64,000 nt of DNA from contig NW_003131947.1 in NCBI RefSeq assembly GCF_000003605.2, positions 1-64,000 on the forward strand, given 5' to 3'. A program made the position numbers and the translations under genes. Each line of letters begins with the position of its first letter. Position 1 is the stretch's first letter. This document shows positions 1 to 64,000 of this stretch, in pieces. Below the pieces are notes generated by a model, which saw only the letters and a program-made list of their open reading frames with translations, ran no database searches and had not been told where the DNA came from. This stretch comes from Saccoglossus kowalevskii. Lineage: Eukaryota; Hemichordata; Enteropneusta; Harrimaniidae.

Positions 1-15
1 TCATATAAAGGAAAA

Positions 16-310
16 GGATTGTGTTCAACTATTTTGGTAGGGCTGCTAGACACTGCCATTCACGAGCGTGATCCCACTACTGCTCCACACGGAAAGTTTT
101 GCCTGCTGTGTTTCCACCCTGGGCCGATTCGTCCCTCATTATACAACCTGGTCGTCCTAACCTCCGTCGGGTCGACCATATTGATGCCGAGCTTAGCATG
201 GACGCCTGATCTCCATAGAAAGACAACTAACATGACTCCCAACCTCAATCCGACCAACAACCCCGGCCTCCAAGTAACTGGATTACAGGCGCACGCCACA
301 ACGCCCAGCC
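16..310 (-). ncRNA. 7SL: SRP RNA gene, copy 1 (CACG form)
   Basis: This is a 295-nt copy with GUGAAUGGC. Its terminator is only T4 (12-15), where sister copies have T5; the flank also reads TCATATAAAG with one A fewer than elsewhere, so a sequence error at the window edge is possible. The upstream spacer is the short type (to 508). The gene body looks the same as copies 23 and 79. Confidence 0.88.
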
Positions 311-508
311 ATTTACGCATGACATTTTAACGCTATTTATTGAATAGAAGACAGTGCCATCTACGATGAAATTGAAAACCATTGAAAATAAATGGATTTA
401 CAGTCATTTTTTGGGGGGTAAAAATACAATGTTCAATGAAAATCGTTTAATTATATTCGATATATGCGATATATTAATATAAAAAGTATACTCAATATAA
501 AGGAAAAA

Positions 509-805
509 GGATTGTGTTCAACTATTTTGGTAGGGCTGCTAGACGCTGCCTATTCACGAACGTGATCCCACTACTGCTCCACACGGGAACTTTTGCCTGC
601 TGTGTTTCCACCCTGGGCCGATTCGTCCCTCATTATACAACCTGGTCGTCCTAACCTCCGTCGGGTCGACCATATTGATGCCGAGCTTAGCATGGACGCC
701 TGATCTCCATAGAAAGACAACTAACATGACTCCCAACCTCAATCCGACCAACAACCCCGGCCTCCAAGTAACTGGATTACAGGCGCACGCCACAACGCCC
801 AGCCC
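509..805 (-). ncRNA. 7SL: SRP RNA gene, copy 2 (CACG form, extra G at 5' end)
   Basis: The 5' end reads GGGCTGGGC rather than GGCTGGGC, an extra base in the first G run. The CACG motif is preceded by a further change (GAACGTG on the + strand). GUGAAUAGGC is intact. T5 terminator at 504-508. The upstream spacer is long, carries a cluster of one-base deletions near 910-942, and contains an intact B-box-like motif (1005-1016). Confidence 0.86.
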
Positions 806-1241
806 ATTTACGCATGACATTTTAACGCTATTTATTGAATAGATGACAGTGCCATCTACGATGGTACCTGGCATCCAACTGGTTTGCATGTCTGTTTTGA
901 AGTTTACACAATATCATGCCCATAACTATCTAGACATCACTACATCAAAGTCGCCTATTCATAAAAACAAACCTCCGACAAAAATGGATACATGGCCTTA
1001 TGACGGAATCGAACTCGTGTTTCTCAGCATAGTTCGTGAACTTAAAACCAAGTGAAAGTGTTCAAAGCGTGAGAAAGTGAAATTAAACACCATTGAAAAT
1101 AAATGGATTTACAGTCATTTGTTTTTTGGGGGGGGGGGTATAAAAATACAATGTTCAATGAAAATCGTTGAATTATGTGTAGTAAATATTCGATATATGC
1201 GATATATTAATATAAAAAGTATACTCAATATAAAGGAAAAA
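806..1241. other. Divergent spacer upstream of copy 2
   Basis: This is a gene-free spacer. It differs from the array consensus in an ACGGAATCGAACTCG stretch (1003-1017), CATAGTTCG, GCGTGAG, a G11 run (1128-1138) and an ATGTGTAGTAAATATTCG insertion near 1174-1192. It matches the spacer at 45,960-46,237 closely. Bases 910-942 have several one-base losses not seen in that twin. Confidence 0.85.
1005..1016 (-). promoter_or_regulatory. B-box-like motif in spacer
   Basis: The minus strand reads GAGTTCGATTCC, close to the polymerase III B box (GGTTCGANTCC). It lies about 200 bases upstream of copy 2. In most other units the same place reads GAGTTCTATTCA, which breaks the motif. I could not fold a tRNA around it: the flanking bases do not form a T stem. 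It could be a relic of a tRNA-like element or chance. Confidence 0.35.
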
Positions 1242-1537
1242 GGATTGTGTTCAACTATTTTGGTAGGGCTGCTAGACGCTGCCTATTCACGAGCGCGATC
1301 CCACTACTGCTCCACACGGGAACTTTTGCCTGCTGTGTTTCCACCCTGGGCCGATTCGTCCCTCTTTATACAACCTGGTCGTCCTAACCTCCGTCGGGAA
1401 GACCATATTGATGCCGAGATTAGCATGGACGCCTGATCTCCATAGAAAGACGACTAACAGGACTCCCAACTTCAACCCGTCCAACAACCCCGCCCTCCAA
1501 GTAACTGGAATACAGGCGCTCGCCACAACGCCCAGCC
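1242..1537 (-). ncRNA. 7SL: SRP RNA gene, copy 3 (divergent, CGCG form)
   Basis: This is among the most divergent full-length copies. The U-turn reads UGUAUUC instead of UGUAAUC. The base of helix 6 (GGTCGACC, pairing with CGACC) is changed to GGTCTTCC, weakening the SRP19-binding hairpin. Helix 8 and GUAGUGGGAUCGCG are intact. T5 at 1237-1241. The TATA region is altered to AATAAATAAC. It is a twin of copy 68, 44,996 bp away. Likely weakly active or inactive (inference). Confidence 0.83.
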
Positions 1538-1960
1538 ATTTACGCCTGACATTTTAACGTTATTTATTGAAAAGAAGACAGTGCCATCTACGATGGGACC
1601 TGGCATCCACCTGGTTTGCTTGTCTGTTTGAAGTTTACACAATAATCATTGCCCAATAACTATCTAAGACAATCACTACATCAAAGTCGCCTATTCATAA
1701 AAACAAACCTCCGACAAAAATGGATACATGGCCTGATGACTGAATAGAACTTATGTTTCTCAGCAGAGTTCGTGAACTTAAAACCAAGTGAAAGTGTTCA
1801 AAGCATGAGAAAGTGAAATTAAAAACCATTGAAAATAAATGGATTTACAGGCATTTGGGGGGGGGGTGGGTAAAAATACAATGTTCAATGAAAATCGTTG
1901 AATTATATTCGATATATGCGATATATTAATATAAAAAGTATACTCAATATAAAGGAAAAA

Positions 1961-2255
1961 GGATTGTGTTCAACTATTTTGGTAGGGCTGCTAGACGCTG
2001 CCTATTCACGAGCGCGATCCCACTACTGCTCCACTCGGGAACTTTTGTCTGCTGTGTTTCCCCCCTGGGCCGATTCGTCCCTCATTATACAACCTGGTCG
2101 TCCTTACTCCGTCGGTTAGACCATATTGATGCCGAGCTTAGCATGGACGCCTGATCTCCATAGGAAGAAGACTGACAGGACTCCCAACCTCAACCCGTCC
2201 AACAACCCCGGCCTCCAAGTAACAGGATTACAGGTGCACGCCACAACGCCCAGCC
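1961..2255 (-). ncRNA. 7SL: SRP RNA gene, copy 4 (divergent, CGCG form)
   Basis: This 295-nt copy has several changes in functional elements. The helix 8 stem GUG is GGG, the helix 6 base is changed (GGTCTAACCG), AGCAGG reads AGCAGA, and further substitutions lie in helix 5. T5 at 1956-1960. The TATA-like element is degraded (AATGAATAAC). Probably a decaying copy (inference). Confidence 0.8.
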
Positions 2256-2674
2256 ATTTACGCTTGACATTTTAACGTTATTCATTGAAAACAAGACAGT
2301 GCCATCTACGATGGTACCTGGCATCCACCTGGTTTGCATGTCTGTTTTGAAGTTTACACAATAATCATTGCCCAATAACTATCTAAGACAATCGCTACAT
2401 CAAAGTCGCCTATTCATAAAAACAAACCTCCGACAAAAATGGATACATGGCCTTATGACTGAATAGAACTCATGTTTCTCAGCAGAGTTCGTGAACTTAA
2501 AACCAAGTGAAAGTGTTCAAAGCATGAGAAAGTGAAATTAAAAACCATTGAAAATAAATGGATTTACAGTCATTTTTTGGGGGGTAAAAATACAATGTTC
2601 AATGAAAATCGTTGAATTATATTCGATATATGCGATATATTAATATAAAAAGTATACTCAATATAAAGGAAAAA

Positions 2675-2970
2675 GGATTGTGTTCAACTATTTTGGTAGG
2701 GCTGCTAGACGCTGCCAATTCACGAGCGTGATCCCACTACTGCTCCACACGGGAACTTTTGCCTGCTGTGTTTCCACCCTGGGCCGATTCGTTCCTCATT
2801 ATACAACATGGTCGTTCTAACCTCCGTCGGGTAGGCCATATTGATGCCGAGCTTAGCATGGACGCCTGATCTCCATAGAAAGACAACTAACAGGACTCCC
2901 AACCTCAACCCGTACAACAACCCCGGCCTCCAAGTAACTGGATTACAGGCGCACGCCACAACGCCCAGCC
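2675..2970 (-). ncRNA. 7SL: SRP RNA gene, copy 5 (CACG form)
   Basis: GTGAATTGGC replaces GTGAATAGGC. The helix 6 base has GGCCTACCCG and the region before helix 8 has CATGTTG. Helix 8 itself is intact. T5 at 2670-2674. Same subfamily as copies 46, 54, 60, 65 and 90, which share the GTACAAC variant in helix 5. Upstream spacer long. Confidence 0.87.
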
Positions 2971-3390
2971 ATTTACGCGTGACATTTTAACGCTATTTAT
3001 TGAATAGATGACAGTGCCATCTACGATGGTACCTGGCATCCACCTGGTTTGCATGTCTGTTTTGAAGTTTACACAATAATCATTGCCCAATAACTATCTA
3101 AGACAATCACTACATCAAAGTCGCCTATTCATAAAAACAAACCTCCGACAAAAATGGATACATGGCCTTATGACTGAATAGAACTCATGTTTCTCAGCAG
3201 AGTTCGTGAACTTAAAACCAAGTGAAAGTGTTCAAAGCATGAGAAAGTGAAATTAAAAACCATTGAAAATAAATGGATTTACAGTAATTTTTGGGGTGAT
3301 AAAAATACAATGTTCAATAAAAATCGTTGAATTATATTCAATATCTGCGATATATTAATATAAAAAGTATACTCAATATAAAGGAAAAAA

Positions 3391-3684
3391 GGATTGTGTT
3401 CAACTATTCTGGTAGGGCTGCTAGACGCTGCCTATTCACGAGCGCGATCCCACTACTGCTCCACACGGAAACTTTTGCCTGCTGTGTTTCCACCCTGGGC
3501 CGATTCGTCTCTCATTATACAACCTGGTCGTCCTAACCTCCGTCGGGTCGACCATATTGATGCCGAGCTTAGCATGGACGCCTGATCTCCATAGAAAGAC
3601 AACTAACAGGACTCCCAACTCACCCGTCCAACAACCCCGGCCTCCAAGTAACTGGATTACAGGCGCACGCCACAACGCCCAGCC
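3391..3684 (-). ncRNA. 7SL: SRP RNA gene, copy 6 (CGCG form)
   Basis: This copy is 294 nt because of a 2-nt loss in the 5' arm of helix 5 (CCAACTCACCCG on the + strand). Helix 6, helix 8 and the CGCG and GTGAATAGGC motifs are intact. T6 at 3385-3390. The promoter side has the GAAGTCAG and CCATCTAAGATGG variants. Confidence 0.88.
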
Positions 3685-4075
3685 ATTTACGCATGACATT
3701 TTAACGCTATTTATTGAATAGAAGTCAGTGCCATCTAAGATGGTACCTGGCATCCACCTGGTTTGCATGTCTGTTTTGAAGTTTACACAATAATCATTGC
3801 CCAATAACTATCTAAGACAATCACTACATCAAAGTCGCCTATTCATAAAAACAAACCTCCGACAAAAATGGATACATGGCCTTATGACTGAATAGAACTC
3901 ATGTTTCTCAGCAGAGTTCGTGAACTTAAAACCAAGTGAAAGTGTTCAAAGCATGAGAAAGTGAAATTAAAAACCATTGAAAATAAATGGATTTACAGTA
4001 ATTTTTGGGGTGATAAAAATACAATGTTCAATAAAAATCGTTGAATTATATTCGATATATGCGATATATTAATAT

Positions 4076-4080
4076 AAAAA
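4076..4080 (-). terminator. Back-up T5 run downstream of copy 7
   Basis: Copy 7 lacks the usual T5-T6 run directly after the gene. On the minus strand the next T run is TTTTT here, 16 bases beyond the expected RNA end. The run is present in nearly all units (AAAAAGTATAC on the + strand), so it normally sits behind the main terminator. Confidence 0.5.
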
Positions 4081-4096
4081 GTATACTCAATATAAA

Positions 4097-4392
4097 GGAT
4101 TGTGTTCAACTATTTTGGTAGGGCTGCTAGACGCTGCCTATTCACGAGCGCGATCCCACTACTGCTCCACACGGAAACTTTTGCCTGCTGTGTTTCCACC
4201 CTGGGCCGATTCGTCCCTCATTATACAACCTGGTCGTCCTAACCTCCGTCGGGTCGACCATATTGATGCCGAGCTTAGCATGGACGCCTGATCTCCATAG
4301 AAAGACAACTAACAGGACTCCCAACCTCAACCCGTCCAACAACCCCGACCTCCAAGTAACTGGATTACAGGCGCACGCCACAACGCCCAGCC
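4097..4392 (-). ncRNA. 7SL: SRP RNA gene, copy 7 (CGCG form, no main terminator)
   Basis: The gene body is intact, with one change in the Alu domain at the foot of helix 5. The sequence after the gene is TATAAAGGATT rather than AAAGGAAAAAAGGATT, so only TTT follows the RNA. The loss fits slippage between two AAAGG repeats. Polymerase III should read on to the T5 at 4076-4080 (inference). Unit length is 708 bp. Confidence 0.87.
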
Positions 4393-4677
4393 ACTTACGC
4401 ATGACATTTTAACGCTATTTATTGAATAGAAGACAGTGCCATCTACGATGGTACCTGGCATCCAACTGGTTTGCATGTCTGTTTTGAAGTTTACACAATA
4501 ATCATTGCCCAATAACTATCTAAGACAATCACTACATCAAAGTCGCCTATTCATAAAAACAAACCTCCGACAAAAATGGATACATGGCCTTATGACTGAA
4601 TAGAACTCATGTTTCTCAGCAGAGTTCGTGAACTTAAAACCAAGTGAAAGTGTTCAAAGCATGAGAAAGTGAAATTA

Positions 4678-4702
4678 AAATCCATAGAAAATAAATGGAT
4701 TT
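4678..4702. repeat. Spacer inverted repeat (8-bp arms)
   Basis: AAATCCAT and ATGGATTT are perfect reverse complements separated by 9 bases. Other units have CCATTG in place of CCATAG and a preceding AA in place of AT, which shortens the arms. The two states mark spacer haplotypes. No function is evident. Confidence 0.6.
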
Positions 4703-4806
4703 ACAGTAATTTTTGGGGTGATAAAAATACAATGTTCAATAAAAATCGTTGAATTATATTCGATATATGCGATATATTAATATAAAAAGTATACTCAATA
4801 TAAAGG

Positions 4807-4812
4807 AAAAAA
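4807..4812 (-). terminator. RNA polymerase III terminator (T6), reference copy 8
   Basis: A run of six T on the minus strand follows directly after CACAATCC, the RNA 3' end. Copies of the CGCG form mostly have T6, and copies of the CACG form mostly T5. Both are adequate polymerase III terminators by general knowledge. Confidence 0.85.
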
Positions 4813-5108
4813 GGATTGTGTTCAACTATTTTGGTAGGGCTGCTAGACGCTGCCTATTCACGAGCGCGATCCCACTACTGCTCCACACGGAAACTTTTGC
4901 CTGCTGTGTTTCCACCCTGGGCCGATTCGTCCCTCATTATACAACCTGGTCGTCCTAACCTCCGTCGGGTCGACCATAGTGATGCCGAGCTTAGCATGGA
5001 CGCCTGATCTCCATAGAAAGACAACTAACAGGACTCCCAACCTCAACCCGTCCAACAACCCCGGCCTCCAAGTAACTGGATTACAGGCGCACGCCACAAC
5101 GCCCAGCC
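4813..5108 (-). ncRNA. 7SL: SRP RNA gene, copy 8 (CGCG form, reference copy)
   Basis: SRP RNA is the scaffold of the signal recognition particle, which targets ribosomes making secretory and membrane proteins to the endoplasmic reticulum. In the 296-nt RNA, positions 1-47 form the Alu domain: GGCG (6-9) pairs with CGCC (20-23), UGUAAUC (24-30) is the SRP9/14-type U-turn, and UCCA (29-32) pairs with UGGA (39-42). Helix 5 closes with GGGUUGU (48-54) against ACAAUCC (290-296). Helix 6 (about 135-161) has GGUCG/CGACC arms and a GGAG loop (146-149). Helix 8 has CCCAGG (188-193), a GUG-GAAA-CAC hairpin (194-203) and AGCAGG (204-209), the SRP54-binding site. GUAGUGGGAUCGCG (231-244) and GUGAAUAG follow. 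This copy has GGCATCACTATGG where most have GGCATCAATATGG. T6 terminator; upstream spacer long. The ends are inferred from motifs (within about 3 bases). Confidence 0.93.
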
Positions 5109-5130
5109 ATTTACGCATGACATTTTAACG

Positions 5131-5139
5131 CTATTTATT
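5131..5139 (-). promoter_or_regulatory. TATA-like element at about -30 (reference copy 8)
   Basis: The minus strand reads AATAAATAG at -31 to -23 from the inferred RNA start. It sits inside the inverted repeat CTATTCAATAAATAG. It is conserved in nearly all units, with changes in copies 3, 4, 28, 45, 63, 68, 87 and 95. The spacing suits a polymerase III gene with an external TATA box, as 7SL genes commonly have. Internal Alu-domain sequence (RNA 11-24) may add an A-box-like signal. Confidence 0.7.
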
Positions 5140-5145
5140 GAATAG

Positions 5146-5166
5146 ATGACAGTGCCATCTACGATG
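5146..5166 (-). promoter_or_regulatory. Conserved promoter-proximal segment, -58 to -38 (candidate PSE-like)
   Basis: This segment includes CATCGTAGATGGCACTGTC. It is retained in both long and short spacers: the recurrent 221-bp spacer deletion begins immediately upstream of it. Position and retention suggest a proximal promoter element, but I cannot match it to a known PSE. Many units have the perfect palindrome variant CCATCTAAGATGG here. Confidence 0.4.
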
Positions 5167-5184
5167 GTACCTGGCATCCAACTG

Positions 5185-5192
5185 GTTTGCAT
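5185..5192 (-). promoter_or_regulatory. Octamer-like motif upstream of copy 8
   Basis: The minus strand reads ATGCAAAC, one base off the octamer ATGCAAAT, at about -84 to -77. It is present in long spacers and absent from short ones, because it lies in the deleted block. Its role is uncertain; a chance match is quite possible. Confidence 0.25.
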
Positions 5193-5527
5193 GTCTGTTT
5201 TGAAGTTTACACAATAATCATTGCCCAATAACTATCTAAGACAATCACTACATCAAAGTCGCCTATTCATAAAAACAAACCTCCGACAAAAATGGATACA
5301 TGGCCTTATGACTGAATAGAACTCATGTTTCTCAGCAGAGTTCGTGAACTTAAAACCAAGTGAAAGTGTTCAAAGCATGAGAAAATGAAATTAAAAACCA
5401 TTGAAAATAAATGGATTTACAGTCATTTTTTGGGGGGTAAAAATACAATGTTCAATGAAAATCGTTGAATTATATTCGATATATGCGATATATTAATATA
5501 AAAAGTATACTCAAAATAAAGGAAAAA

Positions 5528-5822
5528 GGATTGTGTTCAACTATTTTGGTAGGGCTGCTAGACACTGCCATTCACGAGCGTGATCCCACTACTGCTCCAC
5601 ACGGGAAGTTTTGCCTGCTGTGTTTCCATCCTGGGCCGATTCGTCCCTCATTATACAACCTGGTCGTCCTAACCTCCGTCGGGTCGACCATATTGATGCC
5701 GAGCTTAGCATGGACGCCTGATCTCCATAGAAAGACAACTAACAGGACTCCCAACCTCAATCCGTCCAACAACCCCGGCCTCCAAGTAACTGGATTACAG
5801 GCGCACGCCACAACGCCCAGCC
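5528..5822 (-). ncRNA. 7SL: SRP RNA gene, copy 9 (CACG form)
   Basis: This is a 295-nt copy with GUGAAUGGC. The helix 8 stem is AUG-GAAA-CAC, so the outer G-C pair is lost. T5 at 5523-5527, followed by a TCAAAATAAAG variant. The upstream flank has CCATCTAAGATGG and GGTACCAGG. Its close copies are 17, 39, 82 and 86. Confidence 0.89.
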
Positions 5823-6241
5823 ATTTACGCATGACATTTTAACGCTATTTATTGAATAGAAGTCAGTGCCATCTAAGATGGTACCAGGCATCCACCTGGT
5901 TTGCATGTCTGTTTTGAAGTTTACACAATAATCATTGCCCAATAACTATCTAAGACAATCGCTACATCAAAGTCGCCTATTCATAAAAACAAACCTCCGA
6001 CAAAAATGGATACATGGCCTTATGACTGAATAGAAGTCATGTTTCTCAGCAGAGTTCGTGAACTTAAAACCAAGTGAAAATGTTCATAGCATGAGAAAGT
6101 GAAATTAAAAACCATTGAAAATAAATGGATTTACAGTCATTTTTTGGGGGGTAAAAATACAATGTTCAATGAAAATCGTTTAATTATATTCGATATATGC
6201 GATATATTAATATAAAAAGTATACTCAATATAAAGGAAAAA

Positions 6242-6537
6242 GGATTGTGTTCAACTATTTTGTTCGGGCTGCTAGACGCTGCCTATTCACGAGCGTGATC
6301 CCACTACTGCTCCACACGGGAACTTTTACCTGCTGTGTTTCCACCCTGGGCCGATTCGTCCCTCATTATACAACCTGGTCGTCCTAACCTTCGTCGGGTC
6401 GACCATATTGATGCCGAGCTTAGCATGGACGCCTGATCTCCATAGAAAGACAACTAACAGGACTCCCAACCTCAATCCGTCCAACAACCCCGGCCTCCAA
6501 GTAACTGGATTACAGGCGCACGCCACAACGCCCAGCC
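6242..6537 (-). ncRNA. 7SL: SRP RNA gene, copy 10 (CACG form, GAAG helix 6 loop)
   Basis: The helix 6 tetraloop is GAAG instead of GGAG, still within the GNAR consensus. AGCAGG reads AGCAGGU after the hairpin, and the 3' region has CCCGAACAAAA. GUGAAUAGGC is kept. T5 at 6237-6241. Copy 84 has the same set of changes. The upstream spacer has extra bases in A, T and A runs around 6715-6772. Confidence 0.88.
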
Positions 6538-6960
6538 ATTTACGCATGACATTTTAACGCTATTTATTGAATAGAAGTCAGTGCCATCTAAGATGGTACC
6601 TGGCATCCACCTGGTTTGCATGTCTGTTTTGAAGTTTACACAATAATCATTGCCCAATAACTATCTAAGACAATCACTACATCAAAGTCGCCTATTCATA
6701 AAAACAAACCTCCGACAAAAAATGGATACATGGCCTTATGACTGAATAGAACTCATGTTTTCTCAGCAGAAGTTCGTGAACTTAAAACCAAGTGAAAGTG
6801 TTCAAAGCATGAGAAAGTGAAATTAAAAACCATTGAAAATAAATGGATTTACAGTCATTTTTTGGGGGGGTAAAAATACAATGTTCAATGAAAATCGTTG
6901 AATTATATTCGATATATGCGATATATTAATATAAAAAGTATACTCAATATAAAGGAAAAA

Positions 6961-7255
6961 GGATTGTGTTCAACTATTTTGGTAGGGCTGCTAGACACTG
7001 CCATTCACGAGCGTGATCCCACTACTGCTCCACACGGGAAGTTTTGCCTGCTGTGTTTCCACCCTGGGCCGGTTCGTTCCTCATTATACAACCTGGTCGT
7101 CCTAACCTCCGTCGGGTCGACCATATTGATGCCGAGCTTAGCATGGACGCCTGATCTCCATAGAAAGACAACTAACAGGACTCCCAACCTCAATCCGACC
7201 AACAACCCCGGCCTCCAAGTAACTGGATTACAGGCGCACGCCGCAACGCCCAGCC
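6961..7255 (-). ncRNA. 7SL: SRP RNA gene, copy 11 (CACG form)
   Basis: This is a 295-nt copy with GUGAAUGGC. Its specific changes are GAACCGGCCC just before helix 8 (which matches the human base as I recall it) and GTTGCGGCG in the Alu domain. T5 at 6956-6960. Copies 25 and 51 share these changes. Upstream spacer long. Confidence 0.89.
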
Positions 7256-7675
7256 ATTTACGCCTGACATTTTAACGCTATTTATTGAATAGAAGTCAGT
7301 GCCATCTAAGATGGTACCTGGCATCCACCTGGTTTGCATGTCTGTTTTGAAGTTTACACAATAATCATTGCCCAATAACTATCTAAGACAATCGCTACAT
7401 CAAAGTCGGCTATTCATAAAAACAAACCTCCGACAAAAATGGATACATGGCCTTATGACTGAATAGAACTCATGTTTCTCAGCAGAGTTCGTGAACTTAA
7501 AACCAAGTGAAAGTGTTCAAAGCATGAGAAAGTGAAATTAAAAACCATTGAAAATAAATGGATTTACAGTCATTTTTTTGGGGGTAAAAATACAATGTTC
7601 AATGAAAATCGTTGAATTATATTCGATATATGCGATATATTAATATAAAAAGTATACTCAATATAAAGGAAAAAA

Positions 7676-7971
7676 GGATTGTGTTCAACTATTTTGGTAG
7701 GGCTGCTAGACGCTGCCTATTCACGAGCGCGATCCCACTACTGCTCCACACGGAAACTTTTGCCTGCTGTGTTTCCACCCTGGGCCGATTCGTCCCTCAT
7801 TATACAACCTGGTCGTCCTAACCTCCGTCGGGTCGACTATATTGATGCCGAGCTTAGCATGGACGCCTGATCTCCATAGAAAGACAACTAACAGGACTCC
7901 CAACCTCAATCCGACCAACAACCCCGGCCTCCAAGTAACTGGATTACAGGCGCACGCCACAACGCCCAGCC
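7676..7971 (-). ncRNA. 7SL: SRP RNA gene, copy 12 (CGCG form)
   Basis: The core motifs are intact. One change lies in the arm of helix 6 (GGCATCAATATAGTCG) and the CGACC-side variant GGTCGG in helix 5. T6 at 7670-7675. The pair of copies 11-12 recurs as copies 70-71 with the same 716-bp spacing, apart from a loop-side base in copy 11. Confidence 0.9.
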
Positions 7972-8283
7972 ATTTACGCATGACATTTTAACGCTATTTA
8001 TTGAATAGAAGTCAGTGCCATCTAAGATGGTACCTGGCATCCACCTGGTTTGCATGTCTGTTTTGAAGTTTACACAATAATCATTGCCCAATAACTATCT
8101 AAGACAATCGCTACATCAAAGTCGCCTATTCATAAAAACAAACCTCCGACAAAAATGGATACATGGCCTTATGACTGAATAGAACTCATGTTTCTCAGCA
8201 GAGTTCGTGAACTTAAAACCAAGTGAAAGTGTTCAAAGCATGAGAAAGTGAAATTAAAAACCATTGAAAATAAATGGATTTAC

Positions 8284-8335
8284 AGTAATTTTTGGGGTGA
8301 TAAAAATACAATGTTCAATGAAAATCGTTTAATTA
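8284..8335. repeat. Mosaic spacer segment (two spacer haplotypes joined)
   Basis: Most units carry either CAGTCATTTTTTGGGGGG with CAATGAAAATCG, or CAGTAATTTTTGGGGTGA with CAATAAAAATCG. Here the second left part is joined to the first right part. This is a likely conversion or crossover junction within about 35 bases. Confidence 0.6.
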
Positions 8336-8390
8336 TATTCGATATATGCGATATATTAATATAAAAAGTATACTCAATATAAAGGAAAAA

Positions 8391-8685
8391 GGATTGTGTT
8401 CAACTATTTTGGTAGGGCTGCTAGACACTGCCATTCACGAGCGTGATCCCACTACTGCTCCACACGGGAAGTTTTGCCTGCTGTGTTTCCACCCTGGGCC
8501 GATTCGTCCCTCATTATACAACCTGGTCGTCCTAACCTCCGTCGGGTCGACCATATTGATGCCGAGCTTAGCATGGACGCCTGATCTCCATAGAAAGACA
8601 ACTAACAGGACTCCCAACCTCAATCCGACCAACAACCCCGGCCTCCAAGTAACTGGATTACAGGCGCACGCCGCAACGCCCAGCC
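8391..8685 (-). ncRNA. 7SL: SRP RNA gene, copy 13 (CACG form)
   Basis: This is a 295-nt copy with GUGAAUGGC and GTTGCGGCG in the Alu domain. T5 at 8386-8390. It is the first interior copy in front of a short spacer: 221 bp of upstream sequence are missing beyond -58. The core motifs of helices 6 and 8 are intact. Confidence 0.9.
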
Positions 8686-8883
8686 ATTTACGCATGACAT
8701 TTTAACGCTATTTATTGAATAGAAGACAGTGCCATCTACGATGAAATTAAAAACCATTGAAAATAAATGGATTTACAGTCATTTTTTGGGGGGTAAAAAT
8801 ACAATGTTCAATGAAAATCGTTGAATTATATTCGATATATGCGATATATTAATATAAAAAGTATACTCAATATAAAGGAAAAA
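8686..8883. other. Reference short spacer (198 bp) between copies 13 and 14
   Basis: It equals the long spacer minus about 221 bp. The junction is at 8743/8744 (CTACGATG joined to AAATTAAAA). In the long form the missing block ends in AAGTGAAATT or AAATGAAATT, so TG or ATG is shared at both ends. The TATA-like element and the -58 to -38 segment remain; the octamer-like and B-box-like segments are gone. Confidence 0.88.
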
Positions 8884-9178
8884 GGATTGTGTTCAACTAT
8901 TTTGGTAGGGCTGCTAGACGCTGCCATTCACGAGCGTGATCCCACAACTGCTCCACACGGGAAGTTTTGCCTGCTGTGTTTCCACCCTGGGCCGATTCGT
9001 CCCTCATTATACAACCTGGTCGTCCTAACCTCCGTCGGGTCGACCATATTGATGCCGAGCTTAGCATGGACGCCTGATCTCCATAGAAAGACAACTAACA
9101 GGACTCCCAACCTCAATCCGACCAACAACCCCGGCCTCCAAGTAACTGGATTACAGGCGCACGCCACAACGCCCAGCC
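8884..9178 (-). ncRNA. 7SL: SRP RNA gene, copy 14 (CACG form)
   Basis: This is a 295-nt copy with GUGAAUGGC followed by AGCGTC. The conserved GCAGTAGTGGG is changed to GCAGTTGTGGG, in a region that is near invariant in the rest of the array. T5 at 8879-8883. Upstream spacer long. Confidence 0.88.
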
Positions 9179-9598
9179 ATTTACGCATGACATTTTAACG
9201 CTATTTATTGAATAGAAGTCAGTGCCATCTAAGATGGTACCTGGCATCCACCTGGTTTGCATGTCTGTTTTGAAGTTTACACAATAATCATTGCCCAATA
9301 ACTATCTAAGACAATCGCTACATCAAAGTCGCCTATTCATAAAAACAAACCTCCGACAAAAATGGATACATGGCCTTATGACTGAATAGAACTCATGTTT
9401 CTCAGCAGAGTTCGTGAACTTAAAACCAAGTGAAAGTGTTCAAAGCATGAGAAAGTGAAATTAAAAACCATTGAAAATAAATGGATTTACATTAATTTTT
9501 GGGATGATAAAAATACAATGTTCAATAAAAATCGTTGAATTATATTCGATATATGCGATATATTAATATAAAAAGTATACTCAATATAAAGGAAAAAA

Positions 9599-9894
9599 GG
9601 ATTGTGTTCAACTATTCTGGTAGGGCTGCTAGACGCTGCCTATTCACGAGCGCGATCCCACTACTGCTCCACACGGAAACTTTTGCCTGCTGTGTTTCCA
9701 CCCTGGGCCGATTCGTCCCTCATTATACAACCTGGTCGTCCTAAGCTCCGTCGGGTCGACCATATTGATGCCGAGCTTAGCATGGACGCCTGATCTCCAT
9801 AGAAAGACAACTAACAGGACTCCCAACCTCAACCCGTCCAACAACCCCGGCCTCCAAGTAACTGGATTACAGGCGCACGCCACAACGCCCAGCC
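9599..9894 (-). ncRNA. 7SL: SRP RNA gene, copy 15 (CGCG form)
   Basis: Helix 6 reads GACGGAGCTT, so the pair next to the closing GGAG loop is lost (C opposite C). The other core motifs are intact. CCAGAATAG near the 3' end is shared with copies 6, 18, 20, 26, 47 and 62. T6 at 9593-9598. Upstream spacer long, with scattered one-base indels near 10,040-10,120. Confidence 0.89.
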
Positions 9895-10312
9895 ATTTAC
9901 GCATGACATTTTAACGCTATTTATTGAATAGAAGACAGTGCCATCTACGATGGTACCTGGCATCCAACTGGTTTGCATATCTGTTTTGAAGTTTACACAA
10001 TAATCATTGCCCAATAACTATCTAAGACAATCACTACATCAAGTCGCCTATTCATAAAAAAACCTTCGACAAAATGGATACATGGCCTTATGACTGAATA
10101 GAACTCACTGTTTCTCACGCAGAGTTCGTGAACTTAAAACCAAGTGAAAGTGTTCAAAGCATGAGAAAGTGAAATTAAAATCCATAGAAAATAAATGGAT
10201 TTACAGTAATTTTTGGGGTGATAAAAATACAATGTTCAATAAAAATCGTTGAATTATATTCGATATATGCGATATATTAATATAAAAAGTATACTCAATA
10301 TAAAGGAAAAAA

Positions 10313-10608
10313 GGATTGTGTTCAACTATTTTGGTAGGGCTGCTAGACGCTGCCTATTCACGAGCGCGATCCCACTACTGCTCCACATGGAAACTTTTGC
10401 TTGCTGTGTTTCCACCCTGGGCCGATTCGTCCCTCATTATACAACCTGGTCGTCATAACCTCCGTCTGGTCGACCATATTGATGCCGAGCTTAGCATGGA
10501 CGCCTGATCTCCATAGAAAGACGAATAACAGGAATCCCAACCTCAACCCGTCCAACAACCCCGGCCTCCAAGTAACTGGATTACAGGCGCACGCCACAAC
10601 GCCCAGCC
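10313..10608 (-). ncRNA. 7SL: SRP RNA gene, copy 16 (CGCG form)
   Basis: AGCAGG in helix 8 is AGCAAG. Helix 6 has CCAGACGGAGG with TTATGACGACC. Both changes also occur in copies 81 and 85. The GAAA hairpin is intact. T6 at 10307-10312. Together with copy 17 it forms the block that recurs twice at 54.8-58.5 kb. Confidence 0.89.
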
Positions 10609-11027
10609 ATTTACGCATGACATTTTAACGCTATTTATTGAATAGAAGTCAGTGCCATCTAAGATGGTACCTGGCATCCACCTGGTTTGCATGTCTGTTT
10701 TGAAGTTTACACAATAATCATTGCCCAATAACTATCTAAGACAATCACTACATCAAAGTCGCCTATTCATAAAAACAAACCTCCGACAAAAATGGATACA
10801 TGGCCTTATGACTGAATAGAACTCATGTTTCTCAGCAGAGTTCGTGAACTTAAAACCAAGTGAAAGTGTTCAAAGCATGAGAAAATGAAATTAAAAACCA
10901 TTGAAAATAAATGGATTTACAGTCATTTTTTGGGGGGTAAAAATACAATGTTCAATGAAAATCGTTGAATTATATTCGATATATGCGATATATTAATATA
11001 AAAAGTATACTCAAAATAAAGGAAAAA

Positions 11028-11322
11028 GGATTGTGTTCAACTATTTTGGTAGGGCTGCTAGACACTGCCATTCACGAGCGTGATCCCACTACTGCTCCAC
11101 ACGGGAAGTTTTGCCTGCTGTGTTTCCATCCTGGGCCGATTCGTCCCTCATTATACAACCTGGTCGTCCTAACCTCCGTCGGGTCGACCATATTGATGCC
11201 GAGCTTAGCATGGACGCCTGATCTCCATAGAAAGACAACTAACAGGACTCCCAACCTCAATCCGTCCAACAACCCCGGCCTCCAAGTAACTGGATTACAG
11301 GCGCACGCCACAACGCCCAGCC
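11028..11322 (-). ncRNA. 7SL: SRP RNA gene, copy 17 (CACG form)
   Basis: This is a 295-nt copy with GUGAAUGGC and the AUG-GAAA-CAC helix 8 variant. T5 at 11023-11027, followed by TCAAAATAAAG. The upstream spacer is short and has an expanded G10 run and GGATTGACAG. Same type as copies 82 and 86. Confidence 0.89.
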
Positions 11323-11525
11323 ATTTACGCATGACATTTTAACGCTATTTATTGAATAGAAGACAGTGCCATCTACGATGAAATTAAAAACCATTGAAAA
11401 TAAATGGATTGACAGTCATTTTTGGGGGGGGGGGTAAAAATACAATGTTCAATGAAAATCGTTGAATTATATTCGATATATGCGATATATTAATATAAAA
11501 AGTATACTCAATATAAAGGAAAAAA

Positions 11526-11821
11526 GGATTGTGTTCAACTATTCTGGTAGGGCTGCTAGACGCTGCCTATTCACGAGCGCGATCCCACTACTGCTCCACA
11601 CGGAAACTTTTGCCTGCTGTGTTTCCACCCTGGGCCGATTCGTCCCTCATTATACAACCTGGTCGTCCTAAGCTCCGTCGGGTCGACCATATTGATGCCG
11701 AGCTTAGCATGGACGCCTGATCTCCATAGAAAGACAACTAACAGGACTCCCAACCTCAACCCGTCCAACAACCCAAGCCTCCAAGTAACTGGATTACAGG
11801 CGCACGCCACAACGCCCAGCC
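11526..11821 (-). ncRNA. 7SL: SRP RNA gene, copy 18 (CGCG form)
   Basis: It carries the GACGGAGCTT helix 6 variant, and GGCTTGGGTTG in place of GGCCGGGGTTG at the foot of helix 5. Helix 8 is intact. T6 at 11520-11525. It is close to copies 20 and 62. The upstream spacer is long but lacks a few bases (CTCAGCTTCG near 12,043). Confidence 0.89.
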
Positions 11822-12236
11822 ATTTACGCCTGACATTTTAACGCTATTTATTGAATAGAAGACAGTGCCATCTACGATGGTACCTGGCATCCAACTGGTT
11901 TGCATGTCTGTTTTGAAGTTTACACAATAATCATTGCCCAATAACTATCTAAGACAATCACTACATCAAAGTCGCCTATTCATAAAAAAAACCTTCGACA
12001 AAAATGGATACATGGCCTTATGACTGAATAGAACTCATGTTTCTCAGCTTCGTGAACTTAAAACCAAGTGATAGTGTTCAAAGCATGAGAAAGTGAAATT
12101 AAAAACCATTGAAAATAAATGGATTTACAGTCATTTTTTGGGGGGTAAAAATACAATGTTCAATGAAAATCGTTGAATTATATTCGATATATGCGATATA
12201 TTAATATAAAAAGTATACTCAATATAAAGGAAAAAA

Positions 12237-12532
12237 GGATTGTGTTCAACTATTTTGGTAGGGCTGCTAGACGCTACCTATTCACGAGCGCGATCCCACT
12301 ACTGCTCCACACGGGAACTTTTGCCTGCTGTGTTTCCACCCTGGGCCGATTCGTCCCTCATTATACAACCTGGTCGTCCTAACCTCCGTCGGGTCGACCA
12401 TATTGATGCCGAGCTTAGCAAGGACGCTTGATCTACATAGAAAGACGACTAACAGGACTCCCAACCTTAACCCGTCCAACAACCCCAGCCTCCAAATAAC
12501 TGGATTACAGGCGCACGCCACAACGCCCAGCC
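12237..12532 (-). ncRNA. 7SL: SRP RNA gene, copy 19 (CGCG form)
   Basis: It differs from consensus in GGTAGCGTC after GTGAATA, in AAGCGTCCTTGC before helix 6, and in GTTATTTGGAGG in the Alu domain. Helices 6 and 8 are intact. T6 at 12231-12236. It is the only clear CGCG-form gene with a short upstream spacer. Its twin gene body is copy 63. Confidence 0.89.
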
Positions 12533-12736
12533 ATTTACGCCTGACATTTTAACGCTATTTATTGAATAGAAGACAGTGCCATCTACGATGAAATTAAAAA
12601 CCATTGAAAATAAATGGATTGACAGTCATTTTTGGGGGGGGGGGATAAAAATACAATGTTCAATGAAAATCGTTGAATTATATTCGATATATGCGATATA
12701 TTAATATAAAAAGTATACTCAATATAAAGGAAAAAA

Positions 12737-13032
12737 GGATTGTGTTCAACTATTCTGGTAGGGCTGCTAGACGCTGCCTATTCACGAGCGCGATCCCACT
12801 ACTGCTCCACACGGAAACTTTTGCCTGCTGTGTTTCCACCCTGGGCCGATTCGTCCCTCATTATACAACCTGGTCGTCCTAAGCTCCGTCGGGTCGACCA
12901 TATTGATGCCGAGCTTAGCATGGACGCCTGATCTCCATAGAAAGACAACTAACAGGACTCCCAACCTCAACCCGTCCAACAACCCAAGCCTCCAAGTAAC
13001 TGGATTACAGGCGCACGCCACAACGCCCAGCC
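12737..13032 (-). ncRNA. 7SL: SRP RNA gene, copy 20 (CGCG form)
   Basis: The gene body looks the same as copy 18 (GACGGAGCTT in helix 6, GGCTTGGG at helix 5). T6 at 12731-12736. Its upstream flank is different: CTACGATTGAACCTGG and an ATAAATTAAAAC insertion, a combination that recurs upstream of copies 49 and 77. Confidence 0.89.
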
Positions 13033-13455
13033 ATTTACGCCTGACATTTTAACGCTATTTATTGAATAGAAGACAGTGCCATCTACGATTGAACCTGGCA
13101 TCCAACTGGTTTGCATGTCTGTTTTGAAGTTTACACAATAATCATTGCCCAATAACTATCTAAGACAATCACTACATCAAAGTCGCCTATTCATAAATTA
13201 AAACAAACCTCCGACAAAAATGGATACATGGCCTTATGACTGAATAGAACTCATGTTTCTCAGCAAAGTTCGTGAACTTAAAACCAAGTGAAAGTGTTCA
13301 AAGCATGAGAAAGTGAAATTAAAAACCATTGAAAATAAATGGATTTACAGTCATTTTTTGGGGGGTAAAAATACAATGTTCAATGAAAATCGTTGAATTA
13401 TATTCGATATATGCGATATATTAATATAAAAAGTATACTCAATATAAAGGAAAAA

Positions 13456-13750
13456 GGATTGTGTTCAACTATTTTGGTAGGGCTGCTAGACACTGCCATT
13501 CACGAGCGTGATCCTACTACTGCTCCACACGGGAAGTTTTGCCTGCTGTGTTTCCACCCTGGGCCGATTCGTCCCTCATTATACAACCTGGTCGTCCTAA
13601 CCTCCGTCGGGTCGACCATATTGATGCCGAGCTTAGCATGGACGCCTGATCTCCATAGAAAGACAACTAACAGGACTCCCAACCTCAATCCGACCAACAA
13701 CCCCGGCCTCCAAGTAACTGGATTACAGGCGCACGCCACAACGCCCAGCC
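13456..13750 (-). ncRNA. 7SL: SRP RNA gene, copy 21 (CACG form)
   Basis: This is a 295-nt copy with GUGAAUGGC. The near-invariant GTAGTGGGATC reads GTAGTAGGATC here, the only copy with this change. T5 at 13451-13455. Upstream spacer short. With copy 22 it forms a pair that recurs as copies 69-70. Confidence 0.88.
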
Positions 13751-13948
13751 ATTTACGCATGACATTTTAACGCTATTTATTGAATAGAAGACAGTGCCAT
13801 CTACGATGAAATTAAAAACCATTGAAAATAAATGGATTTACAGTCATTTTTTGGGGGGTAAAAATACAATGTTCAATGAAAATCGTTTAATTATATTCGA
13901 TATATGCGATATATTAATATAAAAAGTATACTCAATATAAAGGAAAAA

Positions 13949-14243
13949 GGATTGTGTTCAACTATTTTGGTAGGGCTGCTAGACACTGCCATTCACGAGC
14001 GTGATCCCACTACTGCTCCACACGGGAAGTTTTGCCTGCTGTGTTTCCACCCTGGGCCGATTCGTTCCTCATTATACAACCTGGTCGTCCTAACCTCCGT
14101 CGGGTCGACCATATTGATGCCGAGCTTAGCATGGACGCCTGATCTCCATAGAAAGACAACTAACAGGACTCCCAACCTCAATCCGACCAACAACCCCGGC
14201 CTCCAAGTAACTGGATTACAGGCGCACGCCGCAACGCCCAGCC
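13949..14243 (-). ncRNA. 7SL: SRP RNA gene, copy 22 (CACG form)
   Basis: This is a 295-nt copy with GUGAAUGGC, a GAGGAACGAATCGG change before helix 8, and GTTGCGGCG in the Alu domain. T5 at 13944-13948. Upstream spacer long, with the CCATCTAAGATGG palindrome. Confidence 0.9.
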
Positions 14244-14662
14244 ATTTACGCCTGACATTTTAACGCTATTTATTGAATAGAAGTCAGTGCCATCTAAGAT
14301 GGTACCTGGCATCCACCTGGTTTGCATGTCTGTTTTGAAGTTTACACAATAATCATTGCCCAATAACTATCTAAGACAATCGCTACATCAAAGTCGCCTA
14401 TTCATAAAAACAAACCTCCGACAAAAATGGATACATGGCCTTATGACTGAATAGAACTCATGTTTCTCAGCAGAGTTCGTGAACTTAAAACCAAGTGAAA
14501 GTGTTCAAAGCATGAGAAAGTGAAATTAAAAACCATTGAAAATAAATGGATTTACAGTCATTTTTTGGGGGGTAAAAATGCAATGTTCAATGAAAATCGT
14601 TGAATTATATTCGATATATGCGATATATTAATATAAAAAGTATACTCAATATAAAGGAAAAA

Positions 14663-14957
14663 GGATTGTGTTCAACTATTTTGGTAGGGCTGCTAGACAC
14701 TGCCATTCACGAGCGTGATCCCACTACTGCTCCACACGGAAAGTTTTGCCTGCTGTGTTTCCACCCTGGGCCGATTCGTCCCTCATTATACAACCTGGTC
14801 GTCCTAACCTCCGTCGGGTCGACCATATTGATGCCGAGCTTAGCATGGACGCCTGATCTCCATAGAAAGACAACTAACATGACTCCCAACCTCAATCCGA
14901 CCAACAACCCCGGCCTCCAAGTAACTGGATTACAGGCGCACGCCACAACGCCCAGCC
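14663..14957 (-). ncRNA. 7SL: SRP RNA gene, copy 23 (CACG form)
   Basis: This is a 295-nt copy with GUGAAUGGC. AAAACTTTCCG follows helix 8, and GAGTCATG lies in helix 5. It matches copies 1 and 79, and its short upstream spacer shares the ATGAAATTGAAAACC variant with them. T5 at 14658-14662. Confidence 0.9.
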
Positions 14958-15155
14958 ATTTACGCATGACATTTTAACGCTATTTATTGAATAGAAGACA
15001 GTGCCATCTACGATGAAATTGAAAACCATTGAAAATAAATGGATTTACAGTCATTTTTTGGGGGGTAAAAATACAATGTTCAATGAAAATCGTTGAATTA
15101 TATTCGATATATGCGATATATTAATATAAAAAGTATACTCAATATAAAGGAAAAA

Positions 15156-15450
15156 GGATTGTGTTCAACTATTTTGGTAGGGCTGCTAGACACTGCCATT
15201 CACGAGCGTGATCCCACTACTGCTCCACACGGGAAGTTTTGCCTGCTGTGTTTCCACCCTGGGCCGATTCGTCCCTCATTATACAACCTGGTCGTCCTAA
15301 CCTCCGTCGGGTCGACCATATTGATGCCGAGCTTAGCATGGACGCCTGATCTCCATAGAAAGACAACTAACAGGACTCCCAACCTCAATCCGACCAACAA
15401 CCCCGGCCTCCAAGTAACTGGATTACAGGCGCACGCCACAACGCCCAGCC
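15156..15450 (-). ncRNA. 7SL: SRP RNA gene, copy 24 (CACG form)
   Basis: This is a 295-nt copy with GUGAAUGGC and intact helices 6 and 8. T5 at 15151-15155. Upstream spacer short. Just upstream of the start it has AAAATATCATG in place of AAAATGTCATG, also seen at copy 50. Confidence 0.9.
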
Positions 15451-15648
15451 ATTTACGCATGATATTTTAACGCTATTTATTGAATAGAAGACAGTGCCAT
15501 CTACGATGAAATTAAAAACCATTGAAAATAAATGGATTTACAGTCATTTTTTGGGGGGTAAAAATACAATGTTCAATGAAAATCGTTTAATTATATTCGA
15601 TATATGCGATATATTAATATAAAAAGTATACTCAATATAAAGGAAAAA

Positions 15649-15943
15649 GGATTGTGTTCAACTATTTTGGTAGGGCTGCTAGACACTGCCATTCACGAGC
15701 GTGATCCCACTACTGCTCCACACGGGAAGTTTTGCCTGCTGTGTTTCCACCCTGGGCCGGTTCGTTCCTCATTATACAACCTGGTCGTCCTAACCTCCGT
15801 CGGGTCGACCATATTGATGCCGAGCTTAGCATGGACGCCTGATCTCCATAGAAAGACAACTAACAGGACTCCCAACCTCAATCCGACCAACAACCCCGGC
15901 CTCCAAGTAACTGGATTACAGGCGCACGCCGCAACGCCCAGCC
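15649..15943 (-). ncRNA. 7SL: SRP RNA gene, copy 25 (CACG form)
   Basis: This 295-nt copy shares GAACCGGCCC and GTTGCGGCG with copies 11 and 51. T5 at 15644-15648. Its upstream spacer is long, so the run of short spacers behind copies 23-24 ends here. An ACTGG for ATGG change in the spacer (16,126) is shared with copy 51. Confidence 0.9.
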
Positions 15944-16363
15944 ATTTACGCCTGACATTTTAACGCTATTTATTGAATAGAAGTCAGTGCCATCTAAGAT
16001 GGTACCTGGCATCCACCTGGTTTGCATGTCTGTTTTGAAGTTTACACAATAATCATTGCCCAATAACTATCTAAGACAATCGCTACATCAAAGTCGCCTA
16101 TTCATAAAAACAAACCTCCGACAAAACTGGATACATGGCCTTATGACTGAATAGAACTCATGTTTCTCAGCAGAGTTCGTGAACTTAAAACCAAGTGAAA
16201 GTGTTCAAAGCATGAGAAAGTGAAATTAAAAACCATTGAAAATAAATGGATTTACAGTAATTTTTGGGGTGATAAAAATACAATGTTCAATAAAAATCGT
16301 TGAATTATATTCAATATCTGCGATATATTAATATAAAAAGTATACTCAATATAAAGGAAAAAA

Positions 16364-16659
16364 GGATTGTGTTCAACTATTCTGGTAGGGCTGCTAGACG
16401 CTGCCTATTCACGAGCGCGATCCCACTACTGCTCCACACGGAAACTTTTGCCTGCTGTGTTTCCACCCTGGGCCGATTCGTCTCTCATTATACAACCTGG
16501 TCGTCCTAACCTCCGTCGGGTCGACCATATTGATGCCGAGCTTAGCATGGACGCCTGATCTCCATAGAAAGACAACTAACAGGACTCCCAACCTCAAACC
16601 GTACAACAACCCCGGCCTCCAAGTAACTGGATTACAGGCGCACGCCACAACGCCCAGCC
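16364..16659 (-). ncRNA. 7SL: SRP RNA gene, copy 26 (CGCG form)
   Basis: The core motifs are intact. It combines the 3' half of copy 6 (CCAGAATAG, GAGAGACG) with the helix 5 GTTGTACGG and promoter (GTCACGCGT, GTCATCTATT) of the copy 5/46 type, so it looks like a recombinant. T6 at 16358-16363. Confidence 0.89.
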
Positions 16660-17065
16660 ATTTACGCGTGACATTTTAACGCTATTTATTGAATAGATGA
16701 CAGTGCCATCTACGATGGTACCTGGCATCCACCTGGTTTGCATGTCTGTTTTGAAGTTTACACAATAATCATTGCCCAATAACTATCTAAGACAATCGCT
16801 ACATCAAAGTCGCCTATTCATAAAAACAAACCTCCGACAAAAATGGATACATGGCCTTATGACTGAATAGAACTCATGTTTCTCAGCAGAGTTCGTGAAC
16901 TTAAAACCAAGTGAAAGTGTTCAAAGCATGAGAAAGTGAAATTAAAAACCATTGAAAATAAATGGATTTACAGTAATTTTTGGGGTGATAAAAATACAAT
17001 GTTCAATTATATTCGATATATGCGATATATTAATATAAAAAGTATACTCAATATAAAGGAAAAAA

Positions 17066-17362
17066 GGTTTGTGTTCAACTATTTTGGTAGGGCTGCTAGA
17101 CGCTGCCTATTCACGAGCGCGATCCCACTACTGCTCCACACGGGAACTTTTGCCCGCTGTGTTTCCACCCTGGGCCGATTCGTCCCTCATTATACAACCT
17201 GGTCGTCCTAACCTCCGTCGGGTCGACCATATTGATGCCGAGCTTAGCATGGACGCCTGGATCTCCATAGAAAGACAACTAACAGGACTCCCAACCTCAA
17301 CCCGTCCAACAACCCCGGCCTCCAAGTAACTGGATTACAGGCGTACGCCACAACGCCCAGCC
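17066..17362 (-). ncRNA. 7SL: SRP RNA gene, copy 27 (CGCG form)
   Basis: This copy is 297 nt because of one extra base before helix 6 (AGATCCAGGCG). AGCAGG reads AGCGGG. The 3' end is CACAAACC. T6 at 17060-17065. The downstream spacer lacks about 13 bases between CAATGTTCAA and TTATATTCG, giving a 703-bp unit. Confidence 0.87.
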
Positions 17363-17782
17363 ATTTACGCGTGACATTTTAACGCTATTTATTGAATAGA
17401 TGACAGTGCCATCTACGATGGTACCTGGCATCCACCTGGTTTGCATGTCTGTTTTGAAGTTTACACAATAATCATTGCCCAATAACTATCTAAGACAATC
17501 GCTACATCAAAGTCGCCTATTCATAAAAACAAACCTCCGACAAAAATGGATACATGGCCTTATGACTGAATAGAACTCATGTTTCTCAGCAGAGTTCGTG
17601 AACTTAAAACCAAGTGAAAGTGTTCAAAGCATGAGAAAGTGAAATTAAAAACCATTGAAAATAAATGGATTTACAGTAATTTTTGGGGTGATGAAAATAC
17701 AATGTTCAATAAAAATCGTTGAATTATATTCGATATATGCGATATATTAATATAAAAAGTATACTCAATATAAAGGAAAAAA

Positions 17783-18078
17783 GGATTGTGTTCAACTATT
17801 TTGGTAGGGCTGCTAGACGCTGCCTATTCACGAGCGCGATCCCACTACTGCTCCACACGGGAACTTTTGCCTGCTGTGTTTCCACCCTGGGCCGATTCGT
17901 CCCTCATTATACAACCTGGTCGTCCTAACCTCCGTCGGGTCGACCAAATTGATGCCGAGCTTAGCATGGACGCCTGATCTCCATAGAAAGACAACTAACA
18001 GAACTCCCAACCTCAACCCGTCCAACAACCCCGGCCTCCAAGTAACTGGATTACAGGCGCACGCCACAACGCCCAGCC
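17783..18078 (-). ncRNA. 7SL: SRP RNA gene, copy 28 (CGCG form)
   Basis: There is one change near the helix 6 base (GGCATCAATTTGGTCG) and one in helix 5 (GAGTTCTG). T6 at 17777-17782. The promoter side is altered: one A is missing from the TTAAAATG stretch and the TATA flank reads AATAAATGG. Confidence 0.88.
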
Positions 18079-18496
18079 ATTTACGCATGACATTTTACGC
18101 CATTTATTGAATAGATGACAGTACCATCTACGATGGTACCTGCATCCAACTGGTTTGCATGTCTGTTTTGAAGTTTACACAATAATCATTGCCCAATAAC
18201 TATCTAAGACAATCACTACATCAAAGTCGCCTATTCATAAAAACAAACCTCCGACAAAAATGGATACATGGCTTTATGACTGAATAGAACTCATGTTTCT
18301 CAGCAGAGTTCGTGAACTTAAAACCAAGTGAAAGTGTTCAAAGCATGAGAAAGTGAAATTAAAATCCATAGAAAATAAATGGATTTACAGTAATTTTTGG
18401 GGTGATAAAAATACAATGTTCAATAAAAATCGTTGAATTATATTCGATATATGCGATATATTAATATAAAAAGTATACTCAATATAAAGGAAAAAA

Positions 18497-18792
18497 GGAT
18501 TGTGTTCAACTATTTTGGTAGGGCTGCTAGACGCTGCCTATTCACGAGCGCGATCCCACTACTGCTCCACACGGAAACTTTTGCCTGCTGTGTTTCCACC
18601 CTGGGCCGATTCGTCCCTCATTATACAACCTGGTCGTCCTAACCTCCGTCGGGTCGACCATAGTGATGCCGAGCTTAGCATGGACGCCTGATCTACATAG
18701 AAAGACAACTAACAGGACTCCCAACCTCAACCCGTCCAACAACCCCAGCCTCCAAGTAACTGGATTACAGGCGCACGCCACAACGCCCAGCC
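18497..18792 (-). ncRNA. 7SL: SRP RNA gene, copy 29 (CGCG form)
   Basis: It has GGCATCACTATGG, ATGTAGATCAGG and GGAGGCTGGGG, the last in the Alu domain where it resembles human GGAGGCTGAGG as I recall it. The same set occurs in copies 40, 45 and 52. T6 at 18491-18496. Core motifs intact. Confidence 0.9.
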
Positions 18793-19212
18793 ATTTACGC
18801 ATGACATTTTAACGCTATTTATTGAATAGAAGACAGTGCCATCTAAGATGGTACCTGGCATCCACCTGGTTTGCATGTCTGTTTTGAAGTTTACACAATA
18901 ATCATTGCCCAATAACTATCTAAGACAATCGCTACATCAAAGTCGCCTATTCATAAAAACAAACCTCCGACAAAAATGGATACATGGCCTTATGACTGAA
19001 TAGAACTCATATTTCTCAGCAGAGTTCGTGAACTTAAAACCAAGTGAAAGTGTTCAAAGCCTGAGAAAGTGAAATTAAAAACCATTGAAAATAAATGGAT
19101 TTACAGTAATTTTTGGGGTGATAAAAATACAATGTTCAATAAAAATCGTTGAATTATATTCAATATCTGCGATATATTAATATAAAAAGTATACTCAATA
19201 TAAAGGAAAAAA

Positions 19213-19508
19213 TGATTGTGTTCAACTATTTTGGTAGGGCTGCTAGACGCTGCCTATTCACGAGCGCGATCCCACTACTGATCGACACGGAAACTTTTGC
19301 CTGCTGTGTTTCCATCCTGGGCCGATTCGTCCCTCATTATACAACCTGGTCGTCCTAACCTCCGTCGGGTCGACCATATTGATGCCGAGCTTAGCATGGA
19401 CGCCTGATCTCCATAGAAAGACAACTAACATGACTCCCAACCTCAACCCGTCCAACAACCCCGGCCTCCAAGTAACTGGATTACAGGCGCACGCCACAAC
19501 GCCCAGCC
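19213..19508 (-). ncRNA. 7SL: SRP RNA gene, copy 30 (CGCG form)
   Basis: The 3' end is CACAATCA followed by T6 (19207-19212), so the last base of the helix 5 pairing is changed. GTCGATCAGTAG replaces GTGGAGCAGTAG. The helix 8 stem is AUG-GAAA-CAC. Copy 91 shares several of these changes. Confidence 0.88.
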
Positions 19509-19927
19509 ATTTACGCATGACATTTTAACGCTATTTATTGAATAGAAGACAGTGCCATCTACGATGGTACCTGGCATCCAACTGGTTTGCATGTCTGTTT
19601 TGAAGTTTACACAATAATTATTGCCCAATAACTATCTAAGACAATCACTACATCAAAGTCGCCTATTCATAAAAACAAACCGCCGACAAAAATGGATACA
19701 TGGCCTTATGACTGAATAGAACTCGTGTTTCTCAGCAGAGTTCGTGAACTTAAAACCAAGTGAAAGTGTTCAAAGCATGAGAAAGTGAAATTAAAAACCA
19801 TTGAAAATAAATGGATTTACAGTCATTTTTTGGGGGGTAAAAATACAATGTTCAATGCAAATCGTTGAATTATATTCGATATATGCGATATATTAATATA
19901 AAAAGTATACTCAATATAAAGGAAAAA

Positions 19928-20223
19928 GGATTGTGTTCAACCATTTTGGTAGGGCTGCTAGACGCTGCCTATTCACGAGCGTGATCCCACTACTGCTCCA
20001 CACGGGAACTTTTGCCTGCTGTGTTTCCACCCTGGGCCGATTCGTCCCACCTTATACAACCTGGTCGTCCTAACCTCCGTCGGGTCGACCATATTGATGC
20101 CGAGCTTAGCATGGACGCCTGATCTCCATAGAAAGACAACTAACAGGACTCCCAACCTCAACCCGTCCAACAACCCCGGCCTCCAAGTAACTGGATTACA
20201 GGCGCACGCCACAACGCCCAGCC
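19928..20223 (-). ncRNA. 7SL: SRP RNA gene, copy 31 (CACG form)
   Basis: GUGAAUAGGC is kept. GTATAAGGTGGGACG replaces GTATAATGAGGGACG between helices 6 and 8, and CCAAAATGG appears near the 3' end. T5 at 19923-19927. Copy 88 is nearly the same. The downstream spacer has CAATGCAAATCG in both. Confidence 0.89.
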
Positions 20224-20641
20224 ATTTACGCATGACATTTTAACGCTATTTATTGAATAGATGACAGTGCCATCTACGATGGTACCTGGCATCCAACTGG
20301 TTTGCATGTCTGTTTTGAAGTTTACACAATAATCATTGCCCAATAACTATCTAAGACAATCACTACATCAAAGTCGCCTATTCATAAAAAAACCTCCGAC
20401 AAAAATGGATACATGGCCTTATGACTGAATAGAACTCATGTTTCTCAGCAGAGTTCGTGAACTTAAAACCAAGTGAAAGTGTTCAAAGCATGAGAAAGTG
20501 AAATTAAAATCCATAGAAAATAAATGGATTTACAGTAATTTTTGGGGTGATAAAAATACAATGTTCAATAAAAATCGTTGAATTATATTCGATATATGCG
20601 ATATATTAATATAAAAAGTATACTCAATATAAAGGAAAAAA

Positions 20642-20937
20642 GGATTGTGTTCAACTATTTTGGTAGGGCTGCTAGACGCTGCCTATTCACGAGCGCGATC
20701 CCACTACTGCTCCACACGGAAACTTTTGCCTGCTGTGTTTCCACCCTGGGCCGATTCGTCCCTCATTATACAACCTGGTCGTCCTAACCTCCGTCGGGTC
20801 GACCATATTGATGCCGAGCTTAGCATGGACGCCTGATCTCCATAGAAAGACAACTAACAGGACTCCCAACCTCAACCCGTCCAACAACCCCGGCCTCCAA
20901 GTAACGGGATTACAGGCGCACGCCACAACGCCCAGCC
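20642..20937 (-). ncRNA. 7SL: SRP RNA gene, copy 32 (CGCG form, dimer type A)
   Basis: The core motifs are intact. It has one change beside the U-turn (TGTAATCCCGTTAC). T6 at 20636-20641. The RNA start is preceded by GTCAAGCGTAAGT. It opens the dimeric higher-order block. Confidence 0.9.
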
Positions 20938-21357
20938 ACTTACGCTTGACATTTTAACGCTATTTATTGAATAGAAGACAGTGCCATCTACGATGGTACC
21001 TGGCATCCAACTGGTTTGCATGTCTGTTTTGAAGTTTACACAATAATCATTGCCCAATAACTATCTAAGACAATCACTACATCAAAGTCGCCTATTCATA
21101 AAAACAAACCTCCGACAAAAATGGATACATGGCCTTATGACTGAATAGAACTCGTGTTTCTCAGCAGAGTTCGTGAACTTAAAACCAAGTGAAAGTGTTC
21201 AAAGCATGAGAAAGTGAAATTAAAAACCATTGAAAATAAATGGATTTACAGTCATTTTTTGGGGGGTAAAAATACAATGTTCAATGAAAATCGTTGAATT
21301 ATATTCGATATATGCGATATATTAATATAAAAAGTATACTCAATATAAAGGAAAAAA

Positions 21358-21651
21358 GGATTGTGTTCAACTATTTTGGTAGGGCTGCTAGACGCTGCCT
21401 ATTCACGAGCGATCCCACTACTGCTCCACACGGAAACTTTTGCCTGCTGTGTTTCCACCCTGGGCCGATTCGTCCCTCATTATACAACCTGGTCGTCCTA
21501 ACCTCCATCGGGTCGACCATATTGATGCCGAGCTTAGCATGGACGCCTGATCTCCATAGAAAGACAACTAACAGGACTCCCAACCTCAACCCGTCCAACA
21601 ACCCCGGCCTCCAAGTAACTGGATTACAGGCGCACGCCACAACGCCCAGCC
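21358..21651 (-). ncRNA. 7SL: SRP RNA gene, copy 33 (2-nt deletion, dimer type B)
   Basis: This copy is 294 nt. GGGATCGCGCTCG is shortened to GGGATCGCTCG. In helix 6 the closing C-G pair becomes U-G (GATGGAGGTT), which keeps pairing. Helix 8 is intact. T6 at 21352-21357. Confidence 0.88.
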
Positions 21652-22069
21652 ATTTACGCATGACATTTTAACGCTATTTATTGAATAGATGACAGTGCCA
21701 TCTACGATGGTACCTGGCATCCAACTGGTTTGCATGTCTGTTTTGAAGTTTACACAATAATCATTGCCCAATAACTATCTAAGACAATCACTACATCAAA
21801 GTCGCCTATTCATAAAAAAACCTCCGACAAAAATGGATACATGGCCTTATGACTGAATAGAACTCATGTTTCTCAGCAGAGTTCGTGAACTTAAAACCAA
21901 GTGAAAGTGTTCAAAGCATGAGAAAGTGAAATTAAAATCCATAGAAAATAAATGGATTTACAGTAATTTTTGGGGTGATAAAAATACAATGTTCAATAAA
22001 AATCGTTCAATTATATTCGATATATGCGATATATTAATATAAAAAGTATACTCAATATAAAGGAAAAAA

Positions 22070-22365
22070 GGATTGTGTTCAACTATTTTGGTAGGGCTGC
22101 TAGACGCTGCCTATTCACGAGCGCGATCCCACTACTGCTCCACACGGAAACTTTTGCCTGCTGTGTTTCCACCCTGGGCCGATTCGTCCCTCATTATACA
22201 ACCTGGTCGTCCTAACCTCCGTCGGGTCGACCATATTGATGCCGAGCTTAGCATGGACGCCTGATCTCCATAGAAAGACAACTAACAGGACTCCCAACCT
22301 CAACCCGTCCAACAACCCCGGCCTCCAAGTAACTGGATTACAGGCGCACGCCACAACGCCCAGCC
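22070..22365 (-). ncRNA. 7SL: SRP RNA gene, copy 34 (CGCG form, dimer type A)
   Basis: The gene body matches consensus in all core motifs. T6 at 22064-22069. The RNA start is preceded by GTCAAGCGTAAGT, as in copies 32 and 38. The spacer downstream has ATCGTTCAATT in place of ATCGTTGAATT. Confidence 0.91.
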
Positions 22366-22785
22366 ACTTACGCTTGACATTTTAACGCTATTTATTGAAT
22401 AGAAGACAGTGCCATCTACGATGGTACCTGGCATCCAACTGGTTTGCATGTCTGTTTTGAAGTTTACACAATAATCATTGCCCAATAACTATCTAAGACA
22501 ATCACTACATCAAAGTCGCCTATTCATAAAAACAAACCTCCGACAAAAATGGATACATGGCCTTATGACTGAATAGAACTCGTGTTTCTCAGCAGAGTTC
22601 GTGAACTTAAAACCAAGTGAAAGTTTTCAAAGCATGAGAAAGTGAAATTAAAAACCATTGAAAATAAATGGATTTACAGTCATTTTTTGGGGGGTAAAAA
22701 TACAATGTTCAATGAAAATCGTTGAATTATATTCGATATATGCGATATATTAATATAAAAAGTATACTCAATATAAAGGAAAAAA

Positions 22786-23079
22786 GGATTGTGTTCAACT
22801 ATTTTGGTAGGGCTGCTAGACGCTGCCTATTCACGAGCGATCCCACTACTGCTCCACACGGAAACTTTTGCCTGCTGTGTTTCCACCCTGGGCCGATTCG
22901 TCCCTCATTATACAACCTGGTCGTCCTAACCTCCATCGGGTCGACCATATTGATGCCGAGCTTAGCATGGACGCCTGATCTCCATAGAAAGACAACTAAC
23001 AGGACTCCCAACCTCAACCCGTCCAACAACCCCGGCCTCCAAGTAACTGGATTACAGGCGCACGCCACAACGCCCAGCC
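22786..23079 (-). ncRNA. 7SL: SRP RNA gene, copy 35 (2-nt deletion, dimer type B)
   Basis: The gene is the same as copy 33: 294 nt, GGGATCGCTCG and GATGGAGG in helix 6. T6 at 22780-22785. It lies exactly 1,428 bp from copies 33 and 37. Confidence 0.88.
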
Positions 23080-23497
23080 ATTTACGCATGACATTTTAAC
23101 GCTATTTATTGAATAGATGACAGTGCCATCTACGATGGTACCTGGCATCCAACTGGTTTGCATGTCTGTTTTGAAGTTTACACAATAATCATTGCCCAAT
23201 AACTATCTAAGACAATCACTACATCAAAGTCGCCTATTCATAAAAAAACCTCCGACAAAAATGGATACATGGCCTTATGACTGAATAGAACTCGTGTTTC
23301 TCAGCAGAGTTCGTGAACTTAAAACCAAGTGAAAGTGTTCAAAGCATGAGAAAGTGAAATTAAAAACCATTGAAAATAAATGGATTTACAGTCATTTTTT
23401 GGGGGGTAAAAATACAATGTTCAATGAAAATCGTTGAATTATATTCGATATATGCGATATATTAATATAAAAAGTATACTCAATATAAAGGAAAAAA

Positions 23498-23793
23498 GGA
23501 TTGTGTTCAACTATTTTGGTAGGGCTGCTAGACGCTGCCTATTCACGAGCGCGATCCCACTACTGCTCCACACGGAAACTTTTGCCTGCTGTGTTTCCAC
23601 CCTGGGCCGATTCGTCCCTCATTATACAACCTGGTCGTCCTAACCTCCGTCGGGTCGACCATATTGATGCCGAGCTTAGCATGGACGCCTGATCTCCATA
23701 GAAAGACAACTAACAGGACTCCCAACCTCAACCCGTCCAACAACCCCGGCCTCCAAGTAACTGGATTACAGGCGCACGCCACAACGCCCAGCC
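23498..23793 (-). ncRNA. 7SL: SRP RNA gene, copy 36 (CGCG form, dimer type A)
   Basis: A consensus gene body. T6 at 23492-23497. The flank just before the RNA start reads GTCAAGCGTACGT, a single-base difference from its dimer sisters. Confidence 0.91.
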
Positions 23794-24213
23794 ACGTACG
23801 CTTGACATTTTAACGCTATTTATTGAATAGAAGACAGTGCCATCTACGATGGTACCTGGCATCCAACTGGTTTGCATGTCTGTTTTGAAGTTTACACAAT
23901 AATCATTGCCCAATAACTATCTAAGACAATCACTACATCAAAGTCGCCTATTCATAAAAACAAACCTCCGACAAAAATGGATACATGGCCTTATGACTGA
24001 ATAGAACTCGTGTTTCTCAGCAGAGTTCGTGAACTTAAAACCAAGTGAAAGTGTTCAAAGCATGAGAAAGTGAAATTAAAAACCATTGAAAATAAATGGA
24101 TTTACAGTCATTTTTTGGGGGGTAAAAATACAATGTTCAATGAAAATCGTTGAATTATATTCGATATATGCGATATATTAATATAAAAAGTATACTCAAT
24201 ATAAAGGAAAAAA

Positions 24214-24507
24214 GGATTGTGTTCAACTATTTTGGTAGGGCTGCTAGACGCTGCCTATTCACGAGCGATCCCACTACTGCTCCACACGGAAACTTTTGCC
24301 TGCTGTGTTTCCACCCTGGGCCGATTCGTCCCTCATTATACAACCTGGTCGTCCTAACCTCCATCGGGTCGACCATATTGATGCCGAGCTTAGCATGGAC
24401 GCCTGATCTCCATAGAAAGACAACTAACAGGACTCCCAACCTCAACCCGTCCAACAACCCCGGCCTCCAAGTAACTGGATTACAGGCGCACGCCACAACG
24501 CCCAGCC
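24214..24507 (-). ncRNA. 7SL: SRP RNA gene, copy 37 (2-nt deletion, dimer type B)
   Basis: The gene body is the same as copies 33 and 35. T6 at 24208-24213. The promoter-proximal segment has CATCGTAGCTGGC in place of CATCGTAGATGGC. Confidence 0.88.
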
Positions 24508-24925
24508 ATTTACGCATGACATTTTAACGCTATTTATTGAATAGATGACAGTGCCAGCTACGATGGTACCTGGCATCCAACTGGTTTGCATGTCTGTTTT
24601 GAAGTTTACACAATAATCATTGCCCAATAACTATCTAAGACAATCACTACATCAAAGTCGCCTATTCATAAAAAAACCTCCGACAAAAATGGATACATGG
24701 CCTTATGACTGAATAGAACTCATGTTTCTCAGCAGAGTTCGTGAACTTAAAACCAAGTGAAAGTGTTCAAAGCATGAGAAAGTGAAATTAAAATCCATAG
24801 AAAATAAATGGATTTACAGTAATTTTTGGGGTGATAAAAATACAATGTTCAATAAAAATCGTTGAATTATATTCGATATATGCGATATATTAATATAAAA
24901 AGTATACTCAATATAAAGGAAAAAA

Positions 24926-25222
24926 GGATTGTGTTCAACTATTTTGGTAGGGCTGCTAGACGCTGCCTATTCACGAGCGCGATCCCACTACTGCTCCACA
25001 CGGAAACTTTTGCCTGCTGTGTTTCCACCCTGGGCCGATTCGTCCCTCATTATACAACCTGGTCGTCCTAACCTCCGTCGGGTCGACCATATTGATGGTC
25101 GAGCTTAGCATGGACGCCTGATCTCCATAGAAAGACAACTAACAGGACTCCCAACCTCAACCCGTCCAACAACCCCGGCCTCCAAGTAACTGGATTACAG
25201 GCGCACGCCACAACGCCCAGCC
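24926..25222 (-). ncRNA. 7SL: SRP RNA gene, copy 38 (CGCG form, dimer type A)
   Basis: This copy is 297 nt because of an insertion and change ahead of helix 6 (AGCTCGACCATCAATATGG for AGCTCGGCATCAATATGG). This disturbs the otherwise conserved GGCATCAATATGG string. T6 at 24920-24925. It is the last unit of the dimeric block. Confidence 0.88.
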
Positions 25223-25641
25223 ACTTACGCTTGACATTTTAACGCTATTTATTGAATAGAAGACAGTGCCATCTACGATGGTACCTGGCATCCAACTGGT
25301 TTGCATGTCTGTTTTGAAGTTTACACAATAATCATTGCCCAATAACTATCTAAGACAATCACTACATCAAAGTCGCCTATTCATAAAAACAAACCTCCGA
25401 CAAAAATGGATACATGGCCTTATGACTGAATAGAACTCGTGTTTCTCAGCAGAGTTCGTGAACTTAAAACCAAGTGAAAGTGTTCAAAGCATGAGAAAGT
25501 GAAATTAAAAACCATTGAAAATAAATGGATTTACAGTCATTTTTTGGGGGGTAAAAATACAATGTTCAATGAAAATCGTTGAATTATATTCGATATATGC
25601 GATATATTAATATAAAAAGTATACTCAAAATAAAGGAAAAA

Positions 25642-25936
25642 GGATTGTGTTCAACTATTTTGGTAGGGCTGCTAGACACTGCCATTCACGAGCGTGATCC
25701 CACTACTGCTCCACACGGGAAGTTTTGCCTGCTGTGTTTCCATCCTGGGCCGATTCGTCCCTCATTATACAACCTGGTCGTCCTAACCTCCGTCGGGTCG
25801 ACCATATTGATGCCGAGCTTAGCATGGACGCCTGATCTCCATAGAAAGACAACTAACAGGACTCCCAACCTCAATCCGTCCAACAACCCCGGCCTCCAAG
25901 TAACTGGATTACAGGCGCACGCCACAACGCCCAGCC
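25642..25936 (-). ncRNA. 7SL: SRP RNA gene, copy 39 (CACG form)
   Basis: This 295-nt copy matches copy 9 in the gene, in the TCAAAATAAAG downstream flank, and in the upstream GGTACCAGG, AGAAGTCATG and GAAAATGTTC variants. T5 at 25637-25641. The two are separated by 20,114 bp. Confidence 0.9.
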
Positions 25937-26355
25937 ATTTACGCATGACATTTTAACGCTATTTATTGAATAGAAGTCAGTGCCATCTAAGATGGTACCA
26001 GGCATCCACCTGGTTTGCATGTCTGTTTTGAAGTTTACACAATAATCATTGCCCAATAACTATCTAAGACAATCGCTACATCAAAGTCGCCTATTCATAA
26101 AAACAAACCTCCGACAAAAATGGATACATGGCCTTATGACTGAATAGAAGTCATGTTTCTCAGCAGAGTTCGTGAACTTAAAACCAAGTGAAAATGTTCA
26201 AAGCATGAGAAAGTGAAATTAAAAACCATTGAAAATAAATGGATTTACAGTCATTTTTTGGGGGGTAAAAATACAATGTTCAATGAAAATCGTTTAATTA
26301 TATTCGATATATGCGATATATTAATATAAAAAGTATACTCAATATAAAGGAAAAA

Positions 26356-26651
26356 GGATTGTGTTCAACTATTTTGGTAGGGCTGCTAGACGCTGCCTAT
26401 TCACGAGCGCGATCCCACTACTGCTCCACACGGAAACTTTTGCCTGCTGTGTTTCCACCCTAGGCCGATTCGTCCCTCATTATACAACCTGGTCGTCCTA
26501 ACCTCCGTCGGGTCGACCATAGTGATGCCGAGCTTAGCATGGACGCCTGATCTACATAGAAAGACAACTAACAGGACTCCCAACCTCAACCCGTCCAACA
26601 ACCCCAGCCTCCAAGTAACTGGATTACAGGCGCACGCCACAACGCCCAGCC
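26356..26651 (-). ncRNA. 7SL: SRP RNA gene, copy 40 (CGCG form)
   Basis: It is of the copy 29 type (GGCATCACTATGG, GGAGGCTGGGG). The base just ahead of helix 8 differs: CGGCCTAGGG for CGGCCCAGGG, which changes one residue of the SRP54-side loop. T5 at 26351-26355, unlike its T6 relatives. Confidence 0.88.
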
Positions 26652-27070
26652 ATTTACGCATGACATTTTAACGCTATTTATTGAATAGAAGACAGTGCCA
26701 TCTAAGATGGTACCTGGCATCCACCTGGTTTGCATGTCTGTTTTGAAGTTTACACAATAATCATTGCCCAATAACTATCTAAGACAATCGCTACATCAAA
26801 GTCGCCTATTCATAAAAACAAACCTCCGACAAAAATGGATACATGGCCTTATGACTGAATAGAACTAATGTTTCTCAGCAGAGTTCGTGAACTTAAAACC
26901 AAGTGAAAGTGTTCAAAGCATGAGAAAGTGAAATTAAAAACCATTGAAAATAAATGGATTTACAGTAATTTTTGGGGTGATAAAAATACAATGTTCAATA
27001 AAAATCGTTGAATTATATTCGATATATGCGATATGGTAATATAAAAAGTATACTCAATATAAAGGAAAAA

Positions 27071-27366
27071 GGATTGTGTTCAACTATTTTGGTAGGGCTG
27101 CTAGACGCTGCCTATTCACGAGCGCGATCCCACTACTGCTCCACACGGGAACTTTTGCCTGCTGTGTTTCCACCCTGGGCCGATTCGTCCCTCATTACAC
27201 AACCTGGTCGTCCTAACCTCCGTCGGGTCGACCATATTGATGAAGAGCTTAGCATGGACGCCTGATCTCCATAGAAAGGCGACTAACAGGACTCCCAACC
27301 TCAACCCGTCCAACAACCCCGGCCTCCAAGTAACTGGATTACAGGCGCACGCCACAACGCCCAGCC
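27071..27366 (-). ncRNA. 7SL: SRP RNA gene, copy 41 (CGCG form)
   Basis: GGCATC before helix 6 is changed to CTTCATC, and GTGTAATG lies between helices 6 and 8. GTCGCCTTTC in helix 5 is shared with copies 42, 43, 47, 57, 58, 61 and 66. T5 at 27066-27070. The downstream spacer has CGATATGGTAATA, shared with copy 57. Confidence 0.88.
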
Positions 27367-27785
27367 ATTTACGCCTGACATTTTAACGCTATTTATTGAA
27401 TAGAAGACAGTGCCATCTACGATGGAACCTGGCATCCAACTGGTTTGCATGTCTGTTTTGAAGTTTACACAATAATCATTGCCCAATAACTATCTAAGAC
27501 AATCGCTACATCAAAGTCGCCTATTCATAAAAACAAACCTCCAACAAAAATGGATACATGGCCTTATGACTGAATAGAACTCATGTTTCTCAGCAGAGTT
27601 CGTGAACTTAAAACCAAGTGAAAGTGTTCAAAGCATGAGAAAGTGAAATTAAAAACCATTGAAAATAAATGGATTTACAGTCATTTTTTGGGGGGTAAAA
27701 ATACAATGTTCAATGAAAATCGTTGAATTATATTCGATATATGCGATATATTAATATAAAAAGTATACTCAATATAAAGGAAAAA

Positions 27786-28081
27786 GGATTGTGTTCAACT
27801 ATTTTGGTAGGGCTGCTAGACTCTGCCTATTCACGAGCGCGATCCCACTACTGCTCCACACGGGAACTTTTGCCTGCTGTGTTTCCACCCTGGGCCGATT
27901 CGTCCCTCATTATACAACCTGGTCGTCCTAACCTCCGTCGGGTCGACCATATTGATGCCGAGCTTAGCATGGACGCCTGATCTCCATAGAAAGGCGACTA
28001 ACAGGACTCCCAACCTCAACCCGTCCAACAACCCCGGCCTCCAAGTAACTGAATTACAGGCGCACGCCACAACGCCCAGCC
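27786..28081 (-). ncRNA. 7SL: SRP RNA gene, copy 42 (CGCG form)
   Basis: GGCAGAGTC replaces GGCAGCGTC near the 3' end, and TGTAATTCAG the U-turn flank (TGTAATCCAG). Helices 6 and 8 are intact. T5 at 27781-27785. The pair of copies 41-42 recurs as copies 57-58. Confidence 0.89.
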
Positions 28082-28499
28082 ATTTACGCATGACATTTTA
28101 ACGCTATTTATTGAATAGATGACAGTGCCATCTACGATGGTACCTGGCATCCAACTGGTTTGCATGTCTGTTTTGAAGTTTACACAATAATCATTGCCCA
28201 ATAACTATCTAAGACAATCACTACATCAAAGTCGCCTATTCATAAAAAAACCTCCGACAAAAATGGATACATTGCCTTATGACTGAATAGAACTCATGTT
28301 TCTCAGCAGAGTTCGAGAACTTAAAACCAAGTGAAAGTGTTCAAAGCATGAGAAAGTGAAATTAAAATCCATTGAAAATAAATGGATTTACAGTAATTTT
28401 TGGGGTGATAAAAATACAATGTTCAATAAAAATCGTTGAATTATATTCGATATATGCGATATATTAATATAAAAAGTATACTCAATATAAAGGAAAAAA

Positions 28500-28795
28500 G
28501 GATTGTGTTCAACTATTTTGGTAGGGCTGCTAGACGCTGCCTATTCACGAGCGCGATCCCACTACTGCTCCACACGGGAACTTCTGCCTGCTGTGTTTCC
28601 ACCCTGGGCCGATTCGTCCCTCATTATACAACCTGGTCGTCCTAACCTCCGTCGGGTCGACCATATTGATGCCGAGCTTAGCATGGACGCCTGATCTCCA
28701 TAGAAAGGCGACTAACAGGACTCCCAACCTCAACCCGTCCAACAACCCCGGCCTCCAAGTAACTGGATTACAGGCGCACGCCACAACGCCCAGTC
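28500..28795 (-). ncRNA. 7SL: SRP RNA gene, copy 43 (CGCG form)
   Basis: The RNA start reads GACTGGGCG instead of GGCTGGGCG, a change at the second transcribed base. AGCAGGCAGAAG follows helix 8. T6 at 28494-28499. The promoter-proximal motif is ATCATCGTAG. Confidence 0.88.
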
Positions 28796-29214
28796 ATTTA
28801 CGCCTGACATTTTAACGCTATTTATTGAATAGAAGACAGTGCCATCTACGATGATACCTGGCATCCAACTGGTTTGCATGTCTGTTTTGAAGTTTACACA
28901 ATAATCATTGTCCAATAACTATCTAAGACAATCACTACATCAAAGTCGCCTATTCATAAAAACAAACCTCCGACTAAAATGGATACATGGCCTTATGACT
29001 GAATAGAACTCATGTTTCTCAGCAGAGTTCGTGAACTTAAAACCAAGTGAAAGTGTTCAAAGCATGAGAAAGTGAAATTAAAAACCATTGAAAATAAATG
29101 GATTTACAGTCATTTTTTTGGGGGTAAAAATACAATGTTCAATGAAAATCGTTGAATTATATTCGATATATGCGATATATTAATATAAAAAGTATACTCA
29201 ATATAAAGGAAAAA

Positions 29215-29510
29215 GGATTGTGTTCAACTATTTTGGTAGGGCTGCTAAACGCTGCCTATTCACGAGCGCGATCCCACTACTGCTCCACACGGAAACTTTT
29301 TCCTGCTGTGTTTCCACCCTGGGCCGATTCGTCCCTCATTATACAACCTGGTCGTCCTAACCTCCGTCGGGTCGACCATATTGATGCCGAGCTTAGCATG
29401 GACGCCTGATCTCCATAGAAAGACAACTAACAGGACTCCCAACCTCAATCCGACCAACAACCCCGGCCTCCAAGTAACTGGATTACAGGCGCACGCCACA
29501 ACGCCCAGCC
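29215..29510 (-). ncRNA. 7SL: SRP RNA gene, copy 44 (CGCG form)
   Basis: AGCAGGAAAAAG follows helix 8 and GGCAGCGTTTAG lies near the 3' end. The helix 5 GGTCGGATTG variant is that of the CACG group, so the 5' part may have been exchanged. T5 at 29210-29214. Confidence 0.88.
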
Positions 29511-29922
29511 ATTTACGCCTGACATTTTAACGCTATTTATTGAATAGAAGTCAGTGCCATCTAAGATGGTACCTGGCATCCACCTGGTTTGCATGTCTGT
29601 TTTGAAGTTTACACAATAGTCATTGCCCAATAACTATCTAAGACAATCACTACATCAAAGTCGCCTATTCATAAAAACAAACCTCCAACAAAAATGGATA
29701 CATGGCCTTATGACTGAATAGAACTCATGTTTCTCAGCAGAGTTCGTGAACTTAAAACCAAGTGAAAGTGTTCAAAGCATGAGAAAGTGAAATTAAAAAC
29801 CATTGAAAATAAATGGATTTACAGTAATTTTTGGGGTGATAAAAATACAATGTTCAATAAAAATCGTTGAATTATATTCGATATATGCGATATATTAATA
29901 TAAAAAGTATACTCAATATAAA

Positions 29923-30218
29923 GGATTGTGTTCAAGTATTTTGGTAGGGCTGCTAGACGCTGCCTATTCACGAGCGCGATCCCACTACTGCTCCACACGG
30001 AAACTTTTGCCTGCTGTGTTTCCACCCTGGGCCGATTCGTCCCTCATTATACAACCTGGTCGTCCTAACCTCCGTCGGGTCGACCATAGTGATGCCGAGC
30101 TTAGCATGGACGCCTGATCTACATAGAAAGACAACTAACAGGACTCCCAACCTCAACCCGTCCAACAACCCCAGCCTCCAAGTAACTGGATTACAGGTGC
30201 ACGCCACAACGCCCAGCC
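29923..30218 (-). ncRNA. 7SL: SRP RNA gene, copy 45 (CGCG form, no main terminator)
   Basis: The downstream flank has lost the T6 run (TATAAAGGATT on the + strand), as in copies 7 and 52. Only the back-up TTTTT about 16 bases further on remains. The gene is of the copy 29 type, with GAATACTTGAAC at the 3' end and GTGCACC in the Alu domain. The TATA-like element is AATAATTAG. Confidence 0.87.
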
Positions 30219-30637
30219 ATTTACGCATGACATTTTAACGCTAATTATTGAATAGAAGACAGTGCCATCTAAGATGGTACCTGGCATCCACCTGGTTTGC
30301 ATGTCTGTTTTGAAGTTTACACAATAATCATTGCCCAATAACTATCTAAGACAATCGCTACATCAAAGTCGCCTATTCATAAAAACAAACCTCCGACAAA
30401 AATGGATACATGGCCTTATGACTGAATAGAACTCATGTTTCTCAGCAGAGTTCGTGAACTTAAAACCAAGTGAAAGTGTTCAAAGCATGAGAAAGTGAAA
30501 TTAAAAACCATTGAAAATAAATGGATTTACAGTCATTTTTTGGGGGGTAAAAATACAATGTTCAATGAAAATCGTTGAATTATATTCGATATATGCGATA
30601 TATTAATATAAAAAGTATACTCAATATAAAGGAAAAA

Positions 30638-30933
30638 GGATTGTGTTCAACTATTTTGGTAGGGCTGCTAGACGCTGCCAATTCACGAGCGTGATCCCAC
30701 TACTGCTCCACACGGGAACTTTTGCCTGCTGTGTTTCCACCCTGGGCCGATTCGTCCCTCATTATACAACATGGTCGTCCTAACCTCCGTCGGGTCGGCC
30801 ATATTGATGCCGAGCTTAGCATGGACGCCTGATCTCCATAGAAAGACAACTAACAGGACTCCCAACCTCAACCCGTACAACAACCCCGGCCTCCAAGTAA
30901 CTGGATTACAGGCGCACGCCACAACGCCCAGCC
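30638..30933 (-). ncRNA. 7SL: SRP RNA gene, copy 46 (CACG form)
   Basis: It has the copy 5 subfamily set: GTGAATTGGC, GGCCGACCCG in helix 6, CCATGTTG, and GTTGTACGG in helix 5. T5 at 30633-30637. The start flank is GTCACGCGT. Helix 8 is intact. Confidence 0.89.
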
Positions 30934-31353
30934 ATTTACGCGTGACATTTTAACGCTATTTATTGAATAGATGACAGTGCCATCTACGATGGTACCTGAT
31001 ATCCACCTGGTTTGCATGTCTGTTTTGAAGTTTACACAATAATCATTGCCCAATAACTATCTAAGACAATCGCTACATCAAAGTCGCCTATTCATAAAAA
31101 CAAACCTCCGACAAAAATGGATACATGGCCTTATGACTGAATAGAACTCATGTTTCTCAGCAGAGTTCGTGAACTTAAAACCAAGTGAAAGTGTTCAAAG
31201 CATGAGAAAGTGAAATTAAAAACCATTGAAAATAAATGGATTTACAGTAATTTTTGGGGTGATAAAAATACAATGTTCAATAAAAATCGTTGAATTATAT
31301 TCGATATATGCGATATATTAATATAAAAAGTATACTCAATATAAAGGAAAAAA

Positions 31354-31649
31354 GGATTGTGTTCAACTATTCTGGTAGGGCTGCTAGACGCTGCCTATTC
31401 ACGAGCGCGATCCCACTACTGCTCCACACGGGAACTTTTGCCTGCTGTGTTTCCACCCTGGGCCGATTCGTCCCTCATTATACAACCTGGTCGTCCTAAC
31501 CTCCGTCGGGTCGACCATATTGATGCCGAGCTTAGCATGGACGCCTGATCTCCATAGAAAGGCGACTAACAGGACTCCCAACCTCAACCCGTCCAACAAC
31601 CCCTGCCTCCAAGTAACTGAATTACAGGCGCACGCCACAACGCCCAGCC
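31354..31649 (-). ncRNA. 7SL: SRP RNA gene, copy 47 (CGCG form)
   Basis: GGAGGCAGGGG lies in the Alu domain, TGTAATTCAG beside the U-turn, and GTCGCCTTTC in helix 5. CCAGAATAG is at the 3' side. T6 at 31348-31353. Helices 6 and 8 are intact. Confidence 0.89.
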
Positions 31650-32069
31650 ATTTACGCATGACATTTTAACGCTATTTATTGAATAGATGACAGTGCCATC
31701 TACGATGGTACCTGGCATCCAACTGGTTTGCATGTCTGTTTTGAAGTTTACACAATAATCATTGCCCAATAACTATCTAAGACAATCACTACATCAAAGT
31801 CGCCTATTCATAAAAACAAACCTCCGACAAAAATGGATACATGGCCTTATGACTGAATAGAACTCATGTTTCTCAGCAGAGTTCGTGAACTTAAAACCAA
31901 GTGAAAGTGTTCAAAGCATGAGAAAGTGAAATTAAAATCCATAGAAAATAAATGGATTTACAGTAATTTTTGGGGTGATAAAAATACAATGTTCAATAAA
32001 AATCGTTGAATTATATTCGATATATGCGATATATTAATATAAAAAGTATACTCAATATAAAGGAAAAAA

Positions 32070-32365
32070 GGATTGTGTTCAACTATTTTGGTAGGGCTGC
32101 TAGACGCTGCCTATTCACGAGCGCGATCCCACTACTGCTCCACACGGAAACTTTTGCCTGCTGTGTTTCCACCCTGGGCCGATTCGTCCCTCATTATACA
32201 ACCTGGTCGTCCTAACCTCCGTCGGGTCGACCATATTGATGCCGAGCTTAGCATGGACGCCTGATCTCCATAGAAAGACAACTAACAGGACTCCCAACCT
32301 CAACCCGTCCAACAACCCCGGCCTCCAAGTAACTGGATTACAGGCGCACGCCACAACGCCCAGCC
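32070..32365 (-). ncRNA. 7SL: SRP RNA gene, copy 48 (CGCG form)
   Basis: The core motifs match consensus. The start flank is GTCATGCGTAAGT. T6 at 32064-32069. The upstream spacer has ACGAGTTC in the decayed B-box region and CAGACATT before the G run. Confidence 0.91.
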
Positions 32366-32785
32366 ACTTACGCATGACATTTTAACGCTATTTATTGAAT
32401 AGAAGACAGTGCCATCTACGATGGTACCTGGCATCCAACTGGTTTGCATGTCTGTTTTGAAGTTTACACAATAATCATTGCCCAATAACTATCTAAGACA
32501 ATCACTACATCAAAGTCGCCTATTCATAAAAACAAACCTCCGACAAAAATGGATACATGGCCTTATGACTGAATAGAACTCGTGTTTCTCAGCAGAGTTC
32601 GTGAACTTAAAACCAAGTGAAAGTGTTCAAAGCATGAGAAAGTGAAATTAAAAACCATTGAAAATAAATGGATTTACAGACATTTTTTGGGGGGTAAAAA
32701 TACAATGTTCAATGAAAATCGTTGAATTATATTCGATATATGCGATATATTAATATAAAAAGTATACTCAATATAAAGGAAAAAA

Positions 32786-33079
32786 GGATTGTGTTCAACT
32801 ATTTTGGTAGGGCTGCTAGACGCTGCCTATTCACGAGCGATCCCACTACTGCTCCACACGGAAACTTTTGCCTGCTGTGTTTCCACCCTGGGCCGATTCG
32901 TCCCTCATTATACAACCTGGTCGTCCTAACCTCCGTCGGGTCGACCATATTGATGCCGAGCTTAGCATGGACGCCTGATCTCCATAGAAAGACAACTAAC
33001 AGGACTCCCAACCTCAACCCGTCCAACAACCCCGGCCTCCAAGTAACTAGATTACAGGCGCACGCCACAACGCCCAGCC
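32786..33079 (-). ncRNA. 7SL: SRP RNA gene, copy 49 (2-nt deletion form)
   Basis: This copy is 294 nt with GGGATCGCTCG, and TGTAATCTAG beside the U-turn. Helix 6 has the normal GACGGAGG. T6 at 32780-32785. The upstream flank is of the ACGATTGAACC / ATAAATTAAAAC type, shared with copies 20 and 77. Confidence 0.88.
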
Positions 33080-33502
33080 ATTTACGCATGACATTTTAAC
33101 GCTATTTATTGAATAGAAGACAGTGCCATCTACGATTGAACCTGGCATCCAACTGGTTTGCATGTCTGTTTTGAAGTTTACACAATAATCATTGCCCAAT
33201 AACTATCTAAGACAATCACTACATCAAAGTCGCCTATTCATAAATTAAAACAAACCTCCGACAAAAATGGATACATGGCCTTATGACTGAATAGAACTCA
33301 TGTTTCTCAGCAAAGTTCGTGAACTTAAAACCAAGTGAAAGTGTTCAAAGCATGAGAAAGTGAAATTAAAAACCATTGAAAATAAATGGATTTACAGTCA
33401 TTTTTTGGGGGGTAAAAATACAATGTTCAATGAAAATCGTTGAATTATATTCGATATATGCGATATATTAATATAAAAAGTATACTCAATATAAAGGAAA
33501 AA

Positions 33503-33798
33503 GGATTGTGTTCAACTATTTTGTTCGGGCTGCTAGACGCTGCCTATTCACGAGCGTGATCCCACTACTGCTCCACACGGGAAGTTTTGCCTGCTGTGTT
33601 TCCACCCTGGGCCGATTCGTCCCTCATTATACAACCTGGTCGTCCTAACCTCCGTCGGGTCGACCATATTGATGCCGAGCTTAGCATGGACGCCTGATCT
33701 CCATAGAAAGACAAATAACAGGACTCCCAACCTCAATCCGACCAACAACCCCGGCCTCCAAGTAACTGGATTACAGGCGCACGCCACAACGCCCAGCC
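33503..33798 (-). ncRNA. 7SL: SRP RNA gene, copy 50 (CACG form)
   Basis: GUGAAUAGGC is kept and the 3' side has CCCGAACAAAA, both as in copy 10; the rest resembles copy 24. It looks like a mosaic of the two. Upstream spacer short. T5 at 33498-33502. Confidence 0.89.
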
Positions 33799-33996
33799 AT
33801 TTACGCATGATATTTTAACGCTATTTATTGAATAGAAGACAGTGCCATCTACGATGAAATTAAAAACCATTGAAAATAAATGGATTTACAGTCATTTTTT
33901 GGGGGGTAAAAATACAATGTTCAATGAAAATCGTTTAATTATATTCGATATATGCGATATATTAATATAAAAAGTATACTCAATATAAAGGAAAAA

Positions 33997-34291
33997 GGAT
34001 TGTGTTCAACTATTTTGGTAGGGCTGCTAGACACTGCCATTCACGAGCGTGATCCCACTACTGCTCCACACGGGAAGTTTTGCCTGCTGTGTTTCCACCC
34101 TGGGCCGGTTCGTTCCTCATTATACAACCTGGTCGTCCTAACCTCCGTCGGGTCGACCATATTGATGCCGAGCTTAGCATGGACGCCTGATCTCCATAGA
34201 AAGACAACTAACAGGACTCCCAACCTCAATCCGACCAACAACCCCGGCCTCCAAGTAACTGGATTACAGGCGCACGCCGCAACGCCCAGCC
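33997..34291 (-). ncRNA. 7SL: SRP RNA gene, copy 51 (CACG form)
   Basis: This 295-nt copy is the same as copies 11 and 25 (GAACCGGCCC, GTTGCGGCG). T5 at 33992-33996. Upstream spacer long, with the same ACTGG change as the spacer of copy 25. Confidence 0.9.
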
Positions 34292-34703
34292 ATTTACGCC
34301 TGACATTTTAACGCTATTTATTGAATAGAAGTCAGTGCCATCTAAGATGGTACCTGGCATCCACCTGGTTTGCATGTCTGTTTTGAAGTTTACACAATAA
34401 TCATTGCCCAATAACTATCTAAGACAATCGCTACATCAAAGTCGCCTATTCATAAAAACAAACCTCCGACAAAACTGGATACATGGCCTTATGACTGAAT
34501 AGAACTCATGTTTCTCAGCAGAGTTCGTGAACTTAAAACCAAGTGAAAGTGTTCAAAGCATGAGAAAGTGAAATTAAAAACCATTGAAAATAAATGGATT
34601 TACAGTAATTTTTGGGGTGATAAAAATACAATGTTCAATAAAAATCGTTGAATTATATTCGATATATGCGATATATTAATATAAAAAGTGTGCTCAATAT
34701 AAA

Positions 34704-34999
34704 GGATTGTGTTCAACTATTTTGGTAGGGCTGCTAGACGCTGCCTATTCACGAGCGCGATCCCACTACTGCTCCACACGGAAACTTTTGCCTGCTGTGT
34801 TTCCACCCTGGGCCGATTCGTCCCTCATTATACAACCTGGTCGTCCTAACCTCCGTCGGGTCGACCATAGTGATGCCGAGCTTAGCATGGACGCCTGATC
34901 TACATAGAAAGACAACTAACAGGACTCCCAACCTCAACCCGTCCAACAACCCCAGCCTCCAAGTAACTGGATTACAGGCGCACGCCACAACGCCCAGCC
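34704..34999 (-). ncRNA. 7SL: SRP RNA gene, copy 52 (CGCG form, no main terminator)
   Basis: It lacks the T6 run after the gene, as in copies 7 and 45, and belongs to the copy 29 gene type. The downstream back-up region also differs (GAGCACACTTTTTATA), but the T5 is retained. The start flank reads GTTATGCGT. Unit length 708 bp. Confidence 0.87.
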
Positions 35000-35423
35000 A
35001 TTTACGCATAACATTTTAACGCTATTTATTGAATAGAAGACAGTGCCATCTAAGATGGTACCTGGCATCCACCTGGTTTGCATGTCTGTTTTGAAGTTTA
35101 CACAATAATCATTGCCCAATAACTATCTAAGACAATCGCTACATCAAAGTCGCCTATTCATAAAAACAAACCTCCGACAAAAATGGATACATGGCCTTAT
35201 GACTGATAGAACTCATGTTTCTCAGCAGAGTTCGTGAACTTAAAACCAAGTGAAAGTGTTCAAAGCATGAGAAAGTGAAATTAAAAACCATTGAAAATAA
35301 ATGGATTTACAGTCATTTTTTTGGGGGGGGGGGTAAAAATACAATGTTCAATGAAAATCGTTGAATTATATTCGATATATGCGATACATTAATATAAAAA
35401 GTATATTCAATATAAAGGAAAAA

Positions 35424-35719
35424 GGATTGTGTTCAACTTTTTTGGTAGGGCTGCTAAACGCTGCCTATTCAAGAGCGCGATCCCACTACTGCTCCACACG
35501 GGAACTTTTGCCTGCTGTGTTTCCACCCTGGGCCGATTCGTCCCTCATTATACAACCTGGTCGTCCTAACCTCCGTCGGGTCGACCATATTGATGCCGAG
35601 CTTAGCATGGACGCCTGATCTCCATAGAAAGACGACTAACATGACTCCCAACCTCAACCCGTCCAACAAGCCCGGCCTCCAAGTAACTGGATTACAGGCG
35701 CCCGCCACAACGCCCATCC
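35424..35719 (-). ncRNA. 7SL: SRP RNA gene, copy 53 (CGCG form, divergent Alu domain)
   Basis: The 5' end reads GGATGGGCG, with GGCGGGCGCC in the helix 3 region and GGGCTTGTTGG at helix 5. GCTCTTGAATAGGC weakens the GTGAATAG motif. Helices 6 and 8 are intact. T5 at 35419-35423. Flanked by spacers with expanded G runs. Confidence 0.85.
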
Positions 35720-36143
35720 ATTTACGCCTGACATTTTAACGCTATTTATTGAATAGAAGACAGTGCCATCTACGATGTTACCTGGCATCCAACTGGTTTG
35801 CATGTCTGTTTTGAAGTTTACACAATAATCATTGCAAAATAACTATCTAAGACAATCACTACATCAAAGTCGCCTATTCATAAAAACAAACCTCCGACAA
35901 AAATGGATACATGGCCTGATGACTGAATAGAACTTATGTTTCTCAGCAGAGTTCGTGAACTTAAAACCAAGTGAAAGAGTTCAAAGCATGAGAAAGTGAA
36001 ATTAAAAACCATTGAAAATAAATAGATTTACAGTCATTTTGGGGGGGGGGGGGTAAAAATACAATGTTCAATGAAAATCGTTGAATTATATTCGATATAT
36101 GCGATACATTAATATAAAAAGTATACTCAATATAAAGGAAAAA

Positions 36144-36460
36144 GGATCGTGTTCAACTTTTTTGGTAGGGCTGCTAGACGCTGCCAATTCACGAGCGTGA
36201 TCCCACTACTGCTCCACACGGGAACTTTTGCCTGCTGTGTTTCCACCCTGGGCCGATTCGTCCCTCATTATACAACATGGTCGTCCTAACCTCCGTCGGG
36301 TCGGCCATATTGATGCCGAGCTTAGCATGGACGCCTGATCTCCATAGAAAGACAACTAACAGGACTCCCAACCTCAACCCGTACAACAACCCCGGCCTCC
36401 AAGTAAATGGATTACAGGCGCACGCCACAACGCCCAGCCATTTACGCATGACGCCCAGCC
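36144..36460 (-). ncRNA. 7SL: SRP RNA gene, copy 54 (CACG form, duplicated start)
   Basis: A 21-bp segment across the RNA start is duplicated (36431-36451 and 36452-36472). Measured from the TATA-like element, the start would be at 36460, giving an RNA with about 21 extra 5' bases. The original-type start is at 36439. The gene is of the copy 5/60 subfamily, with CACGATCC at the 3' end and CCATTTAC in the Alu domain. T5 at 36139-36143. Confidence 0.84.
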
Positions 36461-36472
36461 ATTTACGCCTGA
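36431..36472. repeat. 21-bp tandem duplication across the RNA start of copy 54
   Basis: CGCCCAGCCATTTACGC is repeated head to tail; the two 21-bp copies differ at one base (GCATGA and GCCTGA). The single difference matches two flank variants seen elsewhere in the array, so it may have arisen by misaligned recombination between two units. Confidence 0.85.
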
Positions 36473-36886
36473 CATTTTAACGCTATTTATTGAATAGAAG
36501 ACAGTGCCATCAACGATGATACCTGGCATCCAACTGGTTTGCATGTCTGTTTTGAAGTTTACACAATAATCATTGCCCAATAACTATCTAAGACAATCAC
36601 TACATCAAAGTCGCCTATTCATAAAAACAAACCTCCGACAAAAATGGATACATGGACTTATGACTGAATAGAACTCATGTTTCTCAGCAGAGTTCGTGAA
36701 CTTAAAACCAAGTGAAAGTGTTCAAAGCATGAGAAAGTGAAATTAAAAACCATTGAAAATAAATGGATTTACAGTCATTTTGGTGGGGGGGGGGGTAAAA
36801 ATACAATGTTCAATGAAAATCGTTGAATTATATTCGATATATGCGATATATTAATATAAAAAGTATACTCAATATAAAGGAAAAAA

Positions 36887-37182
36887 GGATTGTGTTCAAC
36901 TATTTTGGTAGGGCTGCTAGACACTGCCTATTCACGAGCGCGATCCCACTACTGCTCCACACGGAAACTTTTGCCTGCTGTGTTTCCACCCTGGGCCAAT
37001 TCGTCCCTCATTATACAACCTGGTCGTCCTAACCTCCGTCGGGTCGACCATATTGATGCCGAGGTTAGCATGGACGCCTTATCTGCTTAGAAAGACAACT
37101 AACAGGACTCCCAACCTCAACCCGTCCAACAAACCCGGCCTCCAAGTAACTGGATTACAGGCGCACGCCACAACGCCCAGCC
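36887..37182 (-). ncRNA. 7SL: SRP RNA gene, copy 55 (CGCG form)
   Basis: It has several private changes ahead of helix 6 (AAGCAGATAAGGCG, GCTAACCTCGG) and GAATTGGCCC before helix 8. GUGAAUAGGC is followed by AGTGTC, as in the CACG group. T6 at 36881-36886. Upstream and downstream G runs are expanded. Confidence 0.86.
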
Positions 37183-37499
37183 ATTTACGCATGACATTTT
37201 AACGCTATTTATTGAATAGAAGACAGTGTCATCTACGATGATACCTGGCATTCAACTGGTTTGCATGTCTGTTTTGAAGTTTACACAATAATCATTGCCC
37301 AATAACTATCTAAGACAATCACTACATCAAAGTCGCCTATTCATAAAAACAAACCTCCGACAAAAATGGATACATGGCCTTATGACTGAATAGAACTCAT
37401 GTTTCTCAGCAGAGTTCGTGAACTTAAAACCAAGTGAAAGTGTTCAAAGAATGAGAAAGTGAAATTAAAAACCATTGAAAATAAATGGATTTACAGTCA

Positions 37500-37545
37500 T
37501 TTTTGGGGGGGGGGGTAAAAATACAATGTTCAATAAAAATCGTTG
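37500..37545. repeat. Mosaic spacer segment near 37.5 kb
   Basis: CAGTCATTTTTGGGG with a long G run belongs to one spacer haplotype, but the following CAATAAAAATCG belongs to the other. This is the reciprocal combination of the mosaic at 8.3 kb. Confidence 0.55.
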
Positions 37546-37606
37546 AATTATATTCGATATATGCGATATATTAATATAAAAACTATACTCAATATAAAGG
37601 AAAAAA

Positions 37607-37902
37607 GGATTGTGTTCAACTATTTTGGTAGGGCTGCTAGACGGTGCCTATTCACGAGCGCGATCCCACTACTGTTCCACACGGAAACTTTTGCCTGCTG
37701 TGTTTCCATCCTGGGCCGATTCGTCCCTCATTATACAACCTGGTCGTCCTAACCTCCGTCGGGTCGACCATATTGATGCCGAGCTTAGCATGGACGCCTG
37801 ATCTCCATAGAAAGACAACTAACATGACTCCCAACCTCAACCCGTCCAACAACCCCGGCTTCCATGTAACTGGGTTACAGGCGCACGCCACAACGCCCAG
37901 TC
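37607..37902 (-). ncRNA. 7SL: SRP RNA gene, copy 56 (CGCG form, divergent Alu domain)
   Basis: The U-turn reads UGUAACCC, helix 4 reads ACATGGAAGCC, and the RNA starts GACTGGGCG. The helix 8 stem is AUG-GAAA-CAC. GGCACCGTC lies near the 3' end. T6 at 37601-37606. Several Alu-domain changes suggest weaker SRP9/14 binding (inference). Confidence 0.84.
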
Positions 37903-38321
37903 ATTTACGCCTGACATTTTAACGCTATTTATTGAATAGAAGACAGTGCCATCTACGATGATACCTGGCATCCAACTGGTTTACATGTCTGTTTTGAAGT
38001 TTACACAATAATTATTGTCCAATAACTATCTAAGACAATCACTACATCAAAGTCGCCTATTCATAAAAACAAACCTCCGACTAAAATGGATACATGGCCT
38101 TATGACTGAATAGAACTCATGTTTCTCAGCAGAGTTCGTGAACTTAAAACCAAGTGAAAGTGTTCAAAGAATGAGAAAGTGAAATTAAAAACCATTGAAA
38201 ATAAATGGATTTACTGTCATTTTTTGGGGGGTAAAAATACAATGTTCAATGAAAATCGTTGAATTATATTCGATATATGCGATATGGTAATATAAAAAGT
38301 ATACTCAATATAAAGGAAAAA

Positions 38322-38617
38322 GGATTGTGTTCAACTATTTTGGTAGGGCTGCTAGACGCTGCCTATTCACAAGCGCGATCCCACTACTGCTCCACACGGG
38401 AACTTTTGCCTGCTGTGTTTCCACCCTGGGCCGATTCGTCCCTCATTACACAACCTGGTCGTCCTAACCTCCGTCGGGTCGACCATATTGATGCCGAGCT
38501 TAGCATGGACGCCTGATCTCCATAGAAAGGCGACTAACAGGACTCCCAACCTCAACCCGTCCAACAACCCCGGCCTCCAAGTAACTGGATTACAGGTGCA
38601 CGCCACAACGCCCAGCC
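38322..38617 (-). ncRNA. 7SL: SRP RNA gene, copy 57 (CGCG form)
   Basis: GCGCTTGTGAATAG, GTGTAATG and GTGCACC are its changes. Helices 6 and 8 are intact. T5 at 38317-38321. The downstream spacer has CGATATGGTAATA, as at copy 41; the pair 57-58 repeats the pair 41-42 at 11,251 bp distance. Confidence 0.89.
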
Positions 38618-39036
38618 ATTTACGCATGACATTTTAACGCTATTTATTGAATAGAAGACAGTGCCATCTACGATGGAACCTGGCATCCAACTGGTTTGCA
38701 TGTCTGTTTTGAAGTTTACACAATAATCATTGCCCAATAACTATCTAAGACAATCGCTACATCAAAGTCGCCTATTCATAAAAATAAACCTCCAACAAAA
38801 ATGGATACATGGCCTTATGACTGAATAGAACTCATGTTTCTCAGCAGAGTTCGTGAACTTAAAACCAAGTGAAAGTGTTCAAAGCATGAGAAAGTGAAAT
38901 TAAAAACCATTGAAAATAAATGGATTTACAGTCATTTTTTGGGGGGTAAAAATACAATGTTCAATGAAAATCGTTGAATTATATTCGATATATGCGATAT
39001 ATTAATATAAAAAGTATACTCAATATAAAGGAAAAA

Positions 39037-39332
39037 GGATTGTGTTCAACTATTTTGGTAGGGCTGCTAGACTCTGCCTATTCACGAGCGCGATCCCACT
39101 ACTGCTCCACACGGGAACTTTTGCCTGCTGTGTTTCCACCCTGGGCCGATTCGTCCCTCATTATACAACCTGGTCGTCCTAACCTCCGTCGGGTCGACCA
39201 TATTGATGCCGAGCTTAGCATGGACGCCTGATCTCCATAGAAAGGCGACTAACAGGACTCCCAACCTCAACCCGTCCAACAACCCCGGCCTCCAAGTAAC
39301 TGGATTACAGGCGCACGCCACAACGCCCAGCC
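39037..39332 (-). ncRNA. 7SL: SRP RNA gene, copy 58 (CGCG form)
   Basis: GGCAGAGTC near the 3' end and GTCGCCTTTC in helix 5, as in copy 42, but with the normal TGTAATCCAG. T5 at 39032-39036. Its upstream spacer is the most divergent of the array. Confidence 0.89.
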
Positions 39333-39771
39333 ATTTACGCCTGACATTTTAACGCTATTTATTGAATAGAAGACAGTGCCATCTACGATGGAACCTGGCA
39401 TCCAACTGGTTTGCATGTCTGTTTTGAAGTTTACACAATAACCATTGCCTAATAACTATCTAAGACAATCACTACATCAAAGTCGCCCATTCATAAAAAC
39501 AAACCTCCGACAAAAATGGATACATGGCCTTATGACCGAAGAGAACTGATGTTTCTCAGCAGAGTTCATGAACTGAAAACCAAATGAAATTGCTCAAAGC
39601 ATGCGAAAGTGAAATTAAAAACATTTGAAAATAAATGGATTTATAGTCAATTGTTTTTTTTTTTGGGTGGGGGGGGGTGGGTAAAAATACAATGTTCAAT
39701 GAAAATCGTTGAATTATATTCGATATATGCGATATATTAATATAAAAAGTATACTCAATATAAAGGAAAAA
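39333..39771. other. Most divergent long spacer (between copies 58 and 59)
   Basis: The segment near 39,535-39,675 differs from consensus at many single bases (ATGACCGAAGAGAACTGATG, TTCATGAACTGAAAACC, ATTGCTC, CATGCGAAAG). It ends in an expanded T run followed by interrupted G runs. It looks like an older unit not recently homogenised. No gene seen. Confidence 0.8.
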
Positions 39772-40067
39772 GGATTGTGTTCAACTATTTTGGTAGGGCT
39801 GCTAGACGCTGCCTATTCACGAGCACGATCCCACTACTGCTCCACACGGGAACTTTTGCCTGTTGTGTTTCCACCCTGGGCCGATTCGTCCCTCATTATA
39901 CAACCTGGTCGTCCTAACCTCCGTCGGGTCGACTATATTGATGCCGAGCTTAGCATGGACGCCTGATCTCCATAGAAAGACGACTAACAGGACTCCCAAC
40001 CTCAACCCGTCCAACAACCCCGGCCTCCAAGTAACTGGATTACAGGCGCTCGCCACAACGCCCAGCC
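39772..40067 (-). ncRNA. 7SL: SRP RNA gene, copy 59 (variant at the CGCG site)
   Basis: The S-domain motif reads GGGATCGTGCTC, a third state at this site. AACACAACAGG replaces AACACAGCAGG in the SRP54-binding loop. GGCGAGCGCC lies in the Alu domain, and helix 6 has ATATAGTCG. T5 at 39767-39771. Confidence 0.86.
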
Positions 40068-40486
40068 ATTTACGCATGACATTTTAACGCTATTTATTGA
40101 ATAGAAGACAGTGCCATCTACGATGGTACCTGGCATCCAACTGGTTTGCATGTCTGTTTTGAAGTTTACACAATAATCATTGCCCAATAACTATCTAAGA
40201 CAATCACTACATCAAAGTCGCCTATTCATAAAAACAAACCTCCGACAAAAATGGATACATGGCCTTATGACTGAATAGAACTCATGTTTCTCAGCAGAGT
40301 TCGTGAACTTAAAACCAAGTGAAAGTGTTCAAAGCATGAGAAAGTGAAATTAAAAACCATTGAAAATAAATGGATTTACTGTCATTTTTTGGGGGGTAAA
40401 AATACAATGTTCAATGAAAATCGTTGAATTATATTCGATATATGCGATATATTAATATAAAAAGTATACTCAATATAAAGGAAAAA

Positions 40487-40782
40487 GGATTGTGTTCAAC
40501 TATTTTGGTAGGGCTGCTAGACGCTGCCAATTCACGATCGTGATCCCACTACTGCTCCACACGGGAACTTTTGCCTGCTGTGTTTCCACCCTGGGCCGAT
40601 TCGTCCCTCATTATACAACATGGTCGTCCTAACCTCCGTCGGGTCGGCCATATTGATGCCGAGCTTAGCATGGACGCCTGATCTCCATAGAAAGACAACT
40701 AACAGGACTCCCAACCTCAACCCGTACAACAACCCCGGCCTCCAAGTAACTGGATTACAGGCGCACGCCACAACGCCCAGCC
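40487..40782 (-). ncRNA. 7SL: SRP RNA gene, copy 60 (CACG form)
   Basis: It belongs to the copy 5 subfamily with GGGATCACGATCGTGAATTGGC, giving an ACGATCGT palindrome. T5 at 40482-40486. Copies 65 and 90 share this. Together with copy 61 it forms a pair repeated 3,578 bp away. Confidence 0.89.
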
Positions 40783-41200
40783 ATTTACGCATGACATTTT
40801 AACGCTATTTATTGAATAGATGACAGTGCCATCTACGATGGTACCTGGCATCCAACTGGTTTGCATGTCTGTTTTGAAGTTTACACAATAATCATTGCCC
40901 AATAACTATCTAAGACAATCACTACATCAAAGTCGCCTATTCATAAAAAAACCTCCGACAAAAATGGATACATGGCCTGATGACTGAATAGAACTCATGT
41001 TTCTCAGCAGAGTTCGTGAACTTAAAACCAAGTGAAAATGTTCAAAGCATGAGAAAGTGAAATTAAAAACCATTGAAAATAAATGGATTTACAGTAATTT
41101 TTGGGGTGATAAAAATACAATGTTCAATAAAAATCGTTGAATTATATTCGATATATGCGATATATTAATATAAAAAGTATACTCAATATAAAGGAAAAAA

Positions 41201-41496
41201 GGATTGTGTTCAACTATTTTGGTAGGGCTGCTAGACGCTGCCTATTCACGAGCGCGATCCCACTACTGCTCCACACGGGAACTTTTGCCTGCTGTGTTTC
41301 CACCCTGGGCCGATTCGTCCCTCATTACACAACCTGGTCGTCCTAACCTCCGTCGGGTCGACCATATCGATGCCGAGCTTAGCATGGACGCCTGATCTCC
41401 ATAGAAAGGCGACTAACAGGACTCCCAACCTCAACCCGTCCAACAACCCCGGCCTCCAAGTAACTGGATTACAGGCGCACGCCACAACGCCCAGCC
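41201..41496 (-). ncRNA. 7SL: SRP RNA gene, copy 61 (CGCG form)
   Basis: GGCATCGATATGG replaces GGCATCAATATGG before helix 6; GTGTAATG lies between helices 6 and 8. T6 at 41195-41200. Copy 66 is the same. Confidence 0.89.
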
Positions 41497-41916
41497 ATTT
41501 ACGCATGACATTTTAACGCTATTTATTGAATAGAAGACAGTGCCATCTACGATGGAACCTGGCATCCAACTGGTTTGCATGTCTGTTTTGAAGTTTACAC
41601 AATAATCATTGCCCAATAACTATCTAAGACAATCGCTACATCAAAGTCGCCTATTCATAAAAACAAACCTCCGACAAAAATGGATACATGGCCTTATGAC
41701 TGAATAGAACTCATGTTTCTCAGCAGAGTTCGTGAACTTAAAACCAAGTGAAAGTGTTCAAAGCATGAGAAAGTGAAATTAAAAACCATTGAAAATAAAT
41801 GGATTTACATTAATTTTTGGGATGATAAAAATACAATGTTCAATAAAAATCGTTGAATTATATTCGATATATGCGATATATTAATATAAAAAGTATACTC
41901 AATATAAAGGAAAAAA

Positions 41917-42212
41917 GGATTGTGTTCAACTATTCTGGTAGGGCTGCTAGACGCTGCCTATTCACGAGCGCGATCCCACTACTGCTCCACACGGAAACTT
42001 TTGCCTGCTGTGTTTCCACCCTGGGCCGATTCGTCCCTCATTATACAACCTGGTCGTCCTAAGCTCCGTCGGGTCGACCATATTGATGCCGAGCTTAGCA
42101 TGGACGCCTGATCTCCATAGAAAGACAACTAACAGGACTCCCAACCTCAACCCGTCCAACAACCCAAGCCTCCAAGTAACTGGATTACAGGCGCACGCCA
42201 CAACGCCCAGCC
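41917..42212 (-). ncRNA. 7SL: SRP RNA gene, copy 62 (CGCG form)
   Basis: It has the copy 18 type: GACGGAGCTT in helix 6 and GGCTTGGGTTG at helix 5. T6 at 41911-41916. The downstream spacer has TACATTAATTTTTGGGATG, also found beside copy 15. Confidence 0.89.
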
Positions 42213-42630
42213 ATTTACGCCTGACATTTTAACGCTATTTATTGAATAGAAGACAGTGCCATCTACGATGGTACCTGGCATCCAACTGGTTTGCATGTCT
42301 GTTTTGAAGTTTACACAATAATCATTGCCCAATAACTATCTAAGACAATCACTACATCAAAGTCGCCTATTCATAAAAAAAACCTTCGACAAAAATGGAT
42401 ACATGGCCTTATGACTGAATAGAACTCATGTTTCTCAGCAGAGTTCGTGAACTTAAAACCAAGTGAAAGTGTTCAAAGCATGAGAAAGTGAAATTAAAAA
42501 CCATTGAAAATAAATGGATTTACAGTCATTTTTGGGGGATAAATATACAATGTTCAATGAAAATCGTTGAATTATATTCGATATATGCGATATATTAATA
42601 TAAAAAGTATACTCAATATAAAGGAAAAAA

Positions 42631-42926
42631 GGATTGTGTTCAACTATTTTGGTAGGGCTGCTAGACGCTACCTATTCACGAGCGCGATCCCACTACTGCT
42701 CCACGCGGAAACTTTTGCCTGCTGTGTTTCCACCCTGGGCCGATTCGTCCCTCATTATACAACCTGGTCGTCCTAACCTCCGTCGGGTCGACCATATTGA
42801 TGCCGAGCTTAGCAAGGACGCTTGATCTACATAGAAAGACGACTAACAGGACTCCCAACCTTAACCCGTCCAACAACCCCAGCCTCCAAATAACTGGATT
42901 ACAGGCGCACGCCACAACGCCCAGCC
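42631..42926 (-). ncRNA. 7SL: SRP RNA gene, copy 63 (CGCG form)
   Basis: The gene is of the copy 19 type, plus TTTCCGCGTGG after helix 8. The TATA-like element is AAAAAATAG. T6 at 42625-42630. Unlike copy 19 it has a long upstream spacer. The pair 62-63 corresponds to copies 18-19. Confidence 0.88.
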
Positions 42927-43349
42927 ATTTACGCCTGACATTTTAACGCTATTTTTTGAATAGAAGACAGTGCCATCTACGATGATACATGGCATCCAAC
43001 TGGTTTGCATGTCTGTTTTGAAGTTTACACAATAAGCATTGCCCAATAACTATCTAAGACAATCACTACATCAAAGTCGCCTATTCATAAAAACAAACCT
43101 CCGACAAAAATGGATACATGGCCTGATGACTGAATAGAACTTATGTTTCTCAGCAGATTTCGTGAACTTAAAACCAAGTGAAAGTGTTCAAAGCATGAGA
43201 AAGTGAAATTAAAAACCATTGAAAATAAATAGATTTACAGTCATTTGGGGGGGGGGGGTAAAAATACAATGTTCAATGAAAATCGTTGAATTATATTCGA
43301 TATATGCGATATATTAATATAAAAAGTATACTCAATATAAAGGAAAAAA

Positions 43350-43643
43350 GGATTGTGTTCAACTATTTTGGTAGGGCTGCTAGACGCTGCCTATTCACGA
43401 GCGATCCCACTACTGCTCCACACGGAAACTTTTGCCTGCTGTGTTTCCACCCTGGGCCGATTCGTCCCTCATTATACAACCTGGTCGTCCTAACCTCCGT
43501 CGGGTCGACCATATTGATGCCGAGCTTAGCATGGACGCCTGATCTCCATAGAAAGACAACTAACAGGACTCCCAACCTCAACCCGTCCAACAACCCCGGC
43601 CTCCAAGTAACTAGATTACAGGCGCACGCCACAACGCCCAGCC
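43350..43643 (-). ncRNA. 7SL: SRP RNA gene, copy 64 (2-nt deletion form)
   Basis: This copy is 294 nt with GGGATCGCTCG and TGTAATCTAG, as in copies 49, 77 and 89. T6 at 43344-43349. The start flank reads GTCATGCGAAAAT. The upstream flank has ACGATTGAACC but not the ATAAATTAAAAC insertion. Confidence 0.88.
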
Positions 43644-44064
43644 ATTTTCGCATGACATTTTAACGCTATTTATTGAATAGAAGACAGTGCCATCTACGAT
43701 TGAACCTGGCATCCAACTGGTTTGCATGTCTGTTTTGAAGTTTACACAATAATCATTGCTCAATAACTATCTAAGACAATCACTACATCAAAGTCGCCTA
43801 TTCATAAAAACAAACCGCCGACAAAAATGGATACATGGCCTTATGACTGAATAGAACTCGTGTTTCTCATCAGAGTTTCGTGAACTTAAAACCAAGTGAA
43901 AGTGTTCAAAGAATGAGAAAGTGAAATTAAAATCCATTGAAAATAAATGGATTTACAGTAATTTTTTGGGTGATAAAAATACAATGTTCAATAAAAATCG
44001 TTGAATTATATTCGATATATGCGATATATTAATATAAAAAGTATACTCAATATAAAGGAAAAAA

Positions 44065-44360
44065 GGATTGTGTTCAACTATTTTGGTAGGGCTGCTAGAC
44101 GCTGCCAATTCACGATCGTGATCCCACTACTGCTCCACACGGGAACTTTTGCCTGCTGTGTTTCCACCCTGGGCCGATTCGTCCCTCATTATACAACATG
44201 GTCGTCCTAACCTCCGTCGGGTCGGCCATATTGATGCCGAGCTTAGCATGGACGCCTGATCTCCATAGAAAGACAACTAACAGGACTCCCAACCTCAACC
44301 CGTACAACAACCCCGGCCTCCAAGTAACTGGATTACAGGCGCACGCCACAACGCCCAGCC
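44065..44360 (-). ncRNA. 7SL: SRP RNA gene, copy 65 (CACG form)
   Basis: The gene looks the same as copy 60 but is followed by T6 (44059-44064) instead of T5, so the crossover or conversion that copied it ended near the 3' end of the gene. Confidence 0.89.
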
Positions 44361-44778
44361 ATTTACGCATGACATTTTAACGCTATTTATTGAATAGATG
44401 ACAGTGCCATCTACGATGGTACCTGGCATCCAACTGGTTTGCATGTCTGTTTTGAAGTTTACACAATAATCATTGCCCAATAACTATCTAAGACAATCAC
44501 TACATCAAAGTCGCCTATTCATAAAAAAACCTCCGACAAAAATGGATACATGGCCTTATGACTGAATAGAACTCATGTTTCTCAGCAGAGTTCGTGAACT
44601 TAAAACCAAGTGAAAATGTTCAAAGCATGAGAAAGTGAAATTAAAAACCATTGAAAATAAATGGATTTACAGTAATTTTTGGGGTGATAAAAATACAATG
44701 TTCAATAAAAATCGTTGAATTATATTCGATATATGCGATATATTAATATAAAAAGTATACTCAATATAAAGGAAAAAA

Positions 44779-45074
44779 GGATTGTGTTCAACTATTTTGG
44801 TAGGGCTGCTAGACGCTGCCTATTCACGAGCGCGATCCCACTACTGCTCCACACGGGAACTTTTGCCTGCTGTGTTTCCACCCTGGGCCGATTCGTCCCT
44901 CATTACACAACCTGGTCGTCCTAACCTCCGTCGGGTCGACCATATCGATGCCGAGCTTAGCATGGACGCCTGATCTCCATAGAAAGGCGACTAACAGGAC
45001 TCCCAACCTCAACCCGTCCAACAACCCCGGCCTCCAAGTAACTGGATTACAGGCGCACGCCACAACGCCCAGCC
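44779..45074 (-). ncRNA. 7SL: SRP RNA gene, copy 66 (CGCG form)
   Basis: The gene is the same as copy 61 (GGCATCGATATGG, GTGTAATG). T6 at 44773-44778. Its upstream spacer contains a 6-bp insertion making GATACTAGTACATGG near 45,262, seen elsewhere only near 57,207. Confidence 0.89.
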
Positions 45075-45500
45075 ATTTACGCATGACATTTTAACGCTAT
45101 TTATTGAATAGAAGACAGTGCCATCTACGATGGAACCTGGCATCCAACTGGTTTGCATGTCTGTTTTGAAGTTTACACAATAATCATTGCCCAATAACTA
45201 TCTAAGACAATCACTACATCAAAGTCGCCTATTCATAAAAACAAACCTCCGACAAAAATGGATACTAGTACATGGCCTTATGACTGAATAGAACTCATGT
45301 TTCTCAGCAGAGTTCGTGAACTTAAAACCAAGTGAAAGTGTTCAAAGCATGAGAAAGTGAAATTAAAAACCATTGAAAATAAATGGATTTACAGTAATTT
45401 TTGGGGTGTTAAAAATACAATGTTCAATAAAAATCGTTGAATTATATTCGATATATGCGATATATTAATATAAAAAGTATACTCAATATAAAGGAAAAAA

Positions 45501-45796
45501 AGATTGTGTTCAACTATTTTGGTAGGGCTGCTAGACGCTGCCTATTCACGAGCGCGATCCCACTACTGCTCCACACGGTAACTTTTGCCTGCTGTGTTTC
45601 CACCCTGGGCCGATTCGTCCCTCATTATACAACCTGGTTGTCCTAACCTCCGTCTGGTCGACCATATTGATGCCGAGCTTAGCATGGACGCCTGATCTCC
45701 ATAAAAAGACGACTAACAGGACTCCCAACCTCAACCCGTCCAACAACCCCGGCCTCCAAGTAACTGGATTACAGGTGCACGCCACAACGCCCAGCC
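45501..45796 (-). ncRNA. 7SL: SRP RNA gene, copy 67 (CGCG form)
   Basis: The 3' end is CACAATCT followed by T6, making a T7 run (45495-45501). AAAAGTTACCG follows helix 8, and helix 6 has CCAGACGGAGG with GGACAACC opposite GGTCG, which turns a C-G pair into A opposite C. The upstream spacer is the divergent type with a B-box-like motif. Confidence 0.87.
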
Positions 45797-46237
45797 ATTT
45801 ACGCATGACATTTTAACGCTATTTATTGAATAGAAGACAGTGCCATCTACGATGATACCTGGCATCCAACTGGTTTGCATATTTGTTTTGAAGTTTACAC
45901 AATAATCATTGCCCAATAACTATCTAAGACAATCACTACATCAAAGTCGCCTATTCATAAAAACAAACCTCCGACAAAAATGGATACATGGCCTTATGAC
46001 GGAATCGAACTCGTGTTTCTCAGCATAGTTCGTGAACTTAAAACCAAGTGAAAGTGTTCAAAGCGTGAGAAAGTGAAATTAAACACCATTGAAAATAAAT
46101 GGATTTACAGTCATTTGTTTTTTGGGGGGGGGGGTATAAAAATACAATGTTCAATGAAAATCGTTGAATTATGTGTAGTAAATATTCGATATATGCGATA
46201 TATTAATATAAAAAGTATACTCAATATAAAGGAAAAA
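45797..46237. other. Divergent spacer upstream of copy 67, twin of 806-1241
   Basis: It shares with the spacer of copy 2 the ACGGAATCGAACTCG, GCGTGAG, AAACACC, long G run and ATGTGTAGTAAATATTCG features. It lacks the cluster of one-base losses seen in the first twin. No gene seen. Confidence 0.85.
46001..46012 (-). promoter_or_regulatory. B-box-like motif in spacer, second instance
   Basis: The minus strand reads GAGTTCGATTCC, as at 1005-1016, about 205 bases upstream of copy 67. Only these two units retain it. Confidence 0.35.
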
Positions 46238-46533
46238 GGATTGTGTTCAACTATTTTGGTAGGGCTGCTAGACGCTGCCTATTCACGAGCGCGATCCCAC
46301 TACTGCTCCACACGGGAACTTTTGCCTGCTGTGTTTCCACCCTGGGCCGATTCGTCCCTCTTTATACAACCTGGTCGTCCTAACCTCCGTCGGGAAGACC
46401 ATATTGATGCCGAGATTAGCATGGACGCCTGATCTCCATAGAAAGACGACTAACAGGACTCCCAACTTCAACCCGTCCAACAACCCCGCCCTCCAAGTAA
46501 CTGGAATACAGGCGCTCGCCACAACGCCCAGCC
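46238..46533 (-). ncRNA. 7SL: SRP RNA gene, copy 68 (divergent, twin of copy 3)
   Basis: It has the same divergent features as copy 3: UGUAUUC U-turn, GGTCTTCC at the helix 6 base, GGCGAGCGCC in the Alu domain and an altered TATA region. T5 at 46233-46237. The upstream spacer has one-base losses near 46,714-46,783 that copy 3's lacks. Confidence 0.84.
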
Positions 46534-46948
46534 ATTTACGCCTGACATTTTAACGTTATTTATTGAAAAGAAGACAGTGCCATCTACGATGGGACCTGGC
46601 ATCCACCTGGTTTGCTTGTCTGTTTGAAGTTTACACAATAATCATTGCCCAATAACTATCTAAGACAATCACTACATCAAAGTCGCCTATTCATAAAAAC
46701 AAACCTCCGACAAAATGGATACATGGCCTGATGACTGATAGAACTCATGTTTCTCAGCAAAGTTCGTGAACTTAAAACCAGTGAAAGTGTTCAAAGCATG
46801 AGAAAGTGAAATTAAAAACCATTGAAAATAAATGGATTTACAGTCATTTTTTGGGGGGTAAAAATACAATGTTCAATGAAAATCGTTGAATTATATTCGA
46901 TATATGCGATATATTAATATAAAAAGTATACTCAATATAAAGGAAAAA

Positions 46949-47243
46949 GGATTGTGTTCAACTATTTTGGTAGGGCTGCTAGACACTGCCATTCACGAGC
47001 GTGATCCCACTACTGCTCCACACGGGAAGTTTTGCCTGCTGTGTTTCCACCCTGGGCCGATTCGTCCCTCATTATACAACCTGGTCGTCCTAACCTCCGT
47101 CGGGTCGACCATATTGATGCCGAGCTTAGCATGGACGCCTGATCTCCATAGAAAGACAACTAACAGGACTCCCAACCTCAATCCGACCAACAACCCCGGC
47201 CTCCAAGTAACTGGATTACAGGCGCACGCCACAACGCCCAGCC
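46949..47243 (-). ncRNA. 7SL: SRP RNA gene, copy 69 (CACG form)
   Basis: This is a 295-nt copy with GUGAAUGGC and consensus helices 6 and 8. T5 at 46944-46948. The upstream spacer is short and has TTTTTTGCGGGG in place of a pure G run, as does that of copy 78. Confidence 0.9.
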
Positions 47244-47441
47244 ATTTACGCATGACATTTTAACGCTATTTATTGAATAGAAGACAGTGCCATCTACGAT
47301 GAAATTAAAAACCATTGAAAATAAATGGATTTACAGTCATTTTTTGCGGGGTAAAAATACAATGTTCAATGAAAATCGTTTAATTATATTCGATATATGC
47401 GATATATTAATATAAAAAGTATACTCAATATAAAGGAAAAA

Positions 47442-47736
47442 GGATTGTGTTCAACTATTTTGGTAGGGCTGCTAGACACTGCCATTCACGAGCGTGATCC
47501 CACTACTGCTCCACACGGGAAGTTTTGCCTGCTGTGTTTCCACCCTGGGCCGATTCGTTCCTCATTATACAACCTGGTCGTCCTAACCTCCGTCGGGTCG
47601 ACCATATTGATGCCGAGCTTAGCATGGACGCCTGATCTCCATAGAAAGACAACTAACAGGACTCCCAACCTCAATCCGACCAACAACCCCGGCCTCCAAG
47701 TAACTGGATTACAGGCGCACGCCGCAACGCCCAGCC
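47442..47736 (-). ncRNA. 7SL: SRP RNA gene, copy 70 (CACG form)
   Basis: This 295-nt copy is the same as copy 22 (GAGGAACGAATCGG, GTTGCGGCG). T5 at 47437-47441. Upstream spacer long. Confidence 0.9.
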
Positions 47737-48156
47737 ATTTACGCCTGACATTTTAACGCTATTTATTGAATAGAAGTCAGTGCCATCTAAGATGGTACCT
47801 GGCATCCACCTGGTTTGCATGTCTGTTTTGAAGTTTACACAATAATCATTGCCCAATAACTATCTAAGACAATCGCTACATCAAAGTCGCCTATTCATAA
47901 AAACAAACCTCCGACAAAAATGGATACATGGCCTTATGACTGAATAGAACTCATGTTTCTCAGCAGAGTTCGTGAACTTAAAACCAAGTGAAAGTGTTCA
48001 AAGCATGAGAAAGTGAAATTAAAAACCATTGAAAATAAATGGATTTACAGTCATTTTTTTGGGGGTAAAAATACAATGTTCAATGAAAATCGTTGAATTA
48101 TATTCGATATATGCGATATATTAATATAAAAAGTATACTCAATATAAAGGAAAAAA

Positions 48157-48452
48157 GGATTGTGTTCAACTATTTTGGTAGGGCTGCTAGACGCTGCCTA
48201 TTCACGAGCGCGATCCCACTACTGCTCCACACGGAAACTTTTGCCTGCTGTGTTTCCACCCTGGGCCGATTCGTCCCTCATTATACAACCTGGTCGTCCT
48301 AACCTCCGTCGGGTCGACTATATTGATGCCGAGCTTAGCATGGACGCCTGATCTCCATAGAAAGACAACTAACAGGACTCCCAACCTCAATCCGACCAAC
48401 AACCCCGGCCTCCAAGTAACTGGATTACAGGCGCACGCCACAACGCCCAGCC
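48157..48452 (-). ncRNA. 7SL: SRP RNA gene, copy 71 (CGCG form)
   Basis: The gene is the same as copy 12 (ATATAGTCG in helix 6, GGTCGGATTG in helix 5). T6 at 48151-48156. Its upstream spacer has one-base losses (GACATCGC, ATCAAGTCG) near 48,585-48,600 and an extra G at 48,644. Confidence 0.9.
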
Positions 48453-48869
48453 ATTTACGCATGACATTTTAACGCTATTTATTGAATAGAAGTCAGTGCC
48501 ATCTAAGATGGTACCTGGCATCCACCTGGTTTGCATGTCTGTTTTGAAGTTTACACAATAATCATTGCCCAATAACTATCTAAGACATCGCTACATCAAG
48601 TCGCCTATTCATAAAAAAACCTCCGACAAAAATGGATACATGGGCCTTATGACTGAATAGAACTCATGTTTCTCAACAGAGTTCGTGAACTTAAAACCAA
48701 GTGAAAGTGTTCAAAGCATGAGAAAGTGAAATTAAAATCCATAGAAAATAAATGGATTTACAGTAATTTTTGGGGTGATAAAAATACAATGTTCAATAAA
48801 AATCGTTGAATTATATTCGATATATGCGATATATTAATATAAAAAGTATACTCAATATAAAGGAAAAAA

Positions 48870-49165
48870 GGATTGTGTTCAACTATTTAGGTAGGGCTGC
48901 TAGACGCTGCCTATTCACGAGCGCGATCCCACTACTGCTCCACACGGAAACTTTTGCCTGCTGTGTTTCCACCCTGGGCCGATTCGTCCCTCATTATACA
49001 ACCTGGTCGTCCTAACCTCCGTCGGGTCGACCATATTGATGCCGAGCTTAGCATGGACGCCTGATCTCCATAGAAAGACAACTAACAGGACTCCCAACCT
49101 CAACCCGTCCAACAACCCCGGCCTCCAAGTAACTGGATTACAGGCGCACGCCACAAAGCCCAGCC
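48870..49165 (-). ncRNA. 7SL: SRP RNA gene, copy 72 (CGCG form)
   Basis: CTACCTAAATAG near the 3' end and GGCTTTGTGG in the Alu domain are its changes; copy 75 shares both. T6 at 48864-48869. Helices 6 and 8 are intact. Confidence 0.89.
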
Positions 49166-49585
49166 ACTTACGCATGACATTTTAACGCTATTTATTGAAT
49201 AGAAGACAGTGCCATCTACGATGGTACCTGGCATCCAACTGGTTTGCATGTCTGTTTTGAAGTTTACACAATAATCATTGCCCAATAACTATCTAAGACA
49301 ATCACTACATCAAAGTCGCCTATTCATAAAAACAAACCTCCGACAAAAATGGATACATGGCCTTATGACTGAATAGAACTCATGTTTCTCAACAGAGTTC
49401 GTGAACTTAAAACCAAGTGAAAGTGTTCAAAGCATGAGAAAGTGAAATTAAAATCCATAGAAAATAAATGGATTTACAGTAATTTTTGGGGTGATAAAAA
49501 TACAATGTTCAATAAAAATCGTTGAATTATATTCGATATATGCGATATATTAATATAAAAAGTATACTCAATATAAAGGAAAAAA

Positions 49586-49881
49586 AGATTGTGTTCAACT
49601 ATTTTGGTAGGGCTGCTAGACGCTGCCTATTCACGAGCGCGATCCCACTACTGCTCCACACGGAAACTTTTGCCTGCTGTGTTTCCACCCTGGGCCGATT
49701 CGTCCCTCATTATACAACCTCGTCGTCCTAACCTCCGTCTGGTCGACCATAATGATGCCGAGCTTAGCATGGACGCCTGATCTCCATAGAAAGACGACTA
49801 ACAGGAATCCCAACCTCAACCCGTCCAACAACCCCGGCCTCCAAGTAACTAGATTACAGGCGCACGCCACAACGCCCAGCC
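49586..49881 (-). ncRNA. 7SL: SRP RNA gene, copy 73 (CGCG form)
   Basis: It has GGCATCATTATGG, CCAGACGGAGG and GGACGACGAGG in and near helix 6, and TGTAATCTAG at the U-turn flank. The 3' end is CACAATCT with a T7 run (49580-49586). Copy 74 has the same gene body apart from one base. Confidence 0.88.
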
Positions 49882-50299
49882 ATTTACGCCTGACATTTTA
49901 ACGCTATTTATTGAATAGAAGTCAGTGCCATCTAAGATGGTACCTGGCATCCACCTGGTTTGCATGTCTGTTTTGAAGTTTACACAATAATCATTGCCCA
50001 ATAACTATCTAAGACAATCACTACATCAAAGTCGCCTATTCATAAAAAAACCTCCGACAAAAATGGATACATGGCCTTATGACTGAATAGAACTCATGTT
50101 TCTCAGCAGAGTTCGTGAACTTAAAACCAAGTGAAAGTGTTCAAAGCATGAGAAAGTGAAATTAAAATCCATAGAAAATAAATGGATTTACAGTAATTTT
50201 TGGGGTGATAAAAATACAATGTTCAATAAAAATCGTTGAATTATATTCGATATATGCGATATATTAATATAAAAAGTATACTCAATATAAAGGAAAAAA

Positions 50300-50595
50300 G
50301 GATTGTGTTCAACTATTTTGGTAGTGCTGCTAGACGCTGCCTATTCACGAGCGCGATCCCACTACTGCTCCACACGGAAACTTTTGCCTGCTGTGTTTCC
50401 ACCCTGGGCCGATTCGTCCCTCATTATACAACCTCGTCGTCCTAACCTCCGTCTGGTCGACCATAATGATGCCGAGCTTAGCATGGACGCCTGATCTCCA
50501 TAGAAAGACGACTAACAGGAATCCCAACCTCAACCCGTCCAACAACCCCGGCCTCCAAGTAACTAGATTACAGGCGCACGCCACAACGCCCAGCC
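50300..50595 (-). ncRNA. 7SL: SRP RNA gene, copy 74 (CGCG form)
   Basis: As copy 73, but with the normal CACAATCC and T6 (50294-50299), and CAGCACTACC in place of CAGCCCTACC at the 3' side. Copies 73-74 are neighbours at exactly 714 bp, a recent single-unit duplication (inference). Confidence 0.88.
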
Positions 50596-51013
50596 ATTTA
50601 CGCCTGACATTTTAACGCTATTTATTGAATAGAAGTCAGTGCCATCTAAGATGGTACCTGGCATCCACCTGGTTTGCATGTCTGTTTTGAAGTTTACACA
50701 ATAATCATTGCCCAATAACTATCTAAGACAATCACTACATCAAAGTCGCCTATTCATAAAAAAACCTCCGACAAAAATGGATACATGGCCTTATGACTGA
50801 ATAGAACTCATGTTTCTCAGCAGAGTTCGTGAACTTAAAACCAAGTGAAAGTGTTCAAAGCATGAGAAAGTGAAATTAAAAACCATTGAAAATAAATGGA
50901 TTTACAGTAATTTTTGGGGTGATAAAAATACAATGTTCAATAAAAATCGTTGAATTATATTCGATATATGCGATATATTAATATAAAAAGTATACTCAAT
51001 ATAAAGGAAAAAA

Positions 51014-51309
51014 GGATTGTGTTCAACTATTTAGGTAGGGCTGCTAGACGCTGCCTATTCACGAGCGCGATCCCACTACTGCTCCACACGGAAACTTTTG
51101 CCTGCTGTGTTTCCACCCTGGGCCGATTCGTCCCTCATTATACAACCTGGTCGTCCTAACCTCCGTCGGGTCGACCATATTGATGCCGAGCTTAGCATGG
51201 ACGCCTGATCTCCATAGAAAGACAACTAACAGGACTCCCAACCTCAACCCGTCCAACAACCCCGGCCTCCAAGTAACTGGATTACAGGCGCACGCCACAA
51301 AGCCCAGCC
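51014..51309 (-). ncRNA. 7SL: SRP RNA gene, copy 75 (CGCG form)
   Basis: The gene is the same as copy 72. T6 at 51008-51013. The promoter-proximal motif has CATCATAGATGG. Copies 72 and 75 bracket the duplicated pair 73-74. Confidence 0.89.
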
Positions 51310-51729
51310 ACTTACGCATGACATTTTAACGCTATTTATTGAATAGAAGACAGTGCCATCTATGATGGTACCTGGCATCCAACTGGTTTGCATGTCTGTT
51401 TTGAAGTTTACACAATAATCATTGCCCAATAACTATCTAAGACAATCACTACATCAAAGTCGCCTATTCATAAAAACAAACCTCCGACTAAAATGGATAC
51501 ATGGCCTTATGACTGAATAGAACTCATGTTTCTCAGCAGAGTTCGTGAACTTAAAACCAAGTGAAAGTGTTCAAAGCATAAGAAAGTGAAATTAAAATCC
51601 ATAGAAAATAAATGGATTTACAGTAATTTTTGGGGTGATAAAAATACAATGTTCAATAAAAATCGTTGAATTATATTCGATATATGCGATATATTAATAT
51701 AAAAAGTATACTCAATATAAAGGAAAAAA

Positions 51730-52025
51730 GGATTGTGTTCAACTATTTTGGTAGGGCTGCTAGACGCTGCCTATTCACGAGCGCGATCCCACTACTGCTC
51801 CACACGGAAACTTTTGCCTGCTGTGTTTCCACCCTGGGCCGATTCGTCCCTCATTATACAACCTGGTCGTCCTAACCTCCGTCTGGTCGACCATATTGAT
51901 GCCGAGCTTAGCATGGACGCCTGATCTCCATAGAAAGACGACTAACAGGAATCCCAACCTAAACCCGTCCAACAACCCCGGCCTCCAAGTAACTGGATTA
52001 CAGGCGCACGCCACAACGCCCAGCC
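51730..52025 (-). ncRNA. 7SL: SRP RNA gene, copy 76 (CGCG form)
   Basis: CCAGACGGAGG in helix 6 and GGGTTTAGGTTGGG in helix 5 are its changes. Helix 8 is intact. T6 at 51724-51729. The spacer downstream has GCATAAGAAAG. Confidence 0.89.
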
Positions 52026-52445
52026 ATTTACGCATGACATTTTAACGCTATTTATTGAATAGAAGTCAGTGCCATCTAAGATGGTACCTGGCATCCACCT
52101 GGTTTGCATGTCTGTTTTGAAGTTTACACAATAATCATTGCCCAATAACTATCTAAGACAATCACTACATCAAAGTCGCCTATTCATAAAAACAAACCTC
52201 CGACAAAAATGGATACATGGCCTTATGACTGAATAGAACTCATGTTTCTCAGCAGAGTTCGTGAACTTAAAACCAAGTGAAAGTGTTCAAAGCATGAGAA
52301 AGTGAAATTAAAAACCATTGAAAATAAATGGATTTACAGTAATTTTTGGGGTGATAAAAATACAATGTTCAATAAAAATCGTTGAATTATATTCGATATA
52401 TGCGATATATTAATATAAAAAGTATACTCAATATAAAGGAAAAAA

Positions 52446-52739
52446 GGATTGTGTTCAACTATTTTGGTAGGGCTGCTAGACGCTGCCTATTCACGAGCGA
52501 TCCCACTACTGCTCCACACGGAAACTTTTGCCTGCTGTGTTTCCACCCTGGGCCGATTCGTCCCTCATTATACAACCTGGTCGTCCTAACCTCCGTCGGG
52601 TCGACCATATTGATGCCGAGCTTAGCATGGACGCCTGATCTCCATAGAAAGACAACTAACAGGACTCCCAACCTCAACCCGTCCAACAACCCCGGCCTCC
52701 AAGTAACTAGATTACAGGCGCACGCCACAACGCCCAGCC
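52446..52739 (-). ncRNA. 7SL: SRP RNA gene, copy 77 (2-nt deletion form)
   Basis: This copy is 294 nt; gene and upstream flank are of the copy 49 type (GGGATCGCTCG, TGTAATCTAG, ACGATTGAACC, ATAAATTAAAAC). T6 at 52440-52445. Confidence 0.88.
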
Positions 52740-53162
52740 ATTTACGCATGACATTTTAACGCTATTTATTGAATAGAAGACAGTGCCATCTACGATTGAA
52801 CCTGGCATCCAACTGGTTTGCATGTCTGTTTTGAAGTTTACACAATAATCATTGCCCAATAACTATCTAAGACAATCACTACATCAAAGTCGCCTATTCA
52901 TAAATTAAAACAAACCTCCGACAAAAATGGATACATGGCCTTATGACTGAATAGAACTCATGTTTCTCAGCAAAGTTCGTGAACTTAAAACCAAGTGAAA
53001 GTGTTCAAAGCATGAGAAAGTGAAATTAAAAACCATTGAAAATAAATGGATTTACAGTCATTTTTTGGGGGGTAAAAATACAATGTTCAATGAAAATCGT
53101 TGAATTATATTCGATATATGCGATATATTAATATAAAAAGTATACTCAATATAAAGGAAAAA

Positions 53163-53457
53163 GGATTGTGTTCAACTATTTTGGTAGGGCTGCTAGACAC
53201 TGCCATTCACGAGCGTGATCCCACTACTGCTCCACACGGGAAGTTTTGCCTGCTGTGTTTCCACCCTGGGCCGATTCGTCCCTCATTATACAACCTGGTC
53301 GTCCTAACCTCCGTCGGGTCGACCATATTGATGCCGAGCTTAGCATGGACGCCTGATCTCCATAGAAAGACAACTAACAGGACTCCCAACCTCAATCCGA
53401 CCAACAACCCCGGCCTCCAAGTAACTGGATTACAGGCGCACGCCACAACGCCCAGCC
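53163..53457 (-). ncRNA. 7SL: SRP RNA gene, copy 78 (CACG form)
   Basis: This 295-nt copy is the same as copy 69, including the short upstream spacer with TTTTTTGCGGGG. T5 at 53158-53162. Confidence 0.9.
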
Positions 53458-53655
53458 ATTTACGCATGACATTTTAACGCTATTTATTGAATAGAAGACA
53501 GTGCCATCTACGATGAAATTAAAAACCATTGAAAATAAATGGATTTACAGTCATTTTTTGCGGGGTAAAAATACAATGTTCAATGAAAATCGTTTAATTA
53601 TATTCGATATATGCGATATATTAATATAAAAAGTATACTCAATATAAAGGAAAAA

Positions 53656-53950
53656 GGATTGTGTTCAACTATTTTGGTAGGGCTGCTAGACACTGCCATT
53701 CACGAGCGTGATCCCACTACTGCTCCACACGGAAAGTTTTGCCTGCTGTGTTTCCACCCTGGGCCGATTCGTCCCTCATTATACAACCTGGTCGTCCTAA
53801 CCTCCGTCGGGTCGACCATATTGATGCCGAGCTTAGCATGGACGCCTGATCTCCATAGAAAGACAACTAACATGACTCCCAACCTCAATCCGACCAACAA
53901 CCCCGGCCTCCAAGTAACTGGATTACAGGCGCACGCCACAACGCCCAGCC
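53656..53950 (-). ncRNA. 7SL: SRP RNA gene, copy 79 (CACG form)
   Basis: This 295-nt copy is the same as copies 1 and 23, with the same ATGAAATTGAAAACC short upstream spacer. T5 at 53651-53655. Confidence 0.9.
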
Positions 53951-54148
53951 ATTTACGCATGACATTTTAACGCTATTTATTGAATAGAAGACAGTGCCAT
54001 CTACGATGAAATTGAAAACCATTGAAAATAAATGGATTTACAGTCATTTTTTGGGGGGTAAAAATACAATGTTCAATGAAAATCGTTTAATTATATTCGA
54101 TATATGCGATATATTAATATAAAAAGTATACTCAATATAAAGGAAAAA

Positions 54149-54444
54149 GGATTGTGTTCAACTATTTTGGTAGGGCTGCTAGACGCTGCCTATTCACGAA
54201 CGTGATCCCACTACTGCTCCACACGGGAACTTTTGCCTGCTGTGTTTCCACCCTGGGCCGATTCGTCCCTCATTATACAACCTGGTCGTCCTAACCTCCG
54301 TCGGGTCGACCATATTGATGCCGAGCTTAGCATGGACGCCTGATCTCCATAGAAAGACGACTAACAGGAATCCCAACCTCAACCCGTCCAACAACCCCGG
54401 CCTCCAAGTAACTGGATTACAGGCGCACGCCACAACGCCCAGCC
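54149..54444 (-). ncRNA. 7SL: SRP RNA gene, copy 80 (CACG form)
   Basis: The 3' half has CACGTTCGTGAATAGGC as in copy 2, while the 5' half has GATTCCTGTTAGTCG and the flank of copy 76. It is a mosaic with a switch between the halves, around RNA 70-130. T5 at 54144-54148. Upstream spacer long. Confidence 0.89.
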
Positions 54445-54862
54445 ATTTACGCATGACATTTTAACGCTATTTATTGAATAGAAGTCAGTGCCATCTAAGA
54501 TGGTACCTGGCATCCACCTGGTTTGCATGTCTGTTTTGAAGTTTACACAATAATCATTGCCCAATAACTATCTAAGACAATCACTACATCAAAGTCGCCT
54601 ATTCATAAAAAAACCTCCGACAAAAATGGATACATGGCCTTATGACTGAATAGAACTCATGTTTCTCAGCAGAGTTCGTGAACTTAAAACCAAGTGAAAG
54701 TGTTCAAAGCATGAGAAAGTGAAATTAAAATCCATAGAAAATAAATGGATTTACAGTAATTTTTGGGGTGATAAAAATACAATGTTCAATAAAAATCGTT
54801 GAATTATATTCGATATATGCGATATATTAATATAAAAAGTATACTCAATATAAAGGAAAAAA

Positions 54863-55158
54863 GGATTGTGTTCAACTATTTTGGTAGGGCTGCTAGACGC
54901 TGCCTATTCACGAGCGCGATCCCACTACTGCTCCACATGGAAACTTTTGCTTGCTGTGTTTCCACCCTGGGCCGATTCGTCCCTCATTATACAACCTGGT
55001 CGTCATAACCTCCGTCTGGTCGACCATATTGATGCCGAGCTTAGCATGGACGCCTGATCTCCATAGAAAGACGACTAACAGGAATCCCAACCTCAACCCG
55101 TCCAACAACCCCGGCCTCCAAGTAACTGGATTACAGGCGCACGCCACAACGCCCAGCC
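54863..55158 (-). ncRNA. 7SL: SRP RNA gene, copy 81 (CGCG form)
   Basis: It is of the copy 16 type (AGCAAG in helix 8, CCAGACGGAGG, TTATGACG), with TTAGTCGTC where copies 16 and 85 have TTATTCGTC. T6 at 54857-54862. Confidence 0.89.
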
Positions 55159-55577
55159 ATTTACGCATGACATTTTAACGCTATTTATTGAATAGAAGTC
55201 AGTGCCATCTAAGATGGTACCTGGCATCCACCTGGTTTGCATGTCTGTTTTGAAGTTTACACAATAATCATTGCCCAATAACTATCTAAGACAATCACTA
55301 CATCAAAGTCGCCTATTCATAAAAACAAACCTCCGACAAAAATGGATACATGGCCTTATGACTGAATAGAACTCATGTTTCTCAGCAGAGTTCGTGAACT
55401 TAAAACCAAGTGAAAGTGTTCAAAGCATGAGAAAGTGAAATTAAAAACCATTGAAAATAAATGGATTTACAGTCATTTTTTGGGGGGTAAAAATACAATG
55501 TTCAATGAAAATCGTTGAATTATATTCGATATATGCGATATATTAATATAAAAAGTATACTCAAAATAAAGGAAAAA

Positions 55578-55872
55578 GGATTGTGTTCAACTATTTTGGT
55601 AGGGCTGCTAGACACTGCCATTCACGAGCGTGATCCCACTACTGCTCCACACGGGAAGTTTTGCCTGCTGTGTTTCCATCCTGGGCCGATTCGTCCCTCA
55701 TTATACAACCTGGTCGTCCTAACCTCCGTCGGGTCGACCATATTGATGCCGAGCTTAGCATGGACGCCTGATCTCCATAGAAAGACAACTAACAGGACTC
55801 CCAACCTCAATCCGTCCAATAACCCCGGCCTCCAAGTAACTGGATTACAGGCGCACGCCACAACGCCCAGCC
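55578..55872 (-). ncRNA. 7SL: SRP RNA gene, copy 82 (CACG form)
   Basis: This 295-nt copy is of the copy 17 type with GGGGTTATTGG at helix 5 (consensus GTTGTTGG). T5 at 55573-55577. Upstream spacer short, with a G13 run (55974-55986). Confidence 0.89.
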
Positions 55873-56076
55873 ATTTACGCATGACATTTTAACGCTATTT
55901 ATTGAATAGAAGACAGTGCCATCTACGATGAAATTAAAAACCATTGAAAATAAATGGATTGACAGTCATTTTTGGGGGGGGGGGGGTAAAAATACAATGT
56001 TCAATGAAAATCGTTGAATTATATTCGATATATGCGATATATTAATATAAAAAGTATACTCAATATAAAGGAAAAA

Positions 56077-56306
56077 GGATTGTGTTCAACTATTTTGGTA
56101 GGGCTGCTAGACGATGCCTATTCACGAACGTGATCCCATTACTGCTCCACACGGGAACTCCGTCGGGTCGACCATATTGATGCCGAGCTTAGCATGGACG
56201 CCTGATCTCCATAGAAAGACAACTAACAGGACTCCCAACCTCAATCCGTCCAACAACCCCGGCCTCCAAGTAACTGGATTACAGGCGCACGCCACAACGC
56301 CCAGCC
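56077..56306 (-). pseudogene. 7SL: SRP RNA gene, copy 83, lacking helix 8 (66-nt deletion)
   Basis: This copy is 230 nt. About 66 nt are missing between the helix 6 GGAG loop and the AGTTCCCGTG segment, so half of helix 6, helix 7 and all of helix 8 (SRP54-binding site) are gone. The Alu domain, promoter and T5 terminator (56072-56076) are intact. GGCATCGTC and GTAATGGGATC are further changes. If transcribed, the RNA could bind SRP9/14 but should not bind SRP54 (inference). Confidence 0.9.
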
Positions 56307-56725
56307 ATTTACGCATGACATTTTAACGCTATTTATTGAATAGAAGTCAGTGCCATCTAAGATGGTACCAGGCATCCACCTGGTTTGCATGTCTGTTTTG
56401 AAGTTTACACAATAATCATTGCCCAATAACTATCTAAGACAATCGCTACATCAAAGTCGCCTATTCATAAAAACAAACCTCCGACAAAAATGGATACATG
56501 GCCTTATGACTGAATAGAAGTCATGTTTCTCAGCAGAGTTCGTGAACTTAAAACCAAGTGAAAATGTTCAAAGCATGAGAAAGTGAAATTAAAAACCATT
56601 GAAAATAAATGGATTTACAGTCATTTTTTGGGGGGTAAAAATACAATGTTCAATGAAAATCGTTTAATTATATTCGAAATATGCGATATATTAATATAAA
56701 AAGTATACTCAATATAAAGGAAAAA

Positions 56726-57021
56726 GGATTGTGTTCAACTATTTTGTTCGGGCTGCTAGACGCTGCCTATTCACGAGCGTGATCCCACTACTGCTCCACA
56801 CGGGAACTTTTACCTGCTGTGTTTCCACCCTGGGCCGATTCGTCCCTCATTATACAACCTGGTCGTCCTAACCTTCGTCGGGTCGACCATATTGATGCCG
56901 AGCTTAGCATGGACGCCTGATCTCCATAGAAAGACAACTAACAGGACTCCCAACCTCAACCCGTCCAACAACCCCGGCCTCCAAGTAACTGGATTACAGG
57001 CGCACGCCACAACGCCCAGCC
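56726..57021 (-). ncRNA. 7SL: SRP RNA gene, copy 84 (CACG form, GAAG helix 6 loop)
   Basis: The gene is the same as copy 10 in its 3' two thirds (CCCGAACAAAA, GAAG loop, AGCAGGU), but helix 5 is GGACGGGTTG and the promoter flank is GTCATCTATT. T5 at 56721-56725. The spacer downstream has TTCGAAATATGCG. Confidence 0.88.
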
Positions 57022-57445
57022 ATTTACGCATGACATTTTAACGCTATTTATTGAATAGATGACAGTGCCATCTACGATGGTACCTGGCATCCAACTGGTT
57101 TGCATGTCTGTTTTGAAGTTTACACAATAATCATTGCCCAATAACTATCTAAGACAATCACTACATCAAAGTCGCCTATTCATAAAAAAACCTCCGACAA
57201 AAATGGATACTAGTACATGGCCTTATGACTGAATAGAACTCATGTTTCTCAGCAGAGTTCGTGAACTTAAAACCAAGTGAAAGTGTTCAAAGCATGAGAA
57301 AGTGAAATTAAAATCCATAGAAAATAAATGGATTTACAGTAATTTTTGGGGTGATAAAAATACAATGTTCAATAAAAATCGTTGAATTATATTCGATATA
57401 TGCGATATATTAATATAAAAAGTATACTCAATATAAAGGAAAAAA

Positions 57446-57741
57446 GGATTGTGTTCAACTATTTTGGTAGGGCTGCTAGACGCTGCCTATTCACGAGCGC
57501 GATCCCACTACTGCTCCACATGGAAACTTTTGCTTGCTGTGTTTCCACCCTGGGCCGATTCGTCCCTCATTATACAACCTGGTCGTCATAACCTCCGTCT
57601 GGTCGACCATATTGATGCCGAGCTTAGCATGGACGCCTGATCTCCATAGAAAGACGAATAACAGGAATCCCAACCTCAACCCGTCCAACAACCCCGGCCT
57701 CCAAGTAACTGGATTACAGGCGCACGCCACAACGCCCAGCC
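57446..57741 (-). ncRNA. 7SL: SRP RNA gene, copy 85 (CGCG form)
   Basis: The gene is the same as copy 16, including TTATTCGTC. T6 at 57440-57445. The downstream spacer carries the GATACTAGTACATGG insertion near 57,207, so this unit is 720 bp. Confidence 0.89.
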
Positions 57742-58160
57742 ATTTACGCATGACATTTTAACGCTATTTATTGAATAGAAGTCAGTGCCATCTAAGATGG
57801 TACCTGGCATCCACCTGGTTTGCATGTCTGTTTTGAAGTTTACACAATAATCATTGCCCAATAACTATCTAAGACAATCACTACATCAAAGTCGCCTATT
57901 CATAAAAACAAACCTCCGACAAAAATGGATACATGGCCTTATGACTGAATAGAACTCATGTTTCTCAGCAGAGTTCGTGAACTTAAAACCAAGTGAAAGT
58001 GTTCAAAGCATGAGAAAATGAAATTAAAAACCATTGAAAATAAATGGATTTACAGTCATTTTTTGGGGGGTAAAAATACAATGTTCAATGAAAATCGTTG
58101 AATTATATTCGATATATGCGATATATTAATATAAAAAGTATACTCAAAATAAAGGAAAAA

Positions 58161-58455
58161 GGATTGTGTTCAACTATTTTGGTAGGGCTGCTAGACACTG
58201 CCATTCACGAGCGTGATCCCACTACTGCTCCACACGGGAAGTTTTGCCTGCTGTGTTTCCATCCTGGGCCGATTCGTCCCTCATTATACAACCTGGTCGT
58301 CCTAACCTCCGTCGGGTCGACCATATTGATGCCGAGCTTAGCATGGACGCCTGATCTCCATAGAAAGACAACTAACAGGACTCCCAACCTCAATCCGTCC
58401 AACAACCCCGGCCTCCAAGTAACTGGATTACAGGCGCACGCCACAACGCCCAGCC
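58161..58455 (-). ncRNA. 7SL: SRP RNA gene, copy 86 (CACG form)
   Basis: This 295-nt copy is of the copy 17 type. T5 at 58156-58160. The upstream spacer is short, with a G13 run (58558-58570) and GGATTGACAG, as in the block of copies 81-83. Confidence 0.89.
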
Positions 58456-58660
58456 ATTTACGCATGACATTTTAACGCTATTTATTGAATAGAAGACAGT
58501 GCCATCTACGATGAAATTAAAAACCATTGAAAATAAATGGATTGACAGTCATTTTTTGGGGGGGGGGGGGTAAAAATACAATGTTCAATGAAAATCGTTG
58601 AATTATATTCGATATATGCGATATATTAATATAAAAAGTATACTCAATATAAAGGAAAAA

Positions 58661-58890
58661 GGATTGTGTTCAACTATTTTGGTAGGGCTGCTAGACGATG
58701 CCTATTCACGAACGTGATCCCATTACTGCTCCACACGGGAACTCCGTCGGGTCGACCATATTGATGCCGAGCTTAGCATGGACACCTGATCTCCATAGAA
58801 AGACAACTAACAGGACTCCCAACCTCAATCCGTCCAACAACCCCGGCCTCCAAGTAACTGGATTACAGGCGCACGCCACAACGCCCAGCC
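58661..58890 (-). pseudogene. 7SL: SRP RNA gene, copy 87, lacking helix 8 (66-nt deletion)
   Basis: This copy is 230 nt with the same deletion junction as copy 83, from which it differs by AGGTGTCC before helix 6. T5 at 58656-58660. The TATA-like element is AATAATTAG. The presence of the same rare deletion in both tandem blocks shows that the block was duplicated after the deletion. Confidence 0.9.
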
Positions 58891-59308
58891 ATTTACGCAT
58901 GACATTTTAACGCTAATTATTGAATAGAAGACAGTGCCATATACGATGGTACCTGGCATCCAACTGGTTTGCATGTCTGTTTTGAAGTTTACACAATAAT
59001 CATTGCCCAATAACTATCTAAGACAATCACAACATCAAAGTCGCCTATTCATAAAAACAAACCTCCGACAAAAATGGATACATGGCCTTATGACTGAATA
59101 GAACTCATGTTTCTCAGCAGAGTTCGTGAACTTAAAACCAAGTGAAAATGTTCAAAGCATGAGAAAGTGAAATTAAAAACCATTGAAAATAAATGGATTT
59201 ACAGTCATTTTTTGGGGGTAAAAATACAATGTTCAATGCAAATCGTTGAATTATATTCGATATATGCGATATATTAATATAAAAAGTATACTCAATATAA
59301 AGGAAAAA

Positions 59309-59604
59309 GGATTGTGTTCAACCATTTTGGTAGGGCTGCTAGACGCTGCCTATTCACGAGCGTGATCCCACTACTGCTCCACACGGGAACTTTTGCCTGC
59401 TGTGTTTCCACCCTGGGCCGATTCGTCCCACCTTATACAACCTGGTCGTCCTAACCTCCGTCGGGTCGACCATATTGATGCCGAGCTTAGCATGGACGCC
59501 TGATCTCCATAGAAAGACAACTAACAGGACTCCCAACCTCAACCCGTCCAACAACCCCGACCTCCAAGTAACTGGATTACAGGCGCACGCCACAACGCCC
59601 AGCC
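59309..59604 (-). ncRNA. 7SL: SRP RNA gene, copy 88 (CACG form)
   Basis: It is of the copy 31 type (GTATAAGGTGGGACG, CCAAAATGG) with GGAGGTCGGGG at the foot of helix 5. T5 at 59304-59308. Confidence 0.89.
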
Positions 59605-60022
59605 ATTTACGCATGACATTTTAACGCTATTTATTGAATAGATGACAGTGCCATCTACGATGGTACCTGGCATCCAACTGGTTTGCATGTCTGTTTTGAA
59701 GTTTACACAATAATCATTGCCCAATAACTATCTAAGACAATCACTACATCAAAGTCGCCTATTCATAAAAAAACCTCCGACAAAAATGGATACATGGCCT
59801 TATGACTGAATAGAACTCATGTTTCTCAGCAGAGTTCGTGAACTTAAAACCAAGTGAAAGTGTTCAAAGCATGAGAAAGTGAAATTAAAATCCATAGAAA
59901 ATAAATGGATTTACAGTAATTTTTGGGGTGATAAAAATACAATGTTCAATAAAAATCGTTGAATTATATTCGATATATGCGATATATTAATATAAAAAGT
60001 ATACTCAATATAAAGGAAAAAA

Positions 60023-60316
60023 GGATTGTGTTCAACTATTTTGGTAGGGCTGCTAGACGCTGCCTATTCACGAGCGATCCCACTACTGCTCCACACGGAA
60101 ACTTTTGCCTGCTGTGTTTCCACCCTGGGCCGATTCGTCCCTCATTATACAACCTGGTCGTCCTAACCTCCGTCGGGTCGACCATATTGATGCCGAGCTT
60201 AGCATGGACGCCTGATCTCCATAGAAAGACAACTAACAGGACTCCCAACCTCAACCCGTCCAACAACCCCGGCCTCCAAGTAACTAGATTACAGGCGCAC
60301 GCCACAACGCCCAGCC
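60023..60316 (-). ncRNA. 7SL: SRP RNA gene, copy 89 (2-nt deletion form)
   Basis: This copy is 294 nt and of the copy 49/64 type (GGGATCGCTCG, TGTAATCTAG). T6 at 60017-60022. The upstream flank has ACGATTGAACC and AACCGCCGAC, matching copy 64. Confidence 0.88.
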
Positions 60317-60734
60317 ATTTACGCATGACATTTTAACGCTATTTATTGAATAGAAGACAGTGCCATCTACGATTGAACCTGGCATCCAACTGGTTTGCAT
60401 GTCTGTTTTGAAGTTTACACAATAATCATTGCTCAATAACTATCTAAGACAATCACTACATCAAAGTCGCCTATTCATAAAAACAAACCGCCGACAAAAA
60501 TGGATACATGGCCTTATGACTGAATAGAACTCGTGTTTCTCAGCAGAGTTCGTGAACTTAAAACCAAGTGAAAGTGTTCAAAGCATGAGAAAGTGAAATT
60601 AAAAACCATTGAAATAAATGGATTTACAGTCATTTTTTGGGGGGTAAAAATACAATGTCAATGAAAATCGTTGAATTATATTCGATATATGCGATATATT
60701 AATATAAAAAGTATACTCAATATAAAGGAAAAAA

Positions 60735-61028
60735 GGATTGTGTCAACTATTTGGTAGGGCTGCTAGACGCTGCCAATTCACGATCGTGATCCCACTACTG
60801 CTTCACACGGGAACTTTTGCCTGCTGTGTTTCCACCCTGGGCCGATTCGTCCCTCATTATACAACATGGTCGTCCTAACCTCCGTCGGGTCGGCCATATT
60901 GATGCCGAGCTTAGCATGGACGCCTGATCTCCATAGAAAGACAACTAACAGGACTCCCAACCTCAACCCGTACAACAACCCCGGCCTCCAAGTAACTGGA
61001 TTACAGGCGCACGCCACAACGCCCAGCC
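60735..61028 (-). ncRNA. 7SL: SRP RNA gene, copy 90 (CACG form)
   Basis: It is of the copy 60 type but 294 nt, with one-base losses in TTGACACAATCC and CTACCAAATAG near the 3' end. The neighbouring spacer also has one-base losses (TTGAAATAAATGG, CAATGTCAATG). They may be sequence errors. T6 at 60729-60734. Confidence 0.86.
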
Positions 61029-61446
61029 ATTTACGCATGACATTTTAACGCTATTTATTGAATAGATGACAGTGCCATCTACGATGGTACCTGGCATCCA
61101 ACTGGTTTGCATGTCTGTTTTGAAGTTTACACAATAATCATTGCCCAATAACTATCTAAGACAATCACTACATCAAAGTCGCCTATTCATAAAAAAACCT
61201 CCGACAAAAATGGATACATTGCCTTATGACTGAATAGAACTCATGTTTCTCAGCAGAGTTCGTGAACTTAAAACCAAGTGAAAGTGTTCAAAGCATGAGA
61301 AAGTGAAATTAAAATCCATTGAAAATAAATGGATTTACAGTAATTTTTGGGGTGATAAAAATACAATGTTCAATAAAAATCGTTGAATTATGTTCGATAT
61401 ATGCGATATATTAATATAAAAAGTATACTCAATATAAAGGAAAAAA

Positions 61447-61742
61447 GGATTGTGTTCAACTATTTTGGTAGGGCTGCTAGACGCTGCCTATTCACGAGCG
61501 CGATCCCACTACTGATCCACACGGAAACTTTTGCCTGCTGTGTTTCCATCCTGGGCCGATTCGTCCCTCATTATACAACCTGGTCGTCCTAACCTCCGTC
61601 GGGTCGACCATATTGATGCCGAGCTTAGCATGGACGCCTGATCTCCATAGAAAGACAACTATCATGACTCCCAACCTCAACCCGTCCAACAACCCCGGCC
61701 TCCAAGTAACTGGATTACAGGCGCACGCCACAACGCCCAGCC
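61447..61742 (-). ncRNA. 7SL: SRP RNA gene, copy 91 (CGCG form)
   Basis: GTGGATCAGTAG (as human GATCAGTAG in my recall), the AUG-GAAA-CAC helix 8 stem, and GAGTCATGATAG in helix 5. It resembles copy 30. T6 at 61441-61446. Confidence 0.89.
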
Positions 61743-62161
61743 ATTTACGCATGACATTTTAACGCTATTTATTGAATAGAAGACAGTGCCATCTACGATG
61801 GTACCTGGCATCCAACTGGTTTGCATGTCTGTTTTGAAGTTTACACAATAATTATTGCCCAATAACTATCTAAGACAATCACTACATCAAAGTCGCCTAT
61901 TCATAAAAACAAACCGCCGACAAAAATGGATACATGGCCTTATGACTGAATAGAACTCGTGTTTCTCAGCAGAGTTCGTGAACTTAAAACCAAGTGAAAG
62001 TGTTCAAAGCATGAGAAAGTGAAATTAAAAACCATTGAAAATAAATGGATTTACAGTCATTTTTTGGGGGGTAAAAATACAATGTTCAATGAAAATCGTT
62101 GAATTATATTCGATATATGCGATATATTAATATAAAAAGTATACTCAATATAAAGGAAAAA

Positions 62162-62456
62162 GGATTGTGTTCAACTATTTTGGTAGGGCTGCTAGACACT
62201 GCCATTCACGAGCGTGATCCCACTACTGCTCCACACGGGAAGTTTTGCCTGCTGTGTTTCCACCCTGGGCCGATTCGTCCCTCATTATACAACCTGGTCG
62301 TCCTAACCTCCGTCGGGTCGACCATATTGATGCCGAGCTTAGCATGGACGCCTGATCTCCATAGAAAGACAACAAACAGGACTCCCAACCTCAATCCGAC
62401 CAACAACCCCGGCCTCCAAGTAACTGGATTACAGGCGCACGCCACAACGCCCAGCC
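62162..62456 (-). ncRNA. 7SL: SRP RNA gene, copy 92 (CACG form)
   Basis: This is a 295-nt copy with GUGAAUGGC and one change in helix 5 (CCTGTTTGTTG). T5 at 62157-62161. Its short upstream spacer starts the run of three short units at the right end of the window. Confidence 0.9.
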
Positions 62457-62654
62457 ATTTACGCATGACATTTTAACGCTATTTATTGAATAGAAGACAG
62501 TGCCATCTACGATGAAATTAAAAACCATTGAAAATAAATGGATTTACAGTCATTTTTTGGGGGGTAAAAATACAATGTTCAATGAAAATCGTTTAATTAT
62601 ATTCGATATATGCGATATATTAATATAAAAAGTATACTCAATATAAAGGAAAAA

Positions 62655-62949
62655 GGATTGTGTTCAACTATTTTGGTAGGGCTGCTAGACACTGCCATTC
62701 ACGAGCGTGATCCCACTACTGCTCCACACGGGAAGTTTTGCCTGCTGTGTTTCCACCCTGTGCCGATTCGTCCCTCCTTATACAACCTGGTCGTCCTAAC
62801 CTCCGTCGGGTCGACCATATTGATGCCGAGCTTAGCATGGACGCCTGATCTCCATAGAAAGACAACTAACAGGACTCCCAACCTCAATCCGACCAACAAC
62901 CCCGGCCTCCAAGTAACTGGATTACAGGCGCACGCCGCAACGCCCAGCC
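62655..62949 (-). ncRNA. 7SL: SRP RNA gene, copy 93 (CACG form)
   Basis: This 295-nt copy has CGGCACAGGG in place of CGGCCCAGGG at helix 8 and GTATAAGGAGGG before it. T5 at 62650-62654. Upstream spacer short. Copy 94 appears identical. Confidence 0.89.
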
Positions 62950-63147
62950 ATTTACGCATGACATTTTAACGCTATTTATTGAATAGAAGACAGTGCCATC
63001 TACGATGAAATTAAAAACCATTGAAAATAAATGGATTTACAGTCATTTTTTGGGGGGTAAAAATACAATGTTCAATGAAAATCGTTTAATTATATTCGAT
63101 ATATGCGATATATTAATATAAAAAGTATACTCAATATAAAGGAAAAA

Positions 63148-63442
63148 GGATTGTGTTCAACTATTTTGGTAGGGCTGCTAGACACTGCCATTCACGAGCG
63201 TGATCCCACTACTGCTCCACACGGGAAGTTTTGCCTGCTGTGTTTCCACCCTGTGCCGATTCGTCCCTCCTTATACAACCTGGTCGTCCTAACCTCCGTC
63301 GGGTCGACCATATTGATGCCGAGCTTAGCATGGACGCCTGATCTCCATAGAAAGACAACTAACAGGACTCCCAACCTCAATCCGACCAACAACCCCGGCC
63401 TCCAAGTAACTGGATTACAGGCGCACGCCGCAACGCCCAGCC
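63148..63442 (-). ncRNA. 7SL: SRP RNA gene, copy 94 (CACG form)
   Basis: The gene and short spacer appear identical to copy 93 and its spacer, with exactly 493 bp between them: the cleanest recent single-unit duplication in the window. T5 at 63143-63147. Confidence 0.9.
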
Positions 63443-63640
63443 ATTTACGCATGACATTTTAACGCTATTTATTGAATAGAAGACAGTGCCATCTACGATG
63501 AAATTAAAAACCATTGAAAATAAATGGATTTACAGTCATTTTTTGGGGGGTAAAAATACAATGTTCAATGAAAATCGTTGAATTATATTCGATATATGCG
63601 ATATATTAATATAAAAAGTATACTCAATATAAAGGAAAAA

Positions 63641-63936
63641 GGATTGTGTTCAACTATTTTGGTAGGGCTGCTAGACGCTGCCTATTCACGAGCGTGATCC
63701 CACTACTGCTCCACACGGGAACTTTTGCCTGCTGTGTTTCCATCCTGGGCCGATTCGTCCCTCATTATACAACCTGGTCGTCCTAACCTCCGTCGGGTCG
63801 ACCATATTGATGCCGAGCTTAGCATGGACGCCTGATCTCATTAGAAAGACCACTAACAGGACTCCCAACCTCAACCCGTCCAACAACCCCGGCCTCCAAG
63901 TAACTGGATTACAGGCGCACGCCACAACGCCCAGCC
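63641..63936 (-). ncRNA. 7SL: SRP RNA gene, copy 95 (CACG form)
   Basis: GUGAAUAGGC is kept. The helix 8 stem is AUG-GAAA-CAC, and TAGTGGTCTTTCTAATGAG lies in helix 5. T5 at 63636-63640. The TATA region reads AATAAATGG. The promoter continues to the end of the window. Confidence 0.88.
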
Positions 63937-64000
63937 ATTTACGCATGACATTTTAACGCCATTTATTGAATAGATGACAGTGCCATCTACGATGGTACCT

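What the first reader, a model, noticed from the sequence alone, without database searches (positions are those of the whole stretch)
1..64000. At least 95 SRP RNA (7SL) genes in one head-to-tail array
Seen: every unit of this satellite-like array holds a near full-length SRP RNA on the minus strand with the Alu-domain U-turn, helix 6 GGAG loop, helix 8 GAAA hairpin with CCCAGG and AGCAGG, and GTGGGATCGCG, plus a TATA-like element at -30 and a T-run terminator. Known: well-studied animals have only a few functional 7SL genes, unlike 5S or rRNA genes. Inference: this genome may supply SRP RNA from an rDNA-like tandem locus, or a satellite has been built from a 7SL gene.
Basis: partly seen in the sequence, partly recalled or inferred. 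Interest (0 to 1): 0.92.

Follow-up and report, generated by a model that had tools for sequence, protein, structure and literature searches.

The report
Tandem array of 7SL RNA genes
An animal-type genome carries at least 160 full-length or near full-length genes for the signal recognition particle RNA head to tail, like ribosomal DNA, where the human genome is described as having only a handful; whether they supply the cell's SRP RNA or are becoming a satellite is not yet known.

Summary
A TATA-like box lies at -31 in 87 of 95, a T-run of 5 or more at the 3' end of 94. In the 572-Mb assembly the array continues on the window's contig (107 genes) and fills a second contig (53 genes). Outside them I found one dispersed full-length gene (C4562, 259.3 bits, the highest score seen) and one 5'-truncated copy. 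Promoter and gene were copied together, so the units were multiplied as DNA, not as SINEs. Function is less clear. Variants avoid Rfam-conserved columns (17 against 31.0 expected), yet the gene varies like spacer, 51 of 156 copies have a core change, and the array RNA folds less stably than the dispersed gene's. Best reading: a homogenised SRP RNA gene array under weak constraint that probably adds SRP RNA beside the dispersed gene. Main rival: a 7SL-derived satellite. Closest precedent: rodent 4.5SH tandem genes.

The parts
1..64000 (-). uninterrupted head-to-tail array of 95 SRP RNA gene units; runs on past the window's end to the end of contig C2369 (72,765 bp)
27068..27365 (-). best-scoring SRP RNA gene of the window (245.5 bits), representative copy
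27390..27396 (-). TATA-like box ATAAATA at -31..-25 of the representative copy (at -31 in 87 of 95 copies)
27408..27418 (-). upstream element AGATGGCACTG at -53..-43 (found within 80 bp upstream of 90 of 95 copies, at -53 in 88); also upstream of the dispersed gene, with G for A, 13 bp farther from its TATA box
27066..27070 (-). T5 run at the RNA 3' end, putative pol III terminator (longest T-run 5 or more in 94 of 95 copies)
506..803 (-). SRP RNA gene of a long unit
62159..63441 (-). three consecutive SRP RNA genes at 493-bp spacing (short units; about 222 bp of spacer missing, one shared junction)
56074..56305 (-). SRP RNA copy with 66-nt internal deletion (125.1 bits)
58658..58889 (-). SRP RNA copy with 66-nt internal deletion (123.5 bits)

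Best explanation
This is a genuine tandem array of SRP (7SL) RNA genes. A duplicated relative of the dispersed 7SL gene was amplified as DNA, with its own upstream promoter and terminator, to at least 160 units, and unequal exchange and gene conversion keep the units alike (copy number, structure and homogenisation shown; route inferred). Most units look able to be transcribed by RNA polymerase III from a TATA-like box at -31 plus internal elements and to end at a T-run (sequence shown, activity inferred). The array probably adds SRP RNA to that of the dispersed gene, with each copy individually nearly dispensable and therefore under weak selection (inferred).
For: 95 of 95 hits span the whole model. 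TATA at -31 in 87 of 95 and T-run of 5 or more in 94 of 95. Promoter regions of array and dispersed gene are homologous (score 72, 0 of 500 shuffles reach it), so promoter and gene were copied together. All 139 genome-wide exact matches to the helix-8 core are accounted for: 95 on C2369, 42 on C3417, 1 on C4562, 1 on C1732. Variants avoid Rfam-conserved columns: 17 of 133 against 31.0 (sd 4.3) expected, P 0.0006 (two deletion copies left out); on 156 full-length genes of both contigs 33 of 203 against 47.9 (sd 6.1), P 0.0074 (four deletion copies left out); Fisher p 0.0066 by site. Variants carried by more than five window genes (22) break 2 pairs net against 7.8 expected, P 0.024. Homogenisation: identical genes lie far apart (e.g. 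5525, 11025, 25639, 58158), divergence hardly grows with distance along the array (Spearman 0.057), genes of the two contigs are mixed on the tree (32 label changes, shuffled mean 32.6).
Against: No expression data. Gene pi 0.0296 is no lower than spacer (0.0308 upstream, 0.0199 3' flank), and the -60..-1 region is higher (0.0455; 78 long units of 94). 51 of 156 full-length copies have a change in one of seven core elements. The array consensus forms 94 of 120 model pairs against 97 for the dispersed gene, and MFE is -99.8 against -112.3 kcal/mol. Variants do not avoid paired columns (115 of 133, expected 109.1; paired sites 0.479 variants per site, unpaired 0.310), compensatory double changes are almost absent (one pair, 2 genes), and 147 changed pair cells are broken against 169 kept by one-sided change. 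Net broken pairs over all variants, 41 against 50.7, is not significant (P 0.06). Fold energy is not protected overall: single-variant test P 0.16 (of three frequency classes only variants seen in one distinct gene are milder, P 0.043); tied permutation 14 of 60 replicates at or above the observed mean; an untied version ran the other way, 40 of 40 replicates more stable than the real genes.
Confidence: 0.57

Rival explanations
1. A 7SL-derived satellite: a duplicated, partly decayed 7SL gene was amplified by satellite dynamics, is silent or nearly so, and the dispersed gene on C4562 alone supplies SRP RNA.
For: Gene as variable as spacer; core changes in 51 of 156 copies; paired sites more variable than unpaired and hardly any compensatory change; array RNA with three fewer model pairs and weaker MFE than the dispersed gene; the dispersed gene has the highest score seen; the spacing between upstream element and TATA box is 13 bp shorter in the array; toward one end of C3417 four of nine whole genes of the last stretch score only 187-203 bits (L015).
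Against: Variants avoid Rfam-conserved columns in both data sets, which overlap; silent decay would not give that. TATA-like box in 89, T-run of 5 or more in 94 and full-length gene in 93 of 95 units. Of the 10 differences from the dispersed gene, the array allele equals the Rfam consensus at three (49, 90, 181) and the dispersed allele at four (85, 89, 112, 245), so the array is not simply the decayed side.
Confidence: 0.34
2. The array makes an RNA with a new job, as 4.5SH RNA does in rodents, rather than SRP RNA.
For: Precedent: 4.5SH genes come from 7SL RNA, sit in hundreds of tandem repeats and have a non-SRP function (PMC10137851, PMC7279448; passages). At eight of the 10 differences the dispersed allele is absent or rare (at most 3 of 164 BLAST rows) in the arrays.
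Against: The units keep the whole SRP RNA, S domain included, with its core elements singly intact in 139-152 of 156 copies.
Confidence: 0.05
3. Assembly artefact: a short tandem cluster or single gene inflated by misassembly.
For: Both array contigs end inside the array; read coverage could not be checked.
Against: 66 distinct gene sequences among 93 full-length copies in the window, 112 distinct among 156 in both contigs; the longest alignment between the two contigs at 98.5% identity or more is 2,357 bp. Collapse of identical units would lower, not raise, the count.
Confidence: 0.03
4. A 7SL-derived SINE family (Alu/B1-like) that became tandem.
For: SINEs of 7SL origin exist in primates, rodents and hagfish (PMC10886601 passage).
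Against: No A-tail after the gene in the unit consensus; promoter upstream of the gene is copied with it; full-length gene including the S domain; only 2 of 139 genome-wide core matches lie outside the array contigs.
Confidence: 0.01

Closest known systems
4.5SH RNA genes of mouse-like rodents
   Same: 7SL-derived pol III genes in hundreds of tandem copies with a TATA-like box at -31/-24 (PMC10137851, PMC7279448; passages)
   Different: 4.5SH is a small nuclear RNA in 4-5 kb repeats (passages); that it is far shorter than 7SL and lacks the S domain is recalled. Here the whole SRP RNA (298 nt) is kept in 493-743 bp units
Dispersed animal SRP (7SL) RNA genes
   Same: RF00017 full-length match; TATA-like box at the position (-31/-24) it has in mammalian 7SL genes, though there the consensus is CTCTAGTA (PMC7279448 passage); T-run terminator
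   [quoted passage not shown] here 160 tandem copies plus one dispersed gene
5S rDNA, U1 and U2 tandem arrays (recalled)
   Same: short units with one small-RNA gene, own promoter, concerted evolution
   Different: gene is SRP RNA; gene not more conserved than spacer
Small-RNA gene cluster with SRP RNA in the dinoflagellate Karenia brevis
   Different: there with SL RNA, tRNAs and U6; here SRP RNA alone and metazoan type
7SL-derived SINEs (Alu, B1, hagfish SINE1)
   Same: 7SL origin, internal pol III promoter
   Different: SINEs spread by retroposition and keep only part of the RNA (recalled); this array is DNA-amplified with its flanking promoter

Membership tests
Metazoan SRP RNA (RF00017) | full-length covariance-model match above gathering score | tested here: met
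   95 of 95 in window above 70 bits, all model 1-299
Metazoan SRP RNA (RF00017) | Alu-domain U-turn and L2, helix-6 GNAR loop, helix-8 core | tested here: met
   seven core elements together as in the consensus in 105 of 156 full-length array copies; singly 139-152 of 156; by another set of five strings 64 of 95
Metazoan SRP RNA (RF00017) | binds SRP9/14, SRP19, SRP54 and is transcribed | not testable with these tools
   no RNA or protein data
Functional tandem small-RNA gene array (5S/U2-like) | head-to-tail units each with gene, promoter and terminator | tested here: met
   (TATA-like box in 89 of 95, T-run of 5 or more in 94 of 95)
Functional tandem small-RNA gene array (5S/U2-like) | gene conserved more than spacer within the array | tested here: not met
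   gene pi 0.0296, upstream spacer 0.0308, 3' flank 0.0199; only the 68 Rfam-conserved columns are quieter, 0.25 against 0.50 variants per site
Functional tandem small-RNA gene array (5S/U2-like) | concerted evolution | tested here: met
   non-adjacent identical genes, nearly flat divergence with distance, contigs mixed on tree
7SL-derived SINE | dispersed, retroposed copies with A-rich tail | tested here: not met
   137 of 139 genome-wide core matches lie in the two array contigs; unit consensus shows no A-tail after the gene; target-site duplications not looked for
4.5SH-like RNA gene | only a short 7SL-derived portion retained (recalled) | tested here: not met
   298-nt full-length genes
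snRNA-type (PSE) pol III promoter | upstream element shared with other small-RNA genes of the genome | tested here: inconclusive
   20 other genomic copies of the dispersed gene's element have no Rfam match within the 371-bp stretches scanned (0 of 20); the U6 search did not complete

The most novel reading that the evidence does not exclude
An animal draws a large share of its SRP RNA from an rDNA-like tandem locus of at least 160 full-length or near full-length 7SL genes, so SRP dose is set by array copy number and evolves by concerted evolution, and the array RNA is a distinct SRP RNA variant from the dispersed gene's.
Probability: 0.4. Interest if true: 0.8.

Novelty: new variant of a known kind. 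Interest (0 to 1): 0.62.

Why it matters
In human, matches to SRP RNA beyond a handful are taken to be pseudogenes (PMC4383904 passage). An array of 160 mostly intact copies would make SRP RNA dose a copy-number trait, give a natural case of concerted evolution acting on a structured essential RNA, and show how a pol III gene can become satellite-like without retroposition. The fixed differences from the dispersed gene make the expression question directly testable from ordinary total-RNA reads.

Tried and rejected
Upstream element as a PSE: the dispersed gene's element TAGATGGCGCTGTC has 21 exact genomic matches against 1 for the reversed pattern, but none of the other 20 places has an Rfam match (E up to 0.1) in the 371-bp stretch scanned, and five (L058, L064-L067) look by eye like one repeat. 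It resembles the CTCF core as I recall it; not tested.

Fold-energy test of selection: gave no overall support; the first, untied version counts inherited variants many times.

Coral lead: a FISH signal with human Alu primers in Coelastrea aspera (PMC4856926, passages) is no evidence of an SRP array. The tick small-RNA paper (PMC10062562, passages) treats SRP RNA as an ordinary pol III gene.

Relatives by DNA: no exact match in IMG/VR or GTDB contigs to a 25-mer or to the helix-8 pattern, none by blastn in plasmids or phages. Organism not identified: one of six reading frames from the dispersed gene's flanks matched Pfam (a reverse transcriptase); one protein search found nothing, the other 358 proteins, 120 listed, with no name beyond 'hypothetical protein'. 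COX1, U6 and 5S searches of the genome did not complete. Other RNA genes in the spacer: in one 2.1-kb stretch none beyond weak mir-1268 matches over the SRP gene; no tRNA in the window. A first contig-against-contig BLAST (word size 200) returned nothing and was replaced.

Literature: ten searches of open-licence PMC papers. In the listings (some capped: 25 of 34, 15 of 36, 25 of 62, 24 of 25) and in the passages I opened in 12 papers, of which one had no occurrence of the terms (PMC13197249), nothing described a tandem array of full-length SRP RNA genes in an animal. Subscription papers are mostly not in that library.
Full report
Observation. The whole window is one array. Rfam's cmscan finds 95 matches at gathering thresholds, all to RF00017 (Metazoa_SRP). 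All are on the minus strand and all cover model positions 1-299; 93 score 201.5-245.5 bits and two 125.1 and 123.5 bits because of a 66-nt deletion. The 94 start-to-start spacings range from 493 to 743 bp, with 48 at 714-716 and 11 at 493. There are no tRNAs, and a permissive scan of one 2.1-kb stretch shows nothing else but weak mir-1268 matches over the gene.

Anatomy of a unit. In transcription order there is spacer, an upstream element AGATGGCACTG (within 80 bp upstream of 90 of 95 genes, at -53 in 88), a TATA-like ATAAATA (89 of 95, at -31 in 87), the 298-nt gene, and a T-run (5 or longer in 94 of 95). Mammalian 7SL genes have their TATA-like box at -31/-24 too, with another sequence (PMC7279448, passages). 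Sixteen of 94 units are short: they lack about 222 bp of spacer, with the same junction in all 16. The consensus folds into the expected rod with Alu-domain hairpins and helix 8. Only one of 95 genes has an internal TTTT.

Genome context. The window is the first 64 kb of contig C2369 (72,765 bp) in an assembly of 572,110,611 bp and 4,830 contigs. Rfam hits add 12 genes on the rest of C2369 (107 in all) and 53 on C3417 (36,546 bp), all on the minus strand; two C3417 genes lie across cuts between my stretches, and the one that gave two hits is counted once. Both contigs begin and end inside the array. The longest alignment between them at 98.5% identity or more is 2,357 bp, so they do not look like the same segment twice. 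The genome search with RF00017 scored 26 of 1,274 first-look candidates; its best match was a single gene on C4562 (44764-45061, 259.3 bits), above every array gene scored here (highest 251.1). The helix-8 core pattern has 139 exact matches genome-wide, and all are accounted for: 95 on C2369, 42 on C3417, 1 on C4562, 1 on C1732. Copies with a change in that pattern elsewhere would be missed. The C1732 copy lacks the first 48 model positions (187.6 bits), array or dispersed-gene promoter sequence was not found before it, and it looks like a pseudogene.

Array against dispersed gene. The dispersed gene differs from the window's array consensus at 10 of 298 positions. At 89, 90, 112, 245 and 261 all 93 full-length window genes differ from it; on both contigs together no row carries the dispersed allele at these five. 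The truncated C1732 copy has the dispersed allele at 8 of the 10 sites and the array allele at 112 and 245. The dispersed allele equals the Rfam consensus at 85, 89, 112 and 245, the array allele at 49, 90 and 181, neither at 61, 138 and 261; the two RNAs match the Rfam consensus at 207 and 206 of 298 positions. So neither is simply the decayed one. Still, the array consensus forms 94 of 120 model pairs against 97 and has an MFE of -99.8 against -112.3 kcal/mol. The promoters are homologous (local score 72; highest of 500 shuffles 34), with the upstream element 13 bp nearer the TATA box in the array. Promoter and gene were therefore copied together: duplication of DNA, not retroposition.

Is the array under constraint? 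Evidence for: the 133 distinct variants in 93 full-length window genes (the two deletion copies left out) hit Rfam-conserved columns 17 times against 31.0 (sd 4.3) in 5,000 base-matched simulations, P 0.0006. By site, 16 of 68 conserved columns vary against 97 of 230 others, Fisher p 0.0066, and the result holds without CpG sites (p 0.0067). With 156 full-length genes of both contigs (8 of 164 BLAST rows, the four split deletion copies, left out; this set contains the first) it is 33 of 203 against 47.9 (sd 6.1), P 0.0074. Variants carried by more than five window genes break 2 pairs net against 7.8 expected, P 0.024; the rarer classes do not differ significantly. Evidence against: pi of the gene (0.0296) is that of the upstream spacer (0.0308) and exceeds the 3' flank (0.0199), and the promoter region is at 0.0455 (78 long units). 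Variants do not avoid paired columns (115 of 133, expected 109.1); paired sites are the more variable, and only one pair shows a compensatory double change, in 2 genes. Net broken pairs over all variants are only marginally fewer than chance (41 against 50.7, P 0.06). Fold-energy tests show no protection overall. All seven core elements are intact in 105 of 156 copies. I read this as weak but real selection on copies that are individually nearly dispensable.

Homogenisation. Identical genes lie kilobases to tens of kilobases apart; divergence barely rises with distance in the array (Spearman 0.057, reached by 23 of 500 permutations); genes of the two contigs are mixed on the tree (119 tips, 32 label changes, shuffled mean 32.6). 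Copies of 232 nt, from a deletion of the same length, occur on both contigs. This is what unequal exchange and conversion produce.

Verdict. A tandem array of full-length SRP RNA genes is certain on sequence, assembly error aside. That it adds SRP RNA is my best reading; a 7SL-derived satellite beside one working gene is the main rival. [quoted passage not shown] The nearest precedent I found is the 4.5SH RNA of rodents: 7SL-derived, hundreds of tandem copies in 4-5 kb repeats (PMC10137851, PMC7279448, passages). The present case keeps the whole SRP RNA. My ten literature searches over open-licence papers, several with capped listings, showed none describing such an array. The organism remains unidentified.

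Noticed in passing
upstream of most units at -53, and G000 contigs listed: The element TAGATGGCGCTGTC of the dispersed gene has 21 exact genomic matches against 1 for its reversed control; it resembles the CTCF core as recalled, so the array (with GGCAC for GGCGC) may hold a CTCF-like site in most units.
   Followed up: partly
L015 (C3417:30001-36546): Four of nine whole SRP genes in this last stretch of the second contig score only 187-203 bits, as if approaching an array edge.
   Followed up: no
L048:42-286 (C1732:265042-265286): 5'-truncated SRP RNA copy of the dispersed-gene type; its T-rich 3' flank aligns with that of the dispersed gene a little better than any of 500 shuffles (55 against 51).
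   Followed up: partly
L011:4620-5486 (C4562:54620-55486): Reverse transcriptase frame (PF00078) about 10 kb downstream of the dispersed SRP gene.
   Followed up: partly
window, 20 places such as 5465-5842: A 125-aa TTG-started open frame recurs on the plus strand, antisense over the SRP gene, in 20 places; probably mechanical.
   Followed up: no
window, spacers, e.g. 413-418, 1128-1138, 1857-1866: A G-run of variable length on the plus strand of the spacer (6, 11 and 10 G in these three).
   Followed up: no
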